A stretch of 64,000 nucleotides of DNA from Liolophura sinensis (lineage: Eukaryota > Mollusca > Polyplacophora > Chitonida > Chitonidae), in NCBI RefSeq assembly GCF_032854445.1, contig NC_088301.1, forward strand, positions 186,001 through 250,000, in the 5' to 3' direction. The notes beneath the pieces are model-generated. The model was not told where the DNA came from. It did no database searches and saw nothing but the letters and a program-made list of their open reading frames with translations. Position numbers and translations under genes: made by a program. This document shows, one piece after another, positions 1 through 64,000 of this stretch (positions within the stretch are counted from its first letter, which is position 1; each line of letters opens with the position of its first letter).

Positions 1-125
1 CTACCACACAACTTCCAACGCTTAGTTCACTGCTGGTACCACACAACTACTTGCCAATGCTTAGTTCACTGCTGGTACCACACAACTTCCAATGCTTAGT
101 TCACTGCAGGTACTAAAAACTTCCA
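1..125. repeat. Minisatellite, ~43-bp unit, truncated by window edge
   Basis: About three copies of a unit containing taccacacaact and aatgcttagttcactgc. The left end runs out of the window. Confidence 0.8.
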
Positions 126-194
126 ATGCTTTAACAGTTTACTGTAGGACACCTAAGAAAACTATGGAGGCATAAATGTAACACGTAACCACAC

Positions 195-560
195 TTCACC
201 TCTCTTGGAACCAAAATTCACCCCCCTGGTAACCATGCTTCACCTCTCCAGGAACCACACTCCACCTCCTTGGAACCATGGTTCACCTCTCTTGGAACCA
301 AAATTCACCTCCCTGATAACCATGCTTCACCTCTCCAGGAACCAAACATCACCTCCCTGGTAACCCTGCTTCATCTCTCTTGGAAACCAAAATTCACTTT
401 CCTAGCAATCATGCTTCATCTCTCCAGGAACCAAACTTCACCTCTCCAGGAACCATGCTTCACCTCTCCTGGAACCAACACCTCACCTCTCAGGTAGCCA
501 TGCTTCACCTCTCCATGCAGCACACTTCACCTCCCTGGTAACCAATCTTCCCCTCCCTGG
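195..560. repeat. Minisatellite, ~20-22-bp unit
   Basis: Roughly 17 degenerate copies built on ggaaccatgcttcacctctc. It produces a 75-codon open frame that is only repeat translation. Confidence 0.85.
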
Positions 561-664
561 TCAAGGGCATTCCTGGTTGGTCAGTCACTGAGGACTACCA
601 ACAAGCTGCCATCATATTATACAAGTCACAAGGACATCATACAACATGTACATTTAATTACTTT

Positions 665-930
665 CATTTATTTATTTGATTGGTGTTTTACGCTGTACTC
701 AAGAATATTTCACTCATACGAGGGCAGCAAGCATTATGGTGGGTGGAATCCGGGCAGAGGCAGCGGGAAACCCACCGGCCATCCGCGGGTTGCCGACAGA
801 CCTTCGCACATAGGGCTGGAGAGGAAGCCAGCATGAGCTGGACTTGAACTCACAGCGACTGCACTGGTGAGAGGCTCCTGGGTCATTATGCTGCGCTAGC
901 GCACTAACCAACTGAGCTGTGGAGGCCCCA
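665..930 (-). mobile_element. tRNA-head SINE (family A), near full length
   Basis: On the minus strand it starts with a tRNA-like head (ggggcctccacagctcag, A-box-like, and gttcaagtccagctc, B-box-like). It ends with an AT-rich tail after gagtacagcgtaaaacacc. Other copies lie at about 12580, 35030, 39140 and 44640. Its head ends only 24 bases from PARPBP exon 9. An open frame over it is not a gene. Confidence 0.8.
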
Positions 931-953
931 CACCTAATTAACAAATTTCTTAC

Positions 954-3900
954 TTTAGACCGCTTCTGCTCTGCCACCTTTGCTTTCATGCGATCCCTCA
1001 AAGACTGGTTTAGTTTCTCTTCCACTTCTGGTTCTCCTGGTGACCTGAGGCAGCGAGATAGGCCTATTTAATGGGATTCTTGTTTCATATTGTATACTCA
1101 ACTCAGCAATTTTATACTTCATGAATACAATGACTGTCATTTCATAAGCAGGTGAACTACATCTGGCAACTTACTGACAAACTTTTCCACATGCTACTTC
1201 AATGACTTTCACGTAGAGGTCTTCACTGCATTGTTTATTTTTACCTAATTTTGCTTAGGCCATGGTGCCAGGGGGCGTGTAATTTGCTGCTGGTACCACT
1301 TAGAACACTTAGAATAAAACCTTAACTGAGGTAAACTGAAAAAAGGGCTTACTTCAACGGTTATGTGTGGCCATTTGCCAGCTATCACACAATTGTCGCT
1401 CCTATGGTTTTTCTCTCTATTTTGTACATCTTAATTATATTTAATGAACTTTAAACTGCATAAATCGCCACTACGGCATGGTTGTCCACTATTGTCAGCT
1501 AGGCCCCATGAGCAGTGAGAACAAGGCAACCTACTGTCACCTAGGTCCCTCGAGTGGCGAGAACAAGGGAATCTACAAGTCACCTGCCCAAGGAAGGGGA
1601 TTTAACTTGCACCTATCTCTGTGCCCTTGCGATTGAGAGACAAGTTTTTGTTATCATTCGGCCATGAGCTACTCCGTCAAACACTGCCTAAGTACCAACA
1701 GGTTAGTTTGTGCCCTTATCATATAACAGCCCACTAGCTAGCAGGAATTACATGCTATTATTTTTAGCTATGTATTATATATGCTACCATAATCCCTCGA
1801 ACTTTTCAGACATAAAATGGTAACTTTAAGTGAATTTATGCAAATTTTTATTTTATTTGGAGACAAAAGTACATTGGTTGGGTTGGCCAATTTCTGGGCT
1901 TCATAAAAAGTATAATTTTATCAGTCTACGCCGAGTAATGCCCTGACAAACTGCTCGAATAAACACCTCTGTGACGGCAAAAAAGTTGAAGAATTCAGTG
2001 TGTTCTACAAGCCAGATATACTAATTCTTTGAAGGCAAAAAAGATAAATATATAAATAAACCCTCACCTGAATTTTGTCAGGAGGCATGGGAAATGAACT
2101 GGTGTCTTTTGACTGGAGAATAGGTCCCCAAATATGTTGCCTGCATGAGCAGAAGTCTGTTTTGTGGCTCTTGATCTAAGAACATACGGATAATCTTCAG
2201 GGACTGTCTCCCTACCATGGTACCTCCACACCCTGCAGGCTGGCAAGGGAAGAGAATCAATTGCTAGGTATGTAATTAGCCACTATCATGTTAATTATAT
2301 TCCACAAATTTGTCAACCGCACTGTTACACATTAAACTTATAACTGATTTAATTCCAAAGGAAATGTCTGTGCTAATAAAGGAAATAACCACATGCTGAA
2401 AACAGTTACACAAGGAAAGTTATCACTGATAAAATGGCATTAGACTTGATGCTCGGTGAAAACTTTGACAAGGCTTTATTTACCCAAAGCTCTGTGTGTT
2501 TGTAAACTTTCCAGATTTCTCTTCACAGAAACATTACTGGAATGAAGACTGGAAACATCAAATCGCCGTGTCCTATTAACTCACAAGTTACGATGTACAA
2601 AAAAGCCAGCTTCTGAGCTCTATAATCAGCAGATTCATTTAATGAGCCCTAGGCTACAACTGGCTGAACGTATTTCCGGACTAAGACTCTATAATAGTGG
2701 ACCTTAGCTATATACTTATATCTGGACCAAGACTTAGTAATAGTGCACCTTAGCTATATACTTATATCTGGACCAAGACTTAGTAATAGTGGACCTTGGC
2801 TATATACTTATATCTGGACCAAGACTTGGTAATAGTGGACCTTGGCTATATACTTATATCTGGACTAAGACTTGGTAATAGTGAGCCTTGGCTATATACT
2901 TATATCTGGACCAAGACTTAGTAATGGTGGACCTTAGCTATATACTTATATCTGGACCAAGACTTAGTAATAGTGGACCTTTGCTATATACTTATATCTG
3001 GACCAAGACTTGGTAATAGTGGGCCTTGGCTATATACTTATATCTGGACCAAGACTTAGTAATAGTGGGCCTTGGCTATATACTTATATCTGGACCAAGA
3101 CTTAGTAACAGTGGACCTTGGCTATATACTTATATCTGGACCAAGACTTAGTAATAGTGGACCTTGGCTATATACTTATATCTGGACCAAGACTTAGTAA
3201 AAGTGGACCTTGGCTATATACTTATATCTGGACCAAGACTTAATAATAGTGGACCTTGGCTATATACTTATATCTGGACCAAGAGTTAGTAATAGTGGAC
3301 CTTGGCTATATACTTATATCTGGACCAAGAGTTAGTAATAGTGGACCTTGGCTATATACTTATATCTGGACTAAGACTTGGTAATAGTGGACCTTGGCTA
3401 TATACTTATATCTGGACCAAGACTTGGTAATAGTGGGCCTTGGCTATATACTTATATCTGGACCAAGAGTTAGTAATAGTGGACCTTGGCTATATACTTA
3501 TATCTGGACCAAGACTTAATAATAGTGGACCTTGGCTATATACTTATATCTGGACCAAGACTTAATAATAGTGGACCTTGGCTATATACTTATATCTGGA
3601 CCAAGAGTTAGTAATAGTGGACCTTGGCTATATACTTATATCTGGACCAAGAGTTAGTAATAGTGGACCTTGGCTATATACTTATATCTGGACCAAGAGT
3701 TAGTAATAGTGGACCTTAGCTATATACTTATATCTGGACCAAGAGTTAGTAATAGTGGACCTTGGCTATATACTTATATCTGGACCAAGAGTTAGTAATA
3801 GTGGACCTTGGCTATATACTTATATCTGGACCAAGACTTAGTAATAGTGGACCTTGGCTATATACTTATATCTGGACCAAGACTTAGTAATAGTGGACCT

Positions 3901-6900
3901 TGGCTATATACTTATATCTGGACCAAGAGTTAGTAATAGTGGACCTTGGCTATATACTTATATCTGGACCAAGAGTTAGTAATAGTGGACCTTAGCTATA
4001 TACTTATATCTGGACCAAGAGTTAGTAATAGTGGACCTTGGCTATATACTTTGATCACAACTAGAATGATTATTATCAGTATCTGACAAAGTATGGCGTA
4101 ATTTCTAATGAATAAACATAAACTGAAAAGCCGTTTGTTGATGAACCAGCTCTCAAACATGCCACTGATTAAGGACTGTTGTAGTCTGTGCATGGTTTAC
4201 TCAATCCATGCATCCATGTATCTATGTATCCACGTATCTATGTATCCATGTATCTATGTATCCATGTATCTATGTATCCATGTATCTATGTATTCATGTA
4301 TCCATGCATCCATGTATCCATGCATCTATGTATCCATGCATCCATGTATCTATGTATCCATGTATCCATGCATCCATGCATCTATGTATCCATGTATCCA
4401 TGTATCTATGTATCTATGTATCCATGTATCTATGTATCCATGTATCTATGTATTCATGTATCCATGCATCCATGTATCCATGCATCTATGTATCCATGCA
4501 TCCATGTATCTATGTATCCATGTATCCATGCATCTATGTATCCATGTATCTATGTATCTATGTATCCATGTATCTATGTATCCATGTATCTATGTATTCA
4601 TGTATCCATGCATCCATGTATCCATGCATCTATGTATCCATGCATCCATGTATCTATGTATCCATGTATCCATGCATCCATGTATCTATGTATCCATGCA
4701 TCCATGTATCCATGCATCCATGTATCCATGCATCCATGTATATATGTATCCATGCATCCATGTATCCATGCATCCATGTATCCATGTATCCATGCATCTA
4801 TGTATCCATGCATCCATGTATCTATGCATCCATGTATCCATGTATCTATGTATCCATGCATCCATGTATCCATGCATCCATGTATCTATGTATCCATGCA
4901 TCCATGTATCCATGTATCTATGTATCCATGTATCCATGTATCCATGCATCCATGTATCCATGCATCCATGTATCCATGCATCCATGTATCTATGTATCCA
5001 TGCATCCATGTATCTATGTATCCATGCATCTATGTATCCATGTATCTATGTATCCATGTATCCATGCATCCATGTATCCATGCATCCATGTATCTATGTA
5101 TCCATGCATCCATGTATCCATGCATCCATGTATCCATGCATCTATGTATCCATGCATCCATGTATCTATGCATCCATGTATCCATGTATCCATGCATCCA
5201 TGTATCTATGTATCCATGCATCCATGTATCCATGCATCCATGTATCTATGTATCCATGCATCCATGTATCCATGTATCCATGTATCTATGTATCCATGCA
5301 TCCATGTATCTATGTATCCATGTATCCATGTATCTATGTATCCATGTATCCATGTATCCATGTATCCATGCATCCATGTATCTATGTATCCATGCATCCA
5401 TGTATCTATGTATCCATGTATCTATGTATCCATGCCAGGGAAACTGGTCTGGTTCAGCTTCTGCAGCACATGTTTTCTTTCTGAACACACAATTAATGTA
5501 AGCTACACATATGAATAATGTGTAACATGCCTGTCTTAATATTTTTCAGTATTGTTCAAAAGTTTTATTTTTACTGATATTTGCTTCATTTATTCTTTAA
5601 AAGTGACAAGAATGGCAACTACAATCACCCATACATATACATTTTAACTTAGTAGGCCTACCTGCAGGTGAGATTTTTAGACCGAAAATTAGTAATTCAT
5701 CCCTTAAAGCTAATTGAATTGTAAAATTACCACATTAATGTGATTTTCACCTTGTTCCCCTATACACACATCTACATACTTGAATGTCCATGCAGCAGAT
5801 AAATGATTTATTTAAAATATTTTTAAGTTTGAGTGAGTGCTTGGGGTTTAACGCCGTACTCAACAATTTTTCAGTCATATGACGACGAAGGAATCCTTAG
5901 GGTGCATGTACGTGTAATGTGCCTCCTTGCTGCAGGACAGATTTCCACCGCTGTTTTATTTAGTGCTGCTTGACTGAGACGACTTACCGAAGGCATGTAA
6001 GCCGCCCCGTCCGAGCCATTATACTGATACGGGTCAACCAGTCGTTGCACTATCCCCTTCAGGCTGAACGCCAAGCGAGGAAGTTACAACTTCCTCTTTT
6101 AAAGTCTTAGGTGTGACTTGATCAAGGATTGATCCTGGATCTACCGGTCGATTGCAAACTGATAATTTTTACACTGTTTCTCAGTCACCTTTGAGCTGAT
6201 TTTATCTATATAATTTCTTATGCAAAGTAATGTGGTTTTGAGTCATTCCTATAAATTTGATGAAAAACCAATTCAGAGGTGAAATATTTTAATAAATTTG
6301 CTATGATTTCACTTCACACACACTATCCCGCAAGATCTAAAGAAACATGAATACTGACGCAGATTTAATGCATTTTTTATGAAAGAAGAATCATTCAAAG
6401 GGTAATTTTGCATTCTTCTGCTCTAAAGATTTTTTTTCAGTTGAAAATGGTTTTAAACACTGTCAATTATGAATAACACACCAAATATTAACAAAATGTC
6501 TTTATCATCTGTCAAGTTTTATTTGGGGGGGGGGGGGGGGACTGAGATTTATGTCTTCGAAAACAAGCCATCATTCACTCACTATGACCACAGATTATCT
6601 TCTTGAAGTTTTGAATTTTCTTTTTAAAATCCACAACTTTCAGACAACATAGTGTTTTCAGTCCTCAAAATTAGTGGAGAAAAGACAAACAATGTTTAAG
6701 TTTTATTCAACTGCGTTGGACCAGTTGCCAAATAAGGAATACAGTATGTGAACCCTTTTGCCATAAAAGGAATCACCGAGGGTGTGACTTAGTGGAAGCC
6801 ATAAACCACAATTTCACTAACTGGTTTGGACTATAATAGCGTATGGCTCGGGAGTGGAAATATTAAAGTGGTAGTGTGAGAAACATGGATACAAAACAAC

Positions 6901-9900
6901 AGCTCAAGAACTGAAATCCTGAATTTGGTAGCGGACGACGACACTCACTACAAGCCAGCTGAAAACCTCAGAACCAAATGACTTCATTGTTGTTTAATGC
7001 CATATACTAAAATGAGCGTAACTATATCGACCTTCTGAACTGTAAGTGACTGACAGGTACAATGTACGATAATGCTGTTAAATCAAAATTATCACATTTA
7101 TTTTGCCCTGTTTGCAATGTGAATCCACATGGTTTTATGGATTCCGGGGCGATTGGTTGGACAAGATATGTATGAGAATATTCCTAAAGCCAAACCCTGT
7201 GTGACATTCCCACTGGGTGACATTCCCGCTGGGTGACATCCCCACTGTGTGACATCCCCACTGGGTGACATTCCCACTGTGTGACATCCCCACTGGGTGA
7301 CATCCCCACTGTGTGACATCCCCAATGGGTGACATTCCCACTGGGTGACATCCCCACTGGGTGACATCCCCACTGCGCGACATCCCCACTGGGTGACATC
7401 CCAACTGGGTGACATCCCCACTGGGTGACATCCCCACTGGGTGACATCCCCACTGCGTGACATCCCCACTACGTGACATCCCCACTGCATGACATCCCCC
7501 TGTATCACATCCAAACCACACATACCTTATCTGGGGTAAGAAGGCTGGCCTGGTCTATCTGGGCTATGATTTCTGCTAACGCCTGCTGTATTCTCTCTGC
7601 ACAGGACTCAATGCTGCTACTTCTCAGCCGGTTTTCCTTGTTACGTAAGAAGGCATTCTTCAGCACATTGACTACTCTTCTACATGCAGACCTGGAAAAC
7701 CAACAAGGTCACCAGGCTTTCTTTACATGTACATGTACTATTTCTTCAATCAGTGTACATGTAAAATTGTCACAACATCTAACTCATGCATTCTTCAACT
7801 AATAATTCATCATCAATGGCTGCGAAATTCACATTTTGTCATGCTTTTCCAAAATGGTGGTAAGAAAAATAAACGATTGAGGGCTGAGCACATGAGCAAT
7901 ACATCAGCCATTCCGCAGCCACTATACTGAAGATACGTTGTAATGCATCTGTCTGAACTAAATGTCTGCTGCTTAGCAAAAGACTGGAGATTTACTCTAT
8001 AAACCCTGGTATTGGTGACACACGTGATCAAATAGCATGATAACTACATGTGTGATCAAATAGCATGACAACTACATGTGTGATCAAATTGCACGATAAC
8101 TACGTGTGATCAAACAGCATGATAGTTACATGTGTGATCAAATAGCATGATAGCTACATGTGTGATCAATTAGCATGATAACTATATTTGTGATCAAATA
8201 GCATGATAACTACATGTGTGATCAAACTGCATGATAACTACGTGTGTGATCAAACTGCATGATAACTACATGTAAATAAGGAGTAAACAGGTACATCTGA
8301 AATACAGAAGCTTATAAAAACAAGCTGCAGGTCAGTGAACAACGGGCATGTAGGTGATGCCATGCAAGAATTAATGAGGCTTTACAAGCTGGGCACTGTA
8401 AACTTCTCTTCCCAATGCCTGCTGAACCCTAAGCAAAACTGTCCTCCACTCAAGCCCCCTTCCCAATACCACATCAACGAGACAACAACATACAATAAAC
8501 ATTAGTTTAACTGATGAAGTTTGATGAGGGTTGCTGATACCTGGCATCTGTATCCTCCTCCAGTATGGTCTGCAGCTTCTGCATCAGGTCGGAGAAGTCT
8601 CCCATGCCTTTGACATGCTGTGCCAGGGGGCAGCACTTGTCTGGGGCATAACCCTTACCCCCAAGCCTGAGTCTGGTGATGAAGGACGTTGCTGTCTGAA
8701 AACATACAATACTGTTTTCATTGCTTCATGTACATCGCTTCAAGTGTAAAATAGCCGAGCAATACACGGACAGGAGATAACTAACATACAACAACAAGTA
8801 CTGTTCATCTTTCAGATTGAAATCCAAAGTGTGACAAGCAAAAAACTGAATTCAGACATAGGCCTCTTTGCTATAAGCCACCGACAGCCGAGAGAATCTG
8901 TGTATTGACAAGCTATGACAGGGCAGTATACTGTGACTACAGAACCAATCTCCAACCAAAACAGTTAGCCTGCTATTACATTCAGTTTAGCAAGAAACTT
9001 AATGTCATTTAATGCTATACTTAAAAAGTTTTCATTTAATCCCTGTCTGTCCGTTTTTACAGATGAAGGAATACCCAAGCGCCAGGGATAAACTGCAGAC
9101 CTCTGGCAATTTACTGACCAACTTTTACAACAAAGATACTTGAGGAATCTGTAAATTCCCCATACAAGCCCAGGATTGAACTTGTACCTGATGCGCCCTT
9201 AATACATACCTGGTACATTGGCATGTTTTTCAACCTGGCATATCTCTTGAGGTCTGTGAAGGCTGCGTGATTAAGATCTCTGTGAGGGGTATTGACAACC
9301 CGTGCTAAGGCCATTTCACTTCTCGAGTTTACCAACAGCTCCAAATATGACAAGACTGCACTATGCACGTAGCTCTACAAAACAAGCACATGTTACATCA
9401 TATTTATCTCAGGGTTTTTAATCAAAAGCTTTGCTTTCACAGATGTAGTAAGGCAGACATACTGTAATGTTGATACCAAAAATGATCAATATGTTAATTA
9501 GCTATCTGAAAAAAATGCTGCTCAGTCTCCACATTCCTATACATGTAATGAATAATTTGACTGTCAGCATATATGTAAAATGAAAATACATATGTATTAC
9601 CTCTGTTGCAGACTTGTGTGGTGTGATAAAACTTTTCCTGCCAAAGTTCTCTCCCTTGCTAGACTTCTTCAGGGTCTGTTGTAATGTTGATGGTACCAAG
9701 GAGATGTCAGGTGGCCGGTCTGGGGTCCCTAAACATGTGCTCATCTGGACATCATACACTTGTGCCTGTTTACACAGCATCCCCAACATCAGTTCCTGTC
9801 ACAAGGAAGTGTACACAGTAAGCTATACACCTAAACATGTGCTCATCTGGATGTCATACACTTGTGCCTGTTTACACAGCATCCCAACATCAGTTCCTGT

Positions 9901-12900
9901 CATAAGGAAGTGAACACAGTAAGCTATACACCTAAACATGTGCTCATCTGGATGTCATACACTTGTGCCTGTTTACACAGCATGCCCAACATCAGTTCCT
10001 GTCAAAAGGAAGTGTACACAGTAAGCTATACACCTAAACATGTGCTCATCTGGATGTCATACACTTGTGCCTGTTTACACATCATCCCAACATCAGTTCC
10101 TGTCATAAGGAAGTGTACACAGTAAGCTATACACCTAGACATGTGCTCATCTGGACATCATACACTTGTGCCTGTTTACACAGCATCCCAACATCAGTTC
10201 CTGTCATAAGGCAGTGTGCACAGTAAGCTATACACCTAAACATGTTCTCATCTGGATGCCATACACTTGTGCCTGTTTACACAGCATCCCCAACATCAGT
10301 TCCTGTCAAAAGGAAGTGTACACAGTAAGCTATACACCTAAACATGTGCTCATCTGGATGTCATACACTTGTGCCTGTTCACACAGTCATACACTTGTGC
10401 CTGTTTACACAGCATCCCCAACATCAGTTCCTGTCAAAAGGAAGTGTTCACAGTAAGCTATACACCTAGACATGTGCTCATCTGGATGCCATACACTTGT
10501 GCCTGTTTACACAGCATCCCCAACATCAGCGCCTGTCATAAGGAAGTGCACACAGTAAGCTATACACCTAAACATGTACTCATCTACTCACAACAGGTCT
10601 CTTGCTTACTAAGATGGGGCAGATGTGTTAACAAATGTGTCACTGCAGTGCTGGATAGGTAATTTGGAGCTATGTACTTAAATTTCAACCTGTAAACAAA
10701 GCTTTGTCTAAAAATACCGCTTTAATAGTGTAGTCCAGCTTTAATAGTGTGAGGTAACTTTATTACTGTGGGGCAGATTTAACACTGTGGGGAAACTTTA
10801 ATAGTGCGAGGTAACTTTATTGTTGTGGGGCAGATTTAACACTGTGGGGAAACTTTAATAGTGTGAGGTAACTTTATTGTTGTGGGGCAGATTTAACAGT
10901 GTGAGGTAACTTTATTATTGTGGGACAGATTTAACACTGTGGGGCAACTTTAATAGTGTGAGGTAACTTTATTGTTGTGGGGCAGATATAACACTGTGGG
11001 GCAACTTTAAAAGTAAAAAACACATTTATACAACCTATACCTTAAATGAGAGAGCTATACTTAAGGTTAAATAAAATATCTAAATTTTCTGTCAGCAACA
11101 CTTATTATTTGAGTATTTAACAGTTAAATATTCAAGGCTTAGAAGTCTCATTTACGCTGCCATTTGAACAGATTATATATGTCATCATGCTTAGCTTTGC
11201 CCACCAGCTCATTAGGACAAGGCATTCCAGACGAATTTTGGCAGACAACAACTCTCTAAACATTCCAAACTCTTTCTTTTTAGTTTTGGCTTTCATAGAC
11301 CTTAAAATCCATGATTATCACGATATACATACATATTTAGCTGGCTGGAAATCTACGTTATTCATATGGTAAGAGTAAAACGTTAAGCACCTTGACATCG
11401 CATTGAATATTCAACAGGTGGAAAGGAGGCTTTTCACTGGATAAGCCTAAAACATGTCGGGACTTTGCAGAAAATGGCAATGTTCTAAAACCATATTTCT
11501 CTTTAATGAAAGGTTAAAAAAAACCTAAAACACAGTTTGTAGAGCGCTTTCATTTAAGATATAGTTTGTATAAATGTGCTCTATTCTTTTAATGCTTTTG
11601 CAGCTTTAATAATGGAATGAAGCCTCGATCGTACCTCTTCAGCACTTCTCTCCGGACCCAGTACAACAATGAAACTGTGCTCCTGAAACTCCCTTTGCAA
11701 GCTTTCATTGTGTTCTAGTTCTCTGACCACAGCCAAATACACATCTGTCATGTCGGAGTAATTACTGTGAGACAGAAAGTCCTGGTATAATTGTAAAACC
11801 TCTTCGTGTTGAGATGTAGAGGAGGATGGCTTGTCTTCACGGTATGAGTCACTGGCTGAATGGGTGGTTCTTAGCCTCAATACATGCTTGTTCATCTGAA
11901 GAACTGAACTGGCCTCAACATCAAAGTCTCCAACGGCCTAAAATGCAAACACAGGACACATATCTCAGATCAGCTTTTCTACATGACAAATCCAACCTCT
12001 AAAATAACTATTTCGTTCTTGATGAAGCTCATCACTTTCCCTGATTTTGCGAGTTCTATTCGTCTTAGAAAAATGTTTTGGGTGTGAATTTTGGATCAAA
12101 TTCAGCAGGTTTTATTACCCCCTGAGGTATGAGTGACTTATCTGCTAACACCTATCCACAAACGACACCTCTTCTGACGGACACATTAAATTTAATTAAC
12201 TTCAAAAGGCAAGACAGGACATATCTTGATGTGGATTGTGGAGCATGGACTGTGATTTCATGGGCTGCTGACCTGTTTCTGTCTCTCAGCCAGGACTAGT
12301 TGTAAAGCCACAAGCTGGTCATCCTTGGAGAGAATGGTGATGCGCTCATTCCTATGCAGTACATACTTCCTGAACAAAGCCAGGTAGAAGGCGGACAGGC
12401 TCCTTCCTCGTACAGATGGGTCAGGAGCAGCAAAGACAATCTGCGGTGCTGAAGGTAAACGCTGGAGACATCAGTAACAGTAACAGTAACATGTTTTGCA
12501 TTTCTACTATTCACAGTAGTGTATAAACCTTGTATCAAGCGGGTCCTCATGCTAAGGCATTTGTCTGTTTGTTTCCATACATGATTGGTGTTTTATGCCG
12601 TACTCAAAAATACTTCACAGACGTCGGATGTGTGGGTATAAAATAAGGTAGAGCCAATGTGAAATGCACAAGCATTTGCAGGTTGGTGGCAGACCTTAGC
12701 ACGTACCACAGCAGAGGAAACCATGAGCTGGACTTGAACTCACAGTGAACTGCATTGTTGAGAGGCTCCTGGGTCACTGTGTTGCACTAGCACTCTCAAC
12801 ATGGAGGCACCAGCATATTTGTAGCAGTGTCAGTACAATACCAAAGACTTGGCAAATGACTCATTTACAGTAGCGTGTTTCTGCTGCCGTTCCGCCTAGC

Positions 12901-13287
12901 CACATCACGCCACCACGCATATCTGCTAGGGTTGATTCCAAGAAAGAAACATGAAGAGCTCCACATTAAAATAGGAGTGTAGACAGGTGGTTTGCTGACC
13001 ACTAACTAAACTGAAACTGAAGAGGTAAGAGCAACAAATGTTGAGAAGATCACGAGAGGGGACTCTGGGTGGTTTGGTGTATTATAAACCAACAATACAA
13101 ACTGGGATGACAAGTCCAGGAATGCCAAGATTGTGTTCAATGTCTTCTGTATGACATGATGATTTTATCAAATACCTGATCCAGATTTATTCTTCACTAC
13201 ATTGGTTAATTCCTCCAACACAGTCTCAGTCAGCTCTTCTTCGCCAACCGTTAAAAAGTAACACCTTTTTGTACTTTGGATAGTCAT
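954..13287 (-). CDS. PARPBP: PARPBP/PARI homologue (PCNA-interacting partner), 9 exons seen, C-terminus missing
   Basis: In vertebrates PARI binds PCNA and limits homologous recombination by disrupting RAD51 filaments; it resembles UvrD/Srs2 helicases. Exons (minus strand): 13287-13176, 12448-12273, 11937-11635, 9795-9601, 9374-9210, 8695-8541, 7691-7526, 2239-2068, 1044-954. Phases match through exon 7 (424 codons). Family blocks, matched from memory: ITILSKDDQLVALQLVLAE (exon 2), LQLYQDFLSHSNYSDMTDVY (exon 3), ELMLGMLCKQ (exon 4), LLVNSRSEMALARVV and HAAFTDLKR (about residues 276-305), RLGGKGYAP (327-335), QHVKGMGDFSDL. The ATG at 13287 follows an acceptor at 13299, so a 5' UTR exon probably lies upstream. 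The human protein is 579 residues. The C-terminal PIP-box exon is not seen and should lie left of position 1. Exon 8 has a frame conflict (see findings). Exon 3 would hit a stop at 11581 if its donor at 11634 were not used. The family call is strong; the exon 8/9 structure is moderate. Confidence 0.87.
1045..2067. other. PARPBP intron 8, no feature seen
   Basis: AT-rich intronic DNA between exon 9 and exon 8. I see no repeat array, coding frame or RNA gene. Confidence 0.5.
2690..4052. repeat. Minisatellite, 46-bp unit, about 30 copies
   Basis: Head-to-tail copies containing ggctatatacttatatctgg followed by accaagagttagtaatagtg, highly uniform. Variation is mostly at single positions (cttagt/gttagt/cttggt/cttaat), which could define unit subtypes. 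It lies in PARPBP intron 7. Confidence 0.95.
4203..5434. repeat. Long ATCC/ATGT-type tetranucleotide-derived array with higher-order blocks
   Basis: About 1.23 kb of interspersed atgtatcc, atgtatct and atgcatcc octamers. It lacks stops in several frames on both strands, giving spurious frames of up to 458 codons of Met-Tyr/His-Pro-Cys-Ile type. A rare variant (tattcatg) recurs at 4291, 4451 and 4595, so the array has internal ~144-160-bp higher-order copies. Confidence 0.95.
5830..6155 (-). mobile_element. SINE family B, about 320 bp
   Basis: Same element as at 30165-30475 in opposite orientation. Shared landmarks are the gaggaagtt/aacttcctc block, the cttggggttta end and a gatccagggtcaatcctggg-like B-box region. 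The copy is diverged and non-coding, inside PARPBP intron 7. Confidence 0.75.
6156..7190. other. Intron 7 remainder with a poly-G tract
   Basis: AT-rich DNA with one run of about 17 G near 6523-6540. I searched the minus strand for an exon that could resolve the PARPBP exon 8 frame conflict and saw none I could support. Confidence 0.5.
7195..7500. repeat. Minisatellite, 16-bp unit, about 19 copies
   Basis: Copies of ctgggtgacatcccca. Because 16 is not a multiple of 3, each frame cycles through the same 16-residue peptide, explaining three overlapping spurious minus-strand frames. It begins about 25 bases inside PARPBP intron 7 from the exon 7 donor (7525/7524). Confidence 0.95.
8020..8275. 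repeat. Minisatellite, ~28-bp unit, about 9 copies
   Basis: Copies of tgtgatcaaatagcatgata plus actacatg. Nearly every unit carries a TGATCA palindrome. It lies in PARPBP intron 6. Confidence 0.9.
9060..9209 (-). mobile_element. Diverged SINE fragment (family C)
   Basis: Resembles 57440-57690: a ccagggataaactgcag block, an actgaccaacttt block, and cccaggattgaacttgtacc, which looks like a reversed B box. It abuts PARPBP exon 5. The family assignment is tentative. Confidence 0.4.
9735..10590. repeat. ~100-bp minisatellite containing copies of the PARPBP exon 4 acceptor
   Basis: About 8-9 units. Each unit on the minus strand contains ttccttatgacag followed by gaactgatgttgg, the acceptor and first bases of exon 4, then about 55 further exon-like bases. 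The leftmost copy is the true exon 4. Four overlapping plus-strand frames of about 90 codons are repeat artefacts. Confidence 0.92.
10715..11010. repeat. Minisatellite, ~57-bp unit, about 5 copies
   Basis: Copies built on ttaatagtgtgaggtaactt and ggggcagatttaacactgtg, in PARPBP intron 3. Confidence 0.88.
12580..12812 (-). mobile_element. tRNA-head SINE (family A)
   Basis: Tail side gattggtgttttatgccgta at the left, tRNA-like head ending near 12812. It keeps a recognisable ggacttgaactcacag B-box complement. It lies in PARPBP intron 1. Confidence 0.75.
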
Positions 13288-16200
13288 GATGGCAAAATCT
13301 GGAATTACAAACAGTATAATGAACAAAACTGCCATGAAAACATCAGCTGCAGACGAAATCAGCCTTTGGTGTTTTTTGCACAGATGCTCCACAACACAGA
13401 TAGACTGATTAGAGTCATATCTGTGTTTTTGTACAAGCAAATAATAAAATATATGACTCTGACATAAACGTTACAATGCGAAACGATATCAAGTTTGCTG
13501 TGGGATATTTTAGACTGTTTCTGCATAGATGAATCTTACATTTGTCTTTTGTGTTGCCTCCTGGCTGCAACTGGTCTGACGATTAATGAATTAATGTACC
13601 ATTTTTGTTTAATGAATTACGTACCATGGTCGCAAATACACCGAAAAGCTGAAAGTTCTTCCCGGCACCTTCAATTTAGGCCGGGCGTCCCTGCAATGGC
13701 ACTCTGCCTGAAGCAAAAATAATGGTTAAGGCCACTTGCTAATCATACATTTCCCACATCGCCGCTGTAACTAACTAGGAATGAAATGTTACCACCTGCT
13801 CACCTGAACAGGCAACTGATCACAATGTTGTCATCTTCAGGATTCTATGCACGAATTCACAAAATGCCAAATTCTGACTGATATACCTTGTCGCTTTTGC
13901 TGTTGTTGCAATCTGCTTCAATTGTGCAAGTGACAACATGATGACTAGTTTTATTTTTCAGGTGAGCGGAAGGGAGATATTTTGTTCCTGCTGAGTTACA
14001 GGGAGAAGGTTTCCCCATCATGCACAGCACAGCTATAGCAACACCCTACCTAAAATGAAAGATGCTGGGATGAACTCTGAACCATGAGTGTACGAGTGAT
14101 TAAAAAGATCCTTTAATCCTTGATCCACATGAGAAATTCGTGTTTTAGAGCCAATTTATAGGCCAATTGATTTGTGGAATAGAAGGGCTGGATCTTTCAG
14201 TTCAATGATTAATACAATAAATGTTGAGGCAGGTAAACATCAGAAATTGTTGAAAACAGACGTCAACATTTCATTTAGTATGAACTTTATGACTTGAACT
14301 TGTAGCAGGTATTGCTATGGGGAGAGAATCAGGGTAAGTGCTTGGATGTACTTGAAACAAGAAGATAAGGTGCGTAACATTGATTGGAAACTGGAAGGTG
14401 AAACTTTTGACTAGAACTGCAGCATGCTGTCAGATTTATCACATTATCTGCTGCAAGTGTATATGTACACATGTATGTACGTATGCTGCGGGTTTTACAT
14501 TGTACTTAATTTTTCATAAGGCGAGGAATCATTGGGTATCTCTACATATACTGTCTTCCTGTGGCAGGGCAATTCCATGCCATCAAGGCAATGTGCTGAC
14601 CTTTAAAGGTGAGTTGCAGTCATATCAGTGCCCGTCGAGTTTGCAGATGTGCAACGATTTGTTTGAGCGGCAGCGACGGACACAGTGTAAACAAGATGTG
14701 TCAGAAATCTTAACACAGGACACTGAGTCAATCTAGATGGACTAGTCCAGAGGCAGTATAATGTGGCTGGGTGGGGTGTCATTTTAAAATAGCACACCGA
14801 CTCCATTAAGATGGTCTACGCACCAACCAGGGCTGTTTTCCTTGCTCGAATCTCCCAGTGCTGCGTGCCAACCGAGGCAGCAACAGAGATCATTTTTGAA
14901 GTTTTTGGTATGATCCGACCCGGGTTTCATCCTGGGTCTCCCTACTTCGAGGAGGCGGCTCTAACCTTTAGGTTACTGCTGCAACTTCTAGTCAGAAAAT
15001 TCTGACTACGTTTAATTTAATTAAACTAGTGATGGTTGCTGCCATTTGTTAATTTTGTTCCATAAACATGCATGCAAAATGTGGTATAAGTAACTTAAAT
15101 ACGTATTGTTGGCGATAATCAATCAAAGTCACATAAGCCGTATTTCCTACAAAAACCAACAAATACAACTGTCGTGAGGCTGAAAACAACAACAACAACA
15201 ACAGGTTGAATGTAGAGTTGTGTGTAGAGCAGTCTCACATGTATCATATTTTGTTTACATGTTGCCTGCAAGTTTTAATCTTAACAAAACAGCAGTCTTA
15301 CATCCATCACCTTTTGTTTGAAGAAACACCGTCTTTCAGTAACAGTTACCGATATGTGTAAAGTCCCGATTGCCGCCACAGGTTTGTAGTAAGTCCCGCA
15401 AAACCTCACAATGTCTCGCGTTATCTCGTGTCCAGATAGGCTGCCTCCATCTGGCCGGAGAACGGAAGTTTATTCTGCAACAACCCGAATTTAATGATAG
15501 CAGACAGCTTCATAGTTGATTCAGTAAACGTTTGAAGTGATGTAATAACATCACGAGCTCTCACTTTGGTCACGCGAGAAGACTACTTTGTATGATTGAT
15601 CGGGTTTACAGTCAGTTTTAGGTCTTGAGCATGTTTTACAATATGCTCGATGCTTGAAACATATGTTTTCATGAATAGTGCAGGAATATCGCACTCAGTT
15701 ACTCCGAGCACGGAGGTATATATACCTCCATGCTAAGATCACTAATCACTTGTGATGAATTTTGATTGCCTCCCTCTCGAATCACCTGCCAAAAGAGTTG
15801 GTCCTTTTTTCTACACCTAGCAGCAAAATACAAGTCTCGCCTACTCTTCCTCTGGAAAGGTAAATAACACGACAGTGCCTTTATATGTGGCTGACTAATT
15901 CCCACCCAGAAATTAGTTGATGTAAAAATAAGCCACCGTCCTCTTGTTGTATGTCGTGCTTAGTACATAAAGCAAACTTTATGGGTAAGACAAAAGTAAA
16001 AGACCTTGTTTAAAATACACCCATTTCACACAGAATTTAAATTGCAGCTGCTGTAGACTTGTACCTTGCACAAACTGACTTAAATAGTAACCAACAGTAC
16101 TCGTTAACTCGTTGAGTAACACTGACGGTCTTTCTAAAGATACGAGTGAGGTCTTCTCGTGCATGTCCGTCCTCTTAGTGGACAGGCTTGTGAATGGTAC

Positions 16201-16435
16201 AAACAGCTGAAGCCTTGCCTCGTGGACAAGAAAACATAAGGCACTGTAAGAAGGATGAAAACTCCGCTGTCATAAACCGGGTGATTTTGCCGGTGACAGT
16301 CGTGGACATGGGGGAGCGTTTCTGGTAAACCAGTTGATGAGCTAATTATTCTGATTTGGAAAATTGGACAAGAATTTTATTATTAACCAGACACATTTAT
16401 GTCTTCACCAACATGTTGAACAGATTTGACGCGGG

Positions 16436-16482
16436 ATGGGTGGGTGGGGGGGTGGGGGGGGGGGGGGGGGGGGGGGGGTGGG
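16436..16482. repeat. Poly-G/GGGTGGG low-complexity tract
   Basis: Nearly uninterrupted G over about 45 bases. It could form a G-quadruplex on the plus strand and a C-rich i-motif on the other. The exact length is likely unreliable in an assembly. Confidence 0.9.
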
Positions 16483-17044
16483 GTTTGGGGGGTACGGTTT
16501 ATTTGTGTTTTATTTCGAGACAGTCTTAAGACCTTTTCCTTTTTGTAGTTACTCTTGTTGTCTTTCAAGGTTTGAAAGATCTGGAAGATTTCAGGCCTTG
16601 GCCATTATGATTTATTTTATTTTTAATTAATATTTTTCTTTAGCTGGTGAAATATGAAATAGTTAAAGGAAAGACTAGGCAGTAGCCTTGTTAAGCGAAC
16701 ACAAAAGCCTTTTCTGAATAGCTGAGTCAGGTTAAAAACAAGGTAAATTCAGAATAAATTTCAGAATCAATTTCAGAACTCGACATCAAGTTTTAAATGG
16801 ACCCTTAACATGGAAAAACTTGGCGTTAAAACTTGATGTTGACTTTGGAAATTTGACTTTAAGTTTAGGATACGTTGAGTTTTGAGAGTTGATTTGAGGT
16901 TTTCTTTCACCCACTTGTAGTGCTGGAAAGTTTTTTTTACCAGGTAACATGTTTTGTATTATTACCAGTGTGTAGTAGTAGGTGGTAGAGGTAGGTTTAT
17001 GCTTATGGATATCAACTTCCAGTTTTATTGGGTCTCAACATTTT

Positions 17045-17115
17045 TTCTGGTCTAGTGGTAGAAGCATGAACTCTGAACCCACAGATCTTTGGTTCAAACC
17101 TCAACAGGGTAACTA
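17045..17115 (+). mobile_element. tRNA-like segment, probable SINE head
   Basis: Contains tctagtggtagaagc (A-box-like) and ggttcaaacc (B-box-like) at tRNA spacing. The flanks do not form a clear acceptor stem, so I call a tRNA-derived SINE head rather than a functional tRNA gene. Confidence 0.4.
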
Positions 17116-18054
17116 AGTCACATTGGTAAAGGGTTGCTTGCTTTCCTTGTCCCATGTATGACTCATTTTGCCCAGTTGCAATTTTTCTAGCTTACAGCTT
17201 TCAACATAACCCATTCAGTGAGCAAACTTGATGTGGACAAATGCTGCCTCCATACACTTTCTCCTCACACACAGACCTGTGTATGGAAGGGGCTTGTTTT
17301 TCTCACTTTGGGGGTAACACATTGAGACTGGTACAGATCGTATAGGCCTGCATATATGCACTTATGTATACATGTGTTGTCTTTGGAAATCATTTGCTCA
17401 CTATGACTCTGAGTTTGTTGTAAAACTTGTGACATTTGTTCGGTGTGTCATAAAACTTGTGACTTTTGTTCAGTATGCTATAAAACTTGTGACATTTTTT
17501 CTGTGTGTCATAAAAATAAGGTACAGTCTCAGGAAATTGTAACCTAAATTTGAAGTTAGTTATCAAGATGCAATTGCATTCAAGATTAGTAAGATAAGCA
17601 TAGAAATTACGTTTTTTACAGTGAGAGTTTTTTAAAGCTGACTGTGCAGAAATCTGTTTTCCTCTTCATACTGAATCTCCCTGGACTGGTTTACCTCCCA
17701 CTGGAGATTTCTGTACATAGACAACAACTTTGAATAGCTTTTAATAGCCTAAGGCCAATGTCTCTAACCACTAATCTGGCTTTTTTTTGCCTCAGTGGGT
17801 CAATCTATACATGCTGGGTGTAGCTCCAAGGTTGAGGATTTGACACGCACAGTAAAGCACACAGAACCCTGACAACTCAGGAGTAAGCATTTCCCTGCTC
17901 AGCGGGAGATTATGATCACTGTCTTCCGGTCTTACGAATGAAACCTAGCATATACTAATTCAGGTGTGGGCTGAACTATTTAACATGGGTAAGGCATATA
18001 TAAGAAGTAAGCCTTATGCTGTATTCAGGAGAGTCTTAGCATGCTTTGCATTCT

Positions 18055-18130
18055 ATGCTTTGTTACTTTTCACCTTTACGTTGTTACTTTTCACCTTTAC
18101 GTTGTTACTTTTCACCTTTACGTTGTTACA
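18055..18130. repeat. 18-bp repeat, 4 copies
   Basis: gttacttttcacctttac repeated, the last copy degenerate. Confidence 0.85.
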
Positions 18131-18189
18131 TTACATTTTTACAGTAATGGATGTGACTCACTCATTAAATCAATATTTAACCTAACATG

Positions 18190-18270
18190 GTTGTGGGTCT
18201 GCGGTCGTGCTGACCGTTGTCCTATGAATGAAATATTCTTGTGTACAGCATAAAACACCAATCAAAAAAT
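18190..18270 (+). mobile_element. SINE family A tail fragment
   Basis: Contains gaatgaaatattcttgtgta and cataaaacaccaatcaaaaa, matching the 3' end of family A. Confidence 0.5.
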
Positions 18271-18504
18271 TAGAAAATTAGATCAATATTCCTGTTGTCT
18301 TGTTTGACAAAACTTTGTCTGTACATGTATCACTTCATGAAGGTAATTTTGAGAGATAATCTTGGTTTAATTAAACGAAGAAAAAATGTTAAATTTACAT
18401 GTACTGTGTCTACATCGGACGAATGTTCAGGAATGCCTGTCGTTAAATTCATCAGGGCATAATGTACGTACGGTTCAGGGGCCAATATTTTTTCTGAATT
18501 CTCC

Positions 18505-18660
18505 TGAAAATGCAGCCTTCCCCCCCCCCTCCCCACGGCACAGTCTGCTTGTTCTGGGTCCTCCTGAAAACATAGCATCTCCCTCCACGGCACACTCTGC
18601 TTGTCCTGGGTCCTCCTGAAAACACAGCGCCCCCCCCCCTCCAACTCCCCGCACACTTTG
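18505..18660. repeat. Degenerate ~64-bp C-rich repeat, 2-3 copies
   Basis: ggtcctcctgaaaacat followed by a C-run and ccacggcacactctgcttg, repeated. It gives spurious frames on both strands. Confidence 0.7.
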
Positions 18661-18878
18661 CTTGTTCTGCATGACTGACTGTGAAGGTACTGGAGGATTC
18701 AACTAGTATTCTCAGTAATCTAGATTATAATTCAGTGCTGGACATCAAAATGCTACATGTATATTGCTGCATTTTGTTGAATCACCATGAATGTACATGT
18801 ACAATCTCTGCCCTTAATGTTACAGATGTGTAGGTGAGAAGACGTAGCCCTACCCCACTCAGAAGACTGTCGGGAAAA

Positions 18879-21800
18879 ATGGCTGTCTCAATGAAGAAGT
18901 TGAGTTTGTTTGTCTTGGTGATACAGACAACTACGCTGGTGTTGATGTTACGCTACTCGCGCACTTCGGCAGGCAGAGGACAGAAGTATTTGGCCTCCAC
19001 GGCGGTTGTGATAGCAGAGGTGCTTAAGCTGTTGACATGCCTAACTATTATCTTCATGGAGAAAGGTAAGTTTGTGAAGAAGGCTTACATTTTGTTCAGT
19101 GACATGATACATGATATGGTATAAGGATGCAAAATTCATTGCTGTTTGAAAGGTATTTTCTGACATTTATTTACCTCTCTAAATGCGCTTTGGTTGGGTG
19201 ACATTTTGGGTTATTTACTGTACAGTGTATATATCAGAAAAAAAATCAGAATGGTGGTCTTTCTGTATAAAATAACATGTTGGCCAAAACTTTACTGTTT
19301 TGTTAACTTGTATAAATAACTAACGAAGTAACTAAATAAATAAATACTCAGCCTATATCCAATTTTCCTAACATTATTACACATTGTTAAAAAAGCAATG
19401 TAAGATATGTGCAGTAAAGTAACTTGCCAAAGGTCCACAGTTTACCAAATACCAGGCTTCCTCCACTATTGTATTCGTGAGGATGGTGTTAAGCAACAAT
19501 AAAATAAATGTAAGAATAAATAAATTAATGAAATAAGTAAATAAAATAATATACATGATGTATGGGGCAGGTTACAGCTTTGGGAAGGCCTGTGGTGTTG
19601 TACAGAGTGAGGTGTTGTACAAGCCAAGGGAGACTTTGAAGCTGATGATACCTTCAGGGCTGTACACCATACAGAATAACCTTCTTTATGTGGCTCTGAC
19701 TAACCTGGATGCGGCCACCTACCAGGTAAGGGGAAGTTACTCTCTCACAATTCACAGAGACTTTGAAGTTGATGATACCTTCAGGGCTGTACACCATACA
19801 GAATAACCTTCTTTATGTGGCTCTGACTAACCTGGATGCGGCCACCTACCAGGTAAGGGGAAGTTACTCTCTCACAATTCACAGAGACTTTGAAGTTGAT
19901 GATACCTTCAGTGCTGTACACCATACAGAATAACCTTCTTTATGTGGCTCTGACTAACCTGGATGCAGCCACCTACCAGGTAAGGGGAAGTTACTCTCTC
20001 ACAATTCACAGAGACTTTGAAGTTGATGATACCTTCAGTGCTGTACGCCATACAGAATAACCTTCTTTATGTGGCTCTGACTAACCTGGATGCAGCCACC
20101 TACCAGGTAAGGGGAAGTTACTCTCTCACAATTCACAGAGACTTTGAAGTTGATGATACCTTCAGTGCTGTACGCCATACAGAATAACCTTCTTTATGTG
20201 GCTCTGACTAACCTGGATGCAGCCACCTACCAGGTAAGGGGAAGTTACTCTCTCACAATTCACAGAGACTTTGAAGTTGATGATACCTTCAGGGCTGTAC
20301 ACCATACAGAATAACCTTCTTTATGTGGCTCTGACTAACCTGGATGCAGCCACCTACCAGGTAAGGGGAAGTTACTCTCTCACAATTCACAGAGACTTTG
20401 AAGTTGATGATACCTTCAGTGCTGTACACCATACAGAACAACCTTCTCTGTGTGGCTTTGACAAACCTGGGCTACCTACAAGGGAAGTCACTCTCTCATA
20501 TGTCAGGCTTTGAAGTTGATTGGTACTGTCAGGTACTTGGTGAGCTGAAGTGGTTTCTCCAAGCTCTGTCATTTTTCTGTACCAAAAAATCAGAGTGCCA
20601 TCATGTTACTAAAATACTTCAATCTACCATAGAACACTGGTCAGTCAAATAATTAATAACTGTGATTGTTATAGGTTACTTACCAGATGAAGATATTGAC
20701 AACAGCGCTGTTCTCTGTGATAATGCTGGGCAGACAACTGACTGCTGTGAAATGGATCTCATTACTGATACTCGTCATGGGGGTGGCTCTTGTGCAGGTG
20801 GGTGCATATTTGTCAGGGGAGTACTGATATGTCAGGGGAGCACTGACATGTCATGGGAGTGCTGACTTGTCAGGGGAGTGCTGACCTGTCAGGGGAGTGC
20901 TGACCTGTCATGGGAGTGCTTACCTGTCAGGGGAGTGCTTACCTGTCAGGGGAGTGCTTACCTGCCAGAGGAGTGCTAACATGTCAGGGGAGTACTGATA
21001 TGTCATGGGAGTACTGACATGCCAGGGGAGTGCTGACCTGTCAGGGGAGTGCTGACTTGTCAGGGGAGTGCTTACCTATCAGGGGAGTGCTTACCTGCCA
21101 GGGGAGTGCTAACATGTCAGGGGAGTCAGTGAGTACTGACCTGTCAGGGGAGTGCTTACCTGTCAGGGGAGTGATGACATGTCAGGGTAGTGCTGACATG
21201 TCAGGGGAGTACTGAAATGTCAGGGGTGCTGACATGTCAGTCAGGGGAGTGCTGACCTGTCAGGGGAGTACTGATATGTCATGGGAGTACTGACTTGTCA
21301 TGGGAGTACTGACCTGTCATGGGAGTGCTGACCTGTTAGGGGAGTGCTGACCTGCCAGGGGAGTGCTGACATGTCATGGGAGTACTGATATGTCGTGGGA
21401 GAACTGACTTGTCAGGGGAGTGCTGACCTGTCAGGGGAGTGCTGACCTGTCATGGGAGTGCTGACCTGTCAGGGGAGTGCTTACCTGTCAGGGGAGTGCT
21501 TACCTGCCAGGGGAGTGCTAACATGTCAGTGGAGTACTGATATGTCATGGGAGTACTGACATGTCAGGGGAGTGCTGACCTGTCAGGGGAGTGCTGACTT
21601 GTCAGGGGAGTGCTGACTTGTCAGGGGAGTGCTGACATGTCAGGGGTGCTGACCTGTCAGGGGAGTGCTTACCTGTCAGGGGAGTGCTTACTTGTCAGGG
21701 GAGTGCTGACTTGTCAGGGGAGTGCTGACATGTCAGGGAAGTACTGAAATGTCAGGGGTGCTGACCTGTCAGGGGAGTGCTTACCTGTCAGGGGAGTGCT

Positions 21801-24800
21801 TACCTGCCAGGGGAGTGCTAACATGTCAGGGGAGTACTGATATGTCATGGGAGTACTGACCTGTCAGGGGAGTGCTGACCTGTCAGGGGAGTGCTTACCT
21901 ATCAGGGGAGTGCTTACCTGCCAGGGGAGTGCTAACATGTCAGGGGAGTCAGTGAGTGCTGACCTGTCAGGGGAGTGCTTACCTGTCAGGGGAGTGCTGA
22001 CATGTCAGGGGAGTACTGACATGTCAGGGGAGTACTGAAATGTCAGGGGTGCTGACATGTCAGTCAGGGGAGTGCTTACCTGTCAGGGGAGTGCTTACCT
22101 GCCAGGGGAGTGCTAACATGTCAGTGGAGTACTGATATGTCATGGGAGTACTGACATGTCAGGGGAGTGCTGACCTGTCAGGGGAGTGCTGACTTGTCAG
22201 GGGAGTGCTGACTTGTCAGGGGAGTGCTGACATGTCAGGGGTGCTGACCTGTCAGGGGAGTGCTTACCTGTCAGGGGAGTGCTTACTTGTCAGGGGAGTG
22301 CTGACTTGTCAGGGGAGTGCTGACATGTCAGGGAAGTACTGAAATGTCAGGGGTGCTGACCTGTCAGGGGAGTGCTTACCTGTCAGGGGAGTGCTTACCT
22401 GCCAGGGGAGTGCTAACATGTCAGGGGAGTACTGATATGTCATGGGAGTACTGACCTGTCAGGGGAGTGCTGACCTGTCAGGGGAGTGCTTACCTATCAG
22501 GGGAGTGCTTACCTGCCAGGGGAGTGCTAACATGTCAGGGGAGTCAGTGAGTGCTGACCTGTCAGGGGAGTGCTTACCTGTCAGGGGAGTGCTGACATGT
22601 CAGGGGAGTACTGACATGTCAGGGGAGTACTGAAATGTCAGGGGTGCTGACATGTCAGTCAGGGGAGTGCTGACATGTCATGTCAGGGGAGTACTGAAAT
22701 GTCAGGGGTGCTGACATGTCAGTCAGGGGAGTGCTGACATGTCAGTCAGGGGAGTGCTGACCTGTCAGGGGAGTACTGATATGTCATGGGAGTACTGACT
22801 GCAGTCATGTGGATATGTCAGGGGAGTGCTGACATGTCAGGGGAGTACTGATATGTCAGGGGAGTGCTGACATGTCAGGGGAGTACTGATATGTCAGAGG
22901 AAAACTGACATGTCAGGGGAGTACTGACATGTCAGGGGAGTACTGATATGTCAGGGGAGTGCTGATATGTCAGGGGAGTACTGATATGTCAGGGGAATGC
23001 TGACATGTCAGGGGAGTACTGATATGTCAGGGGAGTACTGATATGTCAGGGGAGTACTGACCTGTCAGGGGAGTGCTGACATGTCAGGGGAGTGCTGACA
23101 TGTCAGGGGAGTACTGATATGTCAGGGGAGTGCTGACATGTCAGGGAAGTACTGACATGTCAGGGGAGTACTGACATGTCAGGGGAGTACTGACATGTCA
23201 GGGGAGTACTGAGTACTGATATGTCAGGGGAGTGCTGACATGTCAGGGGAGTACTGATTAGTCAGGGGAGTGCTGAGTACTGATATGTCAGGGAAGTGCT
23301 GATATGTCAGGGGAGTACTGATGTGTCAGGGAAGTGCTGAATACTGATATGTCAGGGGAGTACTGATATGTCAGGGGAGTGCTGAGTACTGATATGTCAG
23401 GGAAGTGCTGATATGTCGGGAGTACTGATATGTCAGGAGTGCTTATATGTCAGGGGAGTGTAGGTATGCTAGTGGGGTGTAGATATGATAGGGGAGTGTA
23501 GATGTGCTAGGGGAGTGTAAGTATTTGCCAGGGGAGGGTAAATATATGCCAGGGGAGTGTAGATATGCTAGGGGAGTGTAAATATATGCCAGGGAAGTAG
23601 ATATATGCTGGGGGAGTGTAAATATATGCCAGGGGAGTGTAAATATATGTATGCCTGGGGAGTGTAGATGTGCTAGGGGAGTGTAAATATATGCCAGGGA
23701 AGAAGATATATGCCAGGGTATTGTAGCTGTGCTAGGGGAGTGTAAATATATGCCAGGGGAGTGTAAATATATGCCCGGGGAGTGTAGATGTGCTAGAGGA
23801 GTGTAAATATATGCTAGGCGAGTGTATATATATGCCAGGGGAGTGTATATATATATATGCCAGGGGAGTGTAGAGATATGGTAGGAGAGTTGAAATATAT
23901 GCCATCGGAGTGTACGTGTGCTTGGGGAGTGTAAATATATGCCAGGGAAGTAGATATATGCCAGGGGAGTGTAGATGTGTTAGAGGAGTGTAACTATATG
24001 CTAGGGTAGTGTACATGTGCTAGGGAAGTGTAGATATATGCCAATGGAGTGTAGATATATTCCAGGGAAGTGTAGAGATATGGTAGGGGAGTGTAAATAT
24101 ATGCCAGGGAGTGTAGATGTGTTAAGGGAGTGTAAATATATGTCAGGAGAGTGTAGATGTACTAGGGGAGTGTAAATATATCCCAGGGGAATATAGATAT
24201 ATGCCAGGGGAGTGTAGAGATATGGTAGGAGAGTGGAAATGTATGCCAGCGGAGTGTAGATATTTTCCAGGGGAGTGTAGAGATATGGTAGGAGAGTGTA
24301 AATATATGCCATGGGAGTGTAGATGTGCTAGGCAAGTGTAGATATATGCCAGGGGAGTGTAGATATATTCCAGGGGAGTGTAGAGATGTGATAGGAGAGT
24401 GGAAATATATGTCAGGGGAGTGTAGATGTGCTAGGCGAGTGTAGATATATGCCAGGGGAGTGTAGAGATATGGTAGGGGAGTGTAGAGATATGTTAGGAG
24501 AGTGGAAATATATGCCAGCAGAGTGTAAATATATTCCAGGGGGGTGTAGAGATATGGTATGGGAGTGTGGAGATATGGTAGGAGAGTGGAAATATATGCC
24601 AGCGGAGTGTAAATATATTCCAGGGGAGTGTAGATATGCCAGGGGAGTGTGGATATGTCAGGGGAGTGTAGATATCTGAAGTTCACATATACCAGATTTG
24701 TACAGTTATGTCATGTCATGATTCTTGCAGTTGACAGCAATCCAAAAACTATATACATAGAGTTACATGTATGTAGAGTCAAGTCTGCTTCAACCATATC

Positions 24801-27800
24801 AAGCCTTCCTTGTAAAGCTGTCACTTCATTTTCACGCCGTACAGGTAATCGATCGTTGTTTTTGGTTGGTTAGCGGCTCTTATGTTTTCATATTCCTCCC
24901 ACGGTTTAATCGTTGGCATTGCACATAAAAAGGATTTGTCCTAGAACACATGGACAGAGTGCTTGGGGAAAATCACAGCAAAGCTGTTATATACAGTCTT
25001 TATATGATCAAGATTTTCTTTGCAAGATTTCTATCTTCTGCTTGAGGAAAGTAGTAGAACAACTCTGTTTTCTGACTTGTCTTATCGAGGTGCGTTATTG
25101 AGGTGTGTTATCGAGGTGCGTTATTGAGGAAGTAGTGGAGATAACTAGGCCTTGGACGAGCATGGCTCGGTGCATTTGCCCTTTTATCTCAAGATGATTT
25201 TGTTTGTCATAACACCCACTTGTGTTCCACAGGTGTGGTTTTTTTCAGAACGTCTGGCCTTGTTCTAGAGAACAACAAAACAGTTCTATCTATTTGACCT
25301 TATTGTGGTGTGAAGCCTAGCCAGAAAAGTTCTATCTATTAAAGTTAGAATAAAAGTATGCATAGATGATATTGTAATCAACATAAGCATTAATTTATGT
25401 ATGAAAAGATGAGGAAAAGAAAAACAGAATTACATGTATTTCTCATGTCATGTTATGATATTCAGTCTTAATCATTTGTAGATCAGTCTCATGTCAGGTT
25501 ATGATATTCAGTCTTTATGTTTTGTAGATAAGTCTGATGTGAGGTTATGATATTCAGTCTCCATGGTTTGTAGATAAATCTCATGTGAGGTTATGATATT
25601 CAGTCTCTATAGTTTGTAGATAAATCTCATGTGAGGTTATGATATTCAGTCTTTATCGTTTGTAGATCAGTCTCATGTCAGGTTATGATATTCAGTCTTT
25701 ATGTTTTGTAGATAAGTCTGATGTGAGGTTATGATATTGAGTCTCTATGGTTTGTAGATAAATCTCATGTGGGGTTATGATATTCAGTCTGTATGGTTTG
25801 TAGATAAATCTCATGTGAGGTTATGATATTCAGTCTGTATGGTTTGTAGATAAATCTCATGTGAGGTTATGATATTCAGTCTCTGTTTTGTAGATAAATC
25901 TCATGTGAGGTTATGATATTCAGTCTCTATAGTTTGTAGATAAATCTCATGTGAGGTTATGATATTCAGTCTCAATAGTTTGTAGATAAATCTCATGTGA
26001 GGTTATGATATTCAGTCTTTATGGTTTGTAGATAAATCTCATGTGAGGTTATGATATTCAGTCTCTATGTTTTGTAGATAAATCTCATGTGAGGTTATGA
26101 TATTCAGTCTCTGTTTTGTAGATAAATCTCATGTGAGGTTATGAGATTCAATCTGTATGGTTTGTAGATAAATCTCATGTGAGGTTATGATATTCAGTCT
26201 GTATGGTTTGTAGATAAGTCCCATGTGAGGTTATGATATTCAGTCTGTATGGTTTGTAGATAAATCTCATGTGAGGTTATGATATTCAGTCTCTATGGTT
26301 TGTAGATAAGTCCCATGTGAGGTTATGATATTCAGTCTGTATGGTTTGTAGATAAATCTCATGTGAGGTTATGATATTCAGTCTGTATAGTTTGTAGATA
26401 AATTTCATGTGAGGTTATGATATTCAGTCTCTATGTTTTGTAGATAAGTCTCATGTGAGGTTATGATATTCAGTCTGTATGGTTTGTAGATAAGTCCCAT
26501 GTGAGGTTATGATATTCAGTCTGTATGGTTTGTAGATAAGTCCCATGTGAGGTTATGATATTCAGTCTCTATGGTTTGTAGATAAGTCCCATGTGAGGGT
26601 ATGATATTCAGTCTTTATGTTTTGTAGATAAATCTCATGTGAGGTTATGATATTCAGTCTCTATGGTTTGTAGATAACTCCCATGTGAGGTTATGATATT
26701 CAGTCTGTATGGTTTGTAGATAAGTCTCGTGAAGTTATGATATTCAGTCTGTATGGTTTGTAGATAAGTCCCATGTGAGGTTATGATATTCAGTCACATT
26801 GGTTTGTAGATAAGTCCCATGTGAGGTTATGATATTCAGTCTGTATGGTTTGTAGATAAGTCTCATGTGAGGTTATGATATTCAGTCTCCATGGTTTGTA
26901 GATAAATCTCATGTGAGGTTATGACATTCAGTCTGTATAGTTTGTAGATAAGTCTCATGTGAGGTTATGATATTCAGTCTCCATGGTTTGTAGATAAATC
27001 TCATGTGAGGTTATGATATTCAGTCTCTATGTTTTGTAGATAAATCTCATGTGAGGTTATGATATTCAGTCTCCATGGTTTGTAGATAAATCTCATGTGA
27101 GGTTATGATATTCAGTCTCCATGGTTTGTAGATAAATCTCATGTGAGGTTATGATATTCAGTCCTGTATGGTTTGTAGATAAATCTCATGTGAGGTTATG
27201 ATATTCAGTCTCTATGGTTTGTAGATAAATCTCATGTCATGTTATGATATTCAGTCTCCATGGTTTGTAGATATGTCCCATGTGAGGTTATGATATTCAG
27301 TCTGTATGGTTTGTAGATAAGTCTCGTGAGGATATGATATTCAGTCACATTGGTTTGTAGATAAGTCCCATGTGAGGTTATGATATTCAGTCTCTATGGT
27401 TTGTAGATAAGTCCCATGTGAGGTTATGATATTGAGTCTCTATGGTTTGTAGATAAATCTGATGTCAGGATATGATATTCAGTCTCCATGGTTTGTAGAT
27501 AAGTCCCATGTGAGGTTATGATATTCAGTCTCTATGGTTTGTAGATAAGTCTCGTGAGGATATGATATTCAGTCACATTGGTTTGTAGATAAGTCCATGT
27601 GAGGTTATGGATATTGAGTCTCCATGGTTGTAGATAAGTTCCATGTCAGGTTATGATATTGAGTCTCCATGGTTTGTAGATAAGTCCCATGTGAGGTTAT
27701 GATATTCAGTCTCTATGGTTTGTCAGATAAGTCCCATGTGAGGTTATGATATTCAGTCTCTATTTTTTGTAGATAAGTCCATGTGAGGTTATGATATTGA

Positions 27801-30800
27801 GTCTCTATGGTTTGTAGATAAGTTCAATGTGAGGTTATGATATTCAGTCTCTATGGTTTGTAGATAAATCTCATGTGAAGTTATGATATTGAGTCTCTAT
27901 GGTTTGTAGATAAGTTCCATGTGAGGTTATGATATTCAGTCTCTATGGTTTTGTAGATAATCTCGTGAGGTTATGATATTCAGTCACATTGGTTTGTAGA
28001 TAAATCTCATATGAGGTTATGATATTCAGTCTGTATGGTTTGTAGATAAGTCCCCATGTGAGGTTATGATATTGAGTCTCTATGGGTTTGTAGATAAGTT
28101 CCATGTGAGGTTATGATATTCAGTCTGTATGGTTTGTAGATAAGTCTCATGTGAGGTTATGATATTCAGTCTCTATGTTTTGTAGATAAATCTCGTGAGG
28201 TTATGATATTCAGTCTGTATGGTTTGTAGATAAATCCCATGTGAGGTTATGATATTCAGTCTGTATGGTTTGTAGATAAGTCCCATGTGAGGTTATGATA
28301 TTCAGTCTGTATGGTTTGTAGATAAGTTCCATGTGAGGTTATGATATTCAGTCTGTATGGTTTGTAGATAAGTCTCATGTGAGGTTATGATATTCAGTCT
28401 CCATGGTTTGTAGATAAATCTCATGTGAGGTTATGACATTCAGTCTGTATGGTTTGTAGATAAGTTCCATGTGAGGTTATGATATTCAGTCTGTATGGTT
28501 TGTAGATAAGTCCCATGTGAGGTTATGATATTCAGTCTCTATGGTTTGTAGATAAGTCCCATGTGAGGTTATGATATTCAGTCTCTATGTTTTTTAGATG
28601 CCGAGTGAAAACAACCCGTCTAAACCGTTCACCCATGGAGAAACATCCCAGGTGGTGGGATTGATGGCCGTCACCTGTGCATGTTTCAGCAGCGGGTTTG
28701 CAGGCGTATATTTTGAGAAAATCCTGAAGGGTTCAGGTCAAAGTCTCTGGATAAGAAATGTTCAGTTGGGTGAGTGATCAGTAGACAGTAACAATGAACA
28801 GCTGTGGTGCATGAAATCCGTGTACACCACATATAGTACGTGTACACCACATATAGTACGTGTACACCACATATAGTACGTGTACACCACGTATAGTACG
28901 TGTACACCACATATAGTACGTGTACACCACATATAGTACGTGTACACCACATATAGTACGTGTACATGTTACATCCCTATGTTTTTTTTATATCAGCCCA
29001 TTTACTACCATGATCAGATGGCTACTTACCTGAATCCTTCTACTGAAATTAACCAATCCAATCTTCATCAAATCATATACTTTACCTGATTTTTGTTCAT
29101 GCAGAAATTTCTGACATAGGGAACTACATAGTGAAAACACTTAAATACGTGGTGTGGGATGGGGCCTTGGTGTGGCGATTGGTGACACTGAGCAGTTTGT
29201 ACGTCTTGTGTGGCCTTTTGCACTGTGTAATGTTCGTTGAAAACCAATTATCTTCTGGGAAAGTCCTTCTTTAACTTGCCAAAGAATAGTGGGTTATGCT
29301 TGGCACTTCAGTTTTTTTCTACCCATAAAACTGACATTAATCGTATAGGTAAAAAATTCTTGAATGTGGCGTTAAGTAAAAATCAAATAAATAAATTAAC
29401 AAACATTTGGAGGACCAACTTAGGCAGTTACATGCTACAGGAAGTGTTTTGACATGATTATCATCAGCGAACCAGCTGCCAGCAGTTTCTGCTATGGCAG
29501 TGTACAGATGTAGAATGTATAGCCTCATATGGGCTTTCACTGATGTATATTAAACCACAAATGGTGAACTGATGTATAGCCCTATACTACACAGTTTTGT
29601 AGCCCAATACTACACTATTGTGTAGCCCTATATTACTGTGTTGTGTAGCCCTATATTACTGTGTTGTGTAGCTCCATATTACACTGTTGTGTGGCCATAT
29701 ATTACGTTGTTCTGTATGTATAAAGTCATCTTTCATATGATGTGAAAAATTTAATGTGTATACTTTCTCTCAGGTCGTGATCATTTCTTAAACTATAAGA
29801 AATATAATTCCCTTCAGCTATAATCCCTTCAATAGTAGGTAGATTTCTTCAGCTGGTTTACTGAGCATGGATAATCCCAGTGCAGAAAGATCTATGTGCT
29901 TGATGACTTTGTTTGCAGCCCTATTTGGGATTATCACAGGCCTGGTGGGAGTGTTGATCTCAGACTATGAACTGGTGACAAAGGATGGCTTTTTTCAGGG
30001 TTATACTCAGTAACCTGGACTGTGGTGGCTCTACAGGTAAATAGTGACAAATCAGATACCAAATTACTGATGCAGTAACTCCATATATGATGCGGATCCT
30101 GTAACAACTTTTGTACGGTAAAAATATGGTGAAGTAGAACTGTCATTCAGATGAACAGATTTTTGAGCTGAGATTGGTGTTCGGGGGCGGTAGATCCAGG
30201 GTCAATCCTGGGTTGAGTCACACCTAAGACCTAAAAAGAGGAAGTTGTAACTTCCTCGTTTGGTGTTCAGCATGAGACGGATAGTGCAATGACTGGTTGA
30301 CCCGTATCAGTGTATGGGCTCAGGTGGGGCGCCTTACTTGCCTTCGGTTAGGCGTTTCAGTGAAGCAACACTAGATAAAAGAGCAGTGGAAATCCGTCCT
30401 GCATCAAGGAGGCACATTACATACACTCTAAGGATTTGTTAAGTATGACGTTAAACCCCAAGCACTCACTCATTCATCAAAAATGATCCATGAGACTGTT
30501 TTTGGCATGTGGCAATTGAGGGAAATTTGGTCCAGAGACAGGTGGGCTGGTGAAATTTGGTCCAGACACAGGTGGGCTGGTGAAATTTGGTCCAGAGACA
30601 GGTGGCTGGTGAAATTTGGTCCAGACACAGGTGGGCTGGTGAAATTTGGCCCAGAGACAGGTGGGCTGGTGAAAATTTGGCCCAGAGACAGTTGGTTTGG
30701 TGTCATAATCCTGTAAATGGGGGATGTGTTGTCTCCATGATAGAGGGAGGAGATTCTGATCCAGCAGCCCTTTGAATATGATACTGTGAGAATACAGAAC

Positions 30801-31896
30801 GATACCACATAACGGTAACAAACCTGATGAACGTGTTGACTAAATGTTACTATTGTCTTATCTCTTAGGCATTTGGTGGCATAGTCATAGCAGTTGTGGT
30901 GAAGTATGCTGATAACATACTGAAAGGGTTTGCAGCCTCTCTCTCCATTGTGCTCTCCACACTGTTGTCCACCTTTGTACTGGATGAATTTGTTCCAACC
31001 AGGTAGGTGTATGTCATAAGTAAACTCCTACTGTAAGTCTTCGACCTTTTCAAGCAAATTCTGAGGGCATTTCTCTGTGTCGACTGATAAAATTGTGCTT
31101 TTTGTTAAAACCTGAAATTGGCAAATCCAACCAGTGTAGTTTTGTGTCCAAAATCAAATCAGAAACATGCATAAATTGCACTGGAAATTCCTCTTTCGTT
31201 TGTGAAAAGGTTGAGGAACGAAGGTACTATTATTCTCATTGCAATTTTCTTTTATATGACGACAGGGTCAGAGTTGGAGCGGTTCAAATCTTGTAGGTCC
31301 ACCACTAAGCTTAGTGTGATGCAAGAGCATAGATACTCTGAGAAAAGGACTGAGAAGCTGCATACTTAATGTTTCAGTATTTTGAAAAAATTCTATCCTG
31401 AAGTGGACAAAGTGGACGGTGGACAAATAGAAATTTGTTTGAAATATTGAAACACCAAATATGCAACTTTTCAGGTTTTTTGCGTGTGTCTATGCCTTTT
31501 AATCAGTGGGAAACAAGACCAAGTTATGGGTTATGCCACAAGAAGACACATCATGTGTGCATTCACCTAATGATGACTCCTCATCATATAATTGAAAAAT
31601 TTTTATGTATGGCCTAAAAACCCAAGGATACCTACACACGTGCAGTGATGGTATGGCCAAGTAAAAAAATTATTTGGCAAAATTTCAAGGCACTTGGTCC
31701 AAATTTCCAAATGCACATTGATAGTTTTCAGGATGCTAACTTTAAAGACAACATCCATGTATGTGTTTGTTGTGGCTAAGTCATGTTGTGTCAACTGGCG
31801 ACATCTTGTTTCAGTTACTTCTACATGGGCTCAACGGCTGTGATAGGGGCCACCATGCTGTACGGATCAGACATAAAGCTCTGCGCCCAGAGATGA
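18879..31896 (+). CDS. SLC35A3: SLC35A3-like UDP-N-acetylglucosamine (nucleotide-sugar) transporter, 7 exons, one apparent frameshift
   Basis: Golgi multi-pass antiporter importing a nucleotide sugar (UDP-GlcNAc in the A3 branch) in exchange for UMP. Exons: 18879-19065, 19571-19725, 20675-20797, 28598-28769, 29919-30036, 30869-31002, 31815-31896; about 323 residues against 325 in human. Diagnostic blocks: [14 protein letters not shown] near the N-terminus, [18 protein letters not shown] (97-114), [15 protein letters not shown] (115-129), [17 protein letters not shown] (184-200), [11 protein letters not shown] (264-274). LLYVAL..LDAATYQ favours A3 over the A2 galactose paralogue. All phases fit except exon 5, one base short, giving a TAA at 30011. 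Exon 2 is followed by tandem copies of its own 3' end. Introns 3 and 4 carry arrays beside the splice sites. The GTG-initiated frame from 18834 is not needed: the ATG at 18879 has a good context. Substrate is inferred from family only. Confidence 0.9.
19370..19525 (+). mobile_element. Diverged SINE-like fragment
   Basis: Contains aacttgccaaaggtccacag and ggcttcctccactattgtat, ending aataaaataaatg, similar to family A/C tails. It lies in SLC35A intron 1. Confidence 0.4.
19726..20520 (+). repeat. 127-bp tandem copies of the SLC35A exon 2 end plus its donor
   Basis: Five full copies with donor (caggtaagg at about 19849, 19976, 20103, 20230, 20357) plus one degenerate copy at 20395-20480 follow the original exon 2. 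Each copy has ttactctctcacaattcaca ahead of it and preserves 31 codons from TLKLMIPS to DAATYQ when read from ACT after cagag. Copies differ by point changes such as G to V in the PSG motif. Read straight through, the frame shifts and stops, so any use would need splicing. Confidence 0.93.
20812..23460. repeat. 19-bp minisatellite, well over 100 copies, with ~595-bp higher-order repeats
   Basis: Copies of tcaggggagtgctgacatg. The stretches at 21847-22038 and 22442-22633 encode identical spurious 63-residue frames, so a ~595-bp block was duplicated. A related block lies at 21030. It starts 15 bases after the exon 3 donor (20798). Confidence 0.95.
23460..24680. repeat. ~21-bp minisatellite, about 55 copies, derived from the preceding array
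   Basis: Copies of ggggagtgtaaatatatgcc. The ggggagtg core is shared with the 19-bp array to its left, so the two look like one array that diverged. It gives minus-strand frames of up to 174 codons that are not genes. Confidence 0.93.
25460..28597. repeat. 46-bp minisatellite, about 68 copies, ending in the SLC35A exon 4 acceptor
   Basis: Unit contains gaggttatgatattcagtct then ctatggtttgtag. The last copy ends ctctatgttttttag at 28597, which is the exon 4 acceptor itself. Most internal units end in tttgtag after a pyrimidine-containing stretch, so they mimic acceptors. Confidence 0.95.
28818..28965. repeat. 20-bp minisatellite, 7 copies
   Basis: gtacaccacatatagtacgt repeated, about 48 bases downstream of the exon 4 donor at 28770. 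Confidence 0.93.
29280..29400 (+). mobile_element. SINE family A tail fragment
   Basis: Contains cgtataggtaaaaaattctt and ggcgttaagtaaaaatcaaa, followed by taaataaatt. Confidence 0.5.
29575..29715. repeat. ~23-bp minisatellite, about 6 copies
   Basis: Copies of tgtgtagccctatattactg with drift, in SLC35A intron 4. Confidence 0.8.
30165..30475 (+). mobile_element. SINE family B, full-length copy
   Basis: Begins ggtgttcgggggcggtagat, carries gtcaatcctgggttgag, the gaggaagttgtaacttcctc palindromic block, and ends gttaaaccccaagcactcac. It is the opposite-orientation twin of 5830-6155. Confidence 0.78.
30520..30700. repeat. ~30-bp minisatellite, 6 copies
   Basis: Copies of ggtgggctggtgaaatttgg then tccagagaca, immediately after a SINE, in SLC35A intron 5. 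Confidence 0.9.
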
Positions 31897-32689
31897 CGGT
31901 GGACGAGTAGACCTGTCCGTGATGTGGTTCACATGGTATAACACGCTAACAAATATTCACACTGTTGTTGCTGTTGATTTTGAAATGTTAACTTGTACAA
32001 AGATGCGCATACCGTATATTCTTTGATTTGAAGTGTTGTGGGGTGTAACAGGTTTTCTTGTCAAATATTTTGGGGGATTTTACACAGTTGTTCTGGCATT
32101 ATTACAAAGATGTAAGCTTAGTGGAAAAACAATACCAGCCTGATCAGTTTGGAGCCACAAGTAATTGTTCTTCAAATGAAAGGACTGTTTTAAAGACCAC
32201 TTTCAGGTTGAAGAATGTCATTAATACAACAAAAAATAAGGAAGGTATAAAAATATTACAGTACATAAAAACTTATGGCTGTCGAATGGCATTTTATCCC
32301 AGGCAGTGCCATGTACCTGGATGAAAATGGCAACATGCAAATGTACTTTGACAATTTTTTGTTCTAGAGTACATCTGCATGTAATGGGAAGACAGTCTGT
32401 GTGATATAAGTGAGATAACACCCCTGTGTCCTAAATCCATTGATAATGTTACAAGTGCACTCTAGTAGAAGTACAGCTCAATGAAAAATGGTGACTGTGC
32501 TTGTTGCTCTCTGTAATTCATCCCAAATGAAGTACCGTTAATGTTTGACTGTGCAGCATGTGTGAAGTTAGAGAAGTGTTATGTGCTGTCAGGTTGAAGT
32601 ACATATACCACAGGACAGGTCTACCGCAGTTCGTTGTATTCAGTATTTATGGTCATTTCATGCATCTCCATGCAGAATAGTGTGTCTAC

Positions 32690-33680
32690 ATGTGTATGGT
32701 GCACGCCTGTCTACATGTGTATAGGGCACTTTTGGGTACATGCATATAGTGCACATGTCTCCATGCGTATGGTGCACTTGCGTCTACATGCGTATGGTGC
32801 ACTTGCGTCTACATGTGTATACTGCATGCGTGCCTACATGCGTATAGTGCATGTGTGTCTACATGCTTATGGTGTCAAGTGCACTCATGTCTACATGCGT
32901 ATGGTGCACTTGCGTCTACATGCATATGGTGTTCATGTGTCTACATGCGTATAGAGCACACATGTCTACATGCGTGTAGTGCACATGTGTCTACATGCGT
33001 GCAGTGCACGGGTGTCTACATACGTATGGTGTACACATGTCTACATGCGTGTCAACATGCGTGTAGTGCACACGTGTTGTACATGCGTTTAGTACAACAT
33101 ATCTACATGCATGTAGTGCACATGTGTCTTCATGCATATAGCGTACACGTGTCTACATGAGTATAGCGTACACGTGTCTACATGCGTGTAGTGCACGAGG
33201 TGTCTACATGAGTATAGCGTACATGTGTCTACATGTGTATAGCGTACACTTGCCTACATGCGTATAGTGTACACTTGTCTACATGCCGTATAGTGTTACA
33301 CATGTCTACATGAGTATAGCGTACACTTGTCTACATGTGTATAGCGTACACTTGTCTACATGCGTATAGCGTACATGTGTCTACATGCGTATAGTGTACA
33401 CGTGTCTACATGCGTGTAGTGCACAGCGTACATGTGTCTACATGTGTATAGCGTACACTTGCCTACATGCGTATAGTGTACACTTGTCTACATGCGTATA
33501 GTGTACACTTGTCTACATGAGTATAGCGTACACTTGTCTACATGCGTATAGCGTACATGTGTCTACATGTGTATAGCGTACATGTGTCTACATGCGTATA
33601 GTGTACATGTGTCTACATGCGTTATAGTGTACACGTGTCTACATGCATATAGTGTACACGTGTCTGGTATGCATATTGTA
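32690..33680. repeat. ~25-bp minisatellite, about 38 copies
   Basis: Copies of gtctacatgcgtatagtgta plus cacgt, with alternation of purine/pyrimidine steps (gtacac, acatgcgta). It starts about 800 bases past the SLC35A stop and may lie in its 3' UTR. Two frames of about 110 codons are artefacts. Confidence 0.93.
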
Positions 33681-33929
33681 CAAGTAGGCTCTTAGCTTTG
33701 GCTCATCCAGTTCTCATATATCAATCTCATATCTTTGTTTTGAACAACATTTCATTACATATAGAAATGGGCAGTTTACTGCCTTAGCATTCATAGGTTC
33801 CTGTTTCGCCTGTATATAGTTCAGGTGTAACTTATGTCGTACCCTGAGCATTTGTGTTGACAAACAATAACGGAGAAAGTAATGTTAAACAAAATGTTGG
33901 AGGTAGTATCTTAAAAAGTACTGCAGGTA

Positions 33930-34375
33930 TTGAGCTCGGCGTTCACTCACATGTAGAGCACAATAACGTGGGGAATATCCATCATTGATTTGGTGTGTAC
34001 ATACTGAGCTCAGGATTTGCACATGTAGAGCAGAATAACATGAGGGGGATATTCCATCATTGATTTGATGTGTACATACTGAGCTCAGGGATTTGCACAT
34101 GTAGAGCAGAATAACATGAGGGGGATATTCCATCATTGATTTGGTGTGTACATACTGAGCTCAGGATTTGCACATGTAGAGCAGAATAACATGAGGGGGA
34201 TATTCCATCATTGATTTGGTGTGTACATACTGAGCTCAGGATTTGCACATGTAGAGCAGAATAACATGAGGGGGATATTCCATCATTGATTTGGTGTGTA
34301 CATACTGAGCTCAGGATTTGCACATGTAGGCAGAATAACATGAGGGGGATATTCCATCATTGATTCAGTGTGTAC
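33930..34375. repeat. ~75-bp minisatellite, about 6 copies
   Basis: Copies containing catgtagagcagaataacat, ggatattccatcattgattt and gtgtacatactgagctcagg. Confidence 0.92.
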
Positions 34376-35029
34376 ATATTAAGTACCATAAATTACTGAA
34401 TTCCTGACCTATTTGTATTGTGTATTAGAATCAAAAACAAAAATGTGAAACAGAATGTTAGGGTTAGTATCTTAAAAAGTATTGTATGTATTGACCTGAA
34501 GTTTTATTTGCATATAAAGCACAAGGTGGATGTTCCATCGCTGGTGCTGTGATGTTCCTGTCTCTGATACAGGCGAGCTCTTTTATAGCCTTGCTACCAG
34601 TCCCGACGTTTGATTCCCAAGAATGTATGAACTTCCACGAGTCAGAGATTTATGGAAGTGTAATTTATCCTTGAATGCAGTAATGACAGTACAGTAAGTA
34701 GCATGAGAACCAGAGCCAGTTTATGTATATGTTAATTTGAAAAACTACTGTAGTGATAAAGCTGATGTGATCATGCACCTGTTTTGTTGTACACTGCCTA
34801 AAAAATTAATTATGTTGTCACTTGAGGTAAGAAGTGGTAGTTCTATACATACCAAATATGAATTTTGCATTTACAGGTAGAGTTGTTTGAAAAAAACAAT
34901 TAAAAAGGGACACCTTATGGTATTTTTAGTGACAGAGGGCAACTGTTAAGAATTATATGCCCTGTAAATTAACTGTTTTATCATACATCTTTTAGTAGTA
35001 GTATATGAGGATTCTTGTTCTTAGCTGCG

Positions 35030-35240
35030 GCTGTACGTGGGAAGGTCTGTCAGCAACTTGCAGATGGTTGTGGGTTCCCTCTGGGCCCTGCCCGGTTTCC
35101 TCCCACTTCCCATATGATGCAGGCGGCCATCGTATAAGTGAAATATTCTTGAGTACACTTAGGGGGCCTCCGTGGCTCAGTTAGCGTGCTAGCACAGCCT
35201 AATAAGCCAGAAGCTTTGAGGACGGCGTAAAACACAAATC
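35030..35240 (+). mobile_element. Chimeric/rearranged SINE family A
   Basis: Tail sequence (gtttcctcccac ... gaaatattcttgagtac) comes first, then the head (ggggcctccgtggctcagtt), then the end (gacggcgtaaaacacaaatc) with taaataaataaa. Head and tail order is inverted relative to other copies. Confidence 0.7.
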
Positions 35241-36344
35241 AGATAAATAAATAAATAATGACTCTCACGTTTACCTCACATTATTTATGAATAATGTACT
35301 CCATGTAGATGTATTACGTTGTATCCTGTCCATATTACACATGAAGATGGAACATGTCACAGTTTATGTTCTGTGGAGTTGGAGATTATCACTCATCAAA
35401 AATGTTGACTGTAGTTTCATGAAAAAACAGTGACATTAAAAATTACACAACAGACATTTATCATTTGTTTTGTTGTAGCTTGGTCCATAGTATAACATCG
35501 TTGCACCATTTATCAAAGGGGAATGTACTACTTTGCATTTGTATGGTACTCTATGAAAACACATCTGCAACTTTCCCCCAGCTTGGGCCCAAACAAGTGC
35601 ATTTAAGTTTCTTTTTAACGCTAAGCATTAGCATGGATAATTGACACAGTTACAAGTTACCAGTAGATAAGCTTCGGTGAAAACATTGTTCTGCTGCTTC
35701 CTTTGATTTTTATGTAAATACGTATACATATAATTGTTTACAGCCATAGAGCAAGTTAACTGAGATTTTGTTTAAACTTCATTTCTTGTGGGTGTAGTGG
35801 TATTTTAGGAAAGGTCATAAAAGTTTTTTGTCTGTTCATAATGTAGATACAGTACACACTGCTTTTGGTCAGGGTCAGACTTAATGGGATGTCTTTTAAT
35901 CTAATACACATGAATACATGGTGTTAAGTGTGTCATTTTTCTTCATGGGTGAAACAGTGGTGAAGGTGCTACATTTTCAATTCAGTTGGTTGTTTTATTG
36001 ACCACTGGAAAATTGCTAGGGGCAGATTTTGGTTTTATTCTCAGACAGGGAATCTCCAAACTTGCTTCACCTGTATTATTGTTGGGGTTTTCATGGTAGT
36101 AAGTGTTTTACAGTGCTTGTAAGCTCATTTGGGTGGTAATACAACTTGATCTCCTTTCACAGGCTTCTTTTAAAAATGTAAGTTTTCATTTAAATTCTTT
36201 CATGCACATATTTAAAAGTTCTTAAAACACACCATATGAGTTGCAATTGAAAATTTCTGTATGCACAGGCACAATGTCCTCATGTCACCACATTCAAGTT
36301 TGGGATCAGAACCTTTTATATTTTTCTAGAGATGGCCTGGTTTC

Positions 36345-37370
36345 CTCAATCTTGGTTAGAACTGACCACTGTGGAATATGTTAAACATTTTTGGTTAGAA
36401 CTGACCACTGTGGAATATGTTAAACATTCTTGGTTAAAACTGACCACTGTGGAATACATTAAACATTTTTGGTTAGAACTGACCACTGTGGAATATGTTA
36501 AACATTCTTGGTTAAAACTGTCCACTGTGGAATATGTTAAACATTCTTGGTTAGAACTGACCACTGTGGAATACATTAAACATTTTTGGTTAGAACTGAC
36601 CACTGTGGAATATGTTAAACATTCTTGGTTAGAACTGACCACTGTGGAATACATTAAACATTTTGGTTAGAACTGACCACTGTGGAATATGTTAAACATT
36701 CTTGGTTAGAACTGACCACTGTGGAATTATGTTTAAACATTCTTGGTTAGAACTGACCACTGTGGAATACATTAACATTTTTGGTTAGAACTGACCACTG
36801 GGGAATATGTTAAACATTCTTGGTTAGAACTGACCACTGTGGAATATGTTAAACATTCTTGGTTAGAACGACCACTGTGGAATATGTTAAACATTCTTGG
36901 TTAGAACTGACCACTGTGGAATATGTTAAACATTTTTGGTTAGAACTGACCACTGTGGAATACATTAAACATTTTTGGTTAGAACTGACCACTGTGGAAT
37001 ATGTTAAACATTCTTGGTTAGAACTGACCATGTGGAATACATTAAACATTTTTGGTTAGAACTGACCACTGTGGAATATGTTAAACATTCTTGGTTAGAA
37101 CTGACCACTGTGGAATATGTTAAACATTCTTGGTTAGAACTGACCACTGTGGAATATGTTAAACATTCTTGGTTAGAACTGACCACTGTGGAATATGTTA
37201 AACATTCTTGGTTAAAACTGTCCACTGTGGAATATGTTAAACATTCTTGGTTAAAACTGACCACTGTGGAATATGTTAAACATCTTGGTTAGAAACTGAC
37301 CACTGTGGAATATGTTAAATGTTCTTGGTTAGAACTGACCACTGTGGAATATGTTAAATGTTCTTGAAAC
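36345..37370. repeat. 39-bp minisatellite, about 26 copies
   Basis: Copies of ttggttagaactgaccactg then tggaatatgttaaacattc. Since 39 is 3 x 13, both strands give long open frames of 13-residue repeats. Single-base deletions (for example near 36869 and 37030) break them. Confidence 0.95.
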
Positions 37371-37979
37371 CTGAATCAAATGATTAACATGGCTTTACAT
37401 TTACCAGTATATTTTGACAATTTGGACAAATTCAAACCTTAGTGAATGTCTGGTCAAGGCCGTGTGATGTGTATACATGCACGTTGTCCCAATGTAAGTG
37501 AAAGGAGATGTATATATACCAACATAAATGTAGCATAGTATAAGATAATAGTCTGTGCTTGATATAGCGTGTTGTTTTGATGTAGTGCCAAATTGAAGCA
37601 ACTCCTTCCAGCTTAAATATTTGTGTACTAGGGTTTTTCTGCCCCAAGGCTGCATTACATGTAGTTGTTATGAGGTGGCACGGTCAGCATTATCCTGGAC
37701 ACTGTTCAGATTCTTATATATATGTGGAAAATTTACCTAATATATGCATACATTTACATGTATTTTATTAACATTTACTAATTGTGTAGTTTACCAAACC
37801 ACTGAGGGTTTTATTGCTGTGGTTTGTTGTGTACATATATTTTATGAATCTGCACTAAAAGGTCTTGGTTGAACCAATTTGTTTGTTATTTTTGTCACCT
37901 TTGTTTTAAGAACTAGATGAAGTTTGTTTCATCAGAATGCCATTTTGCTGTGACTGCTGCAGTCTTGCCGAATACTGTG

Positions 37980-38075
37980 TACTGCAGTTTCCTCTGCCCA
38001 TAAACCTGGCTTGCCATCATGTAAGCGAAGAATTCTTGAGCACACCAATCACTCTCTCACTCACACAGTGACAAC
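37980..38075 (+). mobile_element. SINE family A tail fragment
   Basis: cttgccatcatgtaagcgaa followed by gaattcttgagcacaccaatc, a diverged family A tail. Confidence 0.4.
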
Positions 38076-39139
38076 CGATGAAACAGCCTGAAAGTCTATC
38101 TGGTTACGAACTTGTCTTGTGGAAACCATGTACCAACATGAAAAGGCTGGAAAACTGTTTTGCTACGGACTGACGGATGAGAGACATGGGACTAATACAT
38201 AGTAAAGTAAGTCCTTGTTTATGTTGCAAGCCATGTGGTGTTCATTTAGAACTACTGTATCCGGTAAGGTCATGAGGTCTACATGACATAACTTGTGTGC
38301 ATATACATCACATATACAACAGTGATTTGAGTGTACAAGGAGTGTGATAACTTTCTAACAGTCATATTAACAATGACCACATGCCCTTAACATTCAATCT
38401 CTTTGAAGTGGATCCAGAAGTAGATGATGTTGACGGTGTTATATGTTGACGGCAGCTCAAGATCTTTCTCTCCACACTTACGTGTACGTGTCAAACTGCA
38501 TATACATATGTACACTGTAGATAATGGAATAAAGAAACTGGTAGCTCAACACGAAAATAATGATGCAACAATTAAAAGATCAACACAGACATCAGATGCA
38601 TTTCTGTGTATGGACAATTTAATCTCGTATATACAACAGTTTGAACATAGTTTCACTTACAGTGTAATTAACTACATGTACAAATAAAAACATATACAAC
38701 ACTTCAAAATGATGTACTATTCACCAAGGTAAACAACTTAATTTGTACCCTATTACACACCTTTCTTTCTTTTTACTCTCTAAACCAAGCAATTTTCATT
38801 CATGTTTCACAGTTACCGGGAGTGCAATTCTTCAACCTTGTCAAATGCGGACTGATACAACACATACATCTTTGTCGAGCCATGAAGCTTCACCGAACAA
38901 AAACTAAACTGCATAATTTCCTTTCTAAAACATGGAAAATGTTGAGAAAAAATGATGAAAGTCTTCATTAAGGGGATGCAAATATACCTGTAGTAGATTT
39001 AGTCTCGCATGAATAACTGACAAATTCAAATAATATCAGTTTTAATATAGATTTGTAAAACACAATAGCTGTAATAATACAATTTTAAATTTTAAAAGAA
39101 TAACAACGAAATGATTAAAATACATAAATCAGTGTGTTT

Positions 39140-39362
39140 TTACATTTATCTGATTTTACACTGTACCCAAGAATATTTCACTTACATGACGGCAGCCAGT
39201 ATTACGGTGGAAGGAAACCAGACAGAGCCCAAGAGAAACCCATGTCCATGCCAAGGTTGCTGAACGACCTTCCAATGAGTTGGACTTGAACTCACAGCAA
39301 CCGCATTGGTGAGAGGGTCCTGTGCCATTGTGCCGCACTGGTACGTTGACCATCTCAGCTCC
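39140..39362 (-). mobile_element. tRNA-head SINE (family A)
   Basis: Tail at left (gattttacactgtacccaag), B-box complement ggacttgaactcacagcaac, head near 39360. It gives two spurious minus frames. Confidence 0.75.
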
Positions 39363-40774
39363 CAGGACACTAAGGCCATAAAAAATTGTTTATAAGGTAC
39401 CGCCACCTGATTATATTAACCCCCCACCCGACCCTTTTTGCTGGCATTTTAAAAAAAAAAAAAAAAAAAAAATGATATACAGCTCATTCCTGTTTACTAT
39501 GCGCAGTGCGTCAGTTCACATCAGAATGTGTGCGCCAGTCAGTGTTAAAACCTGGATCATCCAATTCACAGAAATTGATTATAAAATGAATAAATATTGG
39601 ATGTCTGTTCTTTCTTATTTTTTTTTTCACAAGATAAATATCTTTTGCAGACAATAAAATGAAAAAAGACCTTCGCGAAAATTTTCTTTCAAAAAGACTG
39701 ACATCTTTAGTGTAAAAAAAATAATACATTTGTAAAATCTGTGATAAGCCGGTTAACAGTTATGATTTTGACAAATTTGGCCTAAAAACTGAGTTCAGTT
39801 CTACCTCCACATTAATATAAAGATTGGCATATTCATGAAATTCATTGGAGTTTGAGTTGTCCATTACAGATACAAGGACATAAAGTGCCTTTTAGAACCT
39901 ATCGTTATTTAAGAAAGTTTATAAAATTGATTGTGTATCAATTATTTATAAAAATAAAATAAAAAAGGAGCCGCGTCAGTAATGTAGCACCAAAAAAAAA
40001 AAAATAAAATAAATAAAAAAAAACGCCTGCCTGCCCATTTAAAAAAAAATGTCTGAGAAGCATTTAATTAATGTTTAATTGCCTTATGGTTATAACCCTG
40101 TAACCATTAAATGCTTCACATAATGGAACACATTGCTGTACAAGTGAAAGGGGGCATACTGTACATGTCATTCATGATAGAAACACGTTCAACTTTACAA
40201 TGAGTTTCACTAAGAATTCAGTATGTGCATGTCATTGAGTACCTTTACATAATCTCTGCATGGGCCAGCCCTCCACAATTAGTATGCAAAATGGCGAAAA
40301 TGAGCATGAATATTCAACATGTACGAATACATTAATTTTCATACAGCTATGTATAACAGAAGGCAGAATATTATAGCAGTATTTTAATGTGAATATCTGG
40401 ATTCACCTGAAATTTCTTTTTTCACCACTTGTTTTATATGTGGGACTACATGTGTTATATTTGTTCCAACTTTTGGAAAAGAAAAGCTGGGGATGCAGGC
40501 TCATTGCACAAAAGCGGGCTGTCCATGACACTGTATGCATTTCTGACAGTCTCTCTGCTTGGAAAATATGTATATGTCACATGTCTTCTGTCCACTTTTC
40601 ATGATTAGAAATGCTATGTACTGTATGTACTGTTTTGTAATTTATGCCAATACATATAAATCCTACACCTGTTGGAGGTGAAAATGAGAGCTAACATGAT
40701 AAAGTAAACAAGATATAAAAATAGTACTCAATTCGGGCGAAACTGTGTTTTACATAAAATATATAATATGTTTA

Positions 40775-40778
40775 AGTG

Positions 40779-40822
<44 letters not shown>

Positions 40823-40824
40823 CA
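40775..40824. repeat. TA/TG dinucleotide microsatellite
   Basis: A tatatata run passing into a run of about 14 TG repeats ending tgcacacatg. Confidence 0.9.
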
Positions 40825-41380
40825 CATGTATGCATTTAGATATAATCTTGACAACCTGTCAGTGGTAAGTACACATATAGAACAATAAACAAGGAAAACA
40901 TGAAGAGAAAAACTGAATTGTGCCTTTTAAAAATAACAGCAAATATAATAATAGAATGTACTGAAGATGAAACGTCTCTAACTGATGACAGGAATCCCAT
41001 GCTCTAGATCTGTGACTTACCACAAGTATTTGGCATCATATGTCAAGAATAAATAGTAAGTTGGTATGATGGACAGTATCATGCAGGTGATTAATAGGGT
41101 TTATTATGGCTGTCATTTCATCTCAAATTCCAACACCTCTATATAAGTACATGCATGTTCACAAAAATAAACCACCTGAGAAAAACACACTACTAAAATG
41201 TAGGGAGCTCTGGACTAGTACAGTAAAACACTTGCAACAATAAAAGATGAGATTTTTAAAAAATCTAGTTGAGAGTGGTAACTCTACCCTTCAAATCTGG
41301 TGAGCAGTAGTAATGTAATTGATGGTTAAATCCTAATGAGATTATTCTGTTAGCCTCGTTAAAAGGAAAGCTCCTGGAAA

Positions 41381-41386
41381 TTTATT
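41381..41386 (-). terminator. Candidate polyadenylation signal for the dehydratase gene
   Basis: AATAAA on the minus strand 323 bases past the stop codon. A second hexamer lies at 41100-41105. Usage cannot be judged from sequence alone. Confidence 0.35.
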
Positions 41387-41708
41387 TTAATTACCATTTA
41401 ACATTTGAACCATCTCAATCTTATGCATCAGTGTCAGTATTTTCATGAGATACAGGCTACAATACTGGAAGAAGTCACTGTTTCCTAACTGAAACATATC
41501 TGCTTAGCCTTAGCTTACATGAAATGGAACTTGCATATCTCATAACCTTGTACAATACACTCATCTAAATACACTGGAATTGAAATCAGCATTTGTCTCC
41601 AACAAAGTTACAACATTCACATGTACGCTGGTAAACAAGAAAGGGATTACATACATCCTGGCAGATTTATGTAAACAGATTAAATGCTTAGCCTGGTAAG
41701 ACCCCTTT

Positions 41709-44700
41709 TCAGTTGACTGCCCCCCAGACAACATCTGTGTACTGCTGGCGTAGGGTCTTCTCCAATTCATCAGCATGATCCTGGTCCCGGGTCTCCACCA
41801 CACATTTCACCTGTAACAATAACACACACAGAATACAGTTCACCTGTAATAATAACACAGATTGCACTTCATCTGTAACAATGGCACACAGAATGCACTT
41901 CACCTGTAACAATGACACACAAAATGCACTCTACCTGTAACAATAACACACAGAATACACTTCACCTGTAACAATAACACACAGATTACACTTCATATGT
42001 AACTGAGGCACAGAATGCACTTCACCTGTAACAATAACACACAGAATACACTTCACCTGTAACAATAACACACAGATTACACTTTATCTGTAACAATGAT
42101 ACACAGAATGCACTTCACCTGTAACAATGACACACAGAATCCACTTCACCTGTAACAATAACATACAGATTACACTTCATCTGTAACAATGATACACAGA
42201 TTACACTTCACCTGCAACAATAACACACAGATTACACTTCATCTGTAACAATGATACACAGAATGCACTTCACCTGTAACAATGACACACAGAATGCACT
42301 TCACCTATAACAATAACACACAGAATACACTTCACCTGTAACAATAACACACAAAGAATACACTTTACATGTACATGTAACATAACCAAAATATGTACAC
42401 ATAAAATACATCTGCAACATTTACAACACAAGAATACACTTCACATGTAACAGAACCTTCCACATGCACTTGACTGTTGAACATTCTTTAGCTACATCAC
42501 TAATTGCACTCAATCAGAAATACATTCTACTCGAAGACAAACGTGCATAAATATGAAGGCCTACATTAACAAAACTATTTACCTGAACTGAAAATATGTC
42601 TGCCTTCAGCCATGCCCTTTCATGAAAAATATCCTTGATACTGAAATGACAATGAAGATCATGTAGTTCATATGTCAGAGAGGACCACGAATACCGTAAA
42701 TGCCTTTTTATTCACGGGCATAAACTCTTGCAGATTTGGTAAGAAGACACATTCGCGAGAATCAACTTTCGCGGATCTTAACAGAATTTTTGGACAACTG
42801 ATAAACGAAAATCAAACTTGAATACAGAAACGTCGAGTAATAAAACAACTCAAGCATTCAAGTAACAATGTTATCATTTGAACTCGTTTGTACCTGTAAG
42901 ATGTGACAAAAATTCTATACAATACAGTAATTTGATCAGACAAAGGAAATTAATCCTCCTAAGCTTTTAATCTTTTGAAGACTGCTAATCTTTATAAGAC
43001 GAAGCCCTTACCTGCTGAGTGAACAAATATTTGGACAACTGTTTAATTATCATGCATTAGCATTGTGAGTGAAACTTTTAGTGAACTGTGACATATTTGA
43101 GTAAATTTCTCAGAAATCATCATTATGAAGAGGAAGTTTGAAGTGCTGAAACCCCTGAGTGATTGGGTGCGTCGGAAAGGTGATCTGACTGGAAGGCAAG
43201 TACAGTCAACAGCCTCTCTCATCATTTGTATATCCTACACACCCCCAGTACAAATTATCGATTTGTATGTCTCTGACCTCGGCAATAAAACAACAACGTC
43301 ACAATGTAGCATACTTAGACAAAGCCAAGCCTCCTTAAAAGAAAGCAATATTAACTGACGATCAGTTAAGCTGGATTTGTGAAAGCCGGAATACATTCTA
43401 ATTAGGTATTTCTAATTAACATGTTTGAAAAAGTATTAGAACTGTAGTGCTTGTTCATGAATTTATGACTGTAACGCATGCTACATTAATAAATTACTTA
43501 CATGGGTTTTATACTCGAAGGCACTTATTTTTTCGGAAATATGTTTGCCGCGAAACCCGCGAATGTTAGCACCACGCAAACAAAAAGGCATTTACAGTAT
43601 TTCCAATTTATATGGATAACATTATATGAATAATGTGACAGTGACAGTGACAGTGACTCAGTGGGGTGGGGGGAGTGGGGCGTCTGGTATGGTGTCTTTA
43701 GCACGGTGTTCAAGTGAAGATGTGCTCTAAACATGTCCGCATTGGGTCTGGTCTGTTACTAGTGGATGCCGTGGTGATGTGATCGCCATGGTGATACGAG
43801 CGCCATGTTGAGCCCCAAATCATATGTCCAGCAAATTATTTGTAGGCCTACATGCATCACACGTCTCCCAACCTCAGAACTGCCAACATATTTTATGGTG
43901 CATTCTCTGATGGTAATCATGTGATGCTCAAACCACCCAATGTCAAGTACAAACCCTCGGCTCTAGACTGGGCAGAGCTAGCTAGGCCAAGTCATGTGTC
44001 CTTTAGGGTATCAAGTATTTAAACACATTAATCAATAAAGCCTATTCTTTAAGTCTTTTATAGTCTTGATCAGACAGAGTTAAAAGATTCTGACTGACTC
44101 AGTACATCATAAAACTAACTGTTCAAACACTTCTCTCTGACAAATGTATATAACTATCACTGACAAATTTTTTCATAAATTGTAGTTCCTTTTACAATAT
44201 TTTCTTTAGTTCGTTTTGTACACTGTAGCCACATATACAGGTAGTACTTTAAATCAACTTGCTACATAAAGATGGACCATAATCCTGGAAGTTGTGTCAT
44301 TACAATAATCTTACATGGAGGTCTCAAGTTGACATCAACTAACTAGAAAGTGAAAGTGACTGAGCTGTGAGTTACCTGACCCCGAGCTGTGCCATGAGGC
44401 GTGTGATCTCAGCTATTCCCCCTGGCCTGTCACTCACAGTCACCACAAACCTGATCAGTCTACCATCTGCCGCCAGGCCCCTCTCTATCACACGTCCCAG
44501 AGCTGTTGTATCTATGTTGCCTCCACACAAGGCGATCACAACCCTTCATAACAAAAAATACATTCATTTCTGACTGATGATATGTACATGTACACCATCT
44601 GCTAGAACAATGTAGTCTACAAAATGCTACACAAATTAGTCTTTCACACCCTACTCAAAAATATTTTACCTATACAACTGTGGTCAGCACTATGGTTTGA

Positions 44701-47700
44701 GGAAACCAGGGAGAACCCAGGAGAAACCAGCAACCATCTGCAGGTTGCTGACAGACCTTCCCACGTAAGACCGGAGAGGAAGGAATCACGGCGACCACAG
44801 TGACAACATTGGTGAGAGGCTCCTAACAGCTAGCAAGCTAACCACTAAGCCACAGATTGACCAAGGCACTGGTTGGACAAGGGAAATATGTGTACATAAA
44901 TGCACAATAAATACAAATGTGTGTATTTGGGCATTTTGCTTACCGTTCATTGTAATTAAGTCATATATCATGGAAACATGAAATGTAATTTGTAGTTCAT
45001 GTACATATTTATGCATATACCATGTGGTTAGACAGAAAAATGTGTCTATCAGGTAATAAAGACTAATCTCTTCCACTGACGAGTTGTCACTCTACAAAGA
45101 CCTCTACAAAGCACTAGACCAAGTAAGGCAGGCATACTATTAAAGTTATTGTCAGTATAAATTAGTTTTTTGTTTTGGAAACAGGAAATGGCATGCTTTT
45201 CAAAGTCCCCAGCATTTGGAACAGCTGTTGAAGTCCAGTCAATGTGTAAGCTGTACATGAAAGATTGCATACTTTTTGCCCTGGAGCTCTGGCAGGAGTC
45301 CTTGTAACACAGCAGCCAGGCCTGTAGCTCCCGCCCCCTCCACTACAGCCTTCTCCAGCTCAATGAGGCGCAGGATGGCCAGGGCTATAAACTCTTCCCT
45401 GAAAACAAACATTCAGTTTGCTTATACCAGAACTTCACATCAGCTGGGTGGTAATAACCCTTATGTCGCATCTGTCCATATGTTGAAATTGTCTTTAGGC
45501 TAGCAATCATTTTCAAAGACAAAGTTAATTTTAAGAAAATTTAATCTTTTAATGCAAAACACCATGTTTCAGACTCTTTCAGGCAATCTGAAAAGGATTC
45601 TGGAATTTATGTTATGATTACGCCATACTGATCAATATCTGTGAATATTAACACCATTACTTTAGACAACATAAAAACATGTGTAATACACTCACCTGAC
45701 CACTACCATTTTGTCTATGAGAGGTCTGGCTGTGGCAAAGGCATTCACACCCACAATAGGAACAGCCAGACCTATAAAATACATGTACAACAATGTCAGC
45801 ACCTTTGGGTCATATATTAACATTCTGAATTCTGCAACTTTTTCTTCCACTAAACTGAAAGAATGTATTAAATTTTACTTCATCACATGTTCACGCAGTA
45901 ATTTTTTCCCTTTAATAAGTCTGACTGCTGTAATATCAAGGATGTACCAGTTTACTGGTGAAAAAACACAGATAATTAAATGAATGAGTTTTTGGCCTAC
46001 CATCTGCAAGTGTTGCCGAAGGTTGTGTGTATGAGGGATGGCCGACCTTTAACGCTTCAGAGAAACTAGCACATCTCTCAGACTCGGCTCCCTACAGTGC
46101 AAAATCAGTTTCATTCTGCTGGTCATGAAAACTTTATACAACAATCCTTACAGGACATGTGCCACTCTCTACGCTCCTTTTACATCACTGCCACCAACTG
46201 CCAAGCTTGACCTTTGGAGCATGTGCAACACACGAGGGCTCGATCGTTTAGGCTTAGCCTAACCATTAATATCCTTATGAGGACCTATAAACCTCTGTCA
46301 GTGATAAAACTGTATCAGGGGATCGACAGAATCATGGATAATTCAAATAAATTAAGAGAATGCATCCACATTAAGTATTAATAGAAATAAGAGCTGCGAG
46401 TGAGATTATGAAATTTTGTGACATTACTTCCTGCCTCATCACTGTAACCCCAGTGACCCTGGCATTGTTCAAAGAGTTCTGTACAAACTTTGCTTGTGGT
46501 GATGGTGATATAAAGCGAAAATAGGGAGCGACACATGTGATGTAAGGTGTATGATTTTACACATGAAAGAATAGACTGATCTAAATCTATTGATATACAT
46601 GGTCATTTTCATGGTAATAGGGAACTAAATATAAAATTCAAATTGGTATATGTAACTTTACTTGATTTGTTACTCACATGTACTTATATCTCCCATGCCT
46701 TGATTTCTAGTATCAAAAAACAAAGTCTCACTTCTCTATTTCATCTAAACAGCTACATCTTGAAACCAATATATGAGACATGGATGAATTATACCTTAGG
46801 TATTTCATTGTAACATTTTCACCGTTATTCATGTTTATACTATAATTATCACTATTAAAAACAGTCAAAATATATGTAGTTATTTACATCACAAATCCTA
46901 ATGAAAACATATGCTGAGAGATTCAAACTGGCATACATTTCAGCTAAGTAAAATTATAATATTACAGGTGCCTTACAATGATCTGGACATTTGGATAAAG
47001 GCTTTTAATGGCGAGGGCTGTTCCAGCTATTAATCCTCCTCCCCCGACAGGTATGATGCAGGCATCCACGTCAGGTACCTGCTCAACAATCTCCAGCCCC
47101 ATCGTACCCTGGCCTGCCAGAATATGAGGGTGGTCATACCTGATGACCAGGTAGAACATTAACACATGATAACATGGCATTCAGAGAATACCGGTAGAAT
47201 ACTTGCCTGATTGAGCAGTTTGTAAAACTGCATAATGTTCAAGTCATGCTTTACATTCAAATATTGACCTCTAAACCAAAAAAAGTAGAATGATTGACAG
47301 TCACACAGAGATATTATCCTGTAATTATATAGTACTAAGATCTTACCATTAAATCAACAAAAACGACCAGAATTATTATACAGTTACAACCATGACTGTT
47401 TATCATATGTGTGAAGATTGCAGAGCAGTGACTTCACATGTTATGGAGTGGTAAAATCATTGTGGTGGTAAAAGGCAATGTAGGGAGTCAGTGCACAACT
47501 TTACCACAGGTCTTTGATATACAAATCGCAAAGTGCATTTGGCAATCCATGGTCTATGTGAGGCAACAGCACTGATGTCATTTAAACATATTCTAATGCT
47601 TTTAACTTTATATTTTGAAAACTATCATTAGTATGCTACATGCACAAAACTTTTAACTAAGATGAAAGATTTAATATGTACCTGTTAGAAGGTCAATTTG

Positions 47701-50700
47701 TTCTGAAAATACATGTATGTACATATCCAGAAATCATTATAGACAGTATACTATCAGATTTCTTGATTCAATTTGTGCTGTATAGATGGTTGCAACGGCA
47801 GCCCACTGGGTGTCTATTGATAGATGTGTCATAAGCTGGGCGGAGGCCCTTTCATATAAACAGCTTGCAGGCTTAGAATAAGACTAGCATGAATGGCTGT
47901 GGATTTTGGAGCTACAAGATTTTGTTATACATTAATACTGGGGTATGTCCAAAATATAAAAGCTTTTAAAATACAAAAATGACAAGAAATGTATACAACA
48001 AACTTACCCATTGATATAAGTGAGCCCTCTTTCACTGGCTAATGTCATAGCATACTGTTTTGACTGTAACAAATACCACAAAATGCAAAGCATTATTATC
48101 AAATTAATTTTAAAATCTAAATTAGAGTTCATTTAACATTTTAAATTGGGGTAGATATTAAAATTTGTGTTCAACTGGATAAATGACTTGGGTTAAAAAC
48201 AAAAGCCTATTAGGGATGAAAGCATAGGGCATCTAAAGCTTGTGAGTATTACACTCCAAACCTCACACCTGTAATATGAGGATCATGACTGATGCAGGGT
48301 TTAACACCTCTACATTGTTGTGTAGCCCAGTACATATGAGGATCATGACTGATGCAGGGTTTAACACCTCTACATTGTTGTGTAGCCCAGTACATATGAG
48401 GATCATGACTGATGCAGGGTTCAACACCTCTACATTGTTGTGTAGCCCAGTACATATGAGGATCATGACTGATGCAGGGTTCAACACCTCTACATTGTTG
48501 TGTAGCCCAGTACGTATGAGGATCATGACTGATGCAGGGTTTAACACCTCTACATTGTTGTGTAGCCCAGTACGTAAGAGGGTCATCACTGATGCAGGGT
48601 TCAACACCTCTACATTGTTGCGTAGCCCAGTACGTATGAGGATCATGACCGATGCAGGGTTTAACACCTCTACATTGTTGTGTAGCCCAGTACATATGAG
48701 GATCATGACTGATGCAGGGTTCACCACCTCTACATTGTTGTGTAGCCCAGTACATATGAGGATCATGACTGATGCAGGGTTTAACACCTCTACATTGTTG
48801 TGTAGCCCAGTACATATGAGGGTCATGACTGATGCAGGGTTCAACACCTCTACATTGTTGTGTAGCCCAGTACATATAAGGATCATGACCGATGCAGGGT
48901 TTAACACCTCTACATTGTTGTGTAGCCCAGTACATATGAGGATCATGACTGATGCAGGGTTTAACACCTCTACATTGTTGTGTAGCCCAGTACATATGAG
49001 GATCATGACTGATGCAGGGTTTAACACCTCTACATTGTTGTGTAGCCCAGTACATATGAGGATCATGACTGATGCAGGGTTTAACACTTCTACATTGTTG
49101 TGTAGCCCAGTACGCCTATCAAGTAAACACACTCAAGTTATTTTACTTGTAGAAACAAACAGTACGCAAAATTATTCGGGGGAGGTAAATGTACCCACCG
49201 TTGTGTTGCGTGACACAGACGTTGTTGCTTGAAAGGTCATCTGTATTCAATATGTATATTTGCGCATGGATAGCAACCAACAAAGGAGTAGAATAAACCA
49301 AAATTCATTCTATAGACACTACATAAACAAGCTCATATGTCATGATCAGACTTACCTCCCCTATGTCAGCCCCCTGGATAATGACTGTCGCACCAAACTG
49401 TTTACAAGACTGAACCTTCATGAGTGGGGCCACAATTGGCATGACCACTGTGACAGGGATTCCTAACTTCATGCCATGATAAGACAAAGCCAAGGCATGG
49501 TTACCTGCACTGGCTGCTATCACGCCTTTTGCCTGAAGCTCCTCAATAACAAACAAGCACAAATCAGCAATATCACATCACATGACGAGACATTGTAAAT
49601 GTCAAAAATGTTCGTAGTTCAAAGCTACATGTAGGTCTGATGTGCTGGCCTCCTTGCAACCCAGCCTGAGAGAACTCATAGAGACTCCAAGTATTGCACA
49701 GTAGTGTTGGAGGTGAAACATAGCAAGTCAAGTACAAGTATGAACTGTTACCTAAGAATTAATTAGCCCTCGCCGTCCACAAGCACTTATATATATGATC
49801 AACCAGAAAGTATGAAATTTGAATTTGGCTCAACTGCTGTGGAGATATGGTTTTACTAAAGTAGTTCAAATGTTGGGACACATTGTCCAATAATATTTAT
49901 TTTCAATAACCTAATAATACTGGAGTATAGATGGACAAGTGTATACAATGCTATTAAACAATATATGAAGTCGTTTTCTAGATTTTTTAGTAGCAGATTG
50001 AGGGAAATTCTAACGATGACTGTGACAAATACCAATAGGTCAAAGTTTACAAAAGGCTGTAGTATTTGAGAAATAAACACTGTAAGGCTTACTTTGGGTA
50101 ATGACATTAATGTGTATCTTGCGCCTCTTTCTTTGAAGCTGGAAATAAACGAAAACATAAGTTAAGACGCTACAATTCATGTTTTGAAGTATTCATGTAC
50201 TTGGGACCTTTTAACCAGGAGTAACATGAACATCATTAACACAGAAGTGAGATTTTCATTCATAGCAACATGAGGATGGGTGCCAAATGGGCAACAATGC
50301 CAAAATACCTACAATAGTTTCTACCTTACCTGCCAGTATATTGGAGAAACTCCTTTTTGAAATAAATATCCATTCCCAAAAAACTAGACATCTGAGAGTG
50401 CTGCGGAAATATAAAACAAGTACATTTTATGTGCTTTTATTCACTAACAATAATGTATAAAAAATGTGCTGCCTATACAAACGTTTATTATCACAATGTT
50501 AATATTCAATGAACTTTTCACACTATCCCTCAGCAAAATAAAGACACATTTTGGGATCCCTGTCATAGTCTACACAGTTAATATTATGTGCAACTCCAAA
50601 AGTATTTATCAAATAAATTTATAAATTTCAACTTTTTGCCTTGTTATATAAACATTTATTACGAGGAATTCACCATACATAAACATGTATAATAAATGAA

Positions 50701-51243
50701 CAATTGTTTAAAATGAATGCTAGTTACGTTACAAGTAACTACACTTACCCTAAATGATCATAAATTTCATCCATGACTAACTTGCCCATTTCTGCTTATT
50801 TCTGAGAGTTTTATTGAATTTAAAAAGGGATTTCGAGGTTTGCTTGGAACATGGGATGATATTCTCCTGGAAAAGTGTAAGTTTCAGCACCAAAAATAAT
50901 ATTTTGTGACATTTATTTGCCTCTAAAAATGCACCTTTGTTGGTGTAAATTTAGGCCATTTAGATTACATGTTGTGAAATGTTTCAAGTTGAATCTAAAA
51001 CTCCATAATCTGCAGAGTTATTGTTTGCTCCTGACTTACATTACACGGAGTATTCTGGATGCCACCTTTAATCTTGAAAGCTGCTGCGCTGACCTCCTGG
51101 AATTTGACAGCGACTGGATTATCTGGGTCACACTGGGGGTCCAGGTGTTGCTGGCTTGTTTGTTCAGTGTGTGTCACCTGTAGTGATGATACGTCAGGCA
51201 CCTCCACTTCTGAGGGCTCAGATATATGATTGGCATCACCCAT
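41709..51243 (-). CDS. PLP-dependent L-threonine/serine dehydratase (ammonia-lyase) with C-terminal ACT domain
   Basis: Fold-type II PLP enzyme expected to deaminate threonine (to 2-oxobutanoate) and/or serine (to pyruvate). Exons (minus): 51243-51040, 50400-50330, 50138-50093, 49541-49356, 48063-48008, 47139-46977, 46091-46001, 45771-45696, 45398-45273, 44543-44376, 42640-42583, 41810-41709. All phases close, giving 448 residues and a TGA. Visible motifs: SFKERGA with the Schiff-base lysine at about residue 94, split by an intron inside the Ser codon; [15 protein letters not shown] (193-200); phosphate-binding GGGGL (220-224); [16 protein letters not shown]; then an ACT domain from about 371 ([20 protein letters not shown]) to the end. 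It resembles TdcB/IlvA-type threonine ammonia-lyases rather than serine racemase, which lacks ACT. The ATG at 51243 follows an acceptor at about 51271, implying an upstream 5' UTR exon. Intron 10 holds a TIR element and intron 11 an array. Exact substrate is uncertain. Confidence 0.92.
41811..42370. repeat. 31-bp minisatellite containing copies of the dehydratase last-exon acceptor
   Basis: About 18 units. On the minus strand each carries ttattgttacag followed by gtgaagtg, nearly identical to the real junction ttgttacag/gtgaaatg at 41811/41810. The real acceptor is the leftmost repeat boundary. Confidence 0.93.
42694..43597. mobile_element. TIR element of about 904 bp flanked by TA (non-autonomous Tc1/mariner-like or MITE)
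   Basis: Left end ccgtaaatgcctttttattc and the reverse complement of the right end ctgtaaatgcctttttgttt match at 18 of 20 positions. Both ends abut a TA dinucleotide, as expected for a TA target duplication. Inside is a 77-codon frame (43125-43358) that I do not recognise as transposase. It lies in a dehydratase intron between exons 44376 and 42640. Confidence 0.65.
44640..44865 (-). mobile_element. tRNA-head SINE (family A), diverged
   Basis: Same block order as other copies: tail (caccctactcaaaaatattt), ggtttgaggaaaccagggag, gctgacagaccttcccacgt, head near 44860. It lies between two dehydratase exons. Confidence 0.7.
48260..49118. repeat. 60-bp minisatellite, 14 copies
   Basis: Copies containing aggatcatgactgatgcagg and acacctctacattgttgtgt, in exact 60-base register with few changes. 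Sixty is divisible by 3, so three frames stay open for 268-318 codons; these are not genes. It lies in the dehydratase intron between exons 49356 and 48063. Confidence 0.96.
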
Positions 51244-52461
51244 TGTGAAACCCTTCAGCCACAATAAAACCTGCAATAACAATCAATATGCCAAGAACTG
51301 GCATACTGCACATTCATACATGTTTTTAGTTCAAGACTGGTATCAAACAGAAGCTATGCCAAACATAAAAATTGTGTAGAACAGACCCCTTTGCTCCATA
51401 GATATTGTGGTTTCTACTTTTTGCATCCAACATTCTGCTTTACTATGTTTCCTATTTGGTTATACTGTCAACTACACGTAACATACTTCATGCTACAGCT
51501 TCAGCATGTTATTATCTGAAATTATTTTGCAAGAATGAAAAACAAAACAAAAAAAAAACATGAAGTTTGCCACCCTTTACCTTCAGCTTTACTGTTAACA
51601 GACAGAAACCCTTCTATATGCCCTGTTATGAACTATGTAAGGTCAAAACAACTCATCCCAACAGTTTTCAAATTCAACTGTGTATAACCAACTACATGTA
51701 TGATATTTCAGTCTTAAGAGAGATCACAGGATACCACTGTAAATTGCTGTGATGTGCCTAACATAAATTTACATGTACATAAAGTTTTATGTAAATTATG
51801 TACTGAGCATTATGTAAATGACATGATTTTTCCTATAATTATGATATCGTGTAGCCATCTTCCTGACAGACACTTTAATGAAGTAAGATAGGAGCTTTGG
51901 TGAAAGTAGGCGGTGAATTGTTTCACAGAAGTAGCAGGTCGCAGGTATCTGGTAATCATGCACCTTCTAATCAAACCCCTGAATTAAATGCTCAGCAGTT
52001 TAACTCAACAGACCTCATAAACGTTTTTAAGTTTGGGTAAGTGTCTGTAATCAATGCTCTTCATTAGCACATCCCTGTTCGTCCATTAACAAATTCCTAA
52101 AATATTTTCTCAGACATTTGTTTAAATGTCCACTAACATAACAACTACACATGTGCACACCACTGTCCTCAAAATCCTAACCTCTGTGACACGGACTCTA
52201 AAAATGTCAACTTGTTTCAGCTCCTACAAACTGGTAAACCCAGTATATATAGGTTGTAGGTTACCAATAATGGGCACACTGGAGGCGCCTCTCAGTGTAC
52301 GGCTGCTTTCATGACATTCTGAATACATCCAGACCAAATCAATACTGCCTACATTAGCTTAATCTATTAATGTTAAAACAGTGGGGATCAATGGTGAAGA
52401 GTAGGCCTATCACAGCATTCGTGGCACCAGCTCTAGGTGTTCTGATTAAGCCGATGTCTAC

Positions 52462-53762
52462 TTTGAGCCAATCATCGTCCGCCTGCGGGACACTCCCCTC
52501 ATAAACATGTGCGTTTGTAAGTTATCAGAGGTCTACACATGTCAGAAACATGACAGCACAACCAACAGAGAGCAGATATATCCAGCTGCAGGCGAAATTC
52601 TGATATAAGTCACAAGCCAAGGTTTGCTCAGCCTGTTTTAAAGGATGTTTTTAGTTATATTTTGGCTTGAACCACCAGAAAACATGTACATGTAGCAATT
52701 AAGAATCTAGATTAAGCTCTTCGGCCTACCTGTACATGCAAATACTACATGTATACAACTTTTGCTAAAGCTATGTGTATAATACACGTACATCTGTTTG
52801 TGTACATCTGAGATACAGCTAGGCCCTAAAAGTCAGATCAGTCACAGGAAGGCTGAAACAGGGTAATGCAGAGATACAGCTAGGCCCTAAACGTACGTGT
52901 GTCCTGTAACATGATGAAAGTCAGATCAGTTACAGGAAGGCTTAAACAGGGTAATGCAGAGATACAGCTAGGCCTTAAATGTACGTGTGTCCTGTAACAT
53001 GATGAAAAGGCCCTAAATTATATGTGTGTCCTGTAACATGATGAAAGTCAGATCAGAGTTATAGGAAGGCTTAAACAGGGTAATGCAGAGATACAGCTGG
53101 CCTTAAATGTACGTGTGTCCTGTAACATGATGAAAAGGCCCTAAATTATATGTGTGTCCTGTAACATGATGAAAGTTAGATCACAGTCACAGGAAGGCTA
53201 AACAGGGTAATGCAGAGATACAGTTACATGTAGGCCCTAAATGTACGTGTGTCCTGTAACACGAAAATTAAACCAGAGTTACAGGAAGGCTAAACAGGGT
53301 AATGCAGAGATACAGCTAGGCCCTAAATGTACTTGTGTCCTGTAACATGATGAAAGTTCGACCAGAGTTACAGGAAGGCTAAACAGGGTAATGCAGAGAC
53401 ACAGCTAGGCCCTAAATTATATGTGTGTCCTGTAACATGATGAAAGTTAGAACAGAGTTACAGGAAGGCTGAAACAGGGTAATGGAGAGATACAGCTAGG
53501 CCCTAAATTATACGTGTGTCCTGTAACATTATGAAAGTCAGACCAGAGTTACAGGAAGACTGAAACCATGTAATGCAGAGATACAGCTAGGCCCTAAATT
53601 ATACGTGTGCCCTGTAACATGATGAAAAGGCCCTAAATTATACCTGTATCCTGTAACATGATGAAAGTTAGATCAGAGTTACAGGAAGGCTTAAACAGGG
53701 TAATGCAACATGGGCATTAGGCCTACTCGATAATGCAATGATGTGACCCAGATAGAGAATGT
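52462..53762. repeat. Segmental duplication copy A, with an expanded ~91-bp array
   Basis: Begins tttgagccaatcatcgtccg and ends near gatagagaatgt. Its array (about 52810-53740) has about eight units with taatgcagagatacagctag and gtgtcctgtaacatgatgaa. Copy B at 54558-55112 has the same ends. Confidence 0.93.
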
Positions 53763-54557
53763 AGGTGTTAAGTTATTAGTTGAGAAACAGCCGTTGTCAC
53801 TGTCACAATAACTCAGCTGGCCCAGCTACATTTATACAATGTAACATGGTACATTACATGATACAATTTGGGCGACATGACACATTGATGTCGGCCCATC
53901 CAAGCGTCAAGAAACCACAGGCAATCGGAACCGATAGCCTTGTTTACCACTATCCACTTGCACGTCACCGATCGTCGCGATCCATTCAAGCAAGCTAAAA
54001 CACACGTATGATCCAGCACTAAATATATGAATGAATGACTATGGCTTTACGCTCATCATATGTCGTCTGCTTCGTACCCAGATCGGGTATGAATACTAAA
54101 ATTTACATATTAAGGTCTGCATGGACCTCTCAGTTAGCGAATACCAGAATTTCAATGTTGAACTTTCATTCTGTAAAACTACTTCATGAATCACCAAGCT
54201 TGCAGCGTGAAAAAGAGAGGACATGTCTGGAACTGTGGACTAACCTTGTCTTCCTCTGGCTCTGGTATCATACACGTAGACAAGATGGACACAAATTTCG
54301 GCGGACCATCAACTTATTCAGTGTCAGACCGACGAGCAGACGACACACCGCACCGCGGTTTTGCTGAGGATTTTTCTCGTGGACCAGGACACAAACTATG
54401 TTTTCGCACAAAACTGAGCCACTTTTGTTGATTTTCACCCCTCCTAAAGTGTCACAACGAAGTTATTTCGTGGTGAAGTTAAACGTTGAACAGTTGTTTT
54501 GTTTTCTTGGCTGTCAACATGTTGGTGACACGGCCTTGACCGCTGTGAGTGTGTCCG

Positions 54558-55112
54558 TTTTGAGCCAATCATCGTCCGCCTGCGGGACACTCCCCTCATA
54601 AACATGTGCGTTTGTAAGTTATCAGAGGTCTACACATGTCAGAAACGTGACAGCACAACCAACAGAGAGCAGATATATCCGGCTGCAGGCGAAAATCTGA
54701 TATAAGTCACTTACCAAGTTTCGCTCAGCCTGTTTTAAAGGATATGTGTTTAGTTATATTTTGGCTTGAACCACCAGAAAACATGTACATGTAGCAATTA
54801 AGAATCTAGATTAAGCTCTAAGGCCTACCTGTACATGCAAATACTACATGTATACAACTTTTGCTAAAGTTACGTGTATAATACAAGTAGTTTGTGTACA
54901 TCTGAGAAACAGCTAGGCCCTAAAAGTCAGATCAGTCATTTCAGGAAGGCTGAAACAGGGTAATGCAGAGATACAGCTAGGCCCTAAATGTACGTGTGTC
55001 CTGTAACATGATGAAAGCTAGACTAAAGTTGCAGGAAGGCTGAAACAAGGGAATGCAACATGGACATTAGGCCTACTCGACAATGCGGTTATGCGAGCCA
55101 GATTGAGAATGT
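54558..55112. repeat. Segmental duplication copy B, with a contracted array
   Basis: Same start and end as copy A about 2.1 kb away, in direct orientation. It holds a single full unit of the ~91-bp repeat, so it is about 750 bases shorter. Confidence 0.93.
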
Positions 55113-55534
55113 CAGTTTCCATGGAGTTTCTCAGCTTATACGACTACAAACTGATTTAAAAGCATTTCAATAGGACTGAAATGCCTTACATTTCCCTCTG
55201 TGGCCCATGTGATAAATACCTGATACCCCTGTTGGAAGTGAAAATGCTGGCACACCCAGTTCAACTGGAGACTGGGTTGAGCTGGCTCACAGGCACATAT
55301 GTAAATGTAAGCCAATAGGTTGTATCTGGCCTACATCATTATGATCACATTCTTGTGTATTTTACTCTAGATAAAGCCAATCTGAAAGAATTTGCATGTG
55401 TTATTTTCTTGGTTTGTTTTTTCTTTGCTTGGTATTGTTTCAAAATCAAATTATTCATGGAATGTAACATAAACTTGTCAGGATAATGGTTAAGTTAAGA
55501 CTACATTCAGTTTCATTTGTTGTATCAAACAGGC

Positions 55535-55620
55535 CACCTCCCACTATAATGCTGGCCACCGTCGAATAAGTGAAATATTCCTGAGTATGGCGTGAAACAC
55601 CAATCAAATCAATCAATCAA
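55535..55620 (+). mobile_element. SINE family A 3' fragment
   Basis: ccaccgtcgaataagtgaaa, tattcctgagtatggcgtga, then a caatcaat tail. Confidence 0.65.
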
Positions 55621-57439
55621 TCAAAGCAAACAGACTGTTTATCTGTGTGACACATGCACATAACGGGTGCACATTTACAATGAACGTATTTGAATGAACA
55701 CATCAGTAAGTCTTCAGCCTATGATCTTCCAGTTTTCAGGAGTGACAACAACCATGTATACACATATACTGAGCTATATAAACAACTCTGTCCGTATATA
55801 TCTGTCAAACAGCACATGCTAGTACTAATCTGCTGACACACACACAGTTATGTGGAATAGTTATCAGTTTTCTCAGGCTTCTGATAACATTATATACCTC
55901 ATGACACCAGGGCTTGACATTTAATTCAGCAGACTTGTAGTAGTGCTATGTGAATTATTGTTTACTGTGGCCTGTGTAGCACTTAGGTGAGAGAGCACCC
56001 ATTCATAGTTACATGTACAAGTGCCAATCTAAAGCTGAACGCAAGGCCAAAACCTAAGATGAAATATCCAGAATTAAATTTTCTCCCAAGTGAAACATCA
56101 AAGTCTAGCAACCTGACTAACGTTTTTGAGGCCCAGTGGCAAGGCTAACAAGAACAACACAAGTTGTGAAATATTTATTGATTATATAAAATGTTTAAGG
56201 TGTGAACTGAACTTGCTCAAAAATACCTACCTACCACAGAACCATCAAGTTTGTCTCAAACTGTTTAGTGAAAAGCTAAACTAGTGGAATGCTTAATTGT
56301 GGGACTTGCTCTGTCTTGTTTATCAGTTAATCTTTTCTATTTCTGTGTAGGCCTGGATTGAACTGGTTCTTTCATTTCAAGATATATGTTCCACTCTTAA
56401 CCTTTCTTAATATTGTAGGTGCTTTCTCCAGTGTTGTTCACACACATGTAGGAATGCAATTGTTGGCCTACTGCTTTACAAAGTCAGCCCCGAGTCCGAG
56501 ACCCATTAGCATGATTAGGGACTGGAAACAACTGGGTAGTTTAATGCCTGTATGTTTTGCTGGCCTACTTCAGCATTGGCCTCCAGATTACATACTGCAG
56601 TCAAAAGGTTATCCCATAGCTAGGGAATGCACTTAAAACAGAGTATTTGTAGAGCACTTCAACTGCATTAGCTCCATACCCACAAAACGATCTACATTTT
56701 ATCTTATTCTCTGCAGCATTGTCTTTAAAAAAAGAAAGAGAAATGTCACTGCTTTCCTGTAACTAGGCCTAAAGCAACCGGCATGTGATAGTCTATGTTA
56801 CACACTGCATAATGTAGGACATTGATAAGTGATATGTCACAACTTTTTCTACAACTTTATGCTTTGTTGTGAGTAAAATTCTTGTGAACTGTACTTGTGT
56901 AATGTTTTGTCTGTACATGAAAATTCAGGTGTGACATCTACTACCAGAAAATAGGGGCTCTGAGATCATGTATTGTGATCAGGTCCATCAATACATTCTG
57001 CATTTAACTTAGTAGACAAAAATCTGAAAAGCATATTTATTTTCACATACTGAGTTTTCAGTGGTCTTCCTACACCAGCTTACAGAAGCGATACTGATTG
57101 GCTGACAGTGGAGAAGGTTTGGCATGTTTGGCTGCCTTGGTCACGCTTGAATAAATATACAATACTTTAATTAGGCAAGGCAAAGCCGAGCGTTGCCTAT
57201 TTCTCACCCCAGACATTGGCAATCAGAATCGATTCCATGTGCGTTTAAGGTATAGCGACATACCTTTCTGTTTATGCAGTTCATGATAAAACAGAGCATA
57301 ATGTAACACTTAAAATTAAATTATACAAGTTAGCCCCTCCTAGCTACTGCCCTGAAATGTCAAGCTTATGTACACATTTAAACTATAATGGAATTACAAT
57401 GTATGGATGGATTGATTCAGTGATATTTTTTAACTAATT

Positions 57440-57690
57440 AATGCCATAAGTTTCCAAGGCGGTCAGTTTAATGGGTGGAGGAAACCGGAGTGTCCAGATA
57501 TAAACCACCAGCCCAGGGCAAGTTACTGACAAACTTTCTCAGTGTGACCTACAGATTTAAATGCTAAATAAGTGGAAGACAAAGCTGCTTATACTAAAAG
57601 AATCTACAAATTCTCTGTCCCAAGGTGGGGTTGAACACCCAGTTTTTGTGGCATGGGATACGACTCCCACACTTTACTGACGATCTGTGA
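57440..57690 (-). mobile_element. SINE-like element (family C)
   Basis: Contains gggtggaggaaaccggagtg, aagttactgacaaactttct and ggtggggttgaacacccag, whose complement looks like a B box. A partial relative lies near 63190-63290 (gggtgaaggaaactaaagtg). Confidence 0.5.
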
Positions 57691-58079
57691 GCTACATTCT
57701 GCTCCCTACACTGTATGGAGGCAACATTCTCACTACATTCCCTAGCCATGCATTTAATGAATTCAAAACATCAACAACTTAACCTGTCCCTGCCATGAAA
57801 GCAACACAAAGATCTTTCAAATACATCATCATACAGGTATATTTATTCTGCCTACTCAAAGCCCTGTGGAAACTGCCTGGTAAATGTATATCAGGTAAAT
57901 ACAGTGTGTACACCAGGCACTCCTCATATCACAATGAGTATACATTTATCTGTTATAACAATGTTATCTGTATCATTATCATGCTGAGGATCTGCCATGC
58001 ACCCAATCCACACCTCCATTATGCCAACTTGTATTTCACAATAAGCCCAATTAGCATCAAAATCAACTACAGTCAGAAC

Positions 58080-58540
58080 AGTATTTAGAACCACAATGAA
58101 TCAAAACATGATCAATAAGCCATCTTAAAGCACATGAGATTGATTGAAATGAAAATCACAATCAATTAATCACAGAACTGTAAGCCATTTTAAATCTCGA
58201 CTGAAATCGGACTAGGAAATCAATTAGAATCACAATATGTTGAAATCAGAAAAGTGTGCTCTACAGAATTAGAATCAACTGAAATCACACCATTTGGAAT
58301 CAAAAAATAAGTTGTCAAGAACCATGATAAATAGAAATATGAATAGTAAGCCATTTAAAACCAGTTAACTGAAACTGAAATAATAAACCAATTACAATCA
58401 ATTAATTTCCAAACTGTTTAAAAAGGGCAATCAATAGAACTTGGGACAGTTAGCCATTTAGATTTAGAGTCACAATCTATTTAAACAATAATCAACTGAA
58501 ATTAAGTTAAGTGTTTTTAATAACAATAAACTGAAATCAG
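58080..58540. repeat. Old degenerate AT-rich tandem repeat
   Basis: Many drifting copies of gaaatcacaatcaattaatc and gtaagccattt motifs. No exact period can be fixed by eye. Confidence 0.55.
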
Positions 58541-60069
58541 ATCTCAGTCTTAACATCAGTCATGTTTGTCTGTAGTCTTATACCTTATCATCAGAAGGAC
58601 AGAGCCATTTTTTGTAGTCATATGTCACTCAGGCAGTAGTCTTCATCACATGGTGCTGGCTTCCAAGTACGCGCATGACACAATACAAACAGACTGAATT
58701 ATTTAACAAATACCTGTGCACAGTGAAACATTTCAAATCAAATCAAATTAACTGCATGATTTGAAGTCTTTTGTGGGATTCATGATATAATTTATATGCC
58801 ATGAAGATTTACCACAAGGAATTCATAACTTAACAGTGGTTGTTGTTGACATATAAACTGAATCTTCATGTACAGGATACACACAATGCCACTGTTGACA
58901 CAAGCTGTGCTCACTCTCTGGAGATATAATACAACATACTTTTGTGGAAGTCAATCTCAAGTCCACCTTTGAACTTTCTGTTTGCTCACATCACACATAG
59001 TGTACATTCTACTATTTTATTTCTGGGCTAGCATGCATATGGCAAACTATGTGTGCAAATATTGTGATGAGCCCAAGTTGTGAATTTTCCAGACTGCCTA
59101 TTACATGGTTATGTAGTGTAGTTTATATGTTACTAGTCTGCAAATCAGAAGTCTGACAAAAACTCTGTCAGGCATCAAACTCTTGTCAGATACAAACTAA
59201 GTGGTACCTGACAAACTTCACATCTAAACAACACAGGGAATCTACATTCAGTATTTGGAGTAAATAGGTTTTGAAATTTGTTAATCACGCCACAAAAAGT
59301 TATATCCATGCTGGCATGAAGATAACATGGGCCAAAGCTGACATAAATATTACATTGTCATGGAAATACATAGAAGACTATACACCTGTTCATAAACATT
59401 GCAGAATTTCTCGTATTTTTAGAGTATTACACAGAAAATGATTTTTGGGCTGAAGTAAAAATGTTCAGCTTAATCTCTGAAGTGGCACAGCTTTAATATG
59501 CGCACTCCCCAGTTATAAAGTTAGGACCAGTAATACATGTACATGTATTAGAAAGATGTCACAAAAAACCTCTCAAATCTCTGCATTCCTGAGCTTCAGA
59601 TCATAAATTATGCCTAGCATACAAAACATAAAAGCGGAAAAAAAAAGACAAAAAAAAAAAAAAAAAAGAAATGAACAGAAATACATGAAAATATCAATAG
59701 TGTATAACACAGATGACATGAACAATATAATTCCTACAGAATCTCAACATTCACGATTGTATTAAAGCTTATCATAACTACATACACATGTACGCATACA
59801 ACACATGTATGAACACAACCATCTAGCATTCATTCATATACATCTGCATGGTATCCATGACAATGGTGCCATACTTCATTACTCTAGATGGTCATCATAA
59901 AAGACAGGCATATTCTAAACAACTACAGATATACACATATACAACTACAGATACACACACACACATACACAAATATACATATTTATACAATAATAATAAA
60001 TATTCAATAAATTTCTCACCAGAGAAGAGATAAAAGCAACATGCAGCCAAAAGCCATTGCACATTTGAT

Positions 60070-60250
60070 ATTATAGCCTGTACACAAACCATGCTGTGGT
60101 TTGCCACATACACCTTCATGGCACAAACCACGCTGTGCAGTGCCAAGAAGACCATCATGCCACAAACCATGCTGTGCACTGCCACGTACACCTTCATGGC
60201 ACAAACCATGCTGTGCACTGCAACTTGCCCCATCATGCCACAAACGAATC
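60070..60250. repeat. ~38-40-bp minisatellite, 4-5 copies
   Basis: Copies of cacaaaccatgctgtgcact then gccacgtacaccttcatgg. It gives overlapping spurious frames on both strands. Confidence 0.88.
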
Positions 60251-60469
60251 AACAACAGGTGAAAATACAGGAAAAACCCCATACGTGTACAGTACATACA
60301 GGAGATGAATAACATGTCTGTAAGAATAAACACAGGTAGCTTGTATCAGGGTTAGGGTTTCTCCCCAAAAGCTGGTACAAAGCAACCTGGTGATGGGCAG
60401 TCCAAAACGTTGTCTTCATTCACAAGTTAACAATGAGGCATCATGTACATGTATAGTAATGTTACAAAG

Positions 60470-60880
60470 TAACATCTAGAATAAGAGTGTTGAAGTTCCT
60501 TCAATAACTTGTAGCACTAGTGATACAATATAGAAATAAGTATAGTAGTGTTATCATGGAGCACTGGTGTTACAACCAAGCAACAAGTACTGGCATAGTA
60601 GAATGCTATGTTCGTTCAGTAACTTGAAGCACTAGTGTTGTACACTAGAAACAAGTGTATAGGGTGTCTTGTTTGTTCAGTAACAGTCATGGAGTAATGA
60701 ACAAATACAGTAGTGTTATGTTCGTTCAGTAACTTTGAATTCTAATATGCACTTAAGTAACAAGTATTATATAATGTTATATTCGTTCAGAAACAAGTCA
60801 AGTAGAATGTCAGACTCGTTCAATCACTTAAGTACCACTGTACAATGAAACAATGAAGTTTAGTAGCATATGTTATACTG
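60470..60880. repeat. Degenerate repeat of gttcgttcagtaact type
   Basis: Irregular copies of ttcgttcagtaacttgaagc and agtgttatac motifs at roughly 60-90-base spacing. Confidence 0.5.
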
Positions 60881-61084
60881 TATTCTGTCAGTTCATCATG
60901 TACATTCTTGAAGTTACCATGAGCAGTAGTGTATAGTACAGCCAAAAAAATTAAGTCATGTTTATTGAGTAACCTAGAGCTTGTTAAATTAAACTGTACG
61001 TTAACAATGTCACTGGAACACTAACTCATAAGTACCAGGTAACTTTATCTGTTACCTGACACCTGAGTCTGTGGGTAACACTGT

Positions 61085-61440
61085 ATGGTCGCTCTCAGTT
61101 ACTAGGCACTTTATTCACCACCTGGTAAAGTCTCTGTCAGTTACTAGGCACTTTATTCACCACCTGGCCAAGTCTCTGTCAGTTACTAGGCACTTTATTC
61201 ACCACCTGGCCAGGTCTCTCTCAGTTACTAGGCACTTTATTCACCACCTAGCCAGGTCTCTCTCAGTTACTAGGCACTTTATTCACCACTTGGCCAATTC
61301 CTTCAGTTACTAGGCAACTTCATTCAACAGCTGGCCAAGACTCTTTCAGTTACCAAGCAAATTAACTAATCAACTGACAGTTTCTGTCAGTTACTACTTA
61401 ACTTCATTCATCCACCGTCAGTCTCTCTCAGTTACCAGGC
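61085..61440. repeat. 42-bp minisatellite carrying AATAAA on the minus strand
   Basis: Copies of cagttactaggcactttatt followed by caccacctggcc. The minus-strand hexamer AATAAA occurs at 61110, 61152, 61194, 61236 and 61278, exactly 42 apart, then decays. Confidence 0.93.
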
Positions 61441-61734
61441 AAGTTTATTACCCTGCAGAGTACACTCTGCCATCTTTGTTTCCACCCCTTCACAAACGAC
61501 ACAAGCTTGCATGGTCAAACATAGCAAGACACTATATAATCTGTCCATGAACGTGCTACTCTCTGACTTGACACATTAGCGCTTCTGCTGAAAATTTTCA
61601 GCGCAGCAATCAGGCATCACTTTTCACTTTGAGATTTCTACCACTGCTGGGGGAGAGAGAGAAAATCTACAAATGCATACAGAGCAAGTATCCACAATTT
61701 CTTCCTGACCATTTTGCCAACCTTGCTCAGTGTG

Positions 61735-61910
61735 CTGCAAACATGGCTCAAAATCTTCAAAATCAGGGATAGTAGCTTGCAAACCAGGCACAGTACCCTA
61801 TCTTGCAAACCCAGATGAGTTTCTAGCGAACCGGGGATGGTACACTATCTTGCAAACCCATCTGAGTTTCTAGCAAACCGGGCATGGTACACTACCTTGC
61901 AAACACAGCT
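61735..61910. repeat. ~58-62-bp repeat, about 3 copies
   Basis: Copies of cttgcaaacccagatgagtt and tctagcgaaccgggcatggt with point changes. Confidence 0.7.
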
Positions 61911-62113
61911 GAATGCACATTGACATAGGTCCCTGCATCCATCCCTGGGCCCTTTGCACAGAAACTCATGCATACATGAAAAGTCCTCATAAGGCAACAG
62001 AACATGGGACTAAGTTACAGAAGCTACTGTAACAGCCACTGTACAAGCTGACAGCCACCTAGAACACTAGCACTGTAGCACAGTACTTCAGAAGGAAGCT
62101 CTAATCTAAGCCT

Positions 62114-63033
62114 TTATACAAACTTTGTCTCTAGCTCCTGAGCTGTTAGTTTCACAGGTTTGATGACAACAGTTTTGGCCTCAGGTGCTGGCACTTTGGA
62201 AGCACTCTCTGTGTTTCCTGGAGGGTTTGTCACCATATATTTCACAGGGATCCTGTAGGCGACGGATTTTCCCGATGATGTCTTGACAGGGTATGTCGAC
62301 ACGCTCACGCCGGCACCTTCCTCTGCACCGCTACTTGCCACACAGACTTTGCTAGACTCACTCATTGGCTCTAACACATTGATTTTGGCTACCGTTGTGA
62401 CGGGTGACTTAGTGCTGCTGATAGGGCCAGTGCCCGAGGACTGAAGGCTGCCCTGGGCCGTACTCATCTGGTCAAGCCCTCTCACCTCCACTGGTCGCAC
62501 TATTGTGGTGTTGGTGTTGGTGCTGCTGCTGGTGTAAGGTTTAGGTACAGGTAAACTCAGACGGGGCCCTGCAGGTCTAGCTCCAGCAGAAAGCTCTACT
62601 GGGGTGGAGGACTCCCTGGCTGTCTGTTCTGTGGGGGAGGAGTCTGAGGCTGTCACAATAGGAGCAGAGTGAGACGCCCTTAGGCTGGATGCCTTTTCTG
62701 TAAACTTTGGACCCCAGTTTTGCTTGCTGGGTTCTGGGGTGCTGTAGAGAAATGCCATCTTGGCCAGTGCCCCAGGGCTTTTCAGAGCTGTGTCATGTAT
62801 GGGTGCCTCAGTTTTGGGCGGGGATGAAGACACGCCCAAGTCTCGTTTCATCTTCTCTCGAAGCGCTTGCACGCTGTCCATTGGTATGATGATATTTACA
62901 GTAGGAGCAGCCCCAGTTGCCTCCCCTTGGCCTGACGGCTCGGTCTGGACGTCAACATTTTGTCCTTTAGCTTGCACTGTCTCCTGACTTCGCGTCTTTA
63001 CATGCTGAACAGGAAGAACTCGAGCTCTTTTCT
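62114..63033 (-). CDS. Last exon of an unidentified Ser/Thr/Pro-rich, probably disordered protein (partial)
   Basis: A single open frame runs from an acceptor (tttgcag at 63040-63034) to TAA at 62114-62116, about 306 residues. It begins KRARVLPVQHVKTRSQ, continues with Ser, Thr, Pro, Ala and Val-rich sequence and ends LTAQELETKFV. Part of the middle (PTVNIIIPMDSVQALREKMK) could form a short helix. Base composition is GC-richer than the flanks and the frame has no stops over 900 bases, unlike nearby DNA, which supports real coding. The exon needs one base from an upstream exon, so the rest of the gene lies right of the window. I do not recognise the family. The low-complexity composition suggests a regulatory or scaffold tail, but that is a guess. 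The 3' UTR should run left toward the AATAAA array at 61110-61283. Confidence 0.7.
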
Positions 63034-63289
63034 CTGCAAAACAGGTTGAACAGTTTGGACATTAGACACTTACACTCAAATATCCACTGGTGTGTGTGCT
63101 TTTACAGTTAGAAGAAAGTTAGGTTTTCAACCATTATTAAATTCACTGCTATGTGTAACCTGGAAATCAAACAATATATCGATGTAAATTTATTCATTTA
63201 TTTGGGTGGAGGAATTTTTCACTTCTATGATATGGTCAGGTTTTTGGGTGAAGGAAACTAAAGTGCCTTAAATAAACCACAACCCTTAT

Positions 63290-63475
63290 ATTTCATGTAC
63301 ATGTATCTAACTGGCAATTCACTTCTATTAGATGTATCTAATTGCAATTCACTTCTATTACATGTATCTAACTGGCAATTCACTTCTATTACATGTATCT
63401 AACTGGCAATTCACTTCTATTACATGTATCTAACTGGCAATTCACTTCAATTACATGTATCTAACTGGCAATACC
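63290..63475. repeat. 31-bp minisatellite, about 6 copies
   Basis: Copies of catgtatctaactggcaatt then cacttctatta. Confidence 0.92.
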
Positions 63476-63685
63476 CCTCACGCAGTGGCCAAACCATGAT
63501 TTGACCTCACTGGTCACTGGCCGATCCAAATCAACGTACATATTCTTCTTTTATGATGTAAATCAATACATATCAATTACACATTGACGCCTACCACATC
63601 TCATGTACTACTGTGACATTATTCATGCACATGTAGATGTGCGCACAAATTCATGACAAACTAAAGCTATCTGTGTATATATCAG

Positions 63686-63731
63686 GAACCTACTGCATAT
63701 ATATATATATGTATATATATGCAGTAGGTTC
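63686..63731. repeat. Near-perfect inverted repeat, 46 bp, at an array edge
   Basis: gaacctactgcatatatata on the left pairs with its complement ending atgcagtaggttc on the right, through an AT-rich loop. Confidence 0.85.
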
Positions 63732-64000
63732 ATGATCCAGTAAACACCTGAGATTTCTCACATATACAATAAACAGTAGGTTCATGATCCTGTAAACACC
63801 GGAGATTTCTCACATATACAGTACACAGTAGGTTCAAGATCCCGTAAACACCGGAGATTTCTCACATATACAATAAACAGTAGGTTCATGATCCAGTAAA
63901 CACCTGAGATTTCTCACATATACAATGAACAGTAGGTTCATGATCCAGTAAACACCGGAGATTTCTCACATATACAGTACACAGTAGGTTCATGATCCTG
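63721..64000. repeat. ~53-bp minisatellite, about 5 copies, runs out of the window
   Basis: Copies of cagtaggttcatgatccagt and gagatttctcacatataca. The first copy begins inside the inverted repeat. Confidence 0.92.

Follow-up and report, generated by a model that had tools for sequence, protein, structure and literature searches.

By their structure, the tandem repeat arrays at splice junctions in a 64,000-nucleotide stretch of the Liolophura sinensis genome (contig NC_088301.1, positions 186,001 to 250,000; hereafter the window) are probably mirage-type minisatellites (probability about 0.75), that is, local tandem duplications that carry an exon edge together with its splice site and are tolerated at the junction. 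Arrays with this anatomy were found in many loci of a 26-locus sample of other genes, and in that sample the arrays spanning a junction were in excess at donors.

Junction-copying arrays in three genes of the window

An earlier note on this DNA had claimed that the units of four arrays in three genes contain a copy of a splice site. Sequence reading together with Tandem Repeats Finder (TRF) showed all four copies to be real; three of the arrays span their junction, and the fourth, at the acceptor of SLC35A exon 4, abuts it with only 2 exon bases. The exons and arrays concerned were as follows.

7197 to 7499, minus strand: 16-bp array near the PARPBP donor at 7525, array end 26 bp from the donor
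7526 to 7691, minus strand: PARPBP-like exon with the donor at 7525 (sequence and exon model)
9601 to 9795, minus strand: PARPBP-like exon, first 68 bases inside the repeat unit, acceptor 9795|9796
9728 to 10585, minus strand: 101-bp array at the PARPBP acceptor, unit of 68 exon and 33 intron bases including the acceptor
19571 to 19725, plus strand: SLC35A-like (Nuc_sug_transp) exon 2, last 96 bases inside the repeat unit
19630 to 20470, plus strand: 127-bp array at the SLC35A exon 2 donor (19725|19726), 6.6 copies with 98% match (TRF and sequence)
20675 to 20797, plus strand: SLC35A-like exon 3, donor 20797|20798, the same from sequence and exon model
20811 to 24675, plus strand: 19-21 bp arrays after SLC35A exon 3, 13 intron bases past the exon end at 20797
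25441 to 28599, plus strand: 46-bp array of about 69 copies whose end falls on the acceptor of SLC35A exon 4 (28597|28598)
28598 to 28769, plus strand: SLC35A-like exon 4 (sequence; the exon model recovers parts of it)
28819 to 28966, plus strand: 20-bp array past SLC35A exon 4, 49 bp from the exon end at 28769
41709 to 41810, minus strand: last exon of a PLP-dependent dehydratase (sequence; the exon finder overran into the array)
41802 to 42373, minus strand: 31-bp array at the dehydratase last-exon acceptor (41810|41811), 18.5 copies (TRF)

The joined SLC35A-like exons matched the profile PF04142 (1.6e-90), the joined upstream exons of the dehydratase gene matched PALP and, under the Pfam cut-off, ACT, and the joined PARPBP-like exons gave a weak match to UvrD_C, likewise under the cut-off. 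The 127-bp unit in SLC35A consists of the last 96 bases of exon 2 and 31 intron bases including the donor GTAAGG, and the GT was kept in 5/5 aligned intronic copies and, in a looser search, in 6/8 copies when the true donor is counted among the eight. Each 31-bp unit in the dehydratase gene holds 9 exon and 22 intron bases, the acceptor included. In the 101-bp PARPBP array the AG was kept in all 8 copies found (true acceptor counted), and a genome search with this unit gave 8 matches, all within its own array locus. In the 46-bp SLC35A unit the acceptor is represented by its tract and AG. At the exon 3 donor, the unit of the neighboring array (20822-21222 tested) is a degenerate match to that donor and scored 24 against it, above all 173 other donors; judged from this resemblance the array at 20811 is possibly an old mirage.

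Relation to tandem duplications described in other animals

Minisatellite tandem duplications of exon-intron boundaries, termed mirages, are described in two reports on the lancelet genes Adh3, globin, troponin C and PGBD5 (PMC3087553, PMC3902484). The chiton arrays resemble them in having units of 10 to about 160 bp made of exon edge and intron with a copied AG or GT, in affecting both donors and acceptors, and in that the extra copies are intronic. They differ in the mollusc host, in occurring at several loci of a sample chosen blind to repeats, and in reaching up to 42 extra copies. For lancelet mirages, these accounts report normal splicing despite the copies, length polymorphism and somatic instability (PMC3087553, PMC3902484), whereas the chiton arrays are known from the sequence of one assembly. 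The reports consulted place mirages in lancelets (PMC3087553, PMC3902484); their occurrence in a mollusc, in a repeat-blind sample, suggests that the structure is not confined to lancelets.

Two further systems are related. In human segmental-duplication genes, internal tandem repeats are found at exon-intron boundaries (PMC2812944), where, as in the chiton, minisatellite growth at the boundary changes introns; the human repeats arose recently between paralogues, and some of them are said to have produced new introns, whereas in the chiton existing junctions were copied. Intron gain through tandem genomic duplication of AGGT (PMC3443670) likewise copies a splice-like sequence by tandem duplication, with the difference that it creates a new intron and the chiton arrays copy an already existing junction. 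Junction arrays offer natural sets of genes for asking how splicing chooses among near-identical sites and whether the copies become introns.

Frequency of arrays at donors and acceptors

The sample comprised 26 loci other than the window genes (279 kb, 82 arrays and 307 called junctions), picked by exon matches independently of repeats. It consisted of 9 loci in which several exons were matched (two loci nearly devoid of introns excluded), 5 HSP70 regions, one with a tandem pair of genes (copies lacking introns and loci with 1-2 matches excluded), 10 myosin loci with at least 4 matches and a span of at most 20 kb, from 65 scored of 213 candidates, and 2 ALDH loci, the aldehyde dehydrogenase family having given few matches (14 listed). 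TRF arrays with a score below 80 or a period below 10 were dropped, and paralogue matches within arrays repeating an exon were taken out before counting. The 307 junctions were called from 394 edges of 197 exons, some of these edges being gene ends and not splice sites. In the window, some of the exon edges, which were set by hand, missed GT/AG: in SLC35A these were three donors and an acceptor, in PARPBP a single acceptor, and in the dehydratase gene three acceptors. By the sequence, the three donors were set one base off, and the spanning arrays overlap their junctions by more than this. The PARPBP donor at 7525, in the last listed exon, was outside the window count and was scored separately.

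The earlier note had read a clustering at junctions from the window itself, which the counts for the three window genes do not bear out: 3/13 arrays span a junction against 2.12 expected (P = 0.35), with 1 spanning array against 1.13 expected at donors. In the sample an excess was found, with 13/82 arrays spanning a junction against 6.21 expected under random seeding (P = 0.006), and it was limited to donors (11 spanning against 3.07 expected, P = 1.6e-4; 11 against 3.35 with a GC-weighted null, P = 3.3e-4), acceptors being at background (2 against 3.27). An effect of junctions in general is not supported by these counts, although three of the four cases claimed earlier were acceptors. Given that one myosin locus (MYOj, which supplies 3 donor cases) and the 2 ALDH loci joined the sample after the first result was known, the count before their addition was 10/67 spanning arrays against 4.79 expected (P = 0.015). 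The subset of paired junctions gave 8 spanning arrays against 4.51 (P = 0.073). Nine of the 13 spanning arrays were in myosin loci, 3 of these in one locus.

A second test on the same loci, in which copies were scored by alignment in place of TRF, found an intron-side copy of the junction at 13/150 donors, 3/155 acceptors and 109/3555 control intron positions (donors against control, P = 0.001; donors against acceptors, P = 0.0096). With donors and acceptors pooled, the result at three thresholds was 20/305 (P = 0.053), 16/305 (P = 0.035) and 13/305 (P = 0.15). The sample of other genes suggests a preference for the donor end of introns and not for both ends alike, and the donor-acceptor difference lends itself to a clear genome-wide test.

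The excess does not extend to arrays that lie near a junction. The note had taken three arrays 15-50 bases from donors as evidence; in the sample, 9/69 non-spanning arrays had a junction within 60 bp, where 14.6 would be expected. Among these three window arrays, the unit at 28819 is unrelated to the 28769 donor (score 8; 92% of donors score as high), and the unit at 7197-7499 shows no clear relation to the donor at 7525 (score 15; 12% of 174 donors as high). Among 38 near but non-spanning array-junction pairs, arrays on the far side of the exon included, 9 units were closer to their own junction than to 95% of same-kind junctions. The 9 include the SLC35A exon 4 acceptor and, each outscoring every other donor, the donors at window position 20797, HSPc 2117, CCTf 7594, MYOd 11925 and MYOc 9289. 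Clustering in terms of raw array coverage was rejected, since coverage declines toward junctions: in the nearest 25 bp it was 6.5% at donors and 3.7% at acceptors, compared with 27% over 135 bounded introns in 29 loci, although arrays make their own introns longer. At the CCTd first exon one array abuts the acceptor and another lies 12 bp from the donor; the profile had mis-set this exon, and these arrays are uncounted.

Origin and retention of the junction copies

All 13 spanning arrays of the sample display copies of the junction itself, and donors and acceptors are both hit in the window as well as in the sample. The AG or GT was kept in 161/168 copies of 16 arrays (similarity search with the dinucleotide left free, true sites included). 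Arrays accounted for 16% of the genic sequence in the sample. Identity to the exon copy drops with distance in 11/13 scorable spanning arrays, which is not distinctive; a polarity of copies is not claimed because the same drop was seen at 46/74 ends of non-spanning arrays (median rho -0.11). Identity was slightly higher in the exon part of the unit than in the intron part (Wilcoxon P = 0.058), which is likewise not claimed.

Tandem duplication is very common in the genes of this genome, and the observations are best accommodated if its breakpoints are roughly random relative to the junction. A unit would then by chance take in the edge of an exon along with the splice site, and the array would grow into the adjacent intron. 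A duplication entirely within an exon would be expected to harm the protein, whereas one spanning a junction could be viable if splicing stays on the exon-proximal copy and the remaining copies stay intronic. The exon-proximal site is presumably the site in use, and the arrays are probably neutral. Spanning arrays occur at about the random rate at acceptors and at two to four times the random-seed prediction at donors; either a filter or a birth bias may lie behind the donor-acceptor difference.

Pure chance, with long units laid over dense junctions and zero excess, is an unlikely alternative that agrees with the window count, the background level at acceptors and the lower coverage close to junctions, but the sample speaks against it, as both the overall and the donor counts exceeded expectation there and the alignment test gave a similar result. 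We consider it somewhat less likely still that birth is coupled to splicing or transcription, with duplications beginning preferentially at donors and not at acceptors, for example through nicks or R-loops immediately downstream of the 5' splice site. The excess, which both test designs limit to donors in these loci and which survives GC weighting, speaks for such a bias, as do the exon-free arrays, 10 of which start within 100 bp of a donor and 3 of which end within 100 bp of an acceptor. Against it, non-spanning arrays near junctions show no overall enrichment, the excess of G over C in non-spanning units is weak (0.226 vs 0.209) and does not exceed that of introns (0.197 vs 0.174), and a splicing filter against acceptor copies could yield part of the asymmetry with no birth bias. 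Nor did the place of the junction within the unit deviate from a uniform distribution (KS test, P = 0.27; low power with 16 arrays), a result that lends no weight to breakage directed at the junction itself. If, as we doubt to the same degree, tandem duplication in this chiton were born preferentially at 5' and not 3' splice sites via a process tied to transcription or to engagement of U1 or the spliceosome, exon ends would be continually re-copied into introns, giving a standing supply of alternative donors and possibly new introns. Insertion of a dispersed mobile element at splice sites is an extremely improbable source of the copies; no finding favored it, and each unit repeats the edge of its own exon. 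Such an element was rejected for the SLC35A, PARPBP and dehydratase arrays, all three of which (SLC35A queried with part of the array) matched their own locus only, in a search that passes over very common words and in which a single candidate region was scored per query.

Selection keeping the copies as decoys, also raised in the note, or as backup splice sites appears very unlikely, and the retention of GT and AG above other bases of the unit gives a hint of it, weak against close neighbors. The test was conceived post hoc with the data already seen. The copies are mutually non-independent, and cell counts therefore overstate the effect. By such counts (17 arrays) the splice dinucleotide departed from the consensus of the copies in 5 cells, where random unit pairs gave 33.1 (P = 0.002), same-motif pairs 27.4 (0/20,000 permutations as low) and neighbors within 10 columns 25.1 (P = 0.016). 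Counted by variable columns, the comparison was 4 against 10.3 for random pairs (P = 0.011, 17 arrays), with P = 0.0005 for same-motif pairs and P = 0.043 for the neighbors. The effect weakened when the neighbors were restricted to 6 columns (P = 0.028 by cells and 0.059 by columns) and in the 10-column test with the alignment center shifted (cells, P = 0.026 and 0.048; columns, P = 0.08 and 0.15), and acceptors alone gave no signal (4 arrays, P from 0.32 to 0.42). Mismatch was 1.3% at the splice site and 9.6% at same-motif controls (16 arrays), and another count gave 7/332 at the site and 274/2656 at controls. One further array, at the ALDa donor, holds degenerate copies of that donor; it is outside the main spanning count but appears in the copy-retention comparison.

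Splice-site copies in arrays of the window genes

Tandem Repeats Finder (TRF) returned 92 array rows within the window, and exon edges were read from the sequence and from the output of a small exon finder whose training set came from elsewhere in the same genome. The genes and arrays concerned are as follows.

SLC35A-type nucleotide-sugar transporter gene, plus strand (PF04142, 1.6e-90)
19630-20470, array at the SLC35A exon 2 donor: unit of the final 96 exon bases and 31 intron bases, 6.6 copies
25441-28599, array at the SLC35A exon 4 acceptor: unit stopping on the acceptor
PARPBP-like gene, minus strand, its sole support a weak UvrD_C match below the Pfam cut-off
9728-10585, array at the PARPBP-like acceptor: unit of 68 exon and 33 intron bases
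PLP-dependent dehydratase gene, minus strand (PALP, 9.4e-33)
41802-42373, array at the dehydratase last-exon acceptor: unit of 9 exon and 22 intron bases

The earlier note had claimed splice-site copies in the units of these four arrays and this was borne out, in the case of SLC35A exon 4 with only 2 exon bases in the unit. The label PARPBP was taken from that note, and the identity of this minus-strand gene is putative and not confirmed. Genome searches with pieces of the SLC35A exon 2, PARPBP-like and dehydratase arrays gave matches at their own locus only and these three therefore look, from sequence comparison, like products of local duplication. Such structures are of a known kind: according to two reports (PMC3087553, PMC3902484), exon-intron boundaries of lancelet globin, Adh3, troponin C and PGBD5 are tandemly duplicated, apparently without disturbance of splicing, and were named mirages, the Adh3 array showing somatic instability. 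No report of mirages in any mollusc was found in a non-exhaustive coverage of the open-access literature.

Junction-spanning arrays in 26 other loci

A sample of 26 loci outside the window (9 CCT/Cpn60-family, 5 HSP70, 10 myosin and 2 ALDH; 279,426 bases) was picked from family searches by exon matches, blind to repeats, and held 82 arrays covering 16.4% of the sequence. After gaps in the exon sets were closed with paralogue tblastn, the sample comprised 197 exons, at which 307 junctions were called by inference, without annotation. For the null model every array was collapsed to a single unit and then placed randomly outside exons. The number of arrays whose unit included a called junction was 13/82 against 6.21 expected (P = 0.0061; all P values are nominal, over several thresholds and subsets), with 9 in myosin, 3 in CCT, 1 in HSP70 and none in ALDH loci. 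Donors were spanned by 11 arrays against 3.07 expected (P = 1.6e-4), one locus holding three donor cases having joined the sample after the first result, and acceptors by 2 against 3.27 expected. With a GC-weighted null the expectations were 6.39 for all spanning arrays (P = 0.0079) and 3.35 for donors (P = 3.3e-4). Restriction to arrays scoring at least 300 gave 13/59 against 5.22 (P = 0.00096) and restriction to paired junctions 8 against 4.51 (P = 0.073); earlier stages of the count had given 9/67 against 2.80 (173 junctions) and 10/67 against 4.79 (23 loci, 266 junctions). Some near arrays, including the one at 20811 (13 intron bases past the SLC35A exon 3 donor) and one in an ALDH locus, ALDa, are degenerate copies of their own donor, and the spanning counts are therefore likely to be lower bounds.

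In a second test junction copies were scored by alignment, with TRF arrays used only in drawing control points. The query was 40 bases centred on the junction and the target the intron side at a distance of 25 to 1025 bases, a stretch that may run beyond the end of a short intron. At threshold 30 a copy was found at 13/150 donors, 3/155 acceptors and 109/3555 control intron points. Donors differed from control points at P = 0.001 and from acceptors at P = 0.0096, and for all junctions together P was 0.035. Donors gave 15/150 at threshold 24 (P = 0.003; all junctions P = 0.053) and 11/150 at threshold 40 (P = 0.0076; all junctions P = 0.15), and in the window 1/23 donors and 2/23 acceptors had a copy at threshold 30. 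This test is not independent of the first, since it draws on the same loci and largely on the same cases.

The earlier note had also held that arrays cluster at junctions. As a plain statement this is wrong, given that array coverage is 6.5% over the first 25 intron bases and 3.7% over the last 25, against 27% for bounded introns as a whole (n = 135, sample and window), a difference that comes in part from arrays lengthening their own introns. Non-spanning arrays lay within 60 bp of a junction in 9/69 cases against 14.64 expected in the sample, and in the three window genes 3/13 arrays were spanning against 2.12 expected (P = 0.35).

Array structure and possible origin

In each of the 13 spanning sample arrays one copy is the exon edge, carrying on the reading frame, and the rest extend into the intron. 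The position of the junction within the unit showed no departure from uniform (16 arrays, KS P = 0.27). The simplest account of the arrays is random tandem duplication with continued use of the exon-proximal site: tandem duplications would be frequent with roughly random ends, and those falling on junctions would be retained since the exon-proximal splice site stays in use. The 3' splice site is usually located by scanning from the branch point, so additional upstream acceptors would be expected to carry a cost, which fits the lack of enrichment at acceptors. The donor excess over random expectation is beyond the reach of this account. Junction-targeted breakage, R-loops and selection for decoy sites, causes of the sort offered in the earlier note, are no more than possible.

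The splice dinucleotide is retained in 161/168 copies, true sites counted in. In the copies the dinucleotides varied in 5 cells against 33.1 for random unit pairs (P = 0.002), and they also varied less than same-motif pairs, with 0/20,000 permutations as low. Against close neighbours the contrast was smaller, at P = 0.016 (cells) and 0.043 (columns) within 10 columns and at P = 0.028 and 0.059, respectively, within 6. It was smaller too when the alignment centre was shifted, at P = 0.026 and 0.048 for cells and 0.08 and 0.15 for columns; the lower variation is a hint only.

Other observations within and outside the window

Across the 26 loci the units of non-spanning arrays had a GC content of 0.436 versus 0.372 in intron sequence outside arrays, and some of these units may be old, decayed exon copies. 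In the SLC35A-like exon 5 the assembly has a frameshift at a six-T run (29990-29995), which may be a real lesion or an error of assembly at the homopolymer. Two short stretches on opposite strands, 30160-30470 (ending ...CACTCACTCAT) and about 6000-6150, resemble each other and seem to belong to a SINE family. At 4204-5434 the 8-base word ATCCATGT is tandemly repeated over 1.2 kb, and each of the three forward frames is open across this array (460, 449 and 438 aa).

Outside the window, the open frame of 42,745 aa listed for an HSP70 exon at L042 (G000:C1:28752000-28761999) is most likely an artefact of an N run, since the 4,498 N with which the locus opens sit within that frame. At L023 (G000:C1:26642195-26643386) two adjacent myosin exons match the same profile positions (118-152 and 121-152) and are possibly mutually exclusive exons.
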